From Knoellia sp. Soil729 (GTDB lineage: Bacteria > Actinomycetota > Actinomycetes > Actinomycetales > Dermatophilaceae), in NCBI RefSeq assembly GCF_001427985.1, contig NZ_LMSA01000001.1, forward strand, positions 129,629 to 193,628: 64,000 bases of DNA, written 5' to 3'. The notes below the pieces were generated by a model that was given only the letters and a program-made list of their open reading frames with translations, was not told the DNA's origin and did no database searches. Each line of letters begins with the position of its first letter. Position 1 is the first letter of the stretch. Both the position numbers and the translations under genes were made by a program. Of this stretch, positions 1 to 64,000 are shown one piece after another.

Positions 1-917
1 ACGTGCGAGCCAGCCTCCCTCCCCTCGTCGAGGTGGTCGACCTCGTCGCGGACGCGCTCTCCGCCCTCGCCGAAGGCCGGGCAGACGTCCCGCCCAAGCC
101 GACCGTGCGCACCTCCCCGGGCATGTTCGCCAACGCGATGCCGGCGGCCTACCCTGAGCGAAACCTGTTGGGCTGCAAGTGGATCAGTCTTGTTCCCGAC
201 AACCCCGTGCGAGAGCTACCCACCGCGAGCGGTGTCATGGTCGTCAACGACGGCACGACCGGGGTGCCGCGCGCACTCCTGCCGGCGGCTGAGCTGACCG
301 CTGTGCGGACGGCCGCCGTGACGGGCGCGTGCGTGCGGGCGCTTGCCCCAGCCGACGCCTCGATCTCCTATCTGGGAGCCGGGGTGCAGGCAGCCTCCCA
401 CATCCGCATCCTCGAGGCCCTGGGCCACGCGGAGGTGCACGTGTGGGCCCGCCGGCGAGAGGCGATCGACGCCTTGGTGAGCGAGTCGGCCACGGTGGCA
501 CCCGGCATACGCATCGTTGCGTGCCCGTCGCGGGAGGCCGCGGTGCGTGACAGGGACGTCGTCATCACGGGCCTGTCGATCGGGCTCACCGACATGGCGA
601 TCCCGGCGACGTGGCCGCGCGACGACGCGCTGCTCCTGCCGATCGACTACGCCAGCTCGGTCGGGGCCGACCTCGCCGACAGTGCTGTCCTCGCGGCCGA
701 CGACCCGCAGCAGTTCGCCGCGGTGCGGGCGGTCCGGGGCAAGCTCGACGGCTACCCGGCGCCGACGACCTGGACCGGTCACCTGCTCCACGCGCCGCGC
801 CCCGACGGCCGGCTGGTGATCCAGAACCTCGGCTCCGGGATCACCGACCTTGTCGTCGCCAGTGCCGTCGCGGACCGTGCCGAGGCGTCTGGAACGGGCC
901 TGCTCGTCGACGTCTGA
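1..917 (+). CDS. Ornithine cyclodeaminase / mu-crystallin family protein (5' end cut)
   Basis: The frame is open to the window edge. The first in-frame GTG (position 3) falls where homologues already have 10-15 residues (the edge reads Asp-Val-Arg-Ala-Ser-Leu), so the true start is outside. The visible 304 residues cover nearly the whole family length. From the GTG, a Rossmann dinucleotide-binding loop (GAGVQA, residues 125-130) follows the family's Lys-containing GCKW segment near residue 57. Family members reduce or deaminate amino-acid or imine substrates with NAD(P)H (ornithine cyclodeaminase, alanine dehydrogenase, ketimine reductase). The substrate cannot be assigned from this fragment. 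The next gene starts 18 bp downstream but has its own promoter-like box, so the two need not be one operon. Confidence 0.85.
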   Translation, partial: VRASLPPLVEVVDLVADALSALAEGRADVPPKPTVRTSPGMFANAMPAAYPERNLLGCKWISLVPDNPVRELPTASGVMVVNDGTTGVPRALLPAAELTAVRTAAVTGACVRALAPADASISYLGAGVQAASHIRILEALGHAEVHVWARRREAIDALVSESATVAPGIRIVACPSREAAVRDRDVVITGLSIGLTDMAIPATWPRDDALLLPIDYASSVGADLADSAVLAADDPQQFAAVRAVRGKLDGYPAPTTWTGHLLHAPRPDGRLVIQNLGSGITDLVVASAVADRAEASGTGLLVDV

Positions 918-923
918 GCGACC

Positions 924-929
924 TACGAT
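924..929 (+). promoter_or_regulatory. -10 box of a leaderless promoter (TACGAT)
   Basis: TACGAT is followed by 6 nt and then the GTG start of the tyrosine phosphatase, the spacing expected when transcription begins at the start codon. Inferred from spacing only. Confidence 0.4.
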
Positions 930-935
930 GACGGG

Positions 936-1745
936 GTGAGCGACGTGAGCAAGCAGCCGCCGACCGACGGGCCCCCGCCCCAACGCTGGATCGAGCTGGA
1001 GGGCGTGGTCAACATGCGCGACTCCGGCGGTCTGCCCACCCATGACGGCGGGATGATCCAGCCCCACCGGTTGCTGCGCTCGGACAACCTGCAGGACCTC
1101 TCGGAGACTGACATCCGGCAGTTCGTGGAGGTGCTCGGCGTGAGCGACATCGTCGACCTGCGCAGCGACACCGAGGTGCGCACCGAGGGACCGGGCCCGC
1201 TGTGGCAGGTCGAGTCCCTGACCCACCACCACCACTCGCTGGTCAGCGATGACCGTGAGTTCAACCCCCGCGAGGCCTTGGCCCTGCAGGAGTCCTCCGA
1301 CCGGCCCACGCGCGACGCCGAGTTCTGGACCACGCACTACCTCGGTTACCTGGCGGCCCGCCCCGACTCCATCTCTGCCGCCCTGGAGGTCGTGTCGCGC
1401 AGCAGTGGAGGGACGGTCATCCACTGCGCCGCCGGGAAGGACCGCACCGGCACCGTGGTCGCCCTCGCCCTCGACGCCGCCGGGGTTCCGCACGAGGCCA
1501 TCGTCGAGGACTACGCCCTGAGCGCCGAGCGAATCGAGCGCATCATCGCCCGCCTCCTGCCTCGCGATCTCTACGGCGTGGCGCTGCGCCGTCAGAGCGT
1601 GGACGAGCAGCGACCCCGCCCCGAGACCATGCAGACCATCCTGGCCACCGTGCAGAGCGAGTTCGGCGGGGCGACCGGGTGGCTGCGTGAACAGGGCTGG
1701 AGCAGCGAGGACGTCACCCGGCTGCGCGAGCGGCTCACGTCATGA
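936..1745 (+). CDS. Tyrosine/serine protein phosphatase, Y_phosphatase3 type
   Basis: 269 residues. The catalytic P-loop HCAAGKDRTG (Cys about residue 164) matches the CX5R motif of the bacterial Y_phosphatase3 family, and the N-terminal RDSGGLPTHDGG...LLRSDNL segment is also typical. The enzyme would hydrolyse phosphotyrosine or phosphoserine, or possibly phosphoinositides as MptpB-type members do. It has no signal peptide and is probably cytosolic. GTG 936 is preferred because it lies 6 nt after a TANNNT box. The stop overlaps the ATG of the NUDIX gene (ATGA), indicating translational coupling. The substrate is unknown. Confidence 0.88.
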   Translation: MSDVSKQPPTDGPPPQRWIELEGVVNMRDSGGLPTHDGGMIQPHRLLRSDNLQDLSETDIRQFVEVLGVSDIVDLRSDTEVRTEGPGPLWQVESLTHHHHSLVSDDREFNPREALALQESSDRPTRDAEFWTTHYLGYLAARPDSISAALEVVSRSSGGTVIHCAAGKDRTGTVVALALDAAGVPHEAIVEDYALSAERIERIIARLLPRDLYGVALRRQSVDEQRPRPETMQTILATVQSEFGGATGWLREQGWSSEDVTRLRERLTS

Positions 1746-2317
1746 CGCCTCCGCGCGCTGCACTCCCTGCTCCACGCGGGGACTCGCGCCCGCGCATCCG
1801 TCGGCGCGCCATGAGGGTGCTGCTCGTCGACGGCGCCGACCGGTTGCTCCTCTTCAAGGACAGCGACCCGGGGATCCTGCCCCTGCCGACGTTCTGGATC
1901 ACCCCCGGCGGCGGGGTCGACCCGGGCGAGAGCGACCTCCAGGCCGCCGTGCGCGAGATCGCCGAGGAGACCGGCCTCGTCGTGGCTGAGGGTGACCTCC
2001 TCGGACCACTGGCCGAGCGCGTCGTCGTCCACGGCTACAGCGACGTCGTGACCACGCAGGACGAGCAGTTCTGGTTCGTCAGGTGTGAGGGCTTCGAGGT
2101 CTCGACCGCCGGGCACACCGAGGACGAGCTCGCCACGATGACCGCCCACCACTGGTGGACGCGCGCCGAGCTCGAGGAGACGGCCGAGGACATCTGGCCC
2201 CGTGACCTGCTGCGGGTGTGGGACCAAGTGGGTCCGGGCGACTCCCACACGGGCCCACCGCTGGAGCTCGGCGACGTCGAGGAGTCGACCGTCGCCGTCG
2301 CGCTCAGCTCGCGCTGA
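1742..2317 (+). CDS. NUDIX hydrolase
   Basis: 191 residues with a complete Nudix box: G-x5-E-x7-REIAEETG-L, roughly residues 56-79. This motif binds the divalent metal and catalyses cleavage of nucleoside diphosphates linked to another moiety. The N-terminus is a basic leader (RPRIRRRAMRVLLVDG), so ATG 1811 could be an alternative start giving a conventional 168-residue protein. The ATGA overlap with the phosphatase supports the earlier start. The 3' end overlaps the tail of the convergent nitroreductase gene by 14 bp. The substrate is not predictable. Confidence 0.88.
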   Translation: MTPPRAALPAPRGDSRPRIRRRAMRVLLVDGADRLLLFKDSDPGILPLPTFWITPGGGVDPGESDLQAAVREIAEETGLVVAEGDLLGPLAERVVVHGYSDVVTTQDEQFWFVRCEGFEVSTAGHTEDELATMTAHHWWTRAELEETAEDIWPRDLLRVWDQVGPGDSHTGPPLELGDVEESTVAVALSSR

Positions 2318-2744
2318 ACGGCTCGAGCACGAAGACCGGGATGAGGCGGTCGGTGTTCTGCTGGTACTCGGCGTAGCTCGGGAACGCCTCGACGCAGCGG
2401 GTCCACCAGCCCTCGCGCTCGGCGCCGTCGAGCTCACGCGCCCTGGCCACCCAGCTGCGCGTGCCATCCTGCAGCTCGAGCACCGGGTTCTTGCGCAGGT
2501 TGGCGTACCACTTCGGGTGCTCGGGCGCTCCACCCTTGCTGGCCACCGCGGCATACAGGCCGTCGTGCTCGACCCGCATGAGGGGCACCTTGCGCACGGA
2601 GCCGGTCACGCCGTTCATCGTCAGCATGACCACGGGTCGGCCCTGGATGTCGACGGACTCGGTCGTGCCGGTCTCCTCGATGGTCTCGACCTGCTTGCGC
2701 ACCCAGTCGCTGGGGCTCGGAACATACTCGCCAGTGATCGTCAT
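2304..2744 (-). CDS. Deazaflavin (F420)-dependent nitroreductase family protein
   Basis: 146 residues starting MTITGEYVPS. The sequence GRPVVMLTMNGVTGSVRKVPLMRVEHDGLYAAVASKGG and the later NPVLELQDG are characteristic of the Ddn/DUF385 split-beta-barrel family, which binds cofactor F420 and reduces quinones or nitro-compounds. The open frame runs far upstream, but that part has the composition of an antisense frame; ATG 2744 gives the family length. It lies 35 bp downstream of the thioesterase gene on the same strand, so the two are probably co-transcribed. It overlaps the convergent NUDIX gene by 14 bp. Confidence 0.85.
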   Translation of the reverse strand: MTITGEYVPSPSDWVRKQVETIEETGTTESVDIQGRPVVMLTMNGVTGSVRKVPLMRVEHDGLYAAVASKGGAPEHPKWYANLRKNPVLELQDGTRSWVARARELDGAEREGWWTRCVEAFPSYAEYQQNTDRLIPVFVLEPFSAS

Positions 2745-2779
2745 GCCGTGGACAACACCACCGAGGCCCGAAGTATTCG

Positions 2780-3241
2780 CTACTTCTTCATCTCGCTGAC
2801 GTAGATCGTGATGACGCCCTCGACGACCGTCGTCCCGTCCTCGCGGATCGCCCTGACCCGCACCGGCACATCGCCGCCCTGCTCCCAGTCGGCCGGGTCG
2901 GTGTCGGCCGTGCACAGCAGGTCGGTGGTCGACTTGGCCGTGTAGGCCACCTCCATGCCCTTGGGGATCCAGCGCCGCCCGCGGGGTGTGGTCGCCTCGG
3001 CGAGCAGACCCATCGCGGCCTCGAGACCGTTGCACACGGCGATCGCGTGGACGGTGCCGATGTGGTTCTGGACCGCGCGCCGCTTGCGGACGACGAGCTC
3101 GGCATGGTGGGGGCGCACCTCGCGCACCTGCGGCCGCACGGTCCAGAAGTACGGCGCCTTCTGCGCGAAGAGGAACGAGAACGCCTGCTTGCCCAGGGGC
3201 AGGGAGGTGAGCTGGCGGTAGAGGGCGAAGGTGTCCGGCAT
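2780..3241 (-). CDS. DUF4442 hotdog-fold thioesterase-like protein
   Basis: 153 residues. The segment AVQNHIGTVHAIAVCNGLEAAMGLLAE and the terminal GVITIYVSEMKK match the DUF4442 / YiiD-C type hotdog domain, commonly acyl-CoA thioesterase-like; the Asn/His and Asn-Gly-Glu positions resemble the hotdog active-site region. No signal peptide or membrane segment is present. The start codon lies inside a GTATGCCG octamer. A TAACCT box 6 nt upstream of ATG suggests a leaderless transcript. The substrate is unknown. Confidence 0.78.
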   Translation of the reverse strand: MPDTFALYRQLTSLPLGKQAFSFLFAQKAPYFWTVRPQVREVRPHHAELVVRKRRAVQNHIGTVHAIAVCNGLEAAMGLLAEATTPRGRRWIPKGMEVAYTAKSTTDLLCTADTDPADWEQGGDVPVRVRAIREDGTTVVEGVITIYVSEMKK

Positions 3242-3268
3242 ACGCAGAGGTTACTTCTCGGTATGCCG
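3236..3268. repeat. Inverted pair of the GTATGCCG octamer (CGGCATAC ... GTATGCCG)
   Basis: CGGCATAC (3236-3243) and GTATGCCG (3261-3268) face each other across 17 nt, between the lepA stop and the DUF4442 start. The loop contains the candidate -10 box of the DUF4442 gene (3248-3253). It may act as a weak hairpin terminator for lepA. See the octamer-family entry. Confidence 0.6.
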
Positions 3269-3300
3269 TCCGCTCACCACGCGTGCACCCTCACCACCGT

Positions 3301-5169
<1,869 letters not shown>

Positions 5170-5297
5170 AGTCGTGGAGTCCTTGAGGGATGGCGGAACG
5201 TAAGTCAGGACAGTCTCCCATGAGGCACTGCCGCACCGAACCACCAACGCAGTCGACCGGCTCGGATTCGCGGCACTCGGCCAGCGCGGCGCGTGGG

Positions 5298-5303
5298 TAC
5301 CGT
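5298..5303 (+). promoter_or_regulatory. -10 box of a leaderless promoter (TACCGT)
   Basis: TACCGT is followed by 7 nt and then ATG 5311 of the PemK-like gene. Inferred from spacing. Confidence 0.4.
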
Positions 5304-5310
5304 GCAGGCC

Positions 5311-5736
5311 ATGGCGACCTACCCAGGAGACTTCGACGGACCCCTCGAGCCGAGCTATCGCCCGCAGCCTGACGGAGAACCTGACGCCGCTGAGGTGGTC
5401 TGGGCGTGGGTGCCCTACGAGGAGGACGCGAGCCAGGGCAAGGATCGTCCCGTGCTGGTCCTTGGGTGGGACGGACCGTGGGCGCTCGGGCTGTATCTCA
5501 CGAGCAAGGACCACGACCGCGACCACGAGCAGGAGCGTCGCGCCGGCCGGGTGTGGGTCGACGTTGGCTCAGGCGGCTGGGACAGCAAGGGTCGGCCGTC
5601 CGAGGCGCGCCGCAACCGTGTCGTCCGGATCGACCCGGCGACGATCCGGCGTGAGGGAGCGGTGCTCGATCGCGCTCGGTGGGACGAGGTGATCGCCGCC
5701 TACTCGCAGCGCGACGCCCTGCTTCGAGGCGACTGA
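5311..5736 (+). CDS. PemK/MazF-like toxin-family protein (no adjacent antitoxin)
   Basis: 141 residues from ATG 5311. A GTG 18 bp upstream is possible, but the TACCGT box favours the ATG. The core [13 protein letters not shown]...[14 protein letters not shown] and the later [16 protein letters not shown] follow the PemK/MazF endoribonuclease fold pattern, in which the RP-V-L strand opens the SH3-like barrel. MazF enzymes cleave mRNA at short motifs. No antitoxin ORF is visible on either side (lepA diverges, rpsT converges), so it may be a solitary, housekeeping-like or domesticated member. Activity cannot be judged from sequence alone. Confidence 0.72.
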
Positions 5737-5750
5737 GCACACGCATCCAT

Positions 5751-5791
5751 GCACGAGGGCCCGTCACCGCGATGGTGACGGGCCCTCGTGC
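5751..5791. terminator. Strong bidirectional hairpin between convergent pemK-like gene and rpsT
   Basis: A perfect 18-bp stem (GCACGAGGGCCCGTCACC and its complement) closes a 5-nt loop, placed 14 bp after one stop codon and 14 bp before the other. It should end transcripts from both sides. Confidence 0.85.
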
Positions 5792-5805
5792 GTGACGTGG
5801 ACGAC

Positions 5806-6066
5806 TCAGAGGCTGGCGGCCTTCTTGGCCATCGCCGACTTCTTGTTGGCCGCGTTGTTCTGGTGCAGGACACCCTTGCTGACGGCCTTGTCGAGCTTCT
5901 TGGACGCCACCTTGAGCGCGTCCTTGGCCTCGTCGACCTTGCCGGCCTCCGCGAGCTCGCGGAACTTGCGGGCGGCGGTGCGCACGTCGGACTTGACGGC
6001 CTTGTTGCGCTCGGTCGCCGTCTTGTTGGTCTTGATGCGCTTGAGCTGGGACTTGATGTTTGCCAC
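5806..6066 (-). CDS. rpsT: 30S ribosomal protein S20
   Basis: 86 residues from GTG 6066: [26 protein letters not shown] followed by the Lys/Ala-rich helices and the conserved [17 protein letters not shown] end. S20 is a primary 16S rRNA binding protein. AGAGAG about 9 nt before the GTG is a plausible ribosome-binding site; the open frame further upstream is not protein-like for S20. The neighbourhood rpsT-holA and rpsT-lepA is standard in actinobacteria. A strong hairpin follows the stop codon. Confidence 0.97.
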
Positions 6067-6281
6067 GAAGAAATCTCTCTGGTGAGGTCGGTAATTGCCG
6101 TAGAGGGCGGCAGCCGCTGTTCGGGACCGGGAGTGGGGACGCCCTTGCGTGAACCGCGACTGGGTGGTGCTGCGAGCGCGCACGACCTGAGCGCGCACGC
6201 GAGGAGCAAATCTACCAGCGCGCTGGTGGGAAGAGCAAAACGCCGGAACAACCGGGCGTATGCCGGGTGCTCGGCTGCCGC

Positions 6282-7277
6282 TCAGCCATCACCCGACGCC
6301 TTCTCTCGCGTGATGGTCAGGACGGCCCGCTCGACGGCGTAGACGGGGTCGCGGCCGCCGCCCTTGACCTCGAAGTCTGCCGCGGCGACCGCCTGGAGCG
6401 AGCGCGCCAGCGCCTCGGCGGTCCAGCCCTGGAGTGAGCGACGCGCCTTGTCGACCTGCCACGGCGCCATCCCGAGGTCGCGCGCGAGGTCGGCGGAGCG
6501 GCCCCGGCCGGCGGAGCCGACCTTGATGAGTTGGCGGAGCTGCTGGGCCAGGACCGCGACGATCGGCACGGGGTCGACGCCCACGGCGAGGGCGTGGCGC
6601 AGCAGGCGCAGCGCCTCCCCCGCGTCCCCCGCCACGGCAGCGTCGGCGACCTTGAAGCCGGTCGCCTCGACCTTGCCGCCGTGGTAGGTCAGGACGACCT
6701 GCTCGTCGATGGTGCCGGTGGTGTCGGCGATGAGCTGCTGGCAGGCGGAGGCCAGCTCGCGCAGGTCCTTGCCGATGGCGTCGACGAGTGCCTGGACGGC
6801 CTCACCGGTCGCGCGCCGCTTCGCTCGGCGGAACTCGTTCGTCGCGAAGTCGGCCTTGTCGCGGTCGGTCTTGATGGCCGGAGCCTCGATGAGCCGGGCC
6901 CGCGACTTCTTGAGCGTGTCGAGCACCTTCTTGCCCCGGTTGCCACCCTTGTGGGTGACGACGAGGGTCACGTCCTCCGGAGGTGCCGCGAGGTAGGCGA
7001 GCAGGTCCTGCTGGAGCTCGTCGGTGGCCTCGTCGAGGTCGTGGACGACCACCGCCTTGTCACCGCCGAAGAGCGACGGGCTCGAGTGGACCATGAGCTC
7101 GCCCGGCTCGTAGGCGCTCGCGTAGAGCCGGATGACCTCGACGTCGGGGTTGTGCTCCCGAATCGCCTGGACCGTCTCGGCCAGTCCTCGCTCGGCGAGG
7201 ACCTGCTCTGGTCCGGTGATGAGGACGAGGGGCGGGACACGACGCTGCACCTCGACGAGATCACTCACGGCGCTCAC
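6282..7277 (-). CDS. holA: DNA polymerase III subunit delta
   Basis: 331 residues from GTG 7277; a second GTG at 7268 is nearly as good, and ATG 7355 is unlikely because it would run through the dinG terminator. The sequence [52 protein letters not shown] and the C-terminal [11 protein letters not shown] are typical of HolA, the clamp-loader subunit that opens the sliding clamp. In many actinobacteria comEA-comEC lie directly upstream of holA; here a dinG-type helicase gene occupies that side. Confidence 0.93.
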
Positions 7278-7304
7278 TCTGCCACGGCCCACCGACCCTG
7301 CCCC

Positions 7305-7370
7305 CGACTGATTGCCCGTGTGGCCAGTTGCGTCGCTGCGCTCCGAACTGGCCAACCGGGCAATCAGTCG
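7305..7370. terminator. Large hairpin at the dinG stop codon
   Basis: CGACTGATTGCCCG (7305-7318) pairs perfectly with 7357-7370, and a second 9-bp arm TGGCCAGTT (7321-7329) pairs with AACTGGCCA (7346-7354), leaving a 16-nt GC-rich loop. The outer arm includes the dinG stop codon. It probably terminates dinG before holA, though it is longer than most factor-independent terminators and has no T-tract. Confidence 0.65.
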
Positions 7371-9640
7371 AAGCCGAGGGTGGATCCAGCGCCGGCCTGA
7401 AGTCCCAGGCCCTCGAGGCGGGCCGCGATGACCTCGGTCGGCAGCTCGAGCGACTCGCTCAGCTCCGTGACGTCGAGTCCGAGCTCGACGCCGTCCCGCA
7501 GCTCCTCGTCCTCCTGCTCGGTCCAGGCATGGCCCTGGGTGACCGCCGTGCGCGACGACACCGCCGGTGGCGGGGCGGTGGCAACGGGCCGGGTGTCGGT
7601 CGCGTCGACCACACCACTGACCTCGGCGTCGCCCATGGCCGTGCCCCTGACCGCTCCCGTGAGCCCGCGCAACGCCGGGTCGGCGACCTCGAGGGGCGGG
7701 GGCGCCGTCGCGTCGAGGCGTTCGAGGGCGCCCAGCACCATGGCCCTGTCGGTCGTCGGCCAGAACGGAGGCAACGAGCGTTGGAGGAACCCGGCATACC
7801 GGGCGGTCATCATGCGGGAGTCGAGGAACGCGACGACCCCGCGGTCGTCTCCACGACGAATGAGCCGACCGGCACCCTGCGCGAGTCGCAGCGCGGCGTG
7901 CGTCGCGCTGACCGCCATGAAGCCGTTGCCGCCCATGCGTCCGATGGCCTGCGAGCGCGCGGACGCGAGGGGGTCGTCCGGTCGGGGGAAGGGGATGCGG
8001 TCGATGATGACGAGCTGGCAGGACGAGCCCGGGACGTCGACGCCCTGCCAGAGGCTCAGCGTGCCGAAGAGGCAGGTGCGCGGATCGCGGGCGAACTGGC
8101 GCACGAGCGTGGAGATCTGGTCCTCACCCTGGCAGAGGACGGCGATCTCTCCGTCGAGGTCCTTGAGCCGCTCACGCATCTCGTCGGTCGCGGCACGAGC
8201 CGCCCTCATCGACGAGAAGAGCCCGAGGGTGCGGCCGCCGGCGGCGCGCACCAGCGCCTCGATCTCGTCCATGGCTTCGGGAGCGGCACCATCACGTCCT
8301 GGCGCAGGCAGGTGCTTGGCGACGTAGGCGATGCCCTGTTGCGGGTAGTCGAACGGGCTGCCGACGTCGAGGCCGGTCCACTTTGGCGCCCCCTCACCGC
8401 GCAGGCCGATCGTGCCGGCCACCGCGTCGAAGGTGCCACCCAGCTCGAGCGTCGCGGAGGTGAGGACGACCGTGCGGTCCTCGAAGATCCTGTCGCGCAC
8501 GAGCATCGCGACGCTCATCGGCGCCACCCGCAGCACGCTCCCTCGCCGTGGGTCCTTGCTCACCCACACCACGTCGAGCTCGCGCTCCTCGAGGACGCGC
8601 GAGGCGTTCTCGTTGAGCTCGTCGACCGCGGCACGGGCGATCTGCCGGGCCCCGTCGACCTCCTGGCCGGGCGGCGGCTTGAGCTCGGTCTGCACCTGAC
8701 GGGTGGTGTCGCGCAGGCGTGCCAGTGCCAGCCCGAGGTTGTCGGGGATGCCGGTGAGGCGACCCTCGGGGATCTCGTCGAGGACGGACTCGAGGAAGGT
8801 CGCAGCGTCGTCAACGGTCTCGCTCGAGTCGGCCTGCCTCCCTGCTCGTTTGGCCGCGGCCCGGGCCATCGCCGGGGTGACCTCGTCGGTGATCGTCGCC
8901 GTCACGCGGTCGACGAGCTCGTGGGCCTCGTCGATGACGAGCACGTCGTGCTCGGGCAGCATCTGCCGCCCCTCGAAGGCGTCGATCGCCATGAACGAGT
9001 GGTTGGTGACGATGACGTCGACGCCCTTGGCAGCCTCACGCGAGCGCTCGACGAAGCACTCGGCCACCATCGGGCACTTGCTGCCCAGGCACTCGTGAGC
9101 GCTCACCGAGACCTGTCGCCAGGCCCGTTCGGAGACACCGGGCACGAGCTCGTCACGGTCACCGGACTCGGTCTCGTCGGCCCACTCGCGCAGGCGCACG
9201 ACCTCCTTGCCGAGGCGACCGGCCTGCTGGTCGACGTCTCCGACCCCGAACAGGCCCTCCTCGTCGTCCGGGAAGCCCCCCTCGAGCTTGTGCGCGCAGA
9301 GGTAGTTGCGGCGACCCTTGACGATCGCGTAGGTGGGTCGTCGGCCCAGGAGCGGCGCGAGGGAGTCGGCGACCCGGGGCATGTCGCGGTCCACGATCTG
9401 CGCCTGGAGCGCCAGCGTGGCCGTGGCGACGATGGCGGGCTTGCCGGAGTCGATGGCGTGCTGGACCGCGGGGACGAGGTAGGCGAGGGACTTGCCGGTG
9501 CCCGTTCCCGCCTGGACGAGCAGGTGCTCGCCGGTCTCGACGGCATGGGCCACGGCCTTGGCCATGCTCACCTGGCCCGGGCGCTCACTGCCCTTGACAC
9601 CGCTGACCGCTGCAGCGAGGAGGTCGTCGAGGGTCGGCAC
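7364..9640 (-). CDS. dinG: DinG/XPD-family ATP-dependent DNA helicase
   Basis: 758 residues. Walker A AGTGTGKS is at 44-51 and the DEAH box at 237-240. Four cysteines (about 115, 184, 189 and 195) between them are spaced as the iron-sulfur cluster of XPD/DinG helicases. The C-terminal helicase motif VI (GAGRLIRRGDDRG) is present. The enzyme unwinds DNA 5'-3' and acts on R-loops, forks or G-quadruplexes in repair. GTG 9640 is supported by a TAGGCT box 6 nt upstream. The last 70 residues contain an acidic, helical tail (ELRDGVELGLDVTELSESLEL) that looks like an extra DNA- or protein-binding element. Confidence 0.92.
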   Translation of the reverse strand: MPTLDDLLAAAVSGVKGSERPGQVSMAKAVAHAVETGEHLLVQAGTGTGKSLAYLVPAVQHAIDSGKPAIVATATLALQAQIVDRDMPRVADSLAPLLGRRPTYAIVKGRRNYLCAHKLEGGFPDDEEGLFGVGDVDQQAGRLGKEVVRLREWADETESGDRDELVPGVSERAWRQVSVSAHECLGSKCPMVAECFVERSREAAKGVDVIVTNHSFMAIDAFEGRQMLPEHDVLVIDEAHELVDRVTATITDEVTPAMARAAAKRAGRQADSSETVDDAATFLESVLDEIPEGRLTGIPDNLGLALARLRDTTRQVQTELKPPPGQEVDGARQIARAAVDELNENASRVLEERELDVVWVSKDPRRGSVLRVAPMSVAMLVRDRIFEDRTVVLTSATLELGGTFDAVAGTIGLRGEGAPKWTGLDVGSPFDYPQQGIAYVAKHLPAPGRDGAAPEAMDEIEALVRAAGGRTLGLFSSMRAARAATDEMRERLKDLDGEIAVLCQGEDQISTLVRQFARDPRTCLFGTLSLWQGVDVPGSSCQLVIIDRIPFPRPDDPLASARSQAIGRMGGNGFMAVSATHAALRLAQGAGRLIRRGDDRGVVAFLDSRMMTARYAGFLQRSLPPFWPTTDRAMVLGALERLDATAPPPLEVADPALRGLTGAVRGTAMGDAEVSGVVDATDTRPVATAPPPAVSSRTAVTQGHAWTEQEDEELRDGVELGLDVTELSESLELPTEVIAARLEGLGLQAGAGSTLGFD

Positions 9641-9646
9641 CGAGAC

Positions 9647-9652
9647 AGCCTA
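9647..9652 (-). promoter_or_regulatory. -10 box of the leaderless dinG promoter (TAGGCT)
   Basis: Reading leftwards, TAGGCT is followed by 6 nt and the GTG start of the helicase gene. Confidence 0.45.
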
Positions 9653-9731
9653 TGCCGCGGCGGTGACAGCGCCGACGCCCCTTCCACAGGCAAGTGGGTG
9701 CGCCACCCGGGGACCGAGCGGCGCGACCGGA

Positions 9732-9784
9732 GGGAACCTTCGGGCACCGGAGGGAAAGGAACGCTCCGGTCACCCAAGGTTCCC
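9732..9784. repeat. Imperfect intergenic inverted repeat (21-nt arms, 11-nt loop)
   Basis: Arms 9732-9752 and 9764-9784 match at 18 of 21 positions and share GGGAACCTT and ACCGGAG. The word CCGGAGGGAA also occurs twice as a direct repeat just before and within the first arm. It lies between the SDR stop (9830) and the dinG start, both leftward genes. It could be the SDR-operon terminator or a decaying repeat element. Confidence 0.6.
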
Positions 9785-9829
9785 GCATGGGGAGCGAAAG
9801 TTGGGGTCGCGGGGGCGGGACCGCCCGGC

Positions 9830-10656
9830 TCAGACGGCGCCCGGCTTCTGCATGAGGCCCCCGTCGGCCATGATCGTCGTCGCGGTGATGTAGGACGCGG
9901 CGTCGCTCGCGGCGAAGCAGACGACCTTGCCCATCTCCTGCGGGGAGCCGATGTACGACAGCGGGACCGCCGCCGCGAGCGCCCTGGTCTCCTCGGGCGT
10001 GTCGTCGTCGTTGATCGGGGTGTCGATGGCGCCCGGTCCGACGCCGACCATCCTGATCCGGTCGGCGCCGAGCTCGACCCCGGCCGTGCGGGTGAGCATG
10101 CGCATGCCGCCCTTGGAGATGCAGTACGCCAGGTCGCTGGGCATGGGCCAGTCCTCGTGCGTGGAGGTGATGTTGATGATGACGCCGCCGTCGCCCTGCG
10201 TGCGCATCTGGGCGGCGGCGAGCTTGGAGCCGAAGACGGCGCCCTTGAGGTTGATGTTCATGAGGAGGTCGTACTTCTCCTCGGTGAGGGACTCCAGAGT
10301 CTCTCCGAACTCGACGCCGGCGTTGTTGACCATGACGTCGAGACGGCCATAGGTGTCTACGGCGGTGGCGATGAGCTTCTCGAGGTCGGCGACCCTGGAG
10401 ACGTCCGCCTGGCAGCCCACCGCCTCGGCTCCGGACGCCTCGAGGTCCCTGATGATGGCCTCGGTGTCCTCCGGCCTGGACACGTAGTCGATGACGACCT
10501 TGGCGCCCTGGGCGGCCGCCTCGCGCACGATGCCCTCGCCGATGCCGCTGTTGCCGCCCGTGACGACGACGACCTTGCCCTCGAGCGGACGCTGCTGCGC
10601 CGTCGAGGCGGTGGCCGAGGTGGTGGTGGCGGTGTCGCTGTGCTGTCCGGTGGTGC

Positions 10657-10660
<4 letters not shown>
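9830..10660 (-). CDS. SDR-family oxidoreductase, glucose 1-dehydrogenase-like
   Basis: 276 residues from ATG 10660, whose first three bases overlap the upstream gene's stop (ATGA). It has the cofactor loop TGGNSGIGEGI after a 25-residue Ser/Thr-rich N-terminal extension, NNAGVEF, the catalytic Ser in NITSTHEDWP and the Tyr-Lys pair YCISK. The STHEDWPMPSDLAYCISKGG context is like Bacillus-type glucose 1-dehydrogenases. This suggests oxidation of a sugar or polyol with NAD(P)+. Translational coupling to a large glucosidase gene suggests it may oxidise the sugar that enzyme releases, which is an inference. Confidence 0.85.
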
Positions 10661-13377
<2,717 letters not shown>

Positions 13378-13415
13378 GCCTTCCACCTTCGCACGGGAGT
13401 GCGAGGATGGCGCCA

Positions 13416-16010
13416 ATGACTTCGCACCCGTTGGCCGAACGCGCACTGTCGTCCGTCACAACGGACGCAGACGCGTTGTATGCCGTCTTCTCCGCCTGGG
13501 CGGTCGACTCCGGGATCGAGCTGTACCCCCACCAGGACGAGGCCGTCATCGAGGTGGTCTCGGGGCGGCACGTGGTCCTGGCGACGCCGACCGGCTCCGG
13601 GAAGTCCCTCGTGGGAGTTGCGGCTCACTTCGCCGCGCTCTCGGGCGATCGCGTGAGCTTCTACACGGCGCCGATCAAGGCTCTGGTCAACGAGAAGTTC
13701 TTCGCGCTGTGCGACGTGTTCGGTGCCGAGAACGTGGGACTGCTCACCGGTGACGCGGCCGTCAACGCGGATGCTCCCATCGTCTGCTGCACGGCTGAGG
13801 TGCTCGCCAACATCGCTCTGCGAGAGGGCAGCTCGGCCGACGTCGGGCTCGTGGTGATGGACGAGTTCCACTACTACGCCGACGGTCAGCGCGGGTGGGC
13901 GTGGCAGGTCCCCCTGCTTGAGCTGCCCCAAGCACAGTTCCTCCTCATGTCGGCGACGCTTGGTGAGATGACTCAGATCCGCGACGACCTGACGCGCCGC
14001 ACCGGGCGCGAGGTCGCGGTCGTGACCACTGCCGAGCGGCCCGTGCCGCTGTCGTTCACGTGGTCCCTCACGCCGCTGCCCGAGATGGTCGAGGAGATCG
14101 TCACGACCCACCAGGCTCCTGTGTACGTCGTGCACCCCACCCAGCAGCTCGCGGCTGAGCACGCGGCGTCGCTCACCACGCTGAAGCTCCTGACACCGGA
14201 CGAGAAGTCCGCCATCGCCGAGAGACTGGCACCGGTGCGCTTCGCCGCCGGGTTCGGCAAGACGCTGTCTGCGTTGCTGCGCAAGGGGATCGGCGTGCAC
14301 CATGCCGGGCTCCTCCCCCGCTACCGGCGCATCGTCGAGCAGCTCGCGCAGGCCGGTCTGCTCAAGGTCATCGCCGGCACCGACACGCTCGGCGTGGGCA
14401 TCAACGTGCCGATCCGGACCGTGCTCTTCACCGGGCTGGCCAAGTTCGACGGCCAGCGCGACCGCGTGTTCCGCTCACGCGAGTTCCACCAGATCGCGGG
14501 GCGGGCGGGCCGCGCCGGCTACGACACCAGCGGGTCGGTCATCGTCCAGGCGCCTCCGCACATCATCGAGAACGAGCGCAACATCGCCAAGGCCGGTGAC
14601 GACCCCAAGAAGCTGCGCAAGGTCCAGCGCCGCAAGCCCCCCGAGGGCTCCATCGTGTGGACCGAGCAGACCTTCGACAAGCTCGTCGCGAGCGAGCCGG
14701 AGGCACTGACCTCCCGCATGCGCATCGACAACTCGATGATCCTCGCCCTCATGGCCCGTCCGGGTGACCCGGTGGCGGCGCTGAGCCGGCTCGTGCGCGA
14801 CAACCACGAGAGCCTGCCGGGACAGGCGCGCCTCGCCCGTCGCGCCATCCGCCTGGGTCGCTCGCTCCTGGACTCGGGTGTGGTCGTGCGCCTGCCGGAG
14901 CCGGCCTCCGACGGCCGCACCGTGGAGCTGACCGTCGACCTGCCCGCGGACTTCGCCCTCAACCAGCCGCTCGCGCACTTCGCGCTGGCCGTGCTGGACC
15001 TGCTCGACCCCGGCTCCCCCACCCATGCGCTCGACGTCGTCTCGATCATCGAGTCGGTGCTCGACTCCCCGCGACCGGTGCTGCGCGCACAGCAGTGGGC
15101 CGCCCGCGGCGAGCGCATCGCCGAGCTCAAGTCCGAAGGCGTCGACTACGACGAGCGCACCGCGATCGTCGAGGAGATCACCTGGCCGCGCCCGCTCCTC
15201 GAGCTCCTGGAACCGGCATACGAGACCTATCGCCAGACGCACCCCTGGCTGCCGGACGAGGCGCTCGACCCCAAGAGCATCGTGCGTGAGATGTGGGAGC
15301 AGGCGATGAGCTTCGGGGACCTCATCCGGCGCTACGGGCTCACCCGTTCTGAGGGAGTGGTACTGCGCTACCTCTCCGACGCCTATCGCACGTTGCGCCA
15401 GACGGTGCCCGAGGCCCATCGCGACGAGGAGCTCGACACCCTCATCGACTGGCTGGGCGAGACCATCCGCCAGACCGACTCGTCGCTGATCGACGAGTGG
15501 GCCGCGCTCACCGACCCCGAGTCGGTGAGGAACGCCGCGGCGACCCATGGCGACGCGCCGCCACCGCCACGTCCGGTCACCGCCAACGAGAGGGCCTTAC
15601 GCGCGATGGTGCGGCAGGCCATGTGGCGCCGCGTGGAGCTCGCCGACCGCGACAACGTGAACGGCCTCGCGCTGCTGGAGGCGGCTGCCGCAGCCGTTCC
15701 CGAGGACGGCCGCGCAGCCGTCATGACCTACGCGGCATGGGACGAGGCACTCGCCGCCTACTGGGACGAGCACGGCTCCATCGGCCTCGACGGCGACGCC
15801 CGAAGCCCGCAGCTCCTCCAGATCCAGCCGGACAGGGCCGAGGTCCCCGGGCTCGACGACGAGACCGAGCACCGCATCTGGCGGGTGCGTCAGGTGCTCG
15901 CCGACCCGGCCGACGACCGCGACTGGGTCATCGAGGCCGTCGCCGACCTCGACGCCAGTGACGCAGCCGGTGAGCTGGTCATGACCGCCACCGCGCTGCG
16001 CCGCCTCTAG
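13416..16010 (+). CDS. Ski2-like DEAD/DEAH-box helicase with DUF3516 domain
   Basis: 864 residues. Walker A ATPTGSGKS is at 56-64, the DEFH box at 149-152, SAT at about 171-173, and motif VI HQIAGRAGRAGYDT is in the second RecA-like domain. The C-terminal half matches the actinobacterial DUF3516 domain. Such proteins are Ski2/Mtr4-related RNA or DNA helicases of uncertain role. ATG 13416 is preferred to ATG 13407 because GAGG (13403-13406) is then 9 nt upstream. It diverges from the glucosidase gene with 38 bp between starts. Confidence 0.9.
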   Translation: MTSHPLAERALSSVTTDADALYAVFSAWAVDSGIELYPHQDEAVIEVVSGRHVVLATPTGSGKSLVGVAAHFAALSGDRVSFYTAPIKALVNEKFFALCDVFGAENVGLLTGDAAVNADAPIVCCTAEVLANIALREGSSADVGLVVMDEFHYYADGQRGWAWQVPLLELPQAQFLLMSATLGEMTQIRDDLTRRTGREVAVVTTAERPVPLSFTWSLTPLPEMVEEIVTTHQAPVYVVHPTQQLAAEHAASLTTLKLLTPDEKSAIAERLAPVRFAAGFGKTLSALLRKGIGVHHAGLLPRYRRIVEQLAQAGLLKVIAGTDTLGVGINVPIRTVLFTGLAKFDGQRDRVFRSREFHQIAGRAGRAGYDTSGSVIVQAPPHIIENERNIAKAGDDPKKLRKVQRRKPPEGSIVWTEQTFDKLVASEPEALTSRMRIDNSMILALMARPGDPVAALSRLVRDNHESLPGQARLARRAIRLGRSLLDSGVVVRLPEPASDGRTVELTVDLPADFALNQPLAHFALAVLDLLDPGSPTHALDVVSIIESVLDSPRPVLRAQQWAARGERIAELKSEGVDYDERTAIVEEITWPRPLLELLEPAYETYRQTHPWLPDEALDPKSIVREMWEQAMSFGDLIRRYGLTRSEGVVLRYLSDAYRTLRQTVPEAHRDEELDTLIDWLGETIRQTDSSLIDEWAALTDPESVRNAAATHGDAPPPPRPVTANERALRAMVRQAMWRRVELADRDNVNGLALLEAAAAAVPEDGRAAVMTYAAWDEALAAYWDEHGSIGLDGDARSPQLLQIQPDRAEVPGLDDETEHRIWRVRQVLADPADDRDWVIEAVADLDASDAAGELVMTATALRRL

Positions 16011-16013
16011 GCC

Positions 16014-16090
16014 GTGCATTTCTCACCCAATTCCCCGAAAATGCACAGGTCGTGTTTGTGCATTCGGGGGGAATTGGGTGAGAAATGCAC
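16014..16090. repeat. Large intergenic inverted repeat (33-nt arms, 11-nt loop)
   Basis: Arms 16014-16046 and 16058-16090 are complementary apart from a few positions in a C-run/A-run. Each arm begins with GTGCAT and ends with ATGCAC, so each arm could also form a small hairpin. The sequence is unusually AT-rich for this genome (CACCCAATTCCCC). It lies between the stops of two convergent genes and may serve as a bidirectional terminator, but it lacks T-tracts. Confidence 0.75.
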
Positions 16091-16111
16091 GAGTCGGTGG
16101 GTTCGGGACGG

Positions 16112-17179
16112 TCAGTTGCGCGGGTCAGGGACCAGGATGCGGTCGTCGAGGCGGCGGGTCATCCTGACGTCGTCGCGCTCGTCGCCGGGCGCGACCCGGA
16201 TCGCGCCGAGGACGCGGCCGCACTCGTGGTAGCCGCACGACTCGTAGAAGCCACTCGTGCCCGTCCCGCTGCGCACGTCGAGGGTGAGGATCTCGGCACC
16301 CACCGTTCGTGCGACGCGGTGGATGCCCGCCATGAGGAGACGTCCCAGGTTGCGTCCACGCAGGCTGGGGTCGGTCATGACGCGGCCGACGGTGCGCTTG
16401 TGGTCCAGGAGCCGGTTCGAGCCCCGCTCGACAAAGCCCACGCCGAGCACGCGTGCGTCCAGCGCGGAGCGCAGCAGCACGGCGACACCATGGCCGCTGG
16501 CCATCGAGGGCTCGTGGCCGGCCAGCGCCGACTCGACCTCAGGCCGGGGTGCGCCGGGCAGGAAGCCGACTGCGCCACCGGCGTCGTTCGTGCGGACCCA
16601 TAGGTCGAGGACCTGCTCTCGTGTGGTGTGGTCGAAGGCCGTGACGGCCTCGACCTCCGGCGCGGCGAAGACGGTCGACGGGGGCTCGTCGGCGGCATCG
16701 TCGCGCAGCGCGCGGGTCCCCACCCGCTCGAACCCCGAGCCGATCGCGGTGCGCACCGACGGGGTGTTGACCTCCTTGACGAGCGCCCACACGGGCAGGC
16801 CGGGCAAGAACTCCAGCGCCTGCGCGGCCGAGGTGCGCGACATCTCGCGCCCCAGCGCTCGACCGAGGTGCTCGAAGCCGAGGCGGTAGTAGAGGTTGAG
16901 GAAGTGCGCGTCGCCGTCGACCTCCTTGAGCCCGCACACCCCGACCACCTCACCGGTGGCTCGCTCCTGTGCCACCCAGAAGCCGAAACCGCGCTCGTCC
17001 CAGTGGCCGCGGGTCGCCTCGAAGAATTCGGCGGCAGCCTCGTCCGTGGGGGCCATGGCGTGGGGTGCGTGCCGATAGGTGCGCGGGTCACGGTGCAGAG
17101 CCACCCAGGCACTACGGTCAGCCGGCTCGGGCCGGCGAAGCGTCAGGCGTGCGGTCTCGACGACGGGCGGGAACGGCAT
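16112..17179 (-). CDS. Tandem GNAT acetyltransferase (two GNAT domains fused)
   Basis: 355 residues. The N-terminal half (1-165) is RimJ/RimL-like: TARLTLRRPEPADRSAWVALHRDPRTYRH, GFWVAQERATGEVVGVCGL. The C-terminal half (about 180-345) is a classic GNAT with VMTDPSLRGRNLGRLLM for acetyl-CoA binding and GFYESCGYHECGRV. Double-GNAT proteins include aminoglycoside and amino-acid N-acetyltransferases, but no substrate can be assigned here. ATG 17179 sits 7 nt after a TAGGGT box, which supports a leaderless mRNA, and lies within an octamer of the GTATGCCG family. Confidence 0.85.
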   Translation of the reverse strand: MPFPPVVETARLTLRRPEPADRSAWVALHRDPRTYRHAPHAMAPTDEAAAEFFEATRGHWDERGFGFWVAQERATGEVVGVCGLKEVDGDAHFLNLYYRLGFEHLGRALGREMSRTSAAQALEFLPGLPVWALVKEVNTPSVRTAIGSGFERVGTRALRDDAADEPPSTVFAAPEVEAVTAFDHTTREQVLDLWVRTNDAGGAVGFLPGAPRPEVESALAGHEPSMASGHGVAVLLRSALDARVLGVGFVERGSNRLLDHKRTVGRVMTDPSLRGRNLGRLLMAGIHRVARTVGAEILTLDVRSGTGTSGFYESCGYHECGRVLGAIRVAPGDERDDVRMTRRLDDRILVPDPRN

Positions 17180-17186
17180 ACGGAAA

Positions 17187-17192
17187 ACCCTA
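17187..17192 (-). promoter_or_regulatory. -10 box of a leaderless promoter (TAGGGT)
   Basis: Read leftwards, TAGGGT is followed by 7 nt and the ATG of the tandem acetyltransferase. Confidence 0.5.
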
Positions 17193-17216
17193 GGGTGCTG
17201 GCTGGGTCCGGGGCTC

Positions 17217-18707
17217 TCAGGCCTTGTATGCCGTGAGCTCCGCTGCGAGGTCGGCGTTCACCTTGGCGGTGACACGGGTTCCCTCGCCCACGTGCTCGCT
17301 GGCCAGGATCTCGCCCTCCTCGTGCAGCCGGCTGACGAGGTCACCCCGGTCGTAGGGGACGAGGACGTCGACGCTGATGTCGGGCTGGGGCAGCTCCTCG
17401 GCGATGAGCCTGACCAGGGCGTCCATGCCCTCGCCCGTGCGGGCGGAGACCGCGATGACGTGCTTCTCGTTGCGCAGCAACCGGTCCATCACCTCGGGGT
17501 CGGCAATGTCAGACTTGTTGACGACGATGACCTCCTTGACGTCGGTCGCGTCGACGTCGGCCAGGACGGACCGGACCGCCGAGATCTGGCCCTCGGGGTC
17601 GGGGTGGGACCCGTCGACCACGTGGAGCAGCAGGTCGGACTCGGCGACCTCCTCGAGCGTGGAGCGGAACGCCTCGACGAGCTGGTGCGGAAGCGCGCGG
17701 ACGAAGCCGACGGTGTCGGTGAAGGTGAACTCGCGGCCGTCTGGCGTCTCGCCGCGACGCACCGTCGGGTCGAGGGTGGCGAAGAGCTGGTTCTGGACGA
17801 GGACACCGGCCCCGGTGAGCCGGTTGAGGATCGAGGACTTGCCGGCGTTGGTGTAGCCGGCGATCGCGACGCTCGGGATCGCGTTGGCGCGACGGCTCCC
17901 CCGCTTGGTGTCACGGTGGACCTTCATGCCCGCGATCTCGCGCTTGAGCTTGGCCACGCGGGTGTTGATGCGCCGACGGTCCAGCTCGATCTTGGTCTCA
18001 CCGGGTCCACGCGAACCCATGCCCTGCCCGCCCGCGGCCTGACCACCGGCCTGGCGCGACATGGACTCGCCCCAACCACGCAGTCGTGGCAGGAGGTACT
18101 GGAGCTGGGCCAGCTCGACCTGCGCCTTGCCCTCCCTGCTCTTGGCGTGCTGGGCGAAGATGTCGAGGATCAGCGCGGTGCGGTCGATGACCTTGACCTT
18201 GACGACGTCCTCGAGCGCGCGGCGCTGCGAGGGTGCCAGCTCGCTGTCGCAGATGACCGTGTCGGCGCCCTCGGCGACGACGATGTCGTGCAGCTCCTCG
18301 GCCTTGCCCTTGCCGAGGTAGGTCGCGGTGTCCGGCTTCTGGCGTCGCTGCATCACGCCGTCGAGGACCTCGGCGCCGGCCGTCTCGGCCAGGGCGGCGA
18401 GCTCGCGCATGGAGTTCTCGGCGTCGACGAGCGACCCCTCTGACCACACGCTGGCGAGCACGACGCGCTCGAGCCGCAGCTGGCGGTACTCGACCTCGCT
18501 GATGTCCTCGAGCTCCGTCGAGAGCCCCGCGACGCGGCGCAGCGCAGCGCGCTCCTCGCGCTCGAGCTGGTCGCCGTCGTAGAGGGCGGAGGGCGCCGAC
18601 GAGGCGCTGTCGTCGCCCTCGTCGTCGATGACGAACCCGTCGTCGTCGTAGGCGTCGTCTGACAGGGCATCGGCCTGCCCGGAGAAGATGTGGTGTCTGG
18701 CTGTCAT
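17217..18707 (-). CDS. hflX: Ribosome-associated GTPase HflX
   Basis: 496 residues. The acidic N-terminal extension (first 45 residues) precedes the HflX domain (YLGKGKAEEL, RTALILDIFAQHAKSREGKAQVELAQLQYLLPRL) and the Gly-rich hinge SRGPGETKIELDRR. The GTPase domain has GYTNAGKSS (G1, about 281-289), DTVGF (G3) and NKSD (G4). HflX splits stalled 70S or 100S ribosomes under stress. The start ATG lies only 21 bp from the start of the divergent methyltransferase gene. The order hflX-dapF-miaA is a conserved actinobacterial arrangement, here interrupted by that methyltransferase. Confidence 0.96.
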   Translation of the reverse strand: MTARHHIFSGQADALSDDAYDDDGFVIDDEGDDSASSAPSALYDGDQLEREERAALRRVAGLSTELEDISEVEYRQLRLERVVLASVWSEGSLVDAENSMRELAALAETAGAEVLDGVMQRRQKPDTATYLGKGKAEELHDIVVAEGADTVICDSELAPSQRRALEDVVKVKVIDRTALILDIFAQHAKSREGKAQVELAQLQYLLPRLRGWGESMSRQAGGQAAGGQGMGSRGPGETKIELDRRRINTRVAKLKREIAGMKVHRDTKRGSRRANAIPSVAIAGYTNAGKSSILNRLTGAGVLVQNQLFATLDPTVRRGETPDGREFTFTDTVGFVRALPHQLVEAFRSTLEEVAESDLLLHVVDGSHPDPEGQISAVRSVLADVDATDVKEVIVVNKSDIADPEVMDRLLRNEKHVIAVSARTGEGMDALVRLIAEELPQPDISVDVLVPYDRGDLVSRLHEEGEILASEHVGEGTRVTAKVNADLAAELTAYKA

Positions 18708-18715
18708 GTTCCGTC

Positions 18716-18721
18716 TAGGGT
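18716..18721 (+). promoter_or_regulatory. -10 box of a leaderless promoter (TAGGGT)
   Basis: TAGGGT is followed by 7 nt and ATG 18729 of the methyltransferase. Its -35 region must lie within the first codons of hflX on the other strand. Confidence 0.5.
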
Positions 18722-18728
18722 CTCACCT

Positions 18729-19358
18729 ATGACCGACTCGCGGCGAACGGATTCGGCAGACCACTACTTCACCGCCACCCCGGCCAGTCCCAACGAACGC
18801 AGGCCGCTCGACGTGTCGCTCGCCGGCCGCAGGGTCACGCTCGAGGTCGCGCCGGGCATCTTCAGCCCCGGCGGCGTCGACAAGGGCACGGCTGTGCTCC
18901 TCGAGGAGGCCCCCGCACCCCCACCCTCCGGACGCTTCCTCGACCTCGGCTGCGGCTGGGGAGCCATCGCACTCACCCTCGGTCTGTTGTCAGAGCACGC
19001 CGACGTCCTCGGTGTCGACGTCAACGAGCGCAGCGTCGACCTCACCAACCGCAACGCTGCCGCCCTCGGCCTGGACCACGTGCGCGCGGTGACGCCCGAC
19101 GAGGTGGGTGACGACACGGCATACGACCTCATCTGGTCCAACCCCCCGATCCGCATCGGCAAGCAGGCCCTGCACGAGCTGCTGCGACGGTGGCTACCGC
19201 TCCTGGCGCCGGGAGGCACGGCGTACCTCGTCGTGCAACGCAACCTGGGCTCCGACAGCCTGCAGCGATGGATCGAGGCAGACCTCGGTATGCCGTGTGC
19301 CCGCCATGCGTCGAGCAAGGGCTTCCGTGTCCTGAGGGTGGACGCCACAGCCGCCTGA
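18729..19358 (+). CDS. Class I SAM methyltransferase (MTS/RsmC-like)
   Basis: 209 residues. The SAM-binding loop LDLGCGWGAIAL is at about 70-81, an acidic ribose-binding position follows in VLGVDVNERS, and the catalytic SNPPIRIGK is at about 137-145. The NPP(Y/F/I) motif marks N-methyltransferases of the RsmC/MTS group that modify guanine or glutamine. RsmC methylates 16S rRNA G1207. The protein corresponds to the C-terminal catalytic half of RsmC only, which is usual in actinobacteria. The rRNA target is an inference. Confidence 0.82.
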   Translation: MTDSRRTDSADHYFTATPASPNERRPLDVSLAGRRVTLEVAPGIFSPGGVDKGTAVLLEEAPAPPPSGRFLDLGCGWGAIALTLGLLSEHADVLGVDVNERSVDLTNRNAAALGLDHVRAVTPDEVGDDTAYDLIWSNPPIRIGKQALHELLRRWLPLLAPGGTAYLVVQRNLGSDSLQRWIEADLGMPCARHASSKGFRVLRVDATAA

Positions 19359-19405
19359 GCCGGGCTGCCGTGCGGCCGGGAACAGGGTGGTGGCTCGCTC
19401 TGGGG

Positions 19406-20287
19406 TCAGAGAGCCGAGAGGTCCACTGTCCCGTCGGCGATGAGGGCAGCGGGTCCGGCCAGCTCGACCTCGTGACCCGGCAGGGCCCGCACCCGCAGGC
19501 GCCCGCCCGGCACGTCGACGGTCCAGTCCTGCGTCGGCTCGGCCTGCCCGGCCCAGAAGCTCGTCGCGAGCGCGGCAGCGCACACGCCTGTCCCGCACGA
19601 GCGCGTCTCGCCCACGCCGCGCTCGTGCACGCGCATCGCGATGTGCGCTGGGGACAGGAACCGCACGAGCTCGACGTTGGTGCCGCGGGGCGGCACCGGA
19701 CGGACCTGCGGAGGGTGGAACAGCTCGAGCGAGTCCAGCTCGACGGACTCGGGCAGCGCGACGACGGTGTGCGGGTTGCCCATGTCCACGGACAGCGCCG
19801 ACCACGGCTCCTCGCCCTGGCGGCGCTCGTGCAGCAGGACCAGGGCGTCGAAGCCGTCGGCCTCGGCCCTCTGCGGGTCGGTGAGCCGCCACTGCCCCAT
19901 GGTGGTGGCGATGACCTCGCTCTCGAAGCGGATCCCCTTGATGCCGCCGCGGGTCGCGATCTCGAACTCGTCGGCGCTCTCGAGGCCCTCGCGGCGCAGG
20001 TAGGCCGCGAAGACGCGGGTGCCGTTGCCGCACATCTCGGCCAGGGACCCGTCGGCGTTGCGGTAGTCCATGAACCATGGCGCCCGGTGGGCCTGTGCGC
20101 GCACCTTGGCGTCGTCCGCCGAGGCGGTCGGCACGACGCGGATCACCCCGTCACCGCCGATACCGGCGCGGCGGTCGGCGAGCCGGCGGACGAGGTCGGC
20201 CGTGAGGTCCAGCCTGTCCTCGACGTCGGGAAGCAGCACGAAGTCGTTCTCGGTCCCGTGTCCCTTGGTGAAGGGCAGCTCGCTCAT
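19406..20287 (-). CDS. dapF: Diaminopimelate epimerase
   Basis: 293 residues from ATG 20287; ATG 20296 is an alternative that would overlap miaA. The two catalytic cysteines are visible: AEMCGNGTR (Cys86) and ETRSCGTGVCAAAL (Cys231), with NPHTVV between them. It converts LL- to meso-diaminopimelate for lysine and peptidoglycan. The start is 1 nt past the miaA stop, so def-miaA-dapF read as one transcript. Confidence 0.96.
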   Translation of the reverse strand: MSELPFTKGHGTENDFVLLPDVEDRLDLTADLVRRLADRRAGIGGDGVIRVVPTASADDAKVRAQAHRAPWFMDYRNADGSLAEMCGNGTRVFAAYLRREGLESADEFEIATRGGIKGIRFESEVIATTMGQWRLTDPQRAEADGFDALVLLHERRQGEEPWSALSVDMGNPHTVVALPESVELDSLELFHPPQVRPVPPRGTNVELVRFLSPAHIAMRVHERGVGETRSCGTGVCAAALATSFWAGQAEPTQDWTVDVPGGRLRVRALPGHEVELAGPAALIADGTVDLSAL

Positions 20288-20288
20288 G

Positions 20289-21218
20289 TCAGCCATTGTC
20301 CGCGACGGCCCCTGTGACGTGGGCCAGTGCGTCCTCGGTGCCCGACGGGTCGCTGGGGTCGAACCAGCTGATGCGAGGGTCCGGCCGGAACCACGACTCC
20401 TGGCGCCGGGCATAGCGACGGCTCAGCTGGGACGTCTGGGCCTGGGCGGCCGCCTCGGTCATGGTGCCGTCGATCTCCGCAAGGGCCTGTGCATAACCCA
20501 GGGCACGCGAGGCGGTGCGGCCGGAGCGGATGCCCTGTGGGACAAGGCTCCTCACCTCGTCGAGGAGCCCGTCGCGCCACATCTGCTGCACGCGCTCGTC
20601 GATGCGTGAGTCCAGCAGCGCACGTGGTGGCCGTAGACCCACCATCACGGTCGGGTGCAGGTGACGGCGCTCGGGCATGGAGGCACTGAACGGCCGCCCG
20701 GTGATCTCGATGACCTCAAGCGCCCGCACGAGCCGGCGCACATTGTGGCGGCCGATGGCCTGCGCGGCTGCGGGGTCGCGTTCCGACAGCTCGGCGAACG
20801 TCGCTGCGGCGCCACTCTCCTGCGCGCGCGCCTCGAGGCGGCCTCGGACGTCAGGATCCGTCGGGGGAATGTCGAGGTGGTCGAGCGCGGCGCGGACATA
20901 GAGTCCGGACCCGCCCGCCACGACCACAGGCAGGCCCCGGCCGCGGATGTCATCGATGGACTCGCGCGCCTCACGCTGGTAGCGGGCGATCGTCGCCTCG
21001 TCGGTGACGTCGAGAACGTCGATCTGGTGGTGGGCGATGCCCCGGCGCTGCTCCGGAGGCAGCTTGGCCGTACCGATGTCCATGCCGCGGTAGAGCTGCA
21101 TCGCGTCAGCGCTGACCACCTCGGCGCCGACGGTCTCGGCGATGCGCAGGGCGACCTCGGACTTGCCACTGGCCGTCGGACCGACGACGGCGACGACGAG
21201 AGGTCCGTCAGCGGGCAA
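20289..21218 (-). CDS. miaA: tRNA dimethylallyltransferase
   Basis: 309 residues if translation starts at TTG 21218, which has AAGGA 5 nt upstream. GTG 21260 would add 14 residues and overlap def by 53 bp and cannot be excluded. It shows the P-loop GPTASGKS (13-20), SADAMQLYRGMDIGTAK and GGSGLYVRAALD, all MiaA signatures. It adds dimethylallyl to A37 of UNN-reading tRNAs and supplies the substrate of MiaB, whose gene lies 1 kb upstream. It is coupled to dapF downstream. Confidence 0.95.
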   Translation of the reverse strand: MPADGPLVVAVVGPTASGKSEVALRIAETVGAEVVSADAMQLYRGMDIGTAKLPPEQRRGIAHHQIDVLDVTDEATIARYQREARESIDDIRGRGLPVVVAGGSGLYVRAALDHLDIPPTDPDVRGRLEARAQESGAAATFAELSERDPAAAQAIGRHNVRRLVRALEVIEITGRPFSASMPERRHLHPTVMVGLRPPRALLDSRIDERVQQMWRDGLLDEVRSLVPQGIRSGRTASRALGYAQALAEIDGTMTEAAAQAQTSQLSRRYARRQESWFRPDPRISWFDPSDPSGTEDALAHVTGAVADNG

Positions 21219-21864
21219 GTTCGTCCTTGTCCGCGGACTGGCCCTCCGCGAAGTGCCCACCCTCGGCGTCGAACTCGTCCTCGTCGTTGTCGTCGTGACC
21301 GAAGGGGTCGCGGTCCTTGCCCGGCATCCAGGTGAGCCCGGGGTGGCCCCAGTCGTTGGCCCGGACCGCCTTCTTGGCCTTGCGCGCCCACTTGCCCTGG
21401 AGCCGGTCGACGTAGAGGAAGCCGTTGAGGTGGTCGTACTCGTGCTGGAACATCCGCGCGAACCAACCGGTCGCGGTGTACTCGATCTCGTTGCCGTCGA
21501 TGTCGAGGCCCGTCAGGGTCGCCGTCTCCCCCCGGCGCAGCGGGAAGGACTCGCCGGGCACGGACAGGCAGCCCTCGGACTCGTCCGAGGGGTGGGGGTC
21601 GCCGGCCGTGGGCTTGCTCGCGGTCACATAGGGGTTGATCACGGCACCGCGCGCCGGAACCCCGTCGTGGTTGTCCATCTGCCACGTGAAGATCCGCAGA
21701 CCCACACCGACCTGCGGAGCGGCCAGACCGACGCCTCGCGCGGCATCCATCGTCTCGAGCATGTCGGCCACCAGCTCGCGGATGCCATCGTCGATGACCT
21801 CGACCGGGGCGGCGCGGCGGTGCAGCACGGGCTCGCCGGTGATGGTGATGGGACGAATCGTCAT
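21208..21864 (-). CDS. def: Peptide deformylase
   Basis: 218 residues from ATG 21864. The three metal and catalytic motifs are complete: GVGLAAPQ (44-51), EGCLS (97-101, metal-binding Cys99) and HEYDH (141-145). It removes the N-formyl group from nascent proteins at the ribosome exit. After the catalytic core there is an acidic 40-residue tail (GHDDNDEDEFDAEGGHF) not needed in typical enzymes. A GACAAT box 6 nt upstream of ATG could be a leaderless promoter. Confidence 0.96.
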   Translation of the reverse strand: MTIRPITITGEPVLHRRAAPVEVIDDGIRELVADMLETMDAARGVGLAAPQVGVGLRIFTWQMDNHDGVPARGAVINPYVTASKPTAGDPHPSDESEGCLSVPGESFPLRRGETATLTGLDIDGNEIEYTATGWFARMFQHEYDHLNGFLYVDRLQGKWARKAKKAVRANDWGHPGLTWMPGKDRDPFGHDDNDEDEFDAEGGHFAEGQSADKDELAR

Positions 21865-21973
21865 GCACCCATTGTCGCAAACACCCGGCCATTGCCCGGA
21901 CCCTGGACCGTCACGAGCTGTCATCGTCGGGCACAGTGGGACGTGCCCCATCCCCGAGCAGCAAGGAGCCACC

Positions 21974-22162
21974 GTGAGTATGTTCGACAAGGCCAAGGAC
22001 ATGGCCGACGAGCACGCAGACAAGGTCGAGGACCTCAGCGATCAGGGCCTGGACCGAGCCGGCACCCTCGCCGAAGGCAAGGGCGTCGACGCTGACAAGG
22101 TCGGCCAGGGCAAGGACTTCGTGGACGACCGGGTCGGCGAGCCCGGCAACGACCAGGCCTGA
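21974..22162 (+). CDS. Small MT0933-type antitoxin-like protein
   Basis: 62 residues, highly charged: SMFDKAKDMADEHADKVEDLSDQGLDRAGTL. The FDKAKD-A-EHADKVED pattern resembles the MT0933/Rv0909 antitoxin-like family (PF14013). GTG 21974 is chosen because AAGGAG lies 5 nt upstream; an ATG two codons later is possible. No partner toxin is adjacent, and many members of this family stand alone, so a toxin-neutralising role is not supported here. A strong terminator follows. The protein is probably a soluble, largely helical or disordered cytosolic protein. Confidence 0.75.
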   Translation: MSMFDKAKDMADEHADKVEDLSDQGLDRAGTLAEGKGVDADKVGQGKDFVDDRVGEPGNDQA

Positions 22163-22177
22163 GCCTGAGCCGACGAA

Positions 22178-22207
22178 GGGCCCCGACCACCCGCGTGGTC
22201 GGGGCCC
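22178..22207 (+). terminator. Factor-independent terminator of the small antitoxin-like gene
   Basis: A perfect 13-bp stem (GGGCCCCGACCAC with GTGGTCGGGGCCC) and a 4-nt loop, 15 bp after the stop codon. Confidence 0.85.
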
Positions 22208-22309
22208 TCTCGCACCCAGCCCTGGCAACGGTTCCCGAGCACGGCGACGGATCCCTTGCTCCGGACCCCCTTTACGGGTGACCCGTCACAGGAGAGGTGG
22301 GTATGCCGG

Positions 22310-23827
22310 TCAGGTGCCGCAGGCGGTAGCGCTTGCCGGCGCGGTGGCCGGCTTGCCGACCGAGGGCATGCCGAGGCTGACGCGAGGCTTGCCCGGGACC
22401 GGGGCGTCCTGGAGGGCGGCCCAGGCATCGCCACCTCGGGTGCGGCGCACGGCATACGTGCCGCCGTGGAGCGCACCGTCAGCCACGAGGTGGTGCGGAG
22501 CACCGTAGGTGACGTCGACGCTCACCACGTCGCCCGGGCGGGGCAGCTCGCCTCCGTCCGGCACGGAGAAGTGGACGAGGCGGTTGTCACGGGCACGACC
22601 GCTCAGGCGCGCCGTCACGCTGTCCTTGCGGCCCTCGGAGGGCGCGACGAGGACCTCGACGGTGCGACCCTCCACCGCGCGGTTCTCGGCCCACGACATC
22701 TCGTCCTGGAGGGCGACGAGGCGCTCGAAACGCTCCTGGACGACGGCCTTGGGGATCTGGTCGGGCATTGTCGCGGCCGGTGTCCCCGGGCGGATCGAGT
22801 ACTGGAAGGTGAAGGCGCTCGAGAACCTCGACTGCTCGACGACCCGCAGGGTCTGCGCAAAGTCCTCCTCGGTCTCGCCGGGGAAGCCCACGATGATGTC
22901 GGTCGTGATGGCCGCGTCGGGGATCTGGTCACGGACCCGGTCGATGATGCCGAGGAACTTGGCGCTGCGGTAGGAGCGCCGCATGTCCTTGAGCACCTTG
23001 TCGGAGCCGGACTGCAGCGGCATGTGCAGGCTGGGCATGACGTTGGGGGTCTGCGCCATCGCCGTGATGACGTCGTCCGTGAAGGCCGCGGGGTGGGGGC
23101 TGGTGAAGCGCACCCGCTCGAGGCCCTCGATCTCACCGCAGGCACGCAGCAGCTTGCCGAACGCGAGACGGTCCCCGAACTCGACGCCGTAGGTGTTGAC
23201 GTTCTGCCCGAGCAGGGTCACCTCGACGACGCCCTGGTCGACGAGCGCCTGGACCTCGGCGAGGATCTCGCCCGGACGGCGGTCGGCCTCCTTGCCGCGC
23301 AGGCTCGGGACGATGCAGAACGTGCAGGTGTTGTTGCACCCGACGGAGATCGAGACCCATGCGGCGTACGCGGAGTCCCGCCGGGTGGGCAGGGTGGACG
23401 GGAAGGTCTCGAGCGACTCGAGGATCTCGACCTCGGCACGCTTGTTGTGCCGCGCCCGGTCGAGCAGTGCCGGGAGGCTGCCGATGTTGTGGGTGCCGAA
23501 GACGACGTCGACCCAAGGCGCCCTCGTCACGATCGTGGCGCGGTCCTTCTGAGCCATGCAGCCACCCACGGCGATCTGCATGTCCGGGTTGGCGTTCTTG
23601 GCCTGCCGGAGCTGGCCGAGGTTGCCGTAGAGCTTGTTGTCGGCGTTCTCCCGCACGGCGCAGGTGTTGAACACGACGACGTCGGCGGCGTCGGGGCGGT
23701 CGTTCGGGGCGACGCTGGCCACGTCGACATAGCCCGCCGTCTCGAGCAGGCCGGCCAGGCGCTCGGAGTCGTGGACGTTCATCTGGCACCCGTGCGTGCG
23801 CACGTCGTAGGTCTTCAGCTTCGTCAT
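22310..23827 (-). CDS. miaB: tRNA-2-methylthio-N6-dimethylallyladenosine synthase
   Basis: 505 residues. The N-terminal MTTase domain has Cys in THGCQMN, NTCAVRE and VGGCMAQ, the radical-SAM cluster motif is CNNTCTFC, and a C-terminal TRAM domain ([14 protein letters not shown]...[11 protein letters not shown]) follows. The protein is longer than average because of about 45 extra residues after the TRAM domain, including a Pro/Ala-rich end. It methylthiolates i6A37, completing the modification begun by MiaA. A TACGCT box lies 9 nt before the ATG. Confidence 0.96.
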
Positions 23828-23888
23828 GGCGCTCCAAGCGTACGTGCGAGCCTCCGCCTCGCCGAACCTCGGTGGACCACGTCGATCC

Positions 23889-24878
23889 TCAGTCGGCCAC
23901 GCCCCACAGGGCTGCGACGTGCCGCACGTCGGTTCCGCAGCACCCGCCGACGATCTCGAGGTTGGGCAGTCGCGCCGTCAGGCGTTGATGTTGGCTCACG
24001 AGGTCGTGCAGGTCCCCCTCGTCCAGCTGCTCCGCCGAGTCGAGCTCTGCGTGCGACTGCCGGGAGGCGTTGACGCGCAGCCCCGTGACGCGCCGGGCCC
24101 AGCTCCCGTTGCTGCGCAGGGCCTTCGCGATGTGGCTGGGGTGGGCGCAGTTGAGAAGGAGGCCGTCGGGGGCCGACTTCTGCCAGAGCGACTCCACGGC
24201 CATCGCGAGCGGTGTCCCGTCCGGCAGGCGCCCGTCGGTCTCGAGTGTGAAGGAGATGCTCACCCGCAGACCGTTGGCCCGAGCGGCCTGCACCACACCG
24301 ACTGCCTCGGCAACCGTGGTCAGCGTGTAGGCCGTGACCCACGAGGCTCCGCTCTCGCACAGGGCTGCCGCCTGGGCGGAGTGGTAGTCGGCAAACTCCT
24401 CGGCCGTCGTGTGTCCCTGCGCCACATAGCCGTCGCCCCGGGGGCCGATCACACCGCGCACCTGGAACGGTCCGTCCCGGGACGGGGTTCCGGTGGCGCT
24501 GTCGGGAACGGTGGGGAGCCTGCCTGAGGCGACCAGCTTCTCGCCCAGCCCGGCGAGGAACACCACGCTCTCGAGGTTGATCCGCCGGACGTCGCTCGGG
24601 GACCCGCCCAGCGCCACGACCCAGTCCGGGTTGGCCCGCCACGTGGGGGTCTCGAGCAGGAGCCCGGCGCCGGCCCGTCTGGCGACCTCGGCGTAGCCGG
24701 CGTAGTAGTCGCTCAACAGGGCACGCCCCTGCGTCGTGCCGACGAGCGGAAAGGCCGCGAACCCCGGAAGGTCCACCCCGTGGTGGTGGATGAGGTCGGT
24801 CTCGAGCCCACCGTCGGTCACCCACTGCGGGTGGGGCGGCTTCCGGGCTCGACCCTTCGGAGCCTGCGCTTCACCCAT
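23889..24878 (-). CDS. Homocysteine S-methyltransferase family protein
   Basis: 329 residues from ATG 24878. The barrel starts [27 protein letters not shown], with zinc ligands LLNCAHPSH and VGGCCGTD near the C-terminus as in BHMT/MmuM/MetH-N enzymes. It would transfer a methyl group from S-methylmethionine, betaine or a related donor to homocysteine. Several barrel residues ([19 protein letters not shown]) resemble MmuM-type enzymes, but the donor is not certain. It lies 61 bp upstream of miaB on the same strand. Confidence 0.85.
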
Positions 24879-25046
24879 GACCCACCACCCTGCGTCGGAC
24901 CGGACGTCAACCGTCGCGCACCGCCCGGCACCGCACCAGTGCCCAGCAGGGCCAGTCCGGCTGGTTCCCCCGTGACGGAACGGGCCGGGGCGAGTGACCC
25001 ATCTGGGCATGACGTCCATCGAGTGACGTGGCTCACCTTGCGCTTA

Positions 25047-25060
25047 GTTGACAAGACAAC
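25047..25060. promoter_or_regulatory. Palindromic operator candidate overlapping the yceI -35 box
   Basis: GTTG-ACAAGA-CAAC forms 4-bp perfect arms spaced by 6 in an unusually AT-rich island. It overlaps TTGACA (25048-25053). MarR-type regulators often bind TTG-N-CAA palindromes near yceI genes. No regulator gene is adjacent. Confidence 0.4.
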
Positions 25061-25076
25061 CAATTGAGGGCATTAT
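25048..25076 (+). promoter_or_regulatory. Sigma-70-type promoter of yceI (TTGACA - 17 nt - CATTAT)
   Basis: A perfect TTGACA (25048-25053) and CATTAT (25071-25076) with 17 nt spacing. TATAGA, 3 nt later, is an alternative -10. This is the most canonical promoter in the window and implies strong expression. Confidence 0.6.
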
Positions 25077-25119
25077 AGATATTGAAAGTTCAACGACTCC
25101 GACCCGAAGGATCTCCATC

Positions 25120-25740
25120 ATGGGACTGTTCAACCGCTCCGAGAAGACCACCAAGACCGTCGAGGTCGCCACTGAGCCCACCTCGACCTTCGTCTCCGAC
25201 ATCTCCGGCGACTACGCCATCGACCCGACCCACACACGTCTCGGCTTCTCCGCCCGCCACGCCATGGTCACCAAGGTCCGCGGCCAGTTCGACGAGTTCG
25301 AGGGCACCGCCCACGTCGACACCGTCACCCCGGCCAACTCGACCGTCAACGTCACCATTCAGGCTGCCTCCGTCACCACGGGCAACGAGCAGCGGGACGG
25401 CCACCTCAAGACCCCCGACTTCTTCGACGTGGAGAACTACCCGACCATCACCTTCATCTCCACCAAGGTCGAGCGCGACGGCAGCGAGTGGGGCGTCACC
25501 GGCGACCTCACGATCAACGGTGTCACCAAGCCCGTCACCATCGAGTTCGAGGAGACCGGCTCCGCGAAGGACCTCTACGGCAACACGCGCATCGGCTTCG
25601 AGGGTGACACCACCATCGACCGCACCGAGTGGAACCTCAGCTTCAACGCGGCCCTCGAGACCGGTGGCGTCCTCGTGAGCGAGAAGGTCAAGCTCGAGTT
25701 CGACATCTCGGCCATCGCCCAGGTCCCCGTACAGGCCTGA
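25120..25740 (+). CDS. YceI-family lipocalin-like protein
   Basis: 206 residues from ATG 25120, with GAAGGA 9 nt upstream. The YceI barrel is plain: GDYAIDPTHTRLGFSARHAMVTKVRGQFDEFEGTAHVD, SVTTGNEQRDGHLKTPDFFDVENYPTITFIS and DLTINGVTKPVTIEFE. These proteins bind long isoprenoid or polyprenyl chains or fatty acids. There is no signal peptide: the start MGLFNRSEKTTKTVEV is a short polar leader, so the protein is probably cytosolic, unlike Gram-negative periplasmic YceI. It has its own strong promoter, an operator-like palindrome and a strong terminator, so it is a single-gene unit. Confidence 0.92.
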   Translation: MGLFNRSEKTTKTVEVATEPTSTFVSDISGDYAIDPTHTRLGFSARHAMVTKVRGQFDEFEGTAHVDTVTPANSTVNVTIQAASVTTGNEQRDGHLKTPDFFDVENYPTITFISTKVERDGSEWGVTGDLTINGVTKPVTIEFEETGSAKDLYGNTRIGFEGDTTIDRTEWNLSFNAALETGGVLVSEKVKLEFDISAIAQVPVQA

Positions 25741-25756
25741 TCGAGCGCAGTTTCAC

Positions 25757-25789
25757 GAGAGGGCGAGGACCACTGGTCCTCGCCCTCTC
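25757..25789. terminator. Terminator hairpin after yceI
   Basis: A near-continuous palindrome: the 16-nt arm GAGAGGGCGAGGACCA and its perfect complement flank a single base. It starts 16 bp after the yceI stop and also faces the decayed DUF1275 gene. Confidence 0.85.
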
Positions 25790-25832
25790 CCGTCGGGGCA
25801 TGACGTCGTGACGGCCGGAGGAGCTCAGTGGC

Positions 25833-26400
25833 TCAGTACCCGTGCGACACGCCTTGGGTGCCCGACCGAAGGTCACCGAGCACCGGTGGGAGCGCCACGG
25901 CGAACAGCGCCACAGCGGCGAGGACGAGGACGTGGAATCCCGCCGTCCGGTAGCCGAAAGCACCCAGCACTCCCCCGATGAAGAACAGGGCCACCAGCCC
26001 CGCAAGCATCCCGAGCTTGCCCATGCCCGGACGCACAGGCGGCACACCCGGCAGGCGGCTGCGATAGGTGAGCGTGCCCAGCTCGATGCCGATGTCCATC
26101 ACCATGCCGGTCACGTGGGTGGTGCGGATCTGGGCGCCAGAGACCTTGGTGATCGTCGCGTTCTGCAGGCCCATCGTGAAGCAGAGGACCACGACGAACG
26201 TGTTCGCGATGTGCCCAGGTGGGCTGGTCGGCCAGCCCCCCCCGCAGGCCAGGACGAGAATGGCTTCGAGCAGCAGCACGTTGGCGAACCTGCTGCGCAG
26301 ACCGCGGCGCCGACCCCCAGGTAAAGACCACGGCACACGTCAAGGCTCCGGCGAGAAACGAGGCGAGCGCCTCGACACCGATTCCGCGCCGCGCCGACGC
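25833..26400 (-). pseudogene. DUF1275 (YoaK-type) membrane protein, frameshifted and truncated
   Basis: The main frame encodes RFANVLLLEAILVLA, CFTMGLQNATITKVSGAQIRTTHVTGMVMDIGIELG and two further membrane segments, the C-terminal two-thirds of DUF1275. Upstream, another frame encodes GVEALASFLAGALTCAVVFTWG, the expected preceding segment. Deleting one base from the run of five C at 26314-26318 (G on the coding strand) joins them as FTWG-RRRGLRSRFAN. A stop (26401-26403) then cuts the frame, and the N-terminal MTGN-containing part is absent before recX ends at 26554. Both truncation and frameshift point to a dead gene. A sequencing error could explain the frameshift but not the missing N-terminus. 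Confidence 0.75.
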
Positions 26401-26553
26401 TCATCCGCCCCTCTCGGCGCAGGGGGCTCGCGGACGTCACGAGGAGGACGCTACGCGGCGTCCGACGGGCACGAGCACCGGCTGGACGCAGAGACCCAAC
26501 GGACACTCGATCCGCCGAGTGCCGCCCCCTTCGCCGGAGTTCCGGCCGCGTCG

Positions 26554-27309
26554 TCAGTCACGCTGGTGCTCGTCGGCCGCGGCGAGAGCCTCCCGGATCA
26601 CGCGCATGGACACGTCGGAGGGGTAGCCCTTGCGGGCGAGCATCCCGGCGAGGCGACGGGTCTGGACGAGGGGCTCGAGACCATGGAGCCGCCGCAGCCG
26701 CTTCTCGACGAGCTCGCGCGCTCGCTCCTCCTCCCCCGCCGGATCGACCCCGTCGAGCACTGCCTCGGCCGTCTCGTCGTCGATGCCCTTCTGACGCAGC
26801 TGCTGCGCCAGGGCCCGGCGGGCCAGGCCGCGGCCGGCCTGCTGCGAGCGGACGAACATCCCCGCATAGGCCTCGTCGTCGACGAGGCCGACCTGCTCCA
26901 TCCGGTCGAGCACCGCCGCGGCCACCACGGGGTCGCAGTCACGCTTGGCCAGCGCCTGTGCGAGCTGGGCGCGAGACTTCGGCGCGTTGGTGAGCTGTCG
27001 CAGCACGATCTGGCGGGCGACGTCGTGAGCGTCCGGCTCAACGCCCTCGACGGCGGTGTCCGGTGGCGGCGGCGTCGACCCGCCGCGAGCGGAACGTCCC
27101 GAACGCCCTGCGCGCCCGGAACGCCCGGAACGCCCGGAGCGTCCTGACCGCTCGGAGCGCTCGGAGCGGCGCTCCGACGCACCGACCCCCGTCGCCGCGG
27201 CCAGGCGCTCGGCCGCGGCGAGGAGCTCTGCAGGGTCACCGGACCCGGACGTGGCCGGACGCACCTGCGCCCACGAGGGTGGAGGTGCGTCCGGGTCAGC
27301 GAATCCCAC
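26554..27309 (-). CDS. recX: Regulatory protein RecX with Ser-Gly-Arg repeat linker
   Basis: 251 residues. The C-terminal 150 residues are RecX: VARQIVLRQLTNAPKSRAQLAQALAKRDCDPVVAAAVLDRMEQVGLVDDEAYAGMFV and the repeated three-helix modules. RecX caps RecA filaments and limits recombinase activity. The N-terminal 95 residues are unusual: a polar leader, then a run of SER/SGR triplets (about residues 46-76) encoded by 9-bp DNA repeats, then Pro-rich sequence. It lies 41 bp downstream of recA on the same strand. Start choice is uncertain because of the low-complexity leader. Confidence 0.9.
   Translation of the reverse strand: MGFADPDAPPPSWAQVRPATSGSGDPAELLAAAERLAAATGVGASERRSERSERSGRSGRSGRSGRAGRSGRSARGGSTPPPPDTAVEGVEPDAHDVARQIVLRQLTNAPKSRAQLAQALAKRDCDPVVAAAVLDRMEQVGLVDDEAYAGMFVRSQQAGRGLARRALAQQLRQKGIDDETAEAVLDGVDPAGEEERARELVEKRLRRLHGLEPLVQTRRLAGMLARKGYPSDVSMRVIREALAAADEHQRD
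27092..27175. repeat. 9-bp tandem repeats inside recX
   Basis: Degenerate 9-mers of the type GCCCGGAAC / GCTCGGAGC recur about nine times in frame, encoding the Ser-Gly-Arg / Ser-Glu-Arg linker. Copy number is likely to vary among strains. Confidence 0.75.
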
Positions 27310-27350
27310 TGTGGCAGAACCGATCTGGGGTGCTCAGGTGCGCGGTCGAC

Positions 27351-28412
27351 TCAGAAGTCGACCGGGACCTCGGGGACCACCTCGAGAGGGGTGTCGGCCT
27401 GTGGACCGATGCCCAGCTTGCTCTTGATCTTCTTCTCGAGCTCGTCGGAGAGGTCAGGGTTGTCCTTGAGGAAGCCGCGCGCGTTCTCCTTGCCCTGACC
27501 GAGCTGGTCACCCTCGTAGGTGTACCAGGCGCCGGCCTTGCGGACGAAGCCGTGCTCCACGCCCATGTCGATGAGGCCGCCCTCGCGCGAGATGCCCTGC
27601 CCGTAGAGGATGTCGAACTCCGCCTGCTTGAACGGCGGGGCCACCTTGTTCTTGACGACCTTGATGCGGGTGCGGTTGCCGACCGGCTCGGTGCCGTCCT
27701 TGAGGGTCTCGATGCGACGCACGTCGAGACGGACCGAGGCGTAGAACTTGAGCGCCTTGCCACCGGTCGTCGTCTCGGGCGAGCCGAACATGACGCCGAT
27801 CTTCTCGCGGAGCTGGTTGATGAAGATCGCCGTCGTGCCCGTGTTGCTCAGGGCACCGGTGATCTTGCGCAGCGCCTGGCTCATGAGCCGGGCCTGGAGA
27901 CCGACGTGGCTGTCACCCATCTCGCCCTCGATCTCGGCGCGCGGCACGAGGGCGGCCACGGAGTCGATGACGATGATGTCGAGGGCACCGGAGCGGATGA
28001 GCATGTCGGCGATCTCGAGCGCCTGCTCCCCGGTGTCGGGCTGGGACACGAGCAGGTTGTCGGTGTCGACGCCGAGCTTCGCGGCGTACTCGGGGTCGAG
28101 GGCGTGCTCGGCGTCGATGAACGCCGCGATGCCGCCGGCGCGCTGCGCGCTGGCCACCGCGTGCAGGGCGACCGTGGTCTTGCCCGAGCTCTCGGGACCG
28201 TAGATCTCGACGACCCGACCGCGGGGCAGCCCGCCGATGCCGAGCGCGACGTCCAGGGCGATCGACCCGGTTGGGATGACCTCGATCGGGGCGCGAACGT
28301 CGTCGCCGAGGCGCATGATCGCGCCCTTGCCGTGCTGCTTCTCGATCTGTCCGAGGACCATGCCCAGCGACTTGTCGCGGTCGTTCCCGTTCCTGACGGC
28401 TGTTGCAGCCAT
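27351..28412 (-). CDS. recA: Recombinase RecA
   Basis: 353 residues from ATG 28412. Walker [10 protein letters not shown], Walker B region [24 protein letters not shown], the MAW motif and loop L2 ([37 protein letters not shown]) are all intact. It catalyses strand exchange and stimulates LexA self-cleavage. AGGTG about 6 nt upstream is a possible ribosome-binding site. The 227-bp upstream region carries a perfect LexA box (28591-28604) and two DnaA-box-like 9-mers. recX follows. Unlike some actinobacterial recA genes, there is no intein. Confidence 0.99.
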
Positions 28413-28545
28413 GTCCGCACCTGCTCTTCCTGTGTCGTTCGATGTGCGCGTCCGCCGGCGACCCATGCTCGCGGTCGGTCTCGTGGCGATCTCGGGTCAG
28501 ACGCTAGGCCGTCGCACCGACAGCCGTCCGCTGCTGCCGTGGAGC

Positions 28546-28583
28546 TGTGGACAAGTGCTACGGGTTCGGCGACCTGTGGACAA
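28546..28583. promoter_or_regulatory. Two DnaA-box-like 9-mers upstream of recA
   Basis: TGTGGACAA occurs at 28546-28554 and 28575-28583 (29 bp apart, same orientation). Its complement TTGTCCACA matches the preferred DnaA box of high-GC actinobacteria. Both sit between the LexA box and recA. Confidence 0.55.
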
Positions 28584-28590
28584 CAGTAGA

Positions 28591-28604
28591 CGAACAGGTG
28601 TTCG
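28591..28604. promoter_or_regulatory. LexA (SOS) box of recA
   Basis: CGAACAGGTGTTCG exactly fits the actinobacterial/Bacillus-type consensus CGAAC-N4-GTTCG, about 180 bp upstream of the recA start. It implies SOS induction of recA-recX. Confidence 0.88.
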
Positions 28605-28639
28605 ACGGTGGCGCGTGGCGCTGCGACACGCCGCACCTT

Positions 28640-29134
28640 TTAGGCAGGTCCCGCCTCTCGCCTCATGGGGACGTGAGGAATCCCGTCCTCGTCGGCGTAC
28701 TCGGCACCGGTCCCCACGAAGCCGAAGCCGGCATACCAGTCCTTGAGGTGGGACTGCGCGTCGAGGACGACCGGCCGGTCGGAGCACAGCGCCAGCACCT
28801 CGCGCACCATCGCGGCGGCCACACCACGGCCCCGGTGCGGCGCTGCGGTGACCACCCGGCCCACCCGCCACACGTCCTCGTCGTCGAGGACACGCAGGGT
28901 GCCCACCGGCACACCGGGGTCCTCCCCGGAACCCACGGCGCCCGGGTCGGTGGCCTTCTCGGCGCACCAGACGTGCACCGTCCCGGGCTCGAGGTCGCGG
29001 CCGTCGAGGTCGAGGTAGGCCGCCTTCTGCTCGACGACGAACACCTCCGAGCGCAGCGCCCAGATGCGGTAGGCCACCACGGGGTCGAGCTCGGCGAAGG
29101 ACTGGCGACGGATGACCAGGGGCGACGGGTCCAC
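28640..29134 (-). CDS. ElaA-like GNAT acetyltransferase
   Basis: 164 residues. LDPVVAYRIWALRSEVFVVEQKAAYLDLDGRDLEPGTVHVW is typical of the ElaA family, and VGRVVTAAPHRGRGVAAAMV is the acetyl-CoA loop. DAQSHLKDWYAGFGFVGTGAEYADEDGIPHVPM closes the fold as in ElaA. The substrate is unknown. GTG 29134 is 6 nt after a TACGCT box. It is divergent from the RNase HI gene. Confidence 0.88.
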   Translation of the reverse strand: MDPSPLVIRRQSFAELDPVVAYRIWALRSEVFVVEQKAAYLDLDGRDLEPGTVHVWCAEKATDPGAVGSGEDPGVPVGTLRVLDDEDVWRVGRVVTAAPHRGRGVAAAMVREVLALCSDRPVVLDAQSHLKDWYAGFGFVGTGAEYADEDGIPHVPMRREAGPA

Positions 29135-29140
29135 GCCACC

Positions 29141-29146
29141 AGCGTA
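29141..29146 (-). promoter_or_regulatory. -10 box of a leaderless promoter (TACGCT)
   Basis: Read leftwards, TACGCT is followed by 6 nt and the GTG of the ElaA-like gene. Confidence 0.45.
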
Positions 29147-29169
29147 GGCAACTGGCAGACTCCTGCGCC

Positions 29170-30078
29170 GTGACGATTCTTGCGGCAGCGGACGGCTCGG
29201 CCCTCGGCAACCCCGGACCGGCGGGATGGGCGTGGTATGCCGACGACGAGCACTGGGCTGCAGGCGGCTGGCCGCACGGCACCAACAACCAGGGTGAGCT
29301 CACCGCAGTCCTCGACCTGCTCGAGCAGACCGCCGACGTCGACGACGACGTCGTCATCTACTGCGACAGCACCTATGTCATCAAGTCGGTCACCCAGTGG
29401 ATGCCCGGCTGGAAGCGCAAGGGGTGGAAGAAGGGTGACGGCAAGCCCGTCATGAACGTCGAGATCATGAAGGCGCTCGATCGCGCCATGGCGGGGCGAC
29501 GGGTTCGCTTCGAATGGGTCAAGGGGCACTCCGGGCACGAGCTCAACGAGGCGGCGGACCGGCTCGCCAACGGTGCCGCGACGGCATACCAGAAGGGCTC
29601 TGCCCCCGACCCCGGTCCCGGGTGGGCCGGACGCGAGACGACCCCACCGGCGCGCGTCGCGCCCACCGTCACGACGCCGAACCCACCCGCGCCCGACCTC
29701 TTCTCGGAGCTGGCCACAGAGGTCGACGGCGCCCCCGTCCTCACCGACGAGGAGCAGGTCATCGCCCTCGAGCGCGCGCTCCTGGAGGACGAGACCCGCT
29801 CGGACCCGGCCGCCGTCGCCGCGCTCCTGCATCCCCAGTGGTCCGAGATCGGTCGCTCGGGCCGCCTGTGGACGCGCGAGGAGATCCTCGACGAGATCGG
29901 CCCGCTCGGTGAGGAGGTGGGTCTCGACGTCATCACCTGTATGCCGGCCGGTCCCGACACCATGCTCCTCACCTGGCGCGCGGTGCGCGACACGGAGTCG
30001 ACCCTGCGGTCGTCGCTGTGGGTCCGCCGGGCCGGGCACTGGCAGCAGCTGTTCCACCAGGGCACCCCCGAGGCCTGA
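29170..30078 (+). CDS. rnhA: Ribonuclease HI fused to an NTF2/DUF4440-like domain
   Basis: 302 residues. The RNase HI domain (1-140) has the catalytic carboxylates Asp8 (AADGSALGNPGP), Glu43 (NNQGELTAV), Asp66 (YCDSTYV) and Asp130 (NEAADRLAN), and the basic WKRKGWKKGDGKPV handle. It degrades RNA in RNA:DNA hybrids. A Pro-rich linker (about 141-180) leads to a C-terminal domain (IALERALLEDETRSDPAAVAALLHPQWSEIGRSGRLWTREEIL...LTWRAVRDT) of the DUF4440/SnoaL cone fold, of unknown role. The frame is continuous, so this is a real fusion. GTG is the only suitable start. Confidence 0.9.
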   Translation: MTILAAADGSALGNPGPAGWAWYADDEHWAAGGWPHGTNNQGELTAVLDLLEQTADVDDDVVIYCDSTYVIKSVTQWMPGWKRKGWKKGDGKPVMNVEIMKALDRAMAGRRVRFEWVKGHSGHELNEAADRLANGAATAYQKGSAPDPGPGWAGRETTPPARVAPTVTTPNPPAPDLFSELATEVDGAPVLTDEEQVIALERALLEDETRSDPAAVAALLHPQWSEIGRSGRLWTREEILDEIGPLGEEVGLDVITCMPAGPDTMLLTWRAVRDTESTLRSSLWVRRAGHWQQLFHQGTPEA

Positions 30079-30116
30079 GCCGAGACGCCGCCGCATCTGG
30101 GCCCGGGGACAGGCGG

Positions 30117-31124
30117 TCAGAGGCGGGACTGGAGCAGCTCGACGATCCGGCTCGCCGGCGCCGAGCGGGCGCTCGCGTGCCCGGTGCCGGCCCAGAGGTG
30201 GACGAGGTCGGGCTGCCCGGTCGCCTTGCCGTGGGAACGCAGCGGTGCCGTGAGGTGGTGCACCTGGGGATAGCCGGCCGGTGCCACGTCCGTGAACAGC
30301 TCGGTCCACGAGGTGACGAGGGCGCGGGCGCTACGCCCGGAGAAGGCCCGGGTCACGACGGTGTCGGTGCGGCGGGTCAGCTCGTGACGGTGCACCTCCG
30401 CGGTCCCTGACTCCTCGGCGCGCAGGAAGGCCGTGCCGCACGCCACGGCATGGGCACCGTCCGCGAGCAAGCCGGCCACGTCCACCGGGTCCGCCACTCC
30501 CCCGGCGGCGACGACGGGCAGGGACGTGAGGGCCCTGATGCTCTGGAGCAGGGTGCGCGTGGGGAGCTGGGGGTGCCCCGAGTCGACCGGCCCCCCGCGG
30601 TGCCCACCGGCCTCCCAGCCCTGGGCCACGATGCCGTCGACGCCGAGCTCGTCGGCCCACGCGGTCTCGCTGGCGTCGTTGAGCGTGACCCACACCTCGA
30701 TCCCGGCTGCACGCAGGCGGTCGACGACATCCGCCGGCGGCCACGCGAACGAGAACGAGACGAGGGCTGGGCGCTCGGCCAGCACGACCTCGACCTTGGC
30801 GTCGAAGGAGTCGTCGTCGTGGACGGGGTCACCCAGCGCGATCCCGGCCTTGTCCGCGAGCGGCTGGAGGCGGGTGGCGTACTCGAGCACGCGGGCTGCG
30901 CTCCCGGGCTCGTAGGCATTGGGCGCGAAGAGGTTGACCCCGAACGCCTCACCCCCGGCGAGCGAGCGAAGCCGCACGATGTCGTCACGCAGCCGGTCGG
31001 GCGACAGGTAGGCCCCGGCGAGGAAGGCGAAGCCTCCGGCCTGCATGACCCCAGCGGCCAGCTCCACCGTGCTCGGCCCCCCCGCCATCGGCGCGAGGAC
31101 GAGTCGTCGATCGAGCAGCGTCAC
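30117..31124 (-). CDS. Nitronate monooxygenase / 2-nitropropane dioxygenase-like flavoprotein
   Basis: 335 residues. A TIM-barrel FMN protein: RRLVLAPMAGGPSTVELAAGVMQAGGFAFLAGAYLSP, GVDGIVAQGWEAGGHRGG, SLPVVAAGGVADPVDVAGLLADGAHAVACGTAFL. These are NMO-family FMN-binding signatures. Members oxidise propionate-3-nitronate or act as enoyl reductases; the substrate here is unproven. GTG 31124 starts 2 nt after the DUF3046 stop, so the genes are co-translated. Confidence 0.88.
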   Translation of the reverse strand: MTLLDRRLVLAPMAGGPSTVELAAGVMQAGGFAFLAGAYLSPDRLRDDIVRLRSLAGGEAFGVNLFAPNAYEPGSAARVLEYATRLQPLADKAGIALGDPVHDDDSFDAKVEVVLAERPALVSFSFAWPPADVVDRLRAAGIEVWVTLNDASETAWADELGVDGIVAQGWEAGGHRGGPVDSGHPQLPTRTLLQSIRALTSLPVVAAGGVADPVDVAGLLADGAHAVACGTAFLRAEESGTAEVHRHELTRRTDTVVTRAFSGRSARALVTSWTELFTDVAPAGYPQVHHLTAPLRSHGKATGQPDLVHLWAGTGHASARSAPASRIVELLQSRL

Positions 31125-31126
31125 GC

Positions 31127-31351
31127 TCAGCCGCGCCTGGGAGGCTCGACGCGGCCCAGTCGACGCTCCGGGGGGACGTCCATGTCGTCACAGAGCGCGA
31201 GCCAGACGAGCCGTGGGTGCATGCCCTCCTCGAGGGCCTGGCTGACACTGCGCCCGCCGAGGACTCCGAGGACGTGGTCGCGCGCCAGGGTGGGTGCGTA
31301 GTTCTCGCCGAACTCGTCGTTCATCAGCGTCCAGAAGTGGCTGATCCGCAT
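31127..31351 (-). CDS. DUF3046 protein
   Basis: 74 residues: MRISHFWTLMNDEFGENYAPTLARDHVLGVLGGRSVSQALEEGMHPRLVWLALCDDMDVP. This is the actinobacterial DUF3046 family, usually found near recX/recA, as here (3 kb away). Function is unknown. It is soluble and helical, with the conserved F-W and ARDHVL motifs. A CAGACT box lies 7 nt before the ATG. It is followed immediately by the nitronate monooxygenase gene. Confidence 0.88.
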   Translation of the reverse strand: MRISHFWTLMNDEFGENYAPTLARDHVLGVLGGRSVSQALEEGMHPRLVWLALCDDMDVPPERRLGRVEPPRRG

Positions 31352-31435
31352 GCGCTCGAGTCTGTCACACCGCCGCCGCTCGCCTCTCCGATCGACCGCC
31401 CGGCGCCACGTGCTGCGACTGCAGAGATTCCTTTG

Positions 31436-31441
31436 TAGGGT
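31436..31441 (+). promoter_or_regulatory. -10 box of a leaderless promoter (TAGGGT)
   Basis: TAGGGT is followed by 7 nt and ATG 31449 of the regulator gene. Confidence 0.5.
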
Positions 31442-31448
31442 CAACGAC

Positions 31449-32036
31449 ATGTCAGTGCCTCCCGAACCCGACCCCCGTCGGGAAGTCGTCCTCGACGCGA
31501 CGACCCTCAAGGCGCTGACCCACCCGCTGCGCCCCCGCATCCTCAGCGCGCTGCGTCTCCACGGGCCGGCCACGGCCTCTCGCCTGGCCGCTCACCTGGG
31601 CGTCAACACCGGTGCGACGAGCTATCACGTCCGCCAGCTCGCCGAGGCCGGTTTCGTCGTCGAGGCGGTCGAGCTGGGCAACGCCCGCGACCGCTGGTGG
31701 CGCGCCGCCCACGCGCGCACCTCCTTCGACACGCACGACGCCGACCAGGAGACCGCCGCGGCCTACCTCTCGGCCGTCGCCGCCGGCTATGCCGAGAATG
31801 CCCAACGGGCCATCGCCGAGATCGCGACCCTCCCGCCGGAGTGGGAGGACGCCGGGATGTTCAGCAACTACACCCTGCGCCTGACTCCCGACGAGACGGC
31901 CTCACTCATGAATGACCTCGTCGCGGTGATCCGCAGCTACCGGCCGCACCAGGGGACCACGGACGCCCCCGCGCAGGCGCGCGCGGTGTCGGTGAACCTG
32001 GAAGTCTTCCGTGCCCCCGGGATGACCTCGGAGTGA
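31449..32036 (+). CDS. ArsR-type winged-helix transcriptional regulator
   Basis: 195 residues from ATG 31449. The N-terminal wHTH reads ATTLKALTHPLRPRILSALRLHGPATASRLAAHLGVNTGATSYHVRQLAEAGFV (residues 18-72), an ArsR/HTH_20 domain lacking the usual metal-binding CXC. The C-terminal half is helical and may bind a ligand or dimerise. Its stop overlaps the start of the MFS transporter (GTGA), so it probably controls that transporter and itself. Confidence 0.9.
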   Translation: MSVPPEPDPRREVVLDATTLKALTHPLRPRILSALRLHGPATASRLAAHLGVNTGATSYHVRQLAEAGFVVEAVELGNARDRWWRAAHARTSFDTHDADQETAAAYLSAVAAGYAENAQRAIAEIATLPPEWEDAGMFSNYTLRLTPDETASLMNDLVAVIRSYRPHQGTTDAPAQARAVSVNLEVFRAPGMTSE

Positions 32037-33298
32037 ACCCAGGAGCACGCCCGAGTCGGCGCAGCCTCGTCGGCATGCTCGTGGCGTCGAGCGTGTCGAT
32101 CGTGGGCACCCGCATCTCGACCATCGCCCTGCCCTGGCTGGTCTACACCGAGACCGGCTCGGCGGGTCTGACCGGTCTCGTCCTCACGGCCGAGATGGCC
32201 CCCTACGTCCTCTCCAAGGCGCTGGGTGGCCCGCTCGTCGACCGTCGTGGCCCGCGCGCCATCAGCGTCTTCGGTGACCTCCTGAGCGGCGCCTTCCTCG
32301 TGCTCATCCCGATCCTGTATGCCGTGGGGCAGCTCTCGCTGCCGGACCGGATCCCCGTGCTGCTGGCGCTGGTCGCGCTGGCCGGAGCCTTCCGCGGACC
32401 CGGCGACGGAGCGCGCAACGCCATGATCCCCGCCGTCTCCGACGCGACGGGGGTGCCCATCGAGCGGATCACCGGCCTGGACAGCACCCTGGACCGGGCG
32501 AGCGCTCTGCTGGGGGCCGGCATCGGCGGTCTGCTCGTCGCCGTGCTCGGCGCGGCCCAGACGGTGGCCTTCACCGCCGGGACGGCCTTCGTCAGCGCGT
32601 TCGTGGTCACCGTGCTCATCCCCCGGATCTCCCCCATCGACGCCGAGGAGCCGGGGAGCTATCTCGCCCGCTTGCGTGCGGGTGGCGCGTTCCTGCGCAA
32701 GGACCGCCTGCTCCGGGCCATCCTGGGGATGATCGCCGTGACCAACCTCCTGGAGGCGGCCTACATCTCCGTGATGCTGCCCGTGTGGGTCCACAGCAAC
32801 GGGCACGGTCCTGCGCTCATCGGCCTGCTGGGGATGCTCTTCGGCGGAGCGGCCGTGGCGTCGAGCCTGGCCGCGACCACGCTGGCCGGCCGCTTCAGCC
32901 GGCGCACCGCCTACCTCGTGGGCTTCACTCTGTGTGGGGCACCCCGATACCTCGCGCTGGCCCTGGGGGCCCCTCTCTGGGTCATCCTCGCCACCAACGT
33001 GGTGGCCGGCCTCGGAGCGGGCTTCATCAACCCGACGATCGGTGCCATCTTCTTCGAGCGCGTGCCGCGCCGCATCATCGGCCGGGTCGGCTCCCTGGCC
33101 GATGCCCTCGCCTGGGCCGGGCTCCCCGTCGGCGGTGTCGTCGGCGGCCTGGCCATCACGGTCCTGGGCATCTCACCGGCCCTGGCGCTGGCGGGCACCG
33201 CCTACCTCGTGTCGACGACCGTGCCGGGAGTGCGGCCCGAGTGGCGCCAGATGGACCGGGAGCGTGCGGCGAACGGCGCCACCCCTGACGAGGCCTGA
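32033..33298 (+). CDS. MFS transporter (efflux-type)
   Basis: 421 residues with about 12 hydrophobic segments. GGPLVDRRGPRAISVFGDLL is the loop 2-3 motif A and FAFRGPGDGARNAMIPA-like sequence (GAFRGPGDGARNAMIPAVSD) is typical of the MFS_3 / EntS-like exporters. The start overlaps the stop of the ArsR-type regulator, suggesting a regulated drug or metabolite exporter. The substrate is unknown. The charged C-terminal tail is cytosolic. Confidence 0.9.
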   Translation: MNPGARPSRRSLVGMLVASSVSIVGTRISTIALPWLVYTETGSAGLTGLVLTAEMAPYVLSKALGGPLVDRRGPRAISVFGDLLSGAFLVLIPILYAVGQLSLPDRIPVLLALVALAGAFRGPGDGARNAMIPAVSDATGVPIERITGLDSTLDRASALLGAGIGGLLVAVLGAAQTVAFTAGTAFVSAFVVTVLIPRISPIDAEEPGSYLARLRAGGAFLRKDRLLRAILGMIAVTNLLEAAYISVMLPVWVHSNGHGPALIGLLGMLFGGAAVASSLAATTLAGRFSRRTAYLVGFTLCGAPRYLALALGAPLWVILATNVVAGLGAGFINPTIGAIFFERVPRRIIGRVGSLADALAWAGLPVGGVVGGLAITVLGISPALALAGTAYLVSTTVPGVRPEWRQMDRERAANGATPDEA

Positions 33299-33353
33299 GC
33301 AAGCCACGCGCAGCGGCGACGATGTCGGTGGCGGGTGAGAGGCTGGTCCCCTC

Positions 33354-36300
33354 ATGACGGCTGACGTTCTCGAGCGGTTCTCCCCGGCCACGGCCACGTG
33401 GTTCCGGGACTCCTTCAGCGCGCCCACGGCGGCCCAGGCCGGCGCCTGGGAGGCGATCAGCTCGGGCCACCACGCACTCGTCGTCGCGCCCACCGGTTCG
33501 GGCAAGACGCTGTCGGCCTTCCTCTGGGCGCTCGACCGCCTCGGCACCGAGCCGGTGCCCGAGGAGAAGCTCCGGCGCTGTCGGGTCCTCTACATCTCCC
33601 CGATGAAGGCCCTGGCCGTCGACGTCGAGCGCAACCTGCGCAGCCCCCTCGTCGGCATCGGTCACGCCGCCACCCGCCTCGGTGTTCCCCAGCCGGACAT
33701 CACCGTGTCCGTGCGCAGTGGCGACACCCCGGCGAGCGAGCGGCGCACCTTCGCGCGGGCTCCGAGCGACATCCTCATCACCACCCCGGAGTCCCTCTTC
33801 CTCCTGCTCACCTCGCAGGCCCGTGAGGCCCTGCGCGGCGTCGAGACCGTGATCCTCGACGAGGTGCACGCCGTGGCCGGGACCAAGCGCGGTGCGCACC
33901 TCGCCCTCTCCCTCGAGCGGCTCGACGCCCTGCTCGACACCCCCGCCCAGCGCATCGGCCTGTCGGCGACGGTCGAGCCGGTCGAGGAGGTCTCCCGCTA
34001 CCTGGCCGGTGGCCGTCCCGTGGACGTGGTGCGTCCGCCGTCGACCAAGGAGTGGGACCTCGACGTCGTCGTCCCCATCGCCGACATGTCCGCCCTCGGC
34101 GAGGTCGTCGAGGACGACCTCAGCGGACCCGCATCGGGGGCCGAGCGCCGGGCCTCGATCTGGCCGCACGTCGAGGAGCGCATCGTCGACCTCGTGGCGG
34201 CCCACCGGTCCACCCTCGTCTTCGCCAACTCCAGACGCCTCGCCGAGCGGCTCACCGCTCGCCTCAACGAGATCTGGGAGGAGCGGCTCGAGGCAGCCGC
34301 CTCGGAGGGTGAGGAGCCCACCCCTGTGGGCGCGGGTCCCACGCTCAGCGTGGGCCGGCATACGGCAGCGCTCCGCACGCCCGCTCAGGTGATGGCGCAG
34401 TCGGGCACCTCCGGTGGCGCCGCCCCCGTCCTCGCCCGGGCCCACCACGGGTCGGTGAGCAAGGAGCACCGCCAGCTCATCGAGGAGGACCTCAAGGCGG
34501 GGCGCCTGCCCGCCGTCGTCGCGACGTCGAGCCTCGAGCTGGGCATCGACATGGGTGCCATCGACCTCGTCATCCAGGTCGAGTCGCCACCGTCGGTCGC
34601 GAGCGGCTTGCAGCGGGTGGGGCGGGCCGGCCACCAGGTGGGAGCGGTGTCGCGGGGCGTGCTGTTCCCCAAGTTCCGCGGCGACCTCGTGCAGACGGCC
34701 GTCGTGGTCGAGCGCATGCGGGCGGGCGCCATCGAGTCCCTGCGCGTCCCCGCCAACCCGGTCGACGTCCTCGCCCAGCAGATCGTGGCCATGACCGCGC
34801 TCGACGAGTGGGCCGTCGAGGACCTCGAGCAGGTCGTGCGCCGAGCGGCTCCCTTTGCCTCCTTGCCACGCTCGATCCTCGAGTCCGTCCTCGACATGCT
34901 GTCCGGGCGCTACCCCAGCGACGAGTTCGCCGAGCTGCGTCCGCGCATCGTGTGGGACCGCGTGACCGGAGTGCTCACGGGGCGCCCCGGTGCGCAGCGC
35001 CTCGCCGTCACCTCCGGTGGCACGATCCCCGACCGGGGGCTCTACGCCGTGTTCCTCGCCACGGGCGAGGGCACCGGACGTCGCGTCGGTGAGCTCGACG
35101 AGGAGATGGTCTACGAGTCGCGCGTGGGCGACATCTTCACCCTCGGCACGTCCACGTGGCGGATCGAGGACATCACCCACGACCGGGTGCTCGTGACGCC
35201 CGCGCCGGGCCAGCCCGGGCGCCTGCCGTTCTGGAAGGGCGACCAGCTGGGGCGGCCCGCCGAGCTCGGCAGGGCCGTGGGGGCCTTCGTGCGCGAGGTC
35301 GCCGGCTCCACCCCGGAGCAGGCCCGGTCGCGGGTCTCCGCGGCCGGCCTCGACTCGTGGGCCACCGACAACCTCGTCGCCTACCTCGACGAGCAGCGCG
35401 CGGCCACCGGGCACGTCCCGGACGACCGGACCATCGTCGTCGAGCGGTTCCGCGACGAGATCGGCGACTGGCGCGTGGCCGTGCACAGCCCCTTCGGGGG
35501 GCAGGTCCACGCCCCGTGGGCCTTGTGCGTCTCGGCGAGGATGCGCGAGCGCTTCGGCGTCGACGTCCAGGCCATGCACGGTGACGACGGCATCGTCTTC
35601 CGCCTGCCCGACCTCGAGTTCGAGGGTGAGGGCTCCTCGGGGCGCGGGGCCGCAGCCGAGCTGCTCGACCTCGTGCGGCTGGACCCCGACGACGTCCACG
35701 ACCTCGTCACGGGCGAGATCGGTGGGTCCGCCCTCTTTGCCGCACGGTTTCGCGAGTGCGCGTCGCGGGCCCTGCTGCTCCCCCGCCGCCGACCGGACCA
35801 GCGCCAACCCCTGTGGCAGCAACGGCAGCGGGCGGCGCAGCTCCTCGAGGTCGCCAGCCAGTACGCCTCCTTCCCCATCGTCCTCGAGACGGTGCGCGAG
35901 TGCGTCCAGGACGTCTTCGACGTGCCGGGGCTCACGACGCTGATGTCGTCCATCGCCTCCCGTGAGGTCACCCTCGTCGACGTCGAGTCGGCACAACCCT
36001 CGCCGTTCGCACGGTCGCTGATGTTCGGCTATGTCGCGCAGTTCCTCTATGAGGGCGACTCACCTCTGGCCGAGAGGCGTGCAGCAGCCCTGTCGCTCGA
36101 TCCCACTCTGCTCGCCGAGCTGCTCGGTCGTGGCGAGGGGCTCTCGCTGCGGGACCTGCTCGACCCCGAGGCGATCGCCCGGACCGAGTCCGAGCTGCAG
36201 CGCCTTGCTCCCGACCGACGCTGCCGCGACGCCGAGGACGTGGCCGACCTCCTGCGGACCCTCGGCCCCCTGTCCCTGCACGAGATCGGGCGCCGGACCC

Positions 36301-38093
36301 GTGACGAGGTGGCGGAGCGTGACATCGGCTCGTGGCTCGTCGACCTCGAGGGCGCGCGCCGCGTCATCCGCGTCCGGGTCGCCGGCGAGGAGCGGTGGGC
36401 GGCGATCGAGGACGCCTCTCGCCTGCGCGACGCCCTCGGCGCCTCCCTGCCGGTCGGGGTCGCCCAGACGTTCCTCGAGCCGGTCCCCGACCCGCTCGGT
36501 GACCTGGTGGCGCGCTACGCCCGCACGCACGGACCGTTCCAGGTCCACTCGCTGGCGCAGTGGTGGGGGGTCGGACCGGCCGTCGCCCTCGACGCACTGC
36601 GCCGTCTCGTCGCTGCCGGGAGGGTCGTCGAGGGCGAGCTGCTGCCCACCGAGAGCGGCGGCGGCCAGCACGGCCTCGACCACTGCGACGCCGAGGTCCT
36701 GCGGACGCTGCGCCGTCGCTCGCTCGCGGCCCTGCGCGCCGAGGTCGAGCCGGTCGCAGCGGTCGAGCTCGCCCGGTTCCTGCCGCAGTGGCAGTCGGTG
36801 GGCGGAGGCCTGCGAGGTCGCGAGGGTCTCATCCGGGCCATCGAGCAGCTCGCCGGTGCGGTCCTTCCCGCCAGCGCGCTGGAGTCGCTGGTCCTGCCCG
36901 CCCGCGTCGTCGGCTACTCCCCGGCCCTGCTCGACGAGCTGACGAGCGTCGGCGAGGTGGTGTGGCGCGGTCACGGCTCACTTCCCGGAGACGACGGCTG
37001 GGTCTCGCTCCACCTCGCCGAGACGGCCCACCTGACGATGGCCCCACCGGACGACGGAGAGGTCGGTGACCGGCAGCAGGCCGTGCTCGACGTCCTCACG
37101 GGCGGCGGCGCTTACTTCTTCCGGTCCCTCGCCGACCAGGTTGAGGGGTCCCACGACCTCGAGGTGGTCGAGGACCTGTGGTCACTGGTCTGGTCCGGTC
37201 ATGTCTCGGGCGACACGTTCGCGCCGGTGCGTGCACTGCTGGCCGGTGGGCGCACCGCCCACAAGCGATCCGCTGCAGGGCCGCGCACCTCGCGGTATGC
37301 CGGCCGCGCCGGTTCCCTTGGAGCCCTCGGCGGCCGCCGCGCCGGGTCGCGCCCCCTCACGGCTGCCCGGTCGGCACCGGCGACCGCGACGGGTCGCTGG
37401 TCCCTCCTGCCCGAGGTCGAGACCGACACGACCGTGCGCACCCTGGCGACCGCCGAGATCCTGCAGGACCGCTATGGCGTCCTCACCCGCGGCAGTGTCG
37501 TTGCCGAGGACGTGCCCGGAGGTTTTGCCGCCGTCTACCGCGTGCTCGCCGCCGCCGAGGAGTCCGGTCGCGTGCGCCGCGGCTACTTCGTCGAGTCCCT
37601 CGGCGCGGCCCAGTTCGCGACCACGGGCGCCATCGACCGGCTCCGTGCACACGCCCGCCAGCTCGGCGCCTCCCCCGATGCCTCCGCCCAGCGAGCCCTC
37701 GTGCTTGCAGCCACCGACCCGGCCAACGCCTACGGCGCCGCCCTGCCGTGGCCCGACCGGCCCGTGGTGGAGGGGGCGGAGGAGGCCACGCCCGGGCGCC
37801 GTGGCCACCAGCCCGCTCGCAAGGCCGGAGCCCTGGTCATCCTGGTCGACGGCGACCTCGTGCTCTATGTCGAGCGGGGCGGCAAGACCCTGCTGTCATG
37901 GACCGATGACCCGACCCGCCTGCAGGCCTCGGCCGACGCCCTTGCCCTGGCGGTCCGCGAGGGCGCTCTGGGTCGTCTCACGGTCGAGAAGGCCGACGGA
38001 GGGGCGATCCTGGGCTCGGGCCATCCCCTCGTCGATGCACTGGCCCAGGCGGGTTTCCACGCGACGCCGCGCGGCCTGCGGCTGCGTCGCTGA
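33354..38093 (+). CDS. lhr: Large helicase-related protein Lhr
   Basis: 1579 residues, the largest gene here. The Lhr core has Walker A VAPTGSGKTLSAF (about 45-53), DEVHAVAGTKRGAHLALSLERL (DEVH box), SATVEPVEEVSRYLAGG, and motif VI QRVGRAGHQVGA. Winged-helix and beta-barrel domains follow (residues about 500-860), then the long Lhr-CTD (HTH_42-like repeats), as in the roughly 1500-residue mycobacterial Lhr. It is an ssDNA-dependent ATPase and 3'-5' helicase induced by DNA damage in mycobacteria. The nei2-type gene lies 17 bp downstream, a conserved pairing. Confidence 0.95.
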   Translation: MTADVLERFSPATATWFRDSFSAPTAAQAGAWEAISSGHHALVVAPTGSGKTLSAFLWALDRLGTEPVPEEKLRRCRVLYISPMKALAVDVERNLRSPLVGIGHAATRLGVPQPDITVSVRSGDTPASERRTFARAPSDILITTPESLFLLLTSQAREALRGVETVILDEVHAVAGTKRGAHLALSLERLDALLDTPAQRIGLSATVEPVEEVSRYLAGGRPVDVVRPPSTKEWDLDVVVPIADMSALGEVVEDDLSGPASGAERRASIWPHVEERIVDLVAAHRSTLVFANSRRLAERLTARLNEIWEERLEAAASEGEEPTPVGAGPTLSVGRHTAALRTPAQVMAQSGTSGGAAPVLARAHHGSVSKEHRQLIEEDLKAGRLPAVVATSSLELGIDMGAIDLVIQVESPPSVASGLQRVGRAGHQVGAVSRGVLFPKFRGDLVQTAVVVERMRAGAIESLRVPANPVDVLAQQIVAMTALDEWAVEDLEQVVRRAAPFASLPRSILESVLDMLSGRYPSDEFAELRPRIVWDRVTGVLTGRPGAQRLAVTSGGTIPDRGLYAVFLATGEGTGRRVGELDEEMVYESRVGDIFTLGTSTWRIEDITHDRVLVTPAPGQPGRLPFWKGDQLGRPAELGRAVGAFVREVAGSTPEQARSRVSAAGLDSWATDNLVAYLDEQRAATGHVPDDRTIVVERFRDEIGDWRVAVHSPFGGQVHAPWALCVSARMRERFGVDVQAMHGDDGIVFRLPDLEFEGEGSSGRGAAAELLDLVRLDPDDVHDLVTGEIGGSALFAARFRECASRALLLPRRRPDQRQPLWQQRQRAAQLLEVASQYASFPIVLETVRECVQDVFDVPGLTTLMSSIASREVTLVDVESAQPSPFARSLMFGYVAQFLYEGDSPLAERRAAALSLDPTLLAELLGRGEGLSLRDLLDPEAIARTESELQRLAPDRRCRDAEDVADLLRTLGPLSLHEIGRRTRDEVAERDIGSWLVDLEGARRVIRVRVAGEERWAAIEDASRLRDALGASLPVGVAQTFLEPVPDPLGDLVARYARTHGPFQVHSLAQWWGVGPAVALDALRRLVAAGRVVEGELLPTESGGGQHGLDHCDAEVLRTLRRRSLAALRAEVEPVAAVELARFLPQWQSVGGGLRGREGLIRAIEQLAGAVLPASALESLVLPARVVGYSPALLDELTSVGEVVWRGHGSLPGDDGWVSLHLAETAHLTMAPPDDGEVGDRQQAVLDVLTGGGAYFFRSLADQVEGSHDLEVVEDLWSLVWSGHVSGDTFAPVRALLAGGRTAHKRSAAGPRTSRYAGRAGSLGALGGRRAGSRPLTAARSAPATATGRWSLLPEVETDTTVRTLATAEILQDRYGVLTRGSVVAEDVPGGFAAVYRVLAAAEESGRVRRGYFVESLGAAQFATTGAIDRLRAHARQLGASPDASAQRALVLAATDPANAYGAALPWPDRPVVEGAEEATPGRRGHQPARKAGALVILVDGDLVLYVERGGKTLLSWTDDPTRLQASADALALAVREGALGRLTVEKADGGAILGSGHPLVDALAQAGFHATPRGLRLRR

Positions 38094-38110
38094 GACCGTG
38101 GGAAGACGAC

Positions 38111-38965
38111 GTGCCCGAGGGTGACACCGTCTGGCGCAGCGCCCAACGCCTGCACCGGGCCCTGGCCGGTGAGCCAGTCAGCCTGTGCGACCTGCGCTTC
38201 CCCTCAGTGGCGACCGTCGACGTCCGGGGGGCCACCACCACCGAGGTGGTCAGCGCCGGCAAGCACCTGCTGCACCGGCTCGACTCCGGCGTGACGATCC
38301 ACTCGCACCTCAAGATGGAGGGGCAGTGGCGTCTGGAGCGTCCTGGCGACGCCGGCTCGTGGCTGAGGCGCGCGGATCTGCGGGCGGCCCTGGGCACGGA
38401 CACCTGGGTGGCGCTCGGACTGCGGCTCGGCCTGCTCGAGGTGCTGGCCACCGACCGTGAGCACGACGTGGTCGGCCACCTCGGGCCCGACGTCCTCGGT
38501 CCCGGCTGGGACGCCGCGCAGGCGGCCCAGCGGGTCGCGAGCTCTCGCACCCCGATCGGCGAGGCCCTGCTCGACCAACGGGTGCTGGCGGGTGTGGGCA
38601 CGATGTGGGCCGCCGAGTCGCTCTTCCTCGAGCGACTGGGTCCCTGGACAGCGCCGCACGAGCTCGACCCCGCGCGAATCGCCGCCCTCATCACCCGGAT
38701 CCACACCCTCATGGACCAGGCCCGGCACCACGCCACCCAGTCCAGCACCGGCTCACGCCGCAGGGGCGAGGAGCTCTTCGTCCATGCGCGCTCGGGCCGT
38801 CCCTGCCGTCGGTGCGGTGACACGGTGAGGGTGGCGATGATCGGGGCGCCGGGACGCGAACGCACGATGTTCTATTGCCCGACCTGCCAGGGCGGGCTGG
38901 CCCCGAACGACGACGGGCGCCCGCAACGTCCCCTCGGGTCGTCGGGTGACCGGCGCAGACGGTGA
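38111..38965 (+). CDS. nei: Fpg/Nei-family DNA glycosylase (Nei2-like)
   Basis: 284 residues from GTG 38111. The N-terminal PEGDTVWR supplies catalytic Pro2 and Glu3. The H2TH region is VASSRTPIGEALLDQRVLAGVGTMWAAE, with the DNA-contacting Asn of the common family replaced by Thr-Met (GVGTMWAAE). A C-terminal zinc finger CRRCG...YCPTCQ is present, with the conserved Arg in RERTMFYC. It excises oxidised bases and cleaves abasic sites. It is co-oriented with lhr with 17 bp between, as in many actinobacteria. Confidence 0.93.
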   Translation: MPEGDTVWRSAQRLHRALAGEPVSLCDLRFPSVATVDVRGATTTEVVSAGKHLLHRLDSGVTIHSHLKMEGQWRLERPGDAGSWLRRADLRAALGTDTWVALGLRLGLLEVLATDREHDVVGHLGPDVLGPGWDAAQAAQRVASSRTPIGEALLDQRVLAGVGTMWAAESLFLERLGPWTAPHELDPARIAALITRIHTLMDQARHHATQSSTGSRRRGEELFVHARSGRPCRRCGDTVRVAMIGAPGRERTMFYCPTCQGGLAPNDDGRPQRPLGSSGDRRRR

Positions 38966-39076
38966 GGATCTGCGCCGGTCGCGCCACCGGCGCAGACCCT
39001 GACGACCGGCGTCCGCATGGGACTAGCGGTCGTCAGCCTCCGCGCCGGTCGCGCCAGCGGCGCACAAATCCTCCTA
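38966..39076. repeat. Large imperfect intergenic inverted repeat with nested hairpins
   Basis: A GAGGAT...GCGCCGGTCGCGCCA...GACGACCG arm (about 38964-39010) recurs inverted at about 39027-39074, with a few gaps. The word GCGCCGGTCGCGCCA also occurs twice in direct orientation, and each copy forms its own small palindrome with the following GGCGCA. It lies between convergent nei and grpB and may terminate both. Confidence 0.6.
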
Positions 39077-39640
39077 GCCGCGCACCTGAGCGACCTTGAC
39101 GAGGATCTCCTCCACGACCTCGGTCTTGGCGTCTGCATAGTCCTGCACGTATCGCCAGCGGCGTCGCGCCAGCTCACGCTTGACCGCGGCATAGCGCTCG
39201 CGGTCCACGGGGTGGGAGCGCAGCCAGTTCCGCAGTCCGAGCATGCGCCCGATCTCCTCGGCTGCGCGCCCGGGTGAGAGGACGTGCAGGTTGATGTCGT
39301 GTGGGCAGCCGCGCTCGACCCTCTGGTAGAGGACGCGGTGCTCGAGCCACCCGGCCTCGCGAACCTGCAGCCAGTAGCCGAGGGACTCCAACGCAGGCAC
39401 GTAGGCGCCCTCGTCGGCGGAGTCGTCCACCTGCAGCAGGATGTCGAGAATCGGCTTGGCGGGCAGGCCCGGCACCGAGGTGGAACCGACGTGGTCCACA
39501 GCGAGAACCCTGTCGCGCAGCACCCACCTGATGGCCAGGGCATCAGCCGCGAACAGCTCGGCCCAGGCCGGGTCCGGGTCGTGGAGCACCACCGGCACCG
39601 ACCAGGGCTCTGGCCGTTCTCCGACGACGGGGTCGGTCAC
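39074..39640 (-). CDS. GrpB/UPF0157 nucleotidyltransferase-fold protein
   Basis: 188 residues: SVPVVLHDPDPAWAELFAADALAIRWVL, VDHVGSTSVPGLPAKPILDILLQVDD, HDINLHVLSPG. The GSTSVPGL-AKPILDI motif places it in the GrpB family of the nucleotidyltransferase superfamily. Some members are fused to dephospho-CoA kinase, but the function of stand-alone forms is unknown. It starts 10 bp after the clgR stop and is likely the last gene of the rimO-pgsA-cinA-clgR transcript or of clgR alone. Confidence 0.88.
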   Translation of the reverse strand: MTDPVVGERPEPWSVPVVLHDPDPAWAELFAADALAIRWVLRDRVLAVDHVGSTSVPGLPAKPILDILLQVDDSADEGAYVPALESLGYWLQVREAGWLEHRVLYQRVERGCPHDINLHVLSPGRAAEEIGRMLGLRNWLRSHPVDRERYAAVKRELARRRWRYVQDYADAKTEVVEEILVKVAQVRG

Positions 39641-39650
39641 GCGCAGGTGG

Positions 39651-39953
39651 TCAGGCCGCGGAGGCGGAGACCACGCCGGAGCGGTCAGCCACCGGCAGCG
39701 AGACCGGGGCGCTGAGTGACTCGACCCGGGCGACCCGCCGGCTCACGTCGTCGAGGACGACGGACATCGGGATGTCGAGGGAGTCGCAGATGGCGGCGAG
39801 GAGCTCGGAGGAGGCCTCCTTGACGCCGCGCTCGACCTCGCTGAGGTAGCCCAGGGAGACGGCGCCCGCGCCGGCCACGTCGCGCAGGGTGCGGCCCTGC
39901 TCCTGGCGGCGCTCTCGCAGCACCTCACCGAGCTCGTGTCGGAGCAGGATCAT
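39651..39953 (-). CDS. clgR: XRE-type regulator ClgR-like
   Basis: 100 residues. A cro/C1 [56 protein letters not shown], with the recognition helix around GYLSEVERG, then a short C-terminal tail ending SGVVSASAA. Hydrophobic small-residue ends in ClgR homologues serve as Clp protease degrons. ClgR activates clp and repair genes after stress. A GAAGGGAGG ribosome-binding site precedes the ATG by about 6 nt. The position after pgsA-cinA is the canonical actinobacterial one. Confidence 0.9.
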
Positions 39954-40044
39954 GATCGGGCCTCCCTTCGGCGTGGTTCCGCGTTCTTGGTGACCACGCT
40001 ACATCGCCCGGCCCACATCACGTCGAAGTGTTCTGCACAGGGCC

Positions 40045-40563
40045 CTATTCCCCGCCCTCGACCGGGGCAGCGTGCGCATCCTCGCGCAGCAGCTCACCGA
40101 GGAGGTCGAGGACGGCGTCGACCGTGGCGGCGCGGACCTCGTCGCGGCCGCCCTCGAGAGCGAGGGCCCGGGTGCGGGGGCCGGACGGCCACGGCCCGCA
40201 GGCCGTCACGAAGACCGTGCCGGCCGGCATACCGTCGGAAGGACCAGGACCGGCAACCCCGGTCGTGGCCAGGCCGACATCGGCGCCCAGGAGGCGGCAG
40301 ACACCCTCGGCCATCTGCGCGGCCACCCCCGCGTCGACCGCCCCCACCTCGGCCAGGAGGTCGGGGTCGACGCCGAGGAGGTCGGCCTTGACGTCACTGG
40401 CGTAGGAGACGACCCCACCGCGCACCGTGGCCGAGGAGCCGGGCACGGACGTCAGGACGGAGCACACCAGGCCGCCGGTGAGGGACTCGGCCGTGGCCAC
40501 GGTCAGGCCGCGCTCGACGAGCGTGGCGATGACCTCAGCAGGCGCGGAGCCCGGGCGGTTCAC
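40045..40563 (-). CDS. cinA: CinA-C domain protein (nicotinamide-nucleotide amidohydrolase)
   Basis: 172 residues from GTG 40563, overlapping the pgsA stop (GTGA). It shows VATAESLTGGLVCSVLTSVPGSSATVRGGVVSYASDVK and TTGVAGPGPSDGMPAGTVFV, the PncC/CinA-C signatures. It deamidates NMN in pyridine nucleotide recycling. It is the stand-alone C-terminal domain without the CinA molybdopterin-binding half. Despite its historic name (competence-induced), the gene sits in its usual place next to clgR and near recA. Confidence 0.93.
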   Translation of the reverse strand: MNRPGSAPAEVIATLVERGLTVATAESLTGGLVCSVLTSVPGSSATVRGGVVSYASDVKADLLGVDPDLLAEVGAVDAGVAAQMAEGVCRLLGADVGLATTGVAGPGPSDGMPAGTVFVTACGPWPSGPRTRALALEGGRDEVRAATVDAVLDLLGELLREDAHAAPVEGGE

Positions 40564-41216
40564 GGCTGGTGCCGTTGCTCTCGGGCCGCGGCGCGCGCGG
40601 CCCGTTTGGCCAGCGCCCGGGGACTGGTCCGGCGCAGGCGCAGCGCGTCGATGGCGTAGTCGACCCCGGTGGCCACCGTGAGGACGAGCGCCGCCACGAG
40701 GGTCACCCACGCGATCACGTCGAGGAGGCCGGTGAGGGGCAGGGAGAAACGCGGGATGACGAAGAAGCCCAGCGCGAGCGCCTGGACCATCGTCTTGACC
40801 TTGCCCCCGCGACCTGCCGCCATGACTCCGTGACGGATGACCCAGAAGCGCATCGCGGTGATGCCCCACTCCCGCACGACGATGACGACGGTGATCCACC
40901 ACGGGATGTCGCCGATGCTCGAGAGCCCGACGAGGGCCATGGTCACGAGCGTCTTGTCGGCGATGGGGTCGAGGACCTTGCCGAAGTCGGTGATCAGGCC
41001 GCGGCTGCGGGCGAGGTCGCCGTCGATGCGGTCGGTGAGCATCGCGATGAAGAAGACCCCGAAGGCCCACCAGCGGGCAGAGGCGTCCTGACCCCCGTTC
41101 GAGAGCAGCAGCCACCCGAAGACGGGGACGAGGAGGAGGCGCAGGACCGTCAGGCCGTTGGCGACGTTCCAGGCGCTCGGCGCCATCCGAGCGGCCGGCG
41201 AGGGCCGCTGCGTCAT
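40560..41216 (-). CDS. pgsA: CDP-diacylglycerol-glycerol-3-phosphate 3-phosphatidyltransferase
   Basis: 218 residues with about five membrane segments. The CDP-alcohol phosphotransferase motif is complete: D65-G-x2-A-R70-x8-G79-x3-D83-x3-D87 ([23 protein letters not shown]). It makes phosphatidylglycerophosphate, the precursor of phosphatidylglycerol and cardiolipin. The C-terminal 25 residues are strongly basic. It is coupled by ATGA to rimO and by GTGA to cinA, a tight three-gene unit. Confidence 0.95.
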
Positions 41217-42613
41217 GCCGAGTCCGCCACGAGGTCGATGCCCTCGGTGCCCACCACGGTCGCGAGCACCGTCTCGCCGATGGCGGCGTCCACTCCGACC
41301 ACGCGCGTCGTGCCGTCCACGTCAGGACCCTGGTGCTCGGCACGCCCGACGACGTCGCCGGTCTCCTCGTCGATCTCCTCGACGAGGACGCGCACGCTCT
41401 CACCGATACGGTCCTCGGCACGCTGAGCGGTCAGCTCCTCGATGAGGTCGGTGATGCGCTCGACCCGCTCGGCGATGGCCTGCGGCGCGACCTTCTCGGG
41501 GAGCAGCTCGCCCTCCGTGCCGTCCTCGTCGGAGTAGCCGAACACCCCGACGACGTCGAGGCGGGCGGCGATGAGGAACTCGGCGAGCTCGTCCACCTCG
41601 GCCTCGGTCTCACCCGGGAAGCCGACGATGACGTTGCTGCGGATCCCCGCCAGCGGTGAGCGGCGACGCACGTCCTCGATCAGTCCGAGGAACGACTCCG
41701 TGCCGCCGAAACGCCGCATGCGGCGCAGCAGGGGCGCGGACGCGTGCTGGAAGGACAGGTCGAACCAGGGCATGACCTCGGGGATGGCGACCATGGCGTC
41801 GAGCAGGCCGGGGCGCACCTCGGCCGGCTGCAGGTAGGAGACCCGGACGCGCTCGATGCCGTCGATGCCGGCCAGCTCGGGCAGGAGCGCGTCCATCAGC
41901 GCGAGGTCGCCGAGGTCCTTACCGTAGGACGTGGAGTTCTCGCTGACGAGGAACAGCTCACGCACGCCCTGGGTGGCGAGCCAGCGCGCTTCCTCGATGA
42001 CGTCGGTTGGGCGACGGGACACGAAGGACCCACGGAACATCGGGATCGCGCAGAACGCACAGCGCCGGTCACACCCACTGGCGATCTTGAGCGGCGCCCA
42101 CGGGCCGCTGTCGAGGCGGGCGCGGGGGGCCGCGTGGCCCGGCAGGGCGACTTCCGCGGAGGCGGACTGGCGCGTGGCCGGTGAGAGCGGAAGGAGCTTG
42201 CGCCGGTCGCTCGGCACATGGCTGGCGACGGTGCCACCGTCGAGGATGGTGCGCAGGTGCGTCGACATGTCGGCGTAGGAGTCGAAGCCCAGGACCGCGT
42301 CGGCCTCGGGCAGCTCGTCGGCGAGCGTCTGGCCGTAGCGCTCGGCCAGGCAACCGACGGCGACGACCTTCTGGGTGCGACCCGTCTCCTTGAGCGACGA
42401 GGCCTCGATGAGGCTGTCGATCGAGTCCTTCTTGGCCTGCTCGACGAACCCGCAGGTGTTGACCACCGCGACGTCGGCCTCGGCCGCGTCCTCGACCAGC
42501 GTCCAGCCCCCTGCCTTGAGCCGTCCGGCGAGCTCCTCGGAGTCGACGTCGTTGCGGGTGCAGCCCAGGGTGACGACGGCCACCGAACGGGTGGCGGTCT
42601 CAGGTGCAGGCAT
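41213..42613 (-). CDS. rimO: Ribosomal protein S12 methylthiotransferase
   Basis: 466 residues from ATG 42613; GTG 42619 adds two residues but the TAGAGT box lies 6 nt from the ATG. MTTase cysteines are in [24 protein letters not shown] and VGCLAERYG; the radical SAM motif is CDRRCAFC; a TRAM domain ends the protein. The DSID after NTCGF and the CDRRCAFC motif point to RimO rather than MiaB, modifying S12 Asp. A 40-residue insert ([31 protein letters not shown]) lies before the radical SAM domain, as in other actinobacterial forms. Confidence 0.95.
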
Positions 42614-42619
42614 GCCCAC

Positions 42620-42625
42620 ACTCTA
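42620..42625 (-). promoter_or_regulatory. -10 box of the leaderless rimO promoter (TAGAGT)
   Basis: Read leftwards, TAGAGT is followed by 6 nt and ATG 42613. Confidence 0.5.
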
Positions 42626-42670
42626 GTTGGGAGGGCGCTTCCCCTCTGACCGCACCGGCGTGAGGTGTCC

Positions 42671-42676
42671 TAGGTT
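42671..42676 (+). promoter_or_regulatory. -10 box of a leaderless promoter (TAGGTT)
   Basis: TAGGTT is followed by 6 nt and ATG 42683 of the dipeptidase gene. GGGGAG in the spacer could also work as a ribosome-binding site if transcription starts earlier. Confidence 0.45.
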
Positions 42677-42682
42677 GGGGAG

Positions 42683-43867
42683 ATGACGTCGACGTCCCAG
42701 CGCATCACCGACCTGCTTGCCACACACCCGGTCTGGGACGGTCACAACGACCTGCCCTGGGAGGCCCGCGACCAGGTCGCCTACGACCTCGACCGGCTCG
42801 ACGTCGGGAGCGAGCTCGCCACCACCCATACCGACCTGGTCCGCATGCGCCGCGGCGGCATGGGCGCCCAGTTCTGGTCCGTCTACGTCGACGCCAAGTG
42901 GGCCGGCGAGAAGGCCGTCACGGCCACCTTGGAGCAGGTCGACTTCGTTCGCGAGATGACCCGCCGGTATGCCGGTGAGCTGGCTCTCGCGGTCAGCGCA
43001 GCTGACGTGCGCGCTGCTCGGGACTCCGGCCGGATCGCCTCGCTCATGGGTGCCGAGGGTGGCCACAGCATCGACTCCTCGCTGGGAGCGCTGCGGATGC
43101 TGCACGCGTTGGGAGTGCGCTACCTGACGTTGACCCACAACGACAACGTGCCGTGGGCCGACTCGGCCACCGACGAGCCCGTTCTCGGTGGCCTGTCCGC
43201 GTTCGGCCGCGAGGTCGTGCGCGAGATGAACCGCATCGGCATGGCCGTCGACCTGTCGCACGTGTCGGCCGACACGATGCGCGACGCCCTCGCGACGACG
43301 TCCGCGCCGGTGATGTTCTCGCACTCCTCGGCCCGGGCCGTCTGCGACCACCCCCGCAACGTTCCCGACGACGTCCTCACCCAGCTGCCCGGCAACGGCG
43401 GGCTGTGCATGGTCACCTTCGTGCCCAAGTTCATCTCGCCCACCATCCGCGAGTGGGACCTGGAAGCGGCGGACGCCGCACAGGCTGAAGGGATCTCCTG
43501 GGCCGACCACACGGCATACGAGCCGTTTCTCAGGACCTACCTCCAAGCGCACCCTCGACCGGTCGCGACGATCGACGACGTCGTCGCGCACGTCGAGCAC
43601 GTGCGCGAGGTGGCCGGGATCGAGCACATCGGGCTCGGCGGGGACTACGACGGTGTCGACGTGCTGCCTCAGGGGCTGGACGACGTCTCGGGCTACCCCC
43701 GGCTGCTCGAGGCCCTCGCGGACCGCGGCTGGTCCGACGACGACCTGGGCAGGCTCACCTGGAGCAACGCCCTGCGGGTGCTCGAAGGGGTCGAGGCGAC
43801 GTCCCGGGACCTCAGTGCGACCCGTGGTCCGAGCACGGCCCGGATCGAGGACCTCGACGGCGAGTGA
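42683..43867 (+). CDS. Membrane dipeptidase-family metalloenzyme (peptidase M19)
   Basis: 394 residues. Metal ligands of the amidohydrolase-fold M19 family are visible: WDGHNDLPW (His-x-Asp), MGAEGGHSI (bridging Glu), VDLSHVS and [10 protein letters not shown] (His pair), and [10 protein letters not shown] (Asp). The enzyme hydrolyses dipeptides, often with a D-residue or dehydropeptides. There is no signal peptide or anchor, so it is cytosolic. Its 3' end meets the ion-channel gene tail to tail (6 bp apart). Confidence 0.92.
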
Positions 43868-43873
43868 GGTGGC

Positions 43874-44581
43874 TCAGCTGCGGTTGCGCATGACGGTGAG
43901 CGCGACGAGGCGCGAGATGACCATCGCGACATACATGACACCGCCCAGCTGCTCGATGATCGCCACCGACCGCGCCTGCGGCCCGACCGGGATGATGTCC
44001 GACAGCCCGACGCTGGTGAGGTTGGCTCCCGAGAGGTAGAGCAGCTCCAGGAACGTGCGTTTCTCCAGGTCTCCATGGCCGATGAACGAGCCGGGCCACA
44101 GCTCCTGCACCGCCAAGAACAGGTAGGCGAAGGCGAAGAGCAGCACCGTGAAGGCGGCGCCGACGGCGAACAGCTCGTCCTTGGTCACCCACGCGTCCTC
44201 GAACATGTAGGCGACCAGCCCGTAGGCCGTGTAGAAGTAGAAGAGCGACAGCGTGGTGTGCGCCAGCGCGACGATGACGGTGCTGTCGTCCGAGATGGCC
44301 GACCACACCTCGAGGACGCCCGCGGGCAGCCCGATGAGGGCCGACAACCAGGTGAGCGCCGGTGTGCTGCGGACGGTGAACACGGCCACGGTGAGGGCAC
44401 ACAGGCTGAGCACCGACAGTGCCACGCGACCGTAGGTGAGTGCCTGCAGCCACGGCAGCAGGACGACGACGAGGAGCTGGACCGCGAGCAGGAAGGCGGA
44501 CGGCTGCTTGCGGAGCACCGCTGCCCAGCGCTGGCTGCGGGTGGGCGGTTCACGCAGGTCGTCCCAGAGGGTCGTCTCCAT
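43874..44581 (-). CDS. Two-pore-domain-fold ion channel-like protein with atypical filter
   Basis: 235 residues from ATG 44581, with about six hydrophobic segments. The last pair brackets a pore-loop-like segment TFLELLYLSGANLTSVGLSDIIPVGPQARSVAIIEQLGGVMYVAMVISRLVAL, matching the Ion_trans_2 fold. The filter reads TSVGLSD where potassium channels have TVGYGD/TVGFGD, so K+ selectivity is doubtful. The N-terminal four segments do not carry a voltage-sensor Arg ladder. TAGAGT lies 7 nt upstream of ATG (44589-44594). The next gene diverges 54 bp away. Confidence 0.75.
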   Translation of the reverse strand: METTLWDDLREPPTRSQRWAAVLRKQPSAFLLAVQLLVVVLLPWLQALTYGRVALSVLSLCALTVAVFTVRSTPALTWLSALIGLPAGVLEVWSAISDDSTVIVALAHTTLSLFYFYTAYGLVAYMFEDAWVTKDELFAVGAAFTVLLFAFAYLFLAVQELWPGSFIGHGDLEKRTFLELLYLSGANLTSVGLSDIIPVGPQARSVAIIEQLGGVMYVAMVISRLVALTVMRNRS

Positions 44582-44623
44582 GGGCGTCACTCTAAGCCGG
44601 GGACGGGGCTGCGGTGCCCGACC

Positions 44624-44629
44624 TACCAT
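44624..44629 (+). promoter_or_regulatory. -10 box of a leaderless promoter (TACCAT)
   Basis: TACCAT is followed by 6 nt and ATG 44636. The divergent channel gene has TAGAGT at 44589-44594. Confidence 0.45.
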
Positions 44630-44635
44630 GACGAC

Positions 44636-45751
44636 ATGGATCACGTCGCGTGGGTCGTCGCGCCGCTGGTCCTCGTGTGCGTGCTGGCCTTCAGCGCGGT
44701 CGCGAAGCTCGGTCAGGGGGCGACCCTGCGCACGATCATTCGCAACCTCCGTCTCCCTCCCTGGGTCCTGCCCCAGCCGTTCGCCCGGGCGGTTCCCGGG
44801 CTCGAGCTCGCCCTGACGGTGGGGCTGCTGGCGCCGTGGGTGCCGGTGTTCGTGGTGGCGGCGGCAGCATCGCTGGTGCTCATGTCGGCGTACTGGGCGC
44901 TCATCGCCCGTGGGCTCACCATCACCCCTCGCCCGAGCTGCGGGTGCTTCGGCCAGGCAGGGGACCACCGCATCTCCGGTCGCACGCTCGTGCGCAACAC
45001 GCTGCTCGTCGCGGCCGCGGGTGCCGCCCTGACCATTGCGCTGTCCGGCCGGACCGTGTGGACGCTGCTCTCGGCCGGCTCGGTCGGTGACTGGTTGTGG
45101 CTGGGCCTGGCGGCTCTCGCCTGTCTCGTCACCGGGCTCGTGCTCGGTGGTGCGCCCGGCCCTGCCACGCCAGCACCATGGCCGGTGCCTCCCCCGCAGG
45201 AGCAGGAGAGCCGCGACGAGCCGGTCGACGAGGGCTCCGACGCCGACGACTACGTGCGCGCGGTCACTCCGCACCTGGTCCTGCACGAGCCGGGGGTGGG
45301 TCCGGCGACCCTCGTGGAGCTGTCGGCGGCCAGGGCGCAGCTGCTCGTCCTCGTCAACTGCTACTGCGTGTCCACCCTGGAGCTCCTGGGCCGTGTCGAG
45401 GCATGGGACGCCAGGCTGAGCGTCGTCGACGTGCGACTCGTCCTGTCAGTAGCGGTCAACGACGGGTTGGCGCCCTACCCACGAGGCACGTTGGTCGACC
45501 ACGGCGGGCTCGTCTGGGCGGGCCTGGGCCTCACGGTCTCACCCAGCGCGGTGCTGCTCGGCGCCGACGGCTTCCTGGCCGGCGGACCGGTGTCGGGTTC
45601 GCAGGCCGTGGCAGCGTTCGTCGACGACATCGAGGAGACGCTGCGGCAGGCTCCCACGATGGCGCAGGACGCGCTCCCGAATGACCAGACGGGCGCCCCG
45701 CAGGACGTCGCTGACGCAGCTCCGGACCGTCAGCTCACCGGCGACCGGTGA
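44636..45751 (+). CDS. MauE/DoxX-like membrane protein fused to a thioredoxin-like domain
   Basis: 371 residues. Four to six membrane segments (WVVAPLVLVCVLAFSAVAKL..., LELALTVGLLAPWVPVFVVAAAASLVLMSAYWALIARG) with PSCGCFGQ in a loop match the MauE/DoxX family of redox membrane proteins. After an acidic Pro-rich linker (about residues 180-205) a soluble domain (LLVLVNCYCVSTLELLGRVEAWDARLSVVDVRLVLS...GLTVSPSAVLLGADGFLAGG) has a thioredoxin-like pattern with CYC in place of CxxC. It probably relays disulfide exchange across the membrane. The 3' end overlaps ftsK by 17 bp. Confidence 0.75.
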   Translation: MDHVAWVVAPLVLVCVLAFSAVAKLGQGATLRTIIRNLRLPPWVLPQPFARAVPGLELALTVGLLAPWVPVFVVAAAASLVLMSAYWALIARGLTITPRPSCGCFGQAGDHRISGRTLVRNTLLVAAAGAALTIALSGRTVWTLLSAGSVGDWLWLGLAALACLVTGLVLGGAPGPATPAPWPVPPPQEQESRDEPVDEGSDADDYVRAVTPHLVLHEPGVGPATLVELSAARAQLLVLVNCYCVSTLELLGRVEAWDARLSVVDVRLVLSVAVNDGLAPYPRGTLVDHGGLVWAGLGLTVSPSAVLLGADGFLAGGPVSGSQAVAAFVDDIEETLRQAPTMAQDALPNDQTGAPQDVADAAPDRQLTGDR

Positions 45752-48515
45752 GCTCCCACGCGTCCTCGCTGTCGTCCTCGTCCTCGTCCCACGGCTCGAC
45801 CTGCGGACGGCTGGCGAGATCGGCGGCGACCGCGTCGGTGCCATAGCGGTCCGTCGGGACCTGCTGGGTCTGCGACGCCGTCGGCGTGCTCGGTCCATCG
45901 GCGTCGGGCTGCCCCGGCGCACCACTGCCCTGGGGCGCCTGGGGCGCCTGGGGCGCCACGTCGGCCTCGACGTCGAAGGCCACGTCCTCGTCGGGCACCT
46001 CGTCGCCACGCAGCAGCGCCAGGGTCGTCGCGAGGTCGTCGGGACGCACGAGCACGTCGCGCGCCTTGGAGCCCTCGGAGGGCCCGACGACGCCACGGGA
46101 CTCGAGCAGGTCCATGAGACGACCGGCCTTGGCGAACCCGACCCGCAGCTTGCGTTGGAGCATCGAGGTCGACCCGAACTGGGTCGTCACGACGAGCTCG
46201 GTCGCCTGCAGGAGCAGGTCGAGGTCGTCGCCGATGTCGTCGTCGATGTTCTTCTGCGGTGCGACGACGGCGACGTCCTCGCGATAGGTCGGCTTGAGCT
46301 GACCCGTCACGTGGGCGACGGCATCCTGGATCTCGGTCTCGGTGACCCAGGCGCCCTGGACGCGCATGGGCTTGCTGGCACCCATGGGCAGGAAGAGGGC
46401 GTCGCCCTGGCCCAGCAGCTTCTCGGCACCCGGCTGGTCGAGGACGACGCGGCTGTCGGCGAGCGAGGAGGTCGCGAACGCCATGCGGCTCGGCACGTTG
46501 GCCTTGATGAGGCCCGTCACGACGTCCACGGAGGGACGCTGGGTCGCCAGGACCAGGTGGATCCCGGCTGCTCGGGCCAGCTGCGTGATGCGCACGATGC
46601 ACTCTTCGACGTCGCGAGGAGCCACCATCATGAGGTCGGCGAGCTCGTCGACGACGACGAGGAGGTAGGGGTAGGGCTGGATGACCCGCTTGGAGCCCGG
46701 CAGCGGCTGCACCTTGCCGGACTTCACCGCCTTGTTGAAGTCGTCGACGTGCTTGTAGCCATACGCCGCGAGGTCGTCATAGCGGGCGTCCATCTCGCGC
46801 ACGACCCACTGCAGCGCCTCGGCGGCCTTCTTGGGGTTGGTGATGATCGGCGTGATGAGGTGCGGAATCCCCTCGTAGGCCGTGAGCTCCACCCGCTTGG
46901 GGTCGACGAGCACCATGCGCACCTCGTCGGGCGTGGCCCGCATGAGAATCGAGGTGATCATCGAGTTGACGAAGCTCGACTTGCCCGAGCCCGTGGCGCC
47001 GGCCACGAGGAGGTGCGGCATCTTGGCGAGGTTGGCGATGACGTAGCCGCCCTCGACGTCCTTGCCGACGCCCATGACCATCGGGTGGTGGTTGTCCCGG
47101 GCGACCCGGCTGCGCAGGACGTCGCCGAGGCAGACCATCTCCTTGTCGGGGTTCGGGATCTCGATCCCGATCGCCGACTTGCCCGGAATGGGACTGAGGA
47201 TGCGCACGTCGGCCGAGGCGACGGCATACGCGATGTTCTTGGACAGGGCCGTGACGCGCTCGACCTTGATGCCCGGCCCGAGCTCGACGATGTAGCGCGT
47301 GACCGTCGGTCCGCGCGTGAAGCCGGTGACCTGGGCATCGATGCCGAACTCGTCGAGCACTGTCGTCAAGGCCTCGACGACGCGGTCGTTGGCCTCGGAG
47401 CGCTCCTTGTGCGGCGCGCCCTGCTTGAGCACGGAGTTGTCGGGGAGCGTGTAGGTGACGTCGCCGGCGAGCGAGAGCTGCTCGACGCGCTGCGGCAGCG
47501 GCGTGGTCGGAGGGGCCTCGAGACGGGTCGGCTCGAGCGGGGCCTTGGCTGCGGGGGCGAGAACGCCAGGAGCCGTCGGGCGCTTCTGGCCGGGACGCGG
47601 CCCACCCTCCTCGGGCACGGGCGGGGTGTCAGCGGACGCACGACCCTTGCGGCCCTTGGGGCCCGCCTTGTCCTCGTAGTCGACGATCGCTGCCTGCTCG
47701 AAGGCCTCGTCGCCCACCATGGGCTCCTCGCCCAGGTCGCGCCGACGTCGCGGCTTCTTGACCGGCACTGCGTCGGTCCCGTTGCCCTCCTCGGCGTATG
47801 CCGGGTGGCCCAGGAGCGTGGCCCGCAGCTGGTCGAGGCGGTCGGGGATCTCGTGCACCGGCGTCGCCGTGAGGACGAGCAGGCCGAAGATGCCCAGCAG
47901 GATGAGCAGCGGGATGGTGCCGTAGATCGAGACCGCGGCCTCGAGCGGGCTGGAGGCGAGGAAGCCGATGATGCCGCCACCGGCGCGCATGCCCTCGGCA
48001 CCGGCGGGCGGCTCGGGGATGCCGGCCGCGACGTGCACGATGCCGCTGGCCGAGAAGGCGAGCAGGGCCGTGCCGATGGCCATCCGGTTGGTCGCGGGGT
48101 GCTCGCGCGGGGTGCGGCAGAGGTGGAGCCCGAACAGGAGCAGGACGATCGGCAGTGCGTAGGCCACCCGGCCGAAGGTGCCGGCGGCGACGGCGTGGGT
48201 GACGTCGCCGACCTTGCCCTGCAGACCCCACCACTCACGGGCGGCGACGACCACGGCGAGCGCGATGAGCGTCAGGCCCATACCGTCACGACGGTGCTCG
48301 GGCTCGAGGTCCTGCCCGGCCTGCGAGACCTTGCGGACCGTTCCGCCCGTCGCGTGCGCCAGACCCATCCAGGCACCACGTACCGCTGCGACGGGCATGG
48401 GCGCACCGCCCTTGGCCGGAGCCTTCTTGCGGCTGGCGGGACGGGCGGGGGCGCGCCGGTTCGCGGGCCGTGAGGCGGTACGCGAGCGCGCAGGAGTGGT
48501 CGAACGGGAGGCCAT
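45735..48515 (-). CDS. ftsK: DNA translocase FtsK
   Basis: 926 residues from ATG 48515. It has a basic leader, four membrane segments (about 70-220), a Pro-rich linker, the RecA-like motor with AGATGSGKSS and LVVVDELADLMMV, and the winged-helix gamma domain (VTTQFGSTSMLQRKLRVGFAKAGRLMDLLESRGVVGP). FtsK pumps DNA at the septum and activates dimer resolution. Beyond the gamma domain there is an 80-residue acidic tail with an APQ triplet repeat encoded by 9-bp repeats near 45933-45960. TAGGGT lies 7 nt before the ATG. Confidence 0.97.
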   Translation of the reverse strand: MASRSTTPARSRTASRPANRRAPARPASRKKAPAKGGAPMPVAAVRGAWMGLAHATGGTVRKVSQAGQDLEPEHRRDGMGLTLIALAVVVAAREWWGLQGKVGDVTHAVAAGTFGRVAYALPIVLLLFGLHLCRTPREHPATNRMAIGTALLAFSASGIVHVAAGIPEPPAGAEGMRAGGGIIGFLASSPLEAAVSIYGTIPLLILLGIFGLLVLTATPVHEIPDRLDQLRATLLGHPAYAEEGNGTDAVPVKKPRRRRDLGEEPMVGDEAFEQAAIVDYEDKAGPKGRKGRASADTPPVPEEGGPRPGQKRPTAPGVLAPAAKAPLEPTRLEAPPTTPLPQRVEQLSLAGDVTYTLPDNSVLKQGAPHKERSEANDRVVEALTTVLDEFGIDAQVTGFTRGPTVTRYIVELGPGIKVERVTALSKNIAYAVASADVRILSPIPGKSAIGIEIPNPDKEMVCLGDVLRSRVARDNHHPMVMGVGKDVEGGYVIANLAKMPHLLVAGATGSGKSSFVNSMITSILMRATPDEVRMVLVDPKRVELTAYEGIPHLITPIITNPKKAAEALQWVVREMDARYDDLAAYGYKHVDDFNKAVKSGKVQPLPGSKRVIQPYPYLLVVVDELADLMMVAPRDVEECIVRITQLARAAGIHLVLATQRPSVDVVTGLIKANVPSRMAFATSSLADSRVVLDQPGAEKLLGQGDALFLPMGASKPMRVQGAWVTETEIQDAVAHVTGQLKPTYREDVAVVAPQKNIDDDIGDDLDLLLQATELVVTTQFGSTSMLQRKLRVGFAKAGRLMDLLESRGVVGPSEGSKARDVLVRPDDLATTLALLRGDEVPDEDVAFDVEADVAPQAPQAPQGSGAPGQPDADGPSTPTASQTQQVPTDRYGTDAVAADLASRPQVEPWDEDEDDSEDAWELTGRR

Positions 48516-48522
48516 GCTTCGC

Positions 48523-48528
48523 ACCCTA
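48523..48528 (-). promoter_or_regulatory. -10 box of the leaderless ftsK promoter (TAGGGT)
   Basis: Read leftwards, TAGGGT is followed by 7 nt and ATG 48515. Confidence 0.5.
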
Positions 48529-48580
48529 GGCGAAAGTCACCCCAGACACACGCGTCACACGCGCAACACCCGCGGCCCCT

Positions 48581-48673
48581 CCCCTTTTCCGGCTGGTCAC
48601 AGAAGGGGAGCGTTTGGCCGGGAACGGTTCCGGGCTGAACCCTCCGTTTCCGTGATCAGCCGGAAAAGGTGGG
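48581..48673. repeat. Large imperfect intergenic inverted repeat
   Basis: CTTTTCCGGCTGGTCAC at about 48584-48600 pairs with GTGATCAGCCGGAAAAGG (48652-48669) with one mismatch, and pairing continues more loosely inward to a GGAACGGTTCC palindrome in the centre. It lies between the rnj stop (48706) and ftsK. It is probably the terminator of dapA-rnj, but the architecture resembles the other large intergenic repeats. Confidence 0.65.
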
Positions 48674-48705
48674 ACGGGCGACCGGCGCGTGGCTCGGGGA
48701 AGCGG

Positions 48706-50387
<1,682 letters not shown>

Positions 50388-50391
<4 letters not shown>

Positions 50392-51275
50392 CGCAGGCCT
50401 GATTCCGCGAGGCCCTTGCGGAGGGTCTCGAGGTGCTCCGGCGGCGACTCGACGAGGGGCAGGCGCACGAAGGCCGACCCGATCACTCCGAGCTCCACGA
50501 GCGCGGCCTTGGCCATGATCGCTCCCTGCGAGGTGGTCATGATCGCGTCGACGGCGGGGATGAGGCGCCGGTGGATGTCGCGAGCGGTCGCCAGGTCTCC
50601 GGCATCGACGGCGGCGAGCATCGCGGCATACTCCTTGCCGGCGACGTGACCCACCACGGAGACGACACCGACCGCACCCTGTGCGAGGTGGGCAAGGCTG
50701 AGCACGTCGTCGCCGCTGAACCACAGCAGGTCCGTCGACGCCATGACGTGCGTCGAGGCCCACAGGTCGGCCTTGGCGTCCTTGACCGCCACGATCCGCG
50801 GGTGCTCCGCGAGCGCGACGAGCGTCGAGGTCGAGAACTCGACGCCCGTGCGGCCGGGGATGTCGTAGAGCATGATCGGCAGCTCGGTCGAGTCCGCCAC
50901 CGCGCGGCAGTGGGCGAGCAGGCCGGCCTGGGTGGGCTTGTTGTAGTAGGGCGAGACGAGCAGCAGCGCGTCGGCGCCGGCCCCGGCGGCCCGAGCGGCC
51001 ATCTCGACGCAGTGCGCCGTGTCGTTGGAGCCCACCCCGGCCGTGATCGCGGCGCGCTCCCCCACGACCTCCTTGGCGACACGCACCACCTCGATGCTCT
51101 CGTCGTCGGTGAGCGTGGCCGACTCCCCCGTCGTGCCGTTGACGACGATCCCGTCGTGACCGCTGGCCAGGAGGTGCTCGACGACCGCGCGCACGCCCTC
51201 CTCGTCCACTGATCCGTCGGGGCGCATGGGTGTGACCATGGCCGTGATGACCCGGCCGAAGGGGTTCGTCGTCAT
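50388..51275 (-). CDS. dapA: 4-hydroxy-tetrahydrodipicolinate synthase
   Basis: 295 residues. The Schiff-base Lys165 is in [11 protein letters not shown], the active-site Tyr137 in [11 protein letters not shown], the pyruvate-binding loop is GTTGES, and [12 protein letters not shown] is intact. It commits aspartate semialdehyde and pyruvate to lysine and diaminopimelate synthesis; dapB and dapF are also in the window. TACCCT lies 7 nt before the ATG, implying a leaderless transcript. It is translationally coupled to rnj. Confidence 0.96.
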
Positions 51276-51282
51276 GGCCCTC

Positions 51283-51288
51283 AGGGTA
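51283..51288 (-). promoter_or_regulatory. -10 box of the leaderless dapA promoter (TACCCT)
   Basis: Read leftwards, TACCCT is followed by 7 nt and ATG 51275. Confidence 0.5.
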
Positions 51289-51345
51289 GTCGTTGGCGAG
51301 CGGCCGTCGGCTGGGCACCGCGCCGGACCGGTCGGGGGTCCCGAC

Positions 51346-51351
51346 TACGCT
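51346..51351 (+). promoter_or_regulatory. -10 box of the leaderless thyA promoter (TACGCT)
   Basis: TACGCT is followed by 8 nt and ATG 51360. GGAG within the spacer may instead act as a ribosome-binding site. Confidence 0.4.
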
Positions 51352-51359
51352 TCGGAGCC

Positions 51360-52151
51360 ATGCGCCAGTACCTCGACCTCCTCGACCGCATCCTCGACGA
51401 GGGCGTCGACAAGTCCGACCGCACCGGCACGGGCACGCGCTCGGTCTTCGGGCACCAGATGCGCTTCCACCTCTCCGAGGGCTTCCCCGTCGTGACGACC
51501 AAGAAGCTGCACCTCAAGTCGATCATCGGCGAGCTCCTGTGGTTCCTGCGGGGCGACACCAACGTGCGCTGGCTGCAGGAGCGCGGCATCTCGATCTGGG
51601 ACGAGTGGGCCGACGAGCAGGGCGACCTCGGCCCGGTCTACGGCCACCAGTGGCGCTCGTGGCCCACCCCCGACGGTCGCCAGGTCGACCAGATCGCCAA
51701 GGTCATCGAGGGGATCCGCACCAACCCCGACAGCCGGCGCCACATCGTCAGCGCCTGGAACGTCGCGGACGTCGACGACATGGCGCTGCCGCCCTGCCAC
51801 GCGCTCTTCCAGTTCTACGTGGCCGACGGCAGGCTCTCGTGCCAGCTCTACCAGCGCAGCGCCGACGTCTTCCTCGGAGTGCCGTTCAACATCGCCTCCT
51901 ACGCCCTCCTCACGATGATGGTCGCCCAGCTCACCGACCTGGAGCCCGGCGAGTTCGTCCACACCCTCGGCGACGCCCACCTCTACTCCAACCACCTCGA
52001 GCAGGCCCGACTTCAGCTCACCCGGGAGCCCCGCGCCCTGCCCACGATGCGCATCGCACGCAAGAGCGCCATCGACGACTTCGACCTCGACGACTTCGAG
52101 CTCGTCGGTTACGACCCGCACCCCGCGATCAAGGCGCCCATCGCTGTCTGA
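51360..52151 (+). CDS. thyA: Thymidylate synthase (ThyA type)
   Basis: 263 residues, the same length class as the E. coli enzyme. Catalytic Cys146 is in [13 protein letters not shown]; phosphate-binding Arg21 (SDRTGTGT) and [29 protein letters not shown] and the C-terminal KAPIAV are all present. It makes dTMP from dUMP and methylene-tetrahydrofolate, producing dihydrofolate. folA lies 200 bp downstream on the same strand but has its own promoter box, and a strong terminator separates them. Confidence 0.97.
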
Positions 52152-52168
52152 GACCGGCCGACAGACCA

Positions 52169-52211
52169 TCCGGTATGCCGTCCGCTCGCCGTGGGCGGAC
52201 GGCATACCGGA
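52169..52211. terminator. thyA terminator built from two GTATGCCG octamers
   Basis: Arms 52169-52185 and 52195-52211 are perfect complements (17 bp) around a 9-nt loop. Each arm contains the octamer (GTATGCCG at 52173-52180, CGGCATAC at 52200-52207). It starts 18 bp after the thyA stop. Confidence 0.85.
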
Positions 52212-52338
52212 GCGTCGTGGTTCCGCCCGCAACAGGGGTGTTACTTGTTTTGGGGTTCGTGTAGTTCAACGTCGCCCGAACAACGTCGGAGGACGCCACC
52301 GGTTGGGCGGGCGCCAGCGCCGTGGCCCACACCCCCAA

Positions 52339-52344
52339 TAGGGT
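52339..52344 (+). promoter_or_regulatory. -10 box of the leaderless folA promoter (TAGGGT)
   Basis: TAGGGT is followed by 7 nt and ATG 52352. Confidence 0.5.
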
Positions 52345-52351
52345 GAGCGGC

Positions 52352-52816
52352 ATGACCCAGGTGACGCTCATCGCAGCGGTCGGACGCAACGGCGTCATCG
52401 GCGCGGACAACGACATGCCGTGGCACCTGCCCGAAGACTTCGCGTTCTTCAAGCGGACGACCATGGGGCACGCAATGGTCATGGGGCGCAAGACGTTCGA
52501 CTCGATCGGGCGGGCTCTCCCCGGGCGGCGCACTATCGTTATCACCCGCCAGACCGACTGGCACCACCCCGACGTCGAGACGGTGCACTCGCTCGACGAC
52601 GCCTTGGGTCTGGCGGGGCCCGTGGGCGAGGTGTTCATCGCCGGAGGCGGCGAGATCTACGCACAGGCGATGGCGTTCGCGCACCGGCTCCTCATCACCG
52701 AGGTCGACCAGGAGCCCGCCGGTGACGTGCGCTTCCCCGAGATCGACCCGGCCCAGTGGCATGAGACGGCTCGCGAGGAGCGCGACGGCTTCGCCTGGGT
52801 GACCTACGAGCGCTGA
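52352..52816 (+). CDS. folA: Dihydrofolate reductase
   Basis: 154 residues. VTLIAAVGRNGVIGADNDMPWHLPEDFAFFKRTTMGHAMVMGRKTFDSIGRALPGR carries the substrate-binding Asp29 and the NADPH-binding GRKT(W/F) region; VFIAGGGEIYAQAM holds the second NADPH loop. It regenerates tetrahydrofolate consumed by ThyA. ATG 52352 is 7 nt after TAGGGT; the in-frame ATG 30 bp upstream is disfavoured. Confidence 0.96.
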   Translation: MTQVTLIAAVGRNGVIGADNDMPWHLPEDFAFFKRTTMGHAMVMGRKTFDSIGRALPGRRTIVITRQTDWHHPDVETVHSLDDALGLAGPVGEVFIAGGGEIYAQAMAFAHRLLITEVDQEPAGDVRFPEIDPAQWHETAREERDGFAWVTYER

Positions 52817-52840
52817 CCTGCCGCCGGCGTCCGACCGCGC

Positions 52841-52921
52841 ATGTCGTTCTCGCTGGGGCACGTCGTTCTCGCTGGTTCACGTCGCCCCATCGCCATGCGC
52901 CAGCGGGCACGACGTGCCCGG
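52841..52921. repeat. Intergenic direct and inverted repeats
   Basis: CGTCGTTCTCGCTGG occurs at about 52861-52875, preceded by a near copy (TGTCGTTCTCGCTGG) at 52842-52856, and a diverged inverted copy (CCAGCGGGCACGACG) lies at about 52900-52914. It fills the gap between convergent folA and the reductase gene and may terminate either. Confidence 0.55.
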
Positions 52922-52943
52922 GCGACAACTGCAGGTCTGCCGC

Positions 52944-53774
52944 TCAGGTGCCGGACGGTGGGTTCTTGCGCGGGTCGACGGGCCCGGTGGAGGTGAACCG
53001 CTCGCGGTGGATGTGCTCCGCGCTGGTCCCCGACCCCTGGAGCCACTTCTCCACGTCGGCGATGAGCCCCTCTGGCCCGCACAACCACCAGTCGTCGACA
53101 GCGTCGATGTCACCGACGTCATCGAGGACCGCACGGATGACCAACGGGTCGATGCGCCCGTACCGCACCCCGTGCACCCGCTCGCGGCTGAGGATGTGCT
53201 CGACCCGCAGACGGCCCTCGGTCGCGCGCTGGAGGTCGACCACCTCGCTCCCGAGCACCGTGGACTCCCGGGTGCGGTTGGCCAGGATGAGGTCCACAGT
53301 CGACTCGTCGTGCTGCTCGAGGGCTGCCGCGGCGATCGCCAGCACTGGCGTGATGCCCGAGCCACCGACGACTCCGACGTGGTGCCGTGGACCCGCGACC
53401 TCGTCGAGGACGAAGTCACCGCGTGGCGGCAGGACCGCCATCACCTCGCCGATCGTGACCTCGGAGGCGAGCCAGGGTGACATGCGTCCGCCCTGCACCG
53501 CTGCGGCCGCCACGCGGATGACGCCCTCCCGCGCTGCCCGGCTCGGCGGAACCCAGATCGAGTAGGACTGGCGGACGCTCTCCCCGTTGATGAGCGCCCG
53601 CAGCGTGACGTACTGGCCCGCCCGGTAGTCGAGGAACATCGGCATCGAGCTCACGTCGAAGCCGATGGAGACCGCGTGCTCCGCGACCGGATCCACCTCG
53701 ACCACGGTGAGCGGATGGAAGGCGGGGTGCGGCGTGGAGGGACTGCGGAGCAGGGGCACGCCGTCCATCTTCAC
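52944..53774 (-). CDS. FNR-type FAD/NAD(P)H reductase lacking a 2Fe-2S domain
   Basis: 276 residues. The N-terminus (FHPLTVVEVDPVAEHAVSIGFDV...YRAGQYVTLRA) resembles PaaE-type phenylacetyl-CoA epoxidase reductases. The FAD motif RQSYS, the NAD-binding loop GVVGGSGITPVLAI and the CGPEGLI motif are present. The C-terminal ferredoxin domain of PaaE is missing; the protein ends PRKNPPSGT. It could serve as an electron donor to an unlinked oxygenase. GTG 53774 and ATG 53768 are both possible. It diverges from an enoyl-CoA hydratase gene, a partner type found in phenylacetate or fatty-acid catabolism, although no other paa gene is present. Confidence 0.8.
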   Translation of the reverse strand: MKMDGVPLLRSPSTPHPAFHPLTVVEVDPVAEHAVSIGFDVSSMPMFLDYRAGQYVTLRALINGESVRQSYSIWVPPSRAAREGVIRVAAAAVQGGRMSPWLASEVTIGEVMAVLPPRGDFVLDEVAGPRHHVGVVGGSGITPVLAIAAAALEQHDESTVDLILANRTRESTVLGSEVVDLQRATEGRLRVEHILSRERVHGVRYGRIDPLVIRAVLDDVGDIDAVDDWWLCGPEGLIADVEKWLQGSGTSAEHIHRERFTSTGPVDPRKNPPSGT

Positions 53775-53788
53775 AAACGACCGGCGGA

Positions 53789-53794
53789 TAGGCT
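53789..53794 (+). promoter_or_regulatory. -10 box of a leaderless promoter (TAGGCT)
   Basis: TAGGCT is followed by 7 nt and GTG 53802 of the enoyl-CoA hydratase gene. This supports that start over an in-frame ATG far upstream. Confidence 0.5.
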
Positions 53795-53801
53795 CGACCG
53801 C

Positions 53802-54530
53802 GTGGCGATTTCCTCAACTACCTCTGACCGGGTCACCGTCCTCACGATCGACCGGACGCAACGACGCAACGCCCTCAACCACGACGCGCTCGAGGAGCTG
53901 GACGGCGCGATCGCGGCAGCCACGCAGAGCTCCCGGGCCATCGTCATCACCGGTGCCGGTGGGCACTTCTGCGCGGGTGCCGACCTCACCGAGCTCGAGG
54001 ACGTGGGGTTCACCGACCGCCTCGCCGAGGTCCTCGCGCGCCTCACCCGGGCGCCGATGACGACGGTGGCGGCGATCTCGGGATCCTGCATGGGTCTGGG
54101 CATGCAGCTCGCCGTGGCCTGCGACCTGCGGGTCGTCGCCGACGACGCCCGCTTCGCCGTGCCGGTCGCCAAGCTCGGCCTCATGGTCAACCACTGGACG
54201 CTGGACCGCGTCACCCGCTTCTGGGGAGAGGGTGCGGCCCGGCACATGGTGCTCACCGGCGCGGTGCTCACCGCCGAGGACGCGTGGCGCGTGGGGTTCA
54301 CCCAGGTGCGCGGTGACCTGGACGCAGCCCTGGAGCTTGCCGGACGCGCCGCAGACCTCGCACCGATGACCCAGGCCGGCTCCAAGCTGGGCTTCGACGC
54401 CCACAGCGAGAACTCCACCGAGGTCGCCCGCTACGAGGCGGCCTTCGCCGAGGCGTGGTCCAGCGACGACCTCGCCGAGGGTCGCTCGGCCTTCCGGGAG
54501 CGGCGCACACCACAGTTCCAGGGCCGATGA
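53802..54530 (+). CDS. Enoyl-CoA hydratase/isomerase family protein
   Basis: 242 residues from GTG 53802. Crotonase fold: VTVLTIDRTQRRNALNHDALEELDGAI, the oxyanion-hole segments GGHFCAGADLTEL and ISGSCMGLGMQLAVACDLRVVADDARFAVPVAKLG. The region expected to hold the second catalytic Glu (hydratase) reads LGLMVNHWTLDRVTRFWGEGAARHM, with no Glu at the usual place, so isomerase or other activity is possible. The stop overlaps the next gene's ATG (ATGA), so ECH, GNAT, azlC and azlD form one coupled set. Confidence 0.85.
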   Translation: MAISSTTSDRVTVLTIDRTQRRNALNHDALEELDGAIAAATQSSRAIVITGAGGHFCAGADLTELEDVGFTDRLAEVLARLTRAPMTTVAAISGSCMGLGMQLAVACDLRVVADDARFAVPVAKLGLMVNHWTLDRVTRFWGEGAARHMVLTGAVLTAEDAWRVGFTQVRGDLDAALELAGRAADLAPMTQAGSKLGFDAHSENSTEVARYEAAFAEAWSSDDLAEGRSAFRERRTPQFQGR

Positions 54531-55153
54531 TGAGCCACGACCACGGTGGGCACTCCCACTCCCCCGGTCCGACCGCCGACGCGAGCGTCCGCTCGGCAAA
54601 GCCCACGGACGCCCCCGCGGTCGGGGTGGTCCAGGCAGCGGTCTGGACCCAGGCGTATGCCGGCCGCCTGCCCGACGATGTCGTCGCCCTCTTCGAGGCA
54701 CCCTCCTTCGCCAAGGCCTGGCGCCAGTCGCTCGAGAACCCACCCGAGGGAGTGCACCGACTGCTGGTCGCGCGCGCCGGTGAGCAGGTCGTCGGCTTCG
54801 CGGCGATCGGCCCGAGCCAGGACCCTGACGCCGGTCAGGCAACGGGTGAGGTGACCGCGATCGGGGTGCACCCCGGAGCCCGTCGCATGGGTCACGGCTC
54901 CCGCCTCCTCAACGCCTGCGTCGACACGTTGCGCGGCGCCGGTGCCGAGGACCTCGCGACCTGGGTGCTGGCCGACGACGAGGCCACCCGTGCCTTCCTC
55001 GTGGCCTCGGGACTCGGACCGGACGGGGCCTTCCGCGACCGGGTCGTCTCCCCCGAGGGCGACACACTGCGAGAGGTGCGCCTCGTCGCCTCCCTCGCCC
55101 CGGACGAGACCCCGTCAGCAGACGCGCCCGAGGAGCCGGAGTCGGTCGAGTGA
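54527..55153 (+). CDS. GNAT acetyltransferase with His-rich N-terminus
   Basis: 208 residues. After a His-rich leader (SHDHGGHSHSPG) that could bind metal, the GNAT fold is clear: [59 protein letters not shown] (acetyl-CoA loop) and TRAFLVASGLGPDG. It ends in an acidic tail. It is coupled to the gene before (ATGA) and to azlC after (GTGA). The substrate is unknown. Confidence 0.88.
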   Translation: MMSHDHGGHSHSPGPTADASVRSAKPTDAPAVGVVQAAVWTQAYAGRLPDDVVALFEAPSFAKAWRQSLENPPEGVHRLLVARAGEQVVGFAAIGPSQDPDAGQATGEVTAIGVHPGARRMGHGSRLLNACVDTLRGAGAEDLATWVLADDEATRAFLVASGLGPDGAFRDRVVSPEGDTLREVRLVASLAPDETPSADAPEEPESVE

Positions 55154-55917
55154 CCGCCTCGGCGGCCGAGCCGAGAGGCGAGGACGTCGCCGAAGGCGAG
55201 CACACGGCATACCTCCCGATTGACGGCGCGAAGCGCAAAGCCGTTCTGCGACAGTCACTTTCGGTCGGCATTGCCACGGGCGCCTATGGCATCAGCTTCG
55301 GCGCGCTGGGGGTCGCGGCCGGGCTAACCACTCTCCAGACGGTGGCCCTGTCGGTCCTGCTCTTCAGCGGAGGGTCCCAGTTCGCCGTCGTGGGCATCCT
55401 GGGCGCCGGTGGGACCGGCTCCGCCGCCGTCGCCACCTCGACGCTGCTCGGGCTGCGCAACGGCCTCTATGCGCTGCAGACCTCGCGCATCCTGCAGGTG
55501 CACGGACTTCGCCGGCTGCTCGCCGCGCACGTCACCATCGACGAGTCCACGGCCGTCAGCGTCGGACAGGACGACCGTCGCGCCGGACGCCTGGGCTTCT
55601 GGGTCACCGGACTGACCGTGTTCGCGTTCTGGAACGCCATGACCCTCGTCGGCGCGCTCGTGGGAAACGCCCTCGGCGACCCGCAGCGGTGGGGGCTCGA
55701 CGCGGCCGCGGCGGCGGCGTTCACCGCCCTGCTCTGGCCCAGGCTGCGCAGCCGCGACGCCGCCGCCACCATGGTGCTGGCCATCGCCGTCGCCCTCCTG
55801 ACCTCGCCCCTGCTGCCCGTCGGCGTCCCCGTCATCCTCACCGTTCTCGCCGCTGTCGTCGTCGGCCTGAGCGGCGGAGGACGCCACGAGAGCCCCCTGC
55901 CCCAGGACGTGCCATGA
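55150..55917 (+). CDS. azlC: AzlC-family branched-chain amino-acid exporter subunit
   Basis: 255 residues. After a 30-residue cytosolic leader, the AzlC core follows: LSVGIATGAYGISFGALGVAAGLTTLQTVALSVLLFSGGSQFAVVGILGAGG, with the GGSQF motif and several further membrane helices. With AzlD it forms an exporter for branched-chain amino acids (BrnFE in Corynebacterium). The GTG start overlaps the GNAT stop. Confidence 0.9.
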   Translation: MTASAAEPRGEDVAEGEHTAYLPIDGAKRKAVLRQSLSVGIATGAYGISFGALGVAAGLTTLQTVALSVLLFSGGSQFAVVGILGAGGTGSAAVATSTLLGLRNGLYALQTSRILQVHGLRRLLAAHVTIDESTAVSVGQDDRRAGRLGFWVTGLTVFAFWNAMTLVGALVGNALGDPQRWGLDAAAAAAFTALLWPRLRSRDAAATMVLAIAVALLTSPLLPVGVPVILTVLAAVVVGLSGGGRHESPLPQDVP

Positions 55918-56228
55918 GCGCCTGGACCATCGTGCTGCTCTCGTCGGCGTTGGCCTATGCCACCAAGCTGGCCGGTTACCTCGTCCCGGAGTCCTGGGTC
56001 GAGGGCCCACGCCGCAGCCGGGTGCTCACGCTGCTGCCCGTCGCCCTGCTCGCAGGCCTCGTGGCCGTCCAGACGTTCGGCGGGCAGGGCGGTTCCCTCC
56101 ACGTCGATGCGCGGCTGGGTGCCGTGGCATGTGCGATCGTGCTGCTGCGCCTGCGCGCCAACTTCCTCGTCGTGGTCATCGGTGCCGCGGCCGTCGCGGC
56201 CGGGCTCCGGGCGGCCGGCTGGGGCTGA
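55914..56228 (+). CDS. azlD: AzlD-family transporter subunit
   Basis: 104 residues, three to four membrane segments: SAWTIVLLSSALAYATKLAGYLVP, VLTLLPVALLAGLVAVQTFGG, LGAVACAIVLLRLRANFLVVVIGAAAVAAGLRAAGW. It is the small partner of AzlC (BrnE/AzlD). ATG 55914 overlaps the azlC stop (ATGA). The converging glutaredoxin-like gene ends 3 bp away. Confidence 0.9.
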   Translation: MSAWTIVLLSSALAYATKLAGYLVPESWVEGPRRSRVLTLLPVALLAGLVAVQTFGGQGGSLHVDARLGAVACAIVLLRLRANFLVVVIGAAAVAAGLRAAGWG

Positions 56229-56231
56229 GCC

Positions 56232-56666
56232 TCAGACCGCCCCAGTCTCGAGCCGCTCGCGCACCTCATCCGGCCCGGGGTTGCGCAGCACCTCGTCGCC
56301 GATGAGCACGGTCGGCGTCAGCTCGTCACCGCCGTTGTGCCGACGCACCTCCGCGTTCGCCTCGCGGTCGGCCCAGACGTTCACCCACACGACCCTCGGT
56401 TCACCGCGCAGCGCCAGGAGCATCCGCTCGCAGTGGACGCACCCCGGCTTCCAGAGCACCACCGCGGCTCCCGAGGCCAGGCGCGGCGCAGCGGCCCGCC
56501 ACGCTGTGTGCCGGCCCCGGCGGGCGAGGACTGCCAGCAGGAGCAGCCCCACGACCGCCACCGCGCCCGCGACCCACAGGTCGCCGTCCCCCTGAAGCAG
56601 GAGGACGACGCCCACGACGAAAGGCACCAGCCCGAGCACCAGCTGCTTGGTGCGCTCCGGGGCCAC
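56232..56666 (-). CDS. Membrane-anchored glutaredoxin-like protein
   Basis: 144 residues from GTG 56666; this choice starts 17 bp after the dapB stop, whereas a start further upstream would run inside dapB. Two N-terminal membrane helices (LVLGLVPFVVGVVLLLQG and LWVAGAVAVVGLLLLAVLARRGR) are followed by a thioredoxin-fold domain with WKPGCVHCERM (CxxC), TPTVLIGDEVLRNPG (cis-Pro) as in mycoredoxin/NrdH-like proteins. It probably faces the cytosol because of the following RRGR. It is likely a thiol reductase dependent on mycothiol, by analogy. Confidence 0.8.
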   Translation of the reverse strand: MAPERTKQLVLGLVPFVVGVVLLLQGDGDLWVAGAVAVVGLLLLAVLARRGRHTAWRAAAPRLASGAAVVLWKPGCVHCERMLLALRGEPRVVWVNVWADREANAEVRRHNGGDELTPTVLIGDEVLRNPGPDEVRERLETGAV

Positions 56667-56682
56667 AGGTGGCGTGCCGATG

Positions 56683-57426
56683 TCAGATGCCGAGGTAGTG
56701 CTCGAGTCCGACCGTGAGTCCCGGGTGCTCGTGCACCGTGCGGACGGCAGCCACGACACCGGGCATGAACGACACCCGGTCGAACGAGTCGTGGCGGATC
56801 GTCAGCATCTCGCCCGTCTGGCCGAAGAGGACCTCCTGGTGCGCAACGAGACCCCGCAGTCGAACGGAGTGCACGGGTATGCCGTGTGCCCGCGCGCCGC
56901 GTGCACCGCCCGGATCGCTCGTGGTGGCGTCGGGGACGTCGGCGAGCCCGGCCCGGTCGCGGGCGGCGCCGATGAGCTCGGCGGTGCGGGCGGCCGTCCC
57001 CGAGGGAGCGTCGACCTTGTCGGGGTGGTGCAGCTCGATGACCTCGACCGACTCGTAGAACTGCGCCGCCTTGCTCGCGAACGCCATCATGAGGACCGCG
57101 CCGATGGCGAAGTTCGGCGCGATGAGGACGCCCACCTCCGGCTGCTGCTCGAGCCGGGCCGTGAGGTCGGCGAGCCCGTCCTCCCCCCAACCGGTCGTCC
57201 CGACGACGACGTGGACACCCTGGTCCACACAGTGGGCGACGTTGGCGCCGGACGCCTCCGGCACGGAGAACTCGACGACGACGTCCGCCCCTGCGAGGTC
57301 ACCGAGGTCGTCGCCCACGTCGAAACGGCCGACGAGCTCGAGGTCGTCGGCGGCCTCCACCGCTCGGCACACCTCCGACCCCATACGACCCGACGCACCG
57401 ATGACCGAGACCTTGGTGACACTCAC
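56683..57426 (-). CDS. dapB: 4-hydroxy-tetrahydrodipicolinate reductase
   Basis: 247 residues from GTG 57426. The nucleotide-binding loop IGASGRMG is at 9-16, and the catalytic motif ELHHPDKVDAPSGTA is intact. It makes tetrahydrodipicolinate, the step after DapA. TAGGGT lies 6 nt before the GTG. In many actinobacteria a pepR-type peptidase and pnp are the upstream neighbours; here a small ORF, a glycosyltransferase and an MFS gene separate it from pnp. Confidence 0.96.
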   Translation of the reverse strand: MSVTKVSVIGASGRMGSEVCRAVEAADDLELVGRFDVGDDLGDLAGADVVVEFSVPEASGANVAHCVDQGVHVVVGTTGWGEDGLADLTARLEQQPEVGVLIAPNFAIGAVLMMAFASKAAQFYESVEVIELHHPDKVDAPSGTAARTAELIGAARDRAGLADVPDATTSDPGGARGARAHGIPVHSVRLRGLVAHQEVLFGQTGEMLTIRHDSFDRVSFMPGVVAAVRTVHEHPGLTVGLEHYLGI

Positions 57427-57432
57427 CCCTGA

Positions 57433-57438
57433 ACCCTA
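57433..57438 (-). promoter_or_regulatory. -10 box of the leaderless dapB promoter (TAGGGT)
   Basis: Read leftwards, TAGGGT is followed by 6 nt and GTG 57426. Confidence 0.5.
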
Positions 57439-57500
57439 GTGGCGAGGCGTATCCCTCGGCCGGAGCGCACGCCCGGTGTGGCACCGCGCCCGTGACCCGC

Positions 57501-57551
57501 GTTCACCTGTTGTTCACCTTGGTGCTACCTTTGGGTGAACAACAGGTGAAC
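57501..57551. promoter_or_regulatory. Four-copy GTTCACC operator-like inverted repeat
   Basis: GTTCACC-TGTT-GTTCACC (57501-57518) faces its perfect complement GGTGAAC-AACA-GGTGAAC (57534-57551) across 15 nt that hold a TACCTT box (57526-57531). Two direct half-sites on each side with 11-bp periodicity are the geometry of two regulator dimers on one face of the DNA. It ends 17 bp before the small ORF. As RNA it would form an 18-bp stem. Confidence 0.75.
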
Positions 57552-57568
57552 GAGGCCGAAGGAGCCCC

Positions 57569-57721
57569 ATGAAGAAGGTCACGACGACCACGACGGGCCC
57601 GGCCTGCCTCACGCTGCGCTGGACGCCGGTCACGCAGGAGGACGGTCGCATCCGCATGGAGATGCGCTGGAGCGCTCCCACCCCGGTGCGCCGCGTCGCC
57701 AGGGTTGCCAGGGTTGCCTGA
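57569..57721 (+). CDS. Small 50-residue protein of unknown function
   Basis: MKKVTTTTTGPACLTLRW..., with an Arg/Trp-rich middle (RIRMEMRWSAPTP) and an RVARVARVA end. AAGGAG lies 5-6 nt before the ATG, one of the best ribosome-binding sites in the window, and an operator-like array lies just upstream; these two facts argue that it is a real gene. There is no membrane segment or known domain. One Cys (13). The last codons are part of a 9-bp repeat (GTTGCCAGG). It is not related by eye to any neighbouring gene. Confidence 0.65.
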   Translation: MKKVTTTTTGPACLTLRWTPVTQEDGRIRMEMRWSAPTPVRRVARVARVA

Positions 57722-57725
57722 CCCG

Positions 57726-57773
57726 ACCCAGGGCACGACCGACCCAGGGCTCGACCGTCCCAGGGCATGACCG
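57726..57773. repeat. Three tandem 16-bp repeats
   Basis: ACCCAGGGCACGACCG, ACCCAGGGCTCGACCG and TCCCAGGGCATGACCG lie head to tail, starting 5 bp after the stop of the small ORF. They are three near-identical units with no spacers. Confidence 0.85.
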
Positions 57774-57791
57774 GCCCCGGTCCTCTCCGGC

Positions 57792-58649
57792 TCAGTCCGG
57801 GCTCGAGGAGGCGCTCCACAGGCGCGCGAGCGTGCGCAGGTCAGCAGCGACGTCCTCGCGGTAGGCGTTGTAGAAGGGGTCGAAGGGCGTGCGCATGTGG
57901 TAGGCGCGGAGCGTCTGGGCCTGGACGCAGACGATCCGGCCGGAGGCTCGCGAGAAGAAGTCACGGTGGTCGACCATGCGCAGGCGCTCGTCCCAGCGCA
58001 CGCGGTGGATCGACGCCGCGCGCGCGAGGTAGAGCTGCGGAGTCTTGGGCACCACGGGCAGCCCGTCGACGAGCGTGCCGAACGCGGTGCGCGGCGCGGC
58101 AGCGCCGGGGAACAGTGCGTCGGCGCCGGCCGCCACCGCGCGCCATCGTGGTAGGTCGACCCGGGTGAAGGCCACGAGGTCGACCGCGGCGTTGTCGTCG
58201 AGGTAGTTCATCGCCGCGACGATGTCGCTGGCGGCGGTGAAGACGACGTCGTCGTCGGTCACGAACACGTACTCCGTGGCGACGGCGTCGAGGGCGGCGT
58301 TGCGGCCCACGCTGACGCCGCTGTTGAACGGCATGGCGATCACCTCGATGCCCGGCCCCAGACCATCGACCGGGAGCCGAGAGTCGTCGGCCACGACGAT
58401 CCTGCCGTCGAACACCGAACGCGCGCTCGCAAGGCAGCGGCGCAGGACCGCGGGACGCTCGAACGTCTTGACGGTCATCGTGACCCGACGCGCGACCTCG
58501 GCCCGCTCCTGGGCCGTGGCTGAGCCGAACTGCGCACGATCAGCTCCTCGTACGAGCCCGACCTGGGCCCTTTCGGTCGCGCGGTAGGCCACCCGCAGTG
58601 GCGCGCCGAAGCGCCCTCGCATCATGCGCTTGACCCGCTGGGTGTCCAC
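57792..58649 (-). CDS. GT-A-fold glycosyltransferase, B4GALNT/GT12-like
   Basis: 285 residues. VTMTVKTFERPAVLRRCLASARSVFDGRIVVADDS is the nucleotide-sugar entry, and EVIAMPFNSGVSVGRNAALDAVATEYVFVTDDDVVF carries the metal-binding DDD; the pattern resembles beta-1,4-GalNAc transferases (GT12) and family 2 enzymes. There is no membrane anchor; the N-terminus is basic (RVKRMMRGRF) and may bind membranes. It may add a sugar to a surface glycan. It interrupts the usual dapB-pnp neighbourhood. GTG 58649 has AAGGGA upstream. Confidence 0.75.
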   Translation of the reverse strand: MDTQRVKRMMRGRFGAPLRVAYRATERAQVGLVRGADRAQFGSATAQERAEVARRVTMTVKTFERPAVLRRCLASARSVFDGRIVVADDSRLPVDGLGPGIEVIAMPFNSGVSVGRNAALDAVATEYVFVTDDDVVFTAASDIVAAMNYLDDNAAVDLVAFTRVDLPRWRAVAAGADALFPGAAAPRTAFGTLVDGLPVVPKTPQLYLARAASIHRVRWDERLRMVDHRDFFSRASGRIVCVQAQTLRAYHMRTPFDPFYNAYREDVAADLRTLARLWSASSSPD

Positions 58650-58801
58650 TTCTCACGTCCCTTCGAGCCGGCCCGATGCTCATCATGACGTACCCCGCAG
58701 GCGACAACCCGGCATACCGGCCATGACCGCTCGGGGAAGGCTGGCTCAGACGGCCCAGAAGATCTTCGCGCCTTCGACGCTCATTCGACGTTCCTGACCA
58801 G

Positions 58802-58807
58802 TAGTGT
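58802..58807 (+). promoter_or_regulatory. -10 box of a leaderless promoter (TAGTGT)
   Basis: TAGTGT is followed by 7 nt and GTG 58815 of the MFS gene. Confidence 0.45.
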
Positions 58808-58814
58808 CACGCCG

Positions 58815-60113
58815 GTGGAGGGCACAGGGGTGGGGTCGCACGCGCGCGCGAGCATGCCCTCGTACGCCCAGGTCTTCCGCACCGGCGGCTTCGTCCCGGC
58901 CCTCCTGGCGCTCAGCATCTCCACCTGGGGTGACTTCATCGCCCGCGTCGCCGTGGCGTTCGTGGTGCGCGAGCAGACGGGTTCGGACCTGGCCATGGCT
59001 GCGACCTTTGCGGCCAGCCTGCTCCCGAGCATCGTCGGGCGCAGCCTGCTCAGCCCGTTTGCCGACCGGATCCCGTACAAGCACGTCCTCGTGGGGTCGG
59101 ACGTCGTCCGGGGGCTGTTCGTGCTGGCGATCATCGCAGCGGTCGGGCAGCAGAGCCCCGTTCTCGTCCTGCTGGGGTTGCTGTTCGCCCTCGAGCTCTT
59201 CGGAGGACCGGCTGGAGCCTCCCACCAGATCCTGCTGACGGACCTGTTCCCGGACCGTCGGGCGTTCCTGCGTGCCCGCGGACTCTCCACCCTCGCCGAC
59301 CAGCTCAACCAGGCCATCGGCCTCGCCGTGGGTGGGGTCATCGTGACCGCACTCTCGGCGCTCGGCGCACTGGTGGTGGACCTGCTCACCTTCGCCGTGT
59401 CCGCCGTGCTCTTCCTCGTCGCGGTCAGGTCCCGGGCCGTCGACGGCATACCGAGCCCCGGCATCGTCGGCTTCTTCACGGACATCCGCGAGGGGGCTCG
59501 CTACCTGGCGCGACACCGCGTGCTCGTGTCGCTCCTCACGCTCAGCCTCATCGCCATGTTGGGCGTCGTCGCCCCCGAGGCAGTCGCGATCCCCTATGTC
59601 CTCGACCATGACTTCCCGGCCTGGCTCGGCGGGCTCCTCATGGCCTCGCCGGTCCTCGGGGCCGTGTGCGGCGTCATCGTCGTGGGTCGGTGGGAGCCGG
59701 AGGTGGCGGGCGCCAGGATGCTCGTCATGGCACTGCTCATGCCGGTGCCCCTGATATGCGCAGCACTCGTGCCGCCGACGCTCGGATGGCTGCCGCTCGT
59801 CTGGCTGATGTGGTTCGCCAGCGGCGTCCTGCAGGCCTTCCTGCTCCCGCTTCAGGCGACCTTCGCCCTGGTCACAGCACCTCAGATGCGCGGGCGCGTG
59901 ATCGGGCTCGCCGGTGCCGGGTCCATGACGTCGTCGGCGGTGGGCTTCCTGCTCGCCGGCTGGCTCTCCGAGGAGCTCGGCCCCCGGACGTCGGGAGCCG
60001 TGTGCGGGATGCTCTGCCTCGGCGGGATGGCCCTCCTGGCGGCGGCCTGGCCCAAGCGGTCACTCAGGAAGGCCGTGGACGAGGCCTTCAACGGGTCACC
60101 CGCCGCGCGCTGA
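58815..60113 (+). CDS. MFS transporter
   Basis: 432 residues with about 12 membrane segments: GGFVPALLALSISTWGDFIARVAVAFVV, RSLLSPFADRIPYKHVLVGSDVVRGLF (motif A-like), GPAGASHQILLTDLFPDRRAFLRARGLSTLADQLNQAIG. It belongs to the EntS/MFS_3-like exporter group, substrate unknown. A GTG start is chosen from the TAGTGT box. It is followed by a strong octamer-containing terminator and then the convergent pnp. Confidence 0.88.
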   Translation: MEGTGVGSHARASMPSYAQVFRTGGFVPALLALSISTWGDFIARVAVAFVVREQTGSDLAMAATFAASLLPSIVGRSLLSPFADRIPYKHVLVGSDVVRGLFVLAIIAAVGQQSPVLVLLGLLFALELFGGPAGASHQILLTDLFPDRRAFLRARGLSTLADQLNQAIGLAVGGVIVTALSALGALVVDLLTFAVSAVLFLVAVRSRAVDGIPSPGIVGFFTDIREGARYLARHRVLVSLLTLSLIAMLGVVAPEAVAIPYVLDHDFPAWLGGLLMASPVLGAVCGVIVVGRWEPEVAGARMLVMALLMPVPLICAALVPPTLGWLPLVWLMWFASGVLQAFLLPLQATFALVTAPQMRGRVIGLAGAGSMTSSAVGFLLAGWLSEELGPRTSGAVCGMLCLGGMALLAAAWPKRSLRKAVDEAFNGSPAAR

Positions 60114-60134
60114 CCCCGAGGCGGCACCAAGGCC

Positions 60135-60170
60135 GACGGGCCGGCATACCCGAAGGTATGCCGGCCCGTC
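60135..60170. terminator. Bidirectional terminator built from two GTATGCCG octamers
   Basis: A perfect 16-bp stem (60135-60150 with 60155-60170) capped by a CGAA tetraloop; the octamers are CGGCATAC (60142-60149) and GTATGCCG (60156-60163). It lies between the stops of the MFS gene and pnp. Confidence 0.9.
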
Positions 60171-60192
60171 GCCGTACGTGCGTGACGTCAGG

Positions 60193-62604
60193 TCACTCCT
60201 GGACGGAGGACTCTGCCGCCTCGGAGCGCTGACCGCGTCCACGGCCACCACGACGACGGCTGCGCTGACGGCGCTCGCCACTCTCGTCGGAGGAGTCGTG
60301 CGACTCGGAGGACTCGGACGCGTCGTCACCCTCGGCGGCGTCGTCGGTGGCCGGAGCGTCGCTCGCGGGGGCGTCGTGCCCCGCAGCGTCGTCGGCGGCC
60401 GGGGCCGGGGCCTCGGAGTCGCCGTCGGCCTGGACGGCAGCGAGCGAGAGCTTGCCGCGCGGGTCGATCTCCTTGAGCTCGACCTGGACCTTCTGGCCCA
60501 CGGCGAGCACGTCCTCGACGGCGTCGATGCGCTTGCCACCGACGAGCTTGCGCACCTCGGAGATGTGGAGCAGGCCGTCCTTGCCGGGCAGCAGGGAGAT
60601 GAACGCACCGAAGGTCGTCGTCTTGACGACGGTCCCCAGGAAGCGCTCGCCGATCTCGGGCATCTGCGGGTTCGCGATGGCGTTGATCGCCGCGCGAGCC
60701 GCCTCGGCCGAGGGACCGTCGGTGGCACCGATGTAGATGGTGCCGTCGTCCTCGATGGAGATCTGGGCGCCGGTGTCGTCCTGGATCTGGTTGATCATCT
60801 TGCCCTTCGGGCCGATGACCTCGCCGATCTTGTCGACGGGGACGGTCACCGAGATGACTCGAGGAGCGAAGGGGCTCATCTCGTCGGGCACGTCGATGGC
60901 CTCGTTCATGACGTCGAGGATGTGCAGACGGGCCTCACGAGCCTGGGTCAGCGCGCCACCGAGGACCTCGGCGGGGATGCCGTCGAGCTTGGTGTCGAGC
61001 TGGATGGCGGTGATGAACTCGCGCGTGCCGGCGACCTTGAAGTCCATGTCACCGAACGCGTCCTCCGCGCCGAGGATGTCGGTGAGCGCCGCGTACTGCG
61101 TCTCACCGTTGACCTCTGCGGAGACGAGCCCCATCGCGATGCCCGCGACCGGCGCGCGCAGCGGCACACCGGCGTTGAGGAGCGACAGGGTCGAGGCGCA
61201 GACGGAGCCCATGGACGTCGAGCCGTTGGAGCCGAGGGCCTCGGACACCTGGCGGATCGCGTAGGGGAACTCCTCGCGGGTCGGGAGGACCGGCATGAGC
61301 GCACGCTCGGCGAGCGCTCCGTGGCCGATCTCGCGACGCTTCGGCGAACCCACGCGACCGGTCTCACCGGTGGAGTAGGGCGGGAAGTTGTAGTTGTGCA
61401 TGTAGCGCTTGCGCGTGACCGGTGACAGCGTGTCCAGCTGCTGCTCCATGCGGAGCATGTTGAGCGTCGTGACACCCATGATCTGGGTCTCGCCACGCTC
61501 GAAGATCGCCGAGCCGTGGACGCGCGGCAGGACCTCGACCTCGGCGCTGAGCGCGCGGATGTCGGCGAGTCCACGGCCGTCGATGCGGACCTTGTCGGTG
61601 AGGATGCGCTCACGGATGAGCTTCTTCTGCACGGCGCGGTAGGCGGCGGACAGCTCCTTCTCGCGACCCTCGAAGTCGGCCGCGAGGGCCTGCTTCATGG
61701 AGTCCTTGATCTCGTCGAGACGGTCCTCGCGCTCCTGCTTGCCCGCGATCTGCAGGGCGGCAGCGGCGTCGTCGGAGACCTTGGCCTCGACGGCGGAGTA
61801 CGCGTCGTCCTCGTAGTCGAGGAAGATCGGGAACTCCTGGATCGGCTTGGCAGCCTTGGAGGCGAGCTCGGCCTGCGCGTCGCACAGCGCCTTGATGAAC
61901 TTCTTGGAGGCCTCGAGGCCCTCGGCGACGATCTCCTCGGTGGGAGCCGTCTTGCCCTCGTTCTTGACGAGGTCCCAGGTGAACTCGGTGGACTCGGCCT
62001 CGACCATCATGATGGCGACGTCGTCACCAGCCACGCGACCGGCGACGACCATGTCGAAGGTGGAGCGCTCGATGTCGGAGAACTGCGGGAACGCGACCCA
62101 CTGGCCGTCGATGAGCGACAGGCGCGTCGCACCGATCGGACCGGAGAACGGCAGGCCCGAGATCTGCGTCGACGCGGACGCCGCGTTGATCGCGAGGACG
62201 TCGTACTGAGCGTCCGGGTTGAGGGCGAGCACCGAGATGACGACCTGGACCTCGTTGCGCAGACCCTTTGTGAAGGTCGGTCGCAGGGGGCGGTCGATGA
62301 GACGGCAGGTGAGGATCGCCTCGGTGGAGGGGCGGCCCTCGCGACGGAAGAACGAACCGGGGATCTTGCCCGCGGCATACATGCGCTCTTCGACGTCAAC
62401 GGTCAGCGGGAAGAAGTCGAAGCCCTCACGCGGGTGCTTGCCGGCGGTGGTGGTGGAGAGGAGCATCGTGTCCTCGTCCAGGTAGGCGGCGACGGCGCCG
62501 CCGGCCTGCTTGGCCAGGCGTCCGGTCTCGAACCGGACCGTGCGGGTGCCGAACGAGCCGTTGTCGATGGTGGCTTCGGCGAAGGTGATCTCAGGACCCT
62601 CCAT
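60193..62604 (-). CDS. pnp: Polyribonucleotide nucleotidyltransferase
   Basis: 803 residues from ATG 62604, with AAAGGAGGA 5 nt upstream. Two RNase PH domains ([46 protein letters not shown] near the N-terminus; [32 protein letters not shown] near residue 520) flank a helical domain; KH and S1 domains follow ([45 protein letters not shown]). The 90-residue tail is acidic, then Arg/Gly-rich ([16 protein letters not shown]), probably RNA-binding. It phosphorolyses RNA 3'-5'. rpsO lies 159 bp upstream. Confidence 0.97.
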
Positions 62605-62718
62605 TGGGTCCTCCTTTTCTTGAGTGTCAACGAACCGCGTGCATCCTCGTTGTGCACGGGCGTGATTCTGTGGTTCCTGCTGGTCAGCTCGGTGTCGAGC
62701 TGCCCAACACATCCGAAA

Positions 62719-62746
62719 GAGCGGCCCTCCAAGTGGAGAGCCGCTC
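62719..62746 (-). terminator. Hairpin between rpsO and pnp
   Basis: A GAGCGGC...CTCC stem with one C/A mismatch and an AAGT loop. In other bacteria the rpsO-pnp intercistronic hairpin is an RNase III site as well as an attenuator; here only the structure is seen. Confidence 0.6.
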
Positions 62747-62763
62747 CGACGGAAATCGTGGGG

Positions 62764-63033
62764 TCAGCGTCGCAGGCCGAGGCGCTTGATCAGCGAGCGG
62801 TAGCGCTCGATGTCGATGTCCTCCAGGTAGCGAAGCAGTCGGCGGCGACGGCCGACGAGAAGGAGCAGACCACGACGGCTGTGGTGGTCGTGCTTGTGCT
62901 GACGGGAGTGCTCGGTGAGGTCGAGGATGCGCTGGGTGAGAAGCGCGATCTGGACCTCGGGCGAGCCGGTGTCACCCTCGACCGTCGCGTATTCGGTCAT
63001 GATCTTCTGCTTGACGTCTGCGTCCAAAGGCAT
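62764..63033 (-). CDS. rpsO: 30S ribosomal protein S15
   Basis: 89 residues from ATG 63033: [89 protein letters not shown] complete and typical S15. It is a 16S rRNA binding protein that often autoregulates its mRNA. AAGGAG lies about 12 nt upstream. pnp follows. Confidence 0.98.
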
Positions 63034-63154
63034 GGGCGAGGAGACTCCTTCTGAGGTGGTTGCGCGGCGCTTCCGGGCTGGTTCACCGGGGCACTCTGAA
63101 TCCGCGGCCGGTTGTGACGGCGAGAGCAAGATTAGCAGCGCGCGGGGTTGCTCC

Positions 63155-63739
63155 CTAATTGCCCAGGACAGCCGGTATGCCGGCCAGTCGCCCGACGATG
63201 ACCGCGAGCGCCTCGTCGATCTCGGCTGCGGCGGCTCGCGCCGCCTTCCTGCCCCGTCGGTACGGATCGGCCACGTCCCACGAGAGGCTGTCGGGACGCG
63301 CAAGCGCGAGGGCACCCTCCAGCGCCGCCCGCCCGCTCGCCGAGGTGGGAACCCGTTCGAGGGCATCGGTGAGCTGCTGCAACCCGAAGACCTTGGGTGC
63401 GTGCTCGGGCCATGAGGTGGCGATGCGCATGCGGTGCGCGTACTCCATCGTGACCACGACGTCGACGTCCGCGAGGATCTGCGCGCTGACCGAACGGCTG
63501 ACGTGCCCGAGGTGGTCGGCGCCACGCTCGCGCAGCCGTGCTCCCATCTCGGGGTCCATCTCACGTCCCGGGAACCCGGGCACACCCGCGCTGGAGACGC
63601 GCAGTGCCGCTTCTGGGGGCGGTGGCGCGCCGAGGAGCTGAACGGCCCTGCGCTCGGCGTAGGGAGAGCGCGAGATGTTGGCCGTGCACACGAAGAGGAC
63701 GTGCAGCGGTGGATGGGAACGCACCGCTTCGGCTCTCAC
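63155..63739 (-). CDS. Low-molecular-weight protein-tyrosine phosphatase
   Basis: 194 residues. The catalytic loop VCTANISRS has Cys18 and Arg24, and the general acid Asp is in [10 protein letters not shown]. The [16 protein letters not shown] segment is the family's second signature. It dephosphorylates tyrosine kinases or cell-envelope sugar transferases in relatives. GTG 63739 is 6 nt after a TAGCCT box. It is divergent from the next gene. Confidence 0.9.
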
Positions 63740-63745
63740 CTCGTC

Positions 63746-63751
63746 AGGCTA
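63746..63751 (-). promoter_or_regulatory. -10 box of a leaderless promoter (TAGCCT)
   Basis: Read leftwards, TAGCCT is followed by 6 nt and GTG 63739 of the phosphatase. Confidence 0.45.
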
Positions 63752-63786
63752 TCCGCGCAGACCTCCTCTCCCCGGCGAACCGCTGG

Positions 63787-63792
63787 ATAGGG
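63787..63792 (+). promoter_or_regulatory. Candidate -10 box (TAGGGT) for the last gene
   Basis: TAGGGT lies about 50 bp before GTG 63844, so this transcript would carry a short leader with GGAAGG about 8-10 nt before the start codon. Confidence 0.4.
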
Positions 63793-63843
63793 TGCGGGCA
63801 GACGTGCGTGCATGGGGCGCTGCGCTGACGGAAGGCCGGTCCG

Positions 63844-64000
63844 GTGGGCGAAGGGCTGCGACTGCACGGGCTCGGCGCCGTGGTCGAGGTCCGCTGCGTC
63901 GGTGCCGCCGCGGACGCGCTCGAGTCAGCGATGCGCGTCGCCTGGTCGCGCTGCCTCGTGCCCCATGGGGGCTCGCCCGTCGAGGCGGAGCCCTTCGAGG
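63844..64000 (+). CDS. Start of a protein of unknown function (3' end cut)
   Basis: 52 codons visible, reading GEGLRLHGLGAVVEVRCVGAAADALESAMRVAWSRCLVP... The hydrophobic-alternating strand and amphipathic helix look like the beginning of a globular, soluble domain. GGAAGG about 8-10 nt before the GTG supports the start. Too little is visible for a family call. Confidence 0.5.
   Translation, partial: MGEGLRLHGLGAVVEVRCVGAAADALESAMRVAWSRCLVPHGGSPVEAEPFE

Follow-up and report, generated by a model that had tools for sequence, protein, structure and literature searches.

A genome-wide octamer with lineage dialects is a candidate DNA uptake sequence in the Dermatophilaceae

Results

An over-represented octamer in Knoellia

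The window analyzed here, a 64,000-nt stretch of a Knoellia genome, contains 41 exact copies of the octamer GTATGCCG, 18 on the plus strand and 23 on the minus strand, the outermost lying at 503–510 and 63175–63182. Both the count and the span agree with the preliminary description of this DNA. Six copies form the arms of three hairpins, near lepA, a thymidylate synthase gene and two convergent predicted genes. The copies, all located by exact match, with the hairpin arms also examined by folding, are:

503–510, minus, octamer copy
2549–2556, minus, octamer copy
3236–3243, minus, left arm of the weak hairpin that follows lepA
3261–3268, plus, right arm of the weak hairpin that follows lepA
4939–4946, minus, octamer copy
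6258–6265, plus, octamer copy
7792–7799, minus, octamer copy
11896–11903, plus, octamer copy
12939–12946, minus, octamer copy
13478–13485, plus, octamer copy
15214–15221, minus, octamer copy
17174–17181, minus, octamer copy
17226–17233, plus, octamer copy
19117–19124, minus, octamer copy
19288–19295, plus, octamer copy
22301–22308, plus, octamer copy
22450–22457, minus, octamer copy
28729–28736, minus, octamer copy
29235–29242, plus, octamer copy
29582–29589, minus, octamer copy
29939–29946, plus, octamer copy
32317–32324, plus, octamer copy
34356–34363, minus, octamer copy
37295–37302, plus, octamer copy
40225–40232, minus, octamer copy
42967–42974, plus, octamer copy
43512–43519, minus, octamer copy
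47222–47229, minus, octamer copy
47796–47803, plus, octamer copy
50624–50631, minus, octamer copy
52173–52180, plus, left arm of the hairpin lying 22 nt past the thymidylate synthase stop codon
52200–52207, minus, right arm of the thymidylate synthase gene-end hairpin
54655–54662, plus, octamer copy
55205–55212, minus, octamer copy
56877–56884, plus, octamer copy
58710–58717, minus, octamer copy
59444–59451, minus, octamer copy
60142–60149, minus, left arm of the hairpin that separates two convergent predicted genes
60156–60163, plus, right arm of the hairpin that separates two convergent predicted genes
62373–62380, minus, octamer copy
63175–63182, plus, octamer copy

The excess is as large as first claimed, with an enrichment of about 20-fold; 100 dinucleotide shuffles of the window yield a mean of 0.62 copies and a maximum of 4. 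The whole genome (3.6 Mb) carries 2,138 copies compared with 89 for the reversed-word control, and such controls are probably inflated where copies overlap, as with two copies 7 bases apart in genome G013. A third-order model expects 11.7 copies in a 464 kb sample covering about 13 percent of the genome, and 260 are seen. The expectation that the octamer would be the top over-represented word is borne out in both the window and this sample, where its z-score is the highest of any 8-mer.

Genome-wide the two strands carry 1,055 and 1,083 copies, in keeping with the strand balance originally claimed from the window. No strand polarity was found across 21 stretches (heterogeneity chi2 5.3, 20 df), and octamer orientation in these stretches correlates with GC skew at only 0.05. 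Close pairs aside, copies in the 464 kb sample are spaced more evenly than at random. In the same sample the 24 one-mismatch words together occur 297 times against 288.5 expected, which is no excess, and the sequences flanking GTATGCCG show weak preferences and weak conservation; enrichment is limited to the exact octamer. This specificity and the fairly even genome-wide spacing are also what might be seen if GTATGCCG were the site of a chromosome-maintenance protein (Chi-, KOPS- or AIMS-like, or a nucleoid protein), kept by selection. However, oriented words of the Chi, KOPS and AIMS kind are skewed by replication direction, and all 21 stretches are balanced. The balance would be compatible with a nucleoid protein site that has no orientation. 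A maintenance site would also leave unexplained the several dialects in the family, the scarcity in inserts and the inverted pairs at gene ends described below, and we consider it unlikely.

The preliminary description had allowed that the excess might reflect a codon-pair or dipeptide habit. Coding copies number 191, compared with 13.6 after synonymous-codon shuffling, and 202 compared with 11.4 under a second gene call, an excess of approximately 14 to 18 times. The octamer exceeds expectation in each of the six coding frames, and its density is higher outside coding DNA (0.87 to 0.93 per kb) than within it (0.5 per kb). The claim that it occupies every frame as well as intergenic DNA is thus upheld, but the frames are used unequally, the commonest being Tyr-Ala (sense) and Thr/Ala/Pro-Ala-Tyr (antisense). 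These favored frames are what a habit of the family would produce, and part of the background of a related word, GTACGCCG, in several genomes is indeed of the codon-pair or dipeptide type. However, an excess that survives synonymous shuffling, extends to all six frames and is greater outside genes effectively excludes this explanation for GTATGCCG.

Inverted pairs and gene-end hairpins

In the 464 kb sample, 15 of the 16 neighboring pairs no more than 40 nt apart are inverted, and the close pairs comprise nine in +- and six in -+ order. Eleven of the 17 inverted pairs within 60 nt lie no more than 80 nt past a predicted stop codon. The formation of gene-end hairpins by such pairs is a hallmark of uptake sequences. 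In the window, the hairpin at 52160–52225 folds with −45.3 kcal/mol (z −6.1) and that at 60128–60185 with −41.5 kcal/mol (z −6.7). The pair at 3236–3268 folds less stably (−22.7 kcal/mol, z −1.9), and 5 of 200 shuffles fold equally well. All three lack a trailing T run, and therefore these are terminator-like hairpins at gene ends rather than classic intrinsic terminators. The earlier suggestion that octamer pairs serve as terminator stems is upheld to that extent, with two strong hairpins and one weak.

Hairpins near gene ends might instead belong to a terminator or REP-like repeat that was copied to dispersed sites, and single octamers would then be its remnants. Another word, CGAAGGGG of g27 and g35, is far denser between genes than inside them, as such a repeat might be. 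However, the 17 inverted pairs are few among 260 copies of GTATGCCG, most of which are single and intragenic with weakly conserved flanks, and we give a copied repeat scarcely any credence.

Distribution and dialects in the family

Among 186 genomes of the Dermatophilaceae, 110 are GTATGCCG-rich (300 copies or more, and 2.5 times the control or more, a threshold set after the first counts; 11 intermediate genomes are excluded from the rich and poor tables). These represent 31 of the 53 genera. In a table read by eye, none of 392 genomes sampled from the rest of the phylum is rich. Among the handful of GTATGCCG sites covered by two alignments with relatives, one is shared and four are unshared with K. 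sinensis, and one is shared and three are unshared with G007, numbers too small to inform on site conservation.

Different words mark other genera. GTACGCCG, GGATGCCG and GAATGCCG (the last not counted family-wide) are single-base variants of GTATGCCG, and each exceeds the synonymous-codon expectation in its own genomes. CGAAGGGGG is unrelated and has no core in common with them; it marks all 19 genomes of Janibacter and Marihabitans, and none of the other 167 has more than 80 copies. Genomes G044 and G045 combine GGATGCCG with GTATGCCG, and G055 combines GAATGCCG with GTATGCCG; these could capture a dialect switch under way. In G083, GTACGCCG has 1,463 copies, however its status there is uncertain as the codon test gives only 36 against 15.2, and a codon-pair habit is possible for weak signals of this kind. 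Three further candidates, GTGTACCAG in L143, GTGGTTGTCC in L188 and AGTAGGTGCGG in L065, were dropped, their copies being clustered local repeats. No convincing word was found in samples of G153, G019, G016 and G113.

Competence genes and the Tad pilus

The preliminary description had proposed looking for comEA, comEC and pilus genes. By homology, both ComEA and ComEC are identified in the window's own genome, along with a Tad pilus operon of the competence type that encodes TadE/TadG-like minor pilins; the ComEA, ComEC and operon Tad genes are open reading frames. The ComEC match is above the Pfam cut-off and below the NCBIfam ComEC cut-off, the ComEA match is below the NCBIfam ComEA cut-off, and a ComF match is weak. 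ComEA and ComEC are not encoded within the window, where holA adjoins a gene for a DinG-like helicase; comEA-comEC lies with leuS on one 20 kb stretch of another contig. ComEC does not discriminate among genomes, as it is present in 180 of 186, whether octamer-rich or poor. A type IVa pilus was also rejected as a partner, since PilM (PF11104) occurs in 5 of 186 genomes and is absent from the window's own.

Any of four words is enriched in 139 of 169 genomes with the operon's TadA and in 4 of 17 without it, a comparison that ignores phylogeny, uses a TadA threshold of 1e-60 that may count paralogues or fragments, includes the 11 intermediate genomes, counts G083 as marked, and for the other three words applies post hoc thresholds to only the possibly enriched genomes. 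At the genus level the association of TadA with GTATGCCG alone gives P = 0.034, again with phylogeny ignored. The remaining 30 TadA-bearing genomes have none of the four words, and include all 12 of genus g46. There are also word-rich genomes in which the pilus genes are wanting: G002 and G003, of one genus, are octamer-rich without pilin E1 or a strong TadA match (5.5e-70, 2.0e-108), G092 is CGAAGGGGG-rich without TadA or E1, and G117 is octamer-rich with E1 and no TadA match. These may be recent losses. Among the listed TadE-like, TadG-like and Flp sequences from 45 loci sorted by dialect, some of which did not yield every gene, no dialect signature was evident by eye, and no receptor was found.

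Inserts in the Tad operon

In several relatives the Tad operon is broken by inserts. Those in four octamer-rich hosts contain 2 octamers in 44.2 kb, compared with 23.6 expected, and in this small test of four inserts the octamer is depleted in foreign DNA. Mobile genes were recognized in two of the four: the G149 insert encodes a serine recombinase and a capsid protein and is the sole phage-satellite-like insert, and the G008 insert encodes an IS110 transposase, a helicase and a methyltransferase. Inserts in G163 and G184 encode serine recombinases, and no mobile-element matches were found among the reading frames tested in the G172 and G173 inserts.

Scarcity in inserts would also be expected if GTATGCCG were a target of methylation or phosphorothioation enriched as a mark of self, and an exact, non-palindromic 8-mer is a plausible target. 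However, the sites of modification and restriction usually show either neutral frequencies or avoidance in genomes, in contrast to the enrichment of about 20-fold seen here, and a word common to 31 genera, with single-base dialects, would require a vertically kept enzyme in each. A modification target is therefore very unlikely. The broken operons could alternatively indicate a former uptake sequence that has been decaying since competence was lost. In the window's own genome, however, the competence and operon Tad genes are open, and one-mismatch words, the expected products of decay, are not in excess, which makes decay highly improbable.

Discussion

We consider it likely that GTATGCCG is the DNA uptake sequence of a naturally transformable Knoellia that takes up DNA via a Tad-type competence pilus. 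Density, strand symmetry, independence of codon usage, gene-end inverted pairs, dialects, scarcity in inserts and the predicted transformation apparatus support the uptake-sequence-like reading first proposed, and the genome-wide word, the dialects and the scarcity in four inserts do so as direct observations. The alternatives raised with it do less well: codon pairs are excluded for GTATGCCG, oriented replication words are contradicted and modification fits poorly. An excess of near-matching words is the sole genomic hallmark of uptake sequences that we sought and did not find, and we treat it as secondary rather than defining.

On balance we also favor a broader proposal, in which the system evolved independently in the Actinomycetota, comprises five or more dialects within a single family, is read by a Tad rather than a type IVa pilus and is opposed by word-poor mobile elements that integrate into the pilus genes. 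A putative surface receptor, part of or partner to the Tad-type competence pilus, would bind free DNA at the octamer, and the pilus would draw that DNA in. One strand would then be carried into the cell by ComEA and ComEC and fixed by recombination. Because word-bearing fragments would enter more often, uptake bias (molecular drive) may build up the word on both strands wherever protein sequence and gene ends allow. Drift of the receptor to another word could then give a lineage with another dialect.

If this is correct, the family provides a third, unrelated case of uptake sequences, with dialects and in a Gram-positive group, and self-marking of DNA evolves repeatedly. It would offer an independent replicate for testing whether uptake bias is a by-product or a barrier to foreign DNA, and would flag 31 genera for natural transformation searches.

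Comparison with known systems

To our knowledge, uptake sequences are known only from two Gram-negative families, the Neisseriaceae and the Pasteurellaceae. DNA uptake in Neisseria uses a type IVa pilus. The Neisseriaceae DUS resemble the system described here in having lineage dialects, but belong to another phylum and are a different word; the Neisseria DUS core CTG is absent from GTATGCCG, and CGAAGGGGG, unlike the Neisseriaceae dialects, lacks a core common to the other words of its family. Their receptor is ComP (PMC3630211). A Tad pilus, not a type IVa pilus, is the candidate here. One-mismatch words of kingDUS are reportedly up 21 percent (PMC3630211), an excess that GTATGCCG does not show.

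The USS of H. influenzae has 1,471 copies, 737 and 734 per strand, and its close pairs are more often +- (50) than -+ (25) (PMC1852404). Both the strand equality and the bias among close pairs are shared by GTATGCCG. However, the Pasteurellaceae USS differ in word, phylum and machinery, and the USS of H. influenzae has an A/T-rich extended motif (PMC1852404), while the flank preferences of GTATGCCG are only weak.

Transformation of Micrococcus luteus requires two tad clusters and comEC, and the main text of that report has no occurrence of 'uptake sequence' (PMC4322843). The likeness to this Flp/Tad-pilus system extends to an actinobacterial host, ComEA/ComEC, tad loci and TadE/TadG-like minor pilins (PMC4322843).

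Over-representation of the octamer

The 64 kb window contains 41 copies of the octamer GTATGCCG where shuffles average 0.62, and no other 8-mer there has as high a z-score. The whole assembly of Knoellia sp. Soil729 (3,605,744 bases in 8 contigs, the window sitting in contig 1) contains 1,055 forward and 1,083 reverse copies, while the word read backwards, our control, is found only 38 and 51 times. Twenty further stretches, each of 20 kb, were added to the window to give a 464 kb sample (~13 percent of the genome); here 260 copies were counted where a third-order model predicts 11.7, and the z-score is again the highest of any 8-mer. The strong excess put forward in the preliminary description is borne out, and so, as far as this sample shows, is the top or near-top rank that it called for. 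The 24 one-mismatch words, pooled, show no clear excess in this sample (297 compared with 288.5 expected), so it is the exact octamer alone that carries it. That the over-representation is real is beyond reasonable doubt.

It had been noted that the octamer breaks the local codon bias, and that its excess might vanish once codon use was modelled. With pooled synonymous shuffling as the null, the excess persists: coding copies number 191 compared with 13.6 when coding stretches are called by third-position GC, and 202 compared with 11.4 with a second gene call. The octamer is above expectation in all six frames and is denser in non-coding (0.87 to 0.93 per kb) than in coding DNA (about 0.5 per kb), in agreement with the earlier remark that copies sit in every reading frame and between genes. 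Together these results rule out codon use as the source of the excess. The break in codon bias is itself evident: the 464 kb sample has 296 TAT codons, and 77 of these fall within sense-strand octamers. The sister word GTACGCCG is under-represented in this genome (32 versus 55.7), a shortfall of the kind that conversion of Tyr-Ala sites would leave.

An alternative is that GTATGCCG is an oriented chromosome word of the Chi, KOPS or AIMS type. The absence of strand polarity argues against this: copies are balanced genome-wide, as originally described, and over the 21 stretches of the sample the strand counts are homogeneous (chi2 5.3 on 20 df) and do not follow GC skew (correlation 0.05). The balance within stretches is in fact more even than chance would give, perhaps through inverted pairs. 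Close pairs aside, spacing is also evener than random: gaps between 1.6 and 3.2 kb number 78 (55.6 expected), those between 3.2 and 6.4 kb 19 (28.1 expected) and those above 6.4 kb 5 (4.4 expected).

Inverted pairs

Sixteen neighbouring pairs are separated by no more than 40 nt; nine of them are plus-minus, six minus-plus and one minus-minus. The proposed enrichment of intergenic inverted pairs is seen near gene ends: 17 inverted pairs have their copies no more than 60 nt apart, and 11 of them are located at most 80 nt after a predicted stop, a zone that takes in 24.8 percent of non-coding bases. Three pairs in the window had been described as terminator stems.

Inverted GTATGCCG pairs in the window
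52173-52207, after the thymidylate synthase gene: hairpin, folds far better than shuffles
60142-60163, between convergent genes: hairpin, folds far better than shuffles
3236-3268, after lepA: pair, folds slightly better than shuffles

The stems stand, the third one marginally; a T run is absent from all three.

Distribution and dialects

The best match to the Tad ATPase among named genomes is Knoellia sinensis (95 percent), and we infer the genus to be Knoellia (Intrasporangiaceae in NCBI); the names Janibacter, Marihabitans, Humibacillus and Ornithinibacter were likewise assigned by inference. All nine genomes examined for this genus contain 1,971 to 3,277 copies of GTATGCCG. With thresholds of 300 copies and 2.5 times the control for a genome to count as rich, 110 of 186 genomes and 31 of 53 genera in the family are rich (322 to 4,724 copies), 65 genomes are poor and 11 intermediate. 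Rich and poor genomes coexist within three genera (the poor ones being G016, G083 and G113). A phylum-wide draw gave 396 genomes, 392 of them outside the family, and none of these 392 reaches the threshold in a table read by eye; the highest count there is 386 versus 176 for the control (G235), and the highest ratio noticed is 161 versus 30 (G459).

Many GTATGCCG-poor genera contain other words. CGAAGGGGG is present in 797 to 1,939 copies (controls 11 to 34) in all 16 genomes of g27 (Janibacter) and all three of g35 (Marihabitans), and in at most 80 copies in each of the 167 remaining family genomes. GGATGCCG reaches 2,099 to 4,480 copies in G025 and G026 (Humibacillus), G042 to G045 (Ornithinibacter) and G178, with GTATGCCG also above threshold in G042, G044 and G045. 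Ten genomes from six genera, the doubtful G083 included, each have between 1,125 and 4,185 copies of GTACGCCG, and a 95 kb sample of G055 contains GAATGCCG 64 times. Four words, GTATGCCG, GTACGCCG, CGAAGGGGG and GGATGCCG, were counted in all of the family; they mark 143 of 186 genomes and leave 43 unmarked. In genome samples, each genome's own word is commoner than after synonymous shuffling in G178 (118 versus 23.1), G089 (82 versus 15.4), G023 (29 versus 6.9) and G055 (50 versus 3.9), as is CGAAGGGG, likewise the own word, in G061 (43 versus 6.2) and G092 (51 versus 8.5). GTATGCCG is not above the shuffles in these samples with the exception of G055, where it too exceeds them (14 versus 2.3). 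Copies of CGAAGGGG also form hairpin pairs, and since this word is much denser between genes (1.04 and 3.74 per kb) than within them (0.43 and 0.70), a terminator role may weigh more for it than elsewhere.

In two g46 genomes (G153 and G158) GGATGCCG is moderately raised, with 1,210 and 1,336 copies versus controls of 280 and 310, possibly a decaying dialect. Clustered local repeats in the stretches L143 (14176-21174, about 105 bp spacing), L188 (16053-16551, alternating inverted copies) and L065 (3422-19660, 24 and 59 bp spacings) were rejected, as they merely mimic over-represented words in small samples.

Competence and Tad-pilus genes

A search for comEA, comEC and pilus genes, suggested at the outset, located predicted ComEA, ComEC and Tad loci in the Soil729 genome. 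ComEA lies together with ComEC, which has 792 residues and includes a beta-lactamase-like domain (both proteins score under NCBIfam cut-offs); ComEC was detected in 180 of 186 family genomes. In many actinobacteria comEC and comEA adjoin holA. Here they are located on another contig (L038), and the region upstream of holA (6282-10726 of the window) encodes a DinG-like helicase and a short-chain dehydrogenase.

Type IVa pili are not typical of the family, as only 5 of 186 genomes have PilM. The Soil729 genome has three Tad-type ATPase loci, the third ordered tadA-tadB-tadC-flp-tadE-tadE-tadG-like. Domains T2SSE, T2SSF, TadE and Tad are assigned to its products by Pfam. For the small Flp-like protein, represented by that of G007, Pfam gives no match. 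In gene order the locus agrees with the M. luteus tad clusters, which are required for transformation according to PMC4322843.

At E up to 1e-60, a limit that paralogues or fragments may also pass, TadA of this locus is present in 169 of 186 family genomes; E1, the first TadE-like pilin of the locus, is present in 165. The two are discordant in ten genomes, with E1 alone in G076, G100 and G117, and TadA alone in G002, G003, G035, G043, G121, G174 and G178. G178 has lost the pilins of its competence-type operon. G181 lacks TadA and probably E1 as well. One of the four words marks 139 of the 169 genomes that have TadA and 4 of the 17 that lack it (P about 1e-6, taking genomes as independent although they are related), or 123 of 151 versus 2 of 12 among genomes at least 90 percent complete. 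Those marked yet without TadA are G092, G100, G117 and G181, G100 and G181 being incomplete. E1 is present in 105 GTATGCCG-rich and 51 poor genomes and absent from 5 and 14 (P 8e-4, again with genomes as independent); a genus-level test for GTATGCCG gives P 0.034.

The tad operon is interrupted at several loci, by inserts of 8.2 to 14 kb where tadA or tadC is split, with few-residue overlaps at the break. In G083 about 39 kb separate tadA from the pilin genes.

Loci with an interrupted tad operon
L201 (G149): tadC split; large serine recombinase, phage capsid gene
L204 (G008): tadA split; IS110 transposase, helicase, methyltransferase
L205 (G184): tadC ends at about residue 287, pilins resume 10.6 kb further; large serine recombinase
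L206 (G163): tadA split; large serine recombinase
L207 (G172): tadA split; no mobile-element match among reading frames tested
L208 (G173): tadC split; no mobile-element match among reading frames tested

The inserts of the four GTATGCCG-rich hosts (G149, G008, G172 and G173) contain 2 octamers in 44.2 kb, where the host average would give 23.6 (P 1.6e-8); those of G149 and G008 alone contain 1 compared with about 14.3. They fit foreign DNA without the self mark. Such elements would gain by silencing transformation, and the transformation gene seems to act as their integration site.

Comparison with known uptake sequences

A DNA-uptake sequence is the best explanation of GTATGCCG, and we regard it as likely. 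Among the titles listed from a literature collection without most subscription journals and bioRxiv preprints, none dealt with uptake sequences in actinobacteria. PMC3630211 describes eight dialects in Neisseriaceae with a shared core and inverted pairs, and the dialects in this family present a similar picture. However, CGAAGGGGG is without the core common to the other words. Window copies in which TC follows GTATGCCG contain ATGCCGTC, eight letters in common with the extended Neisseria motif aaatGCCGTCTGAAa as quoted in PMC1852404; because the CTG core is absent, this overlap is probably a coincidence. We do not propose a common origin with the systems of Neisseria or Pasteurellaceae. GTATGCCG would work as a DUS does and is a putative member of the functional class.
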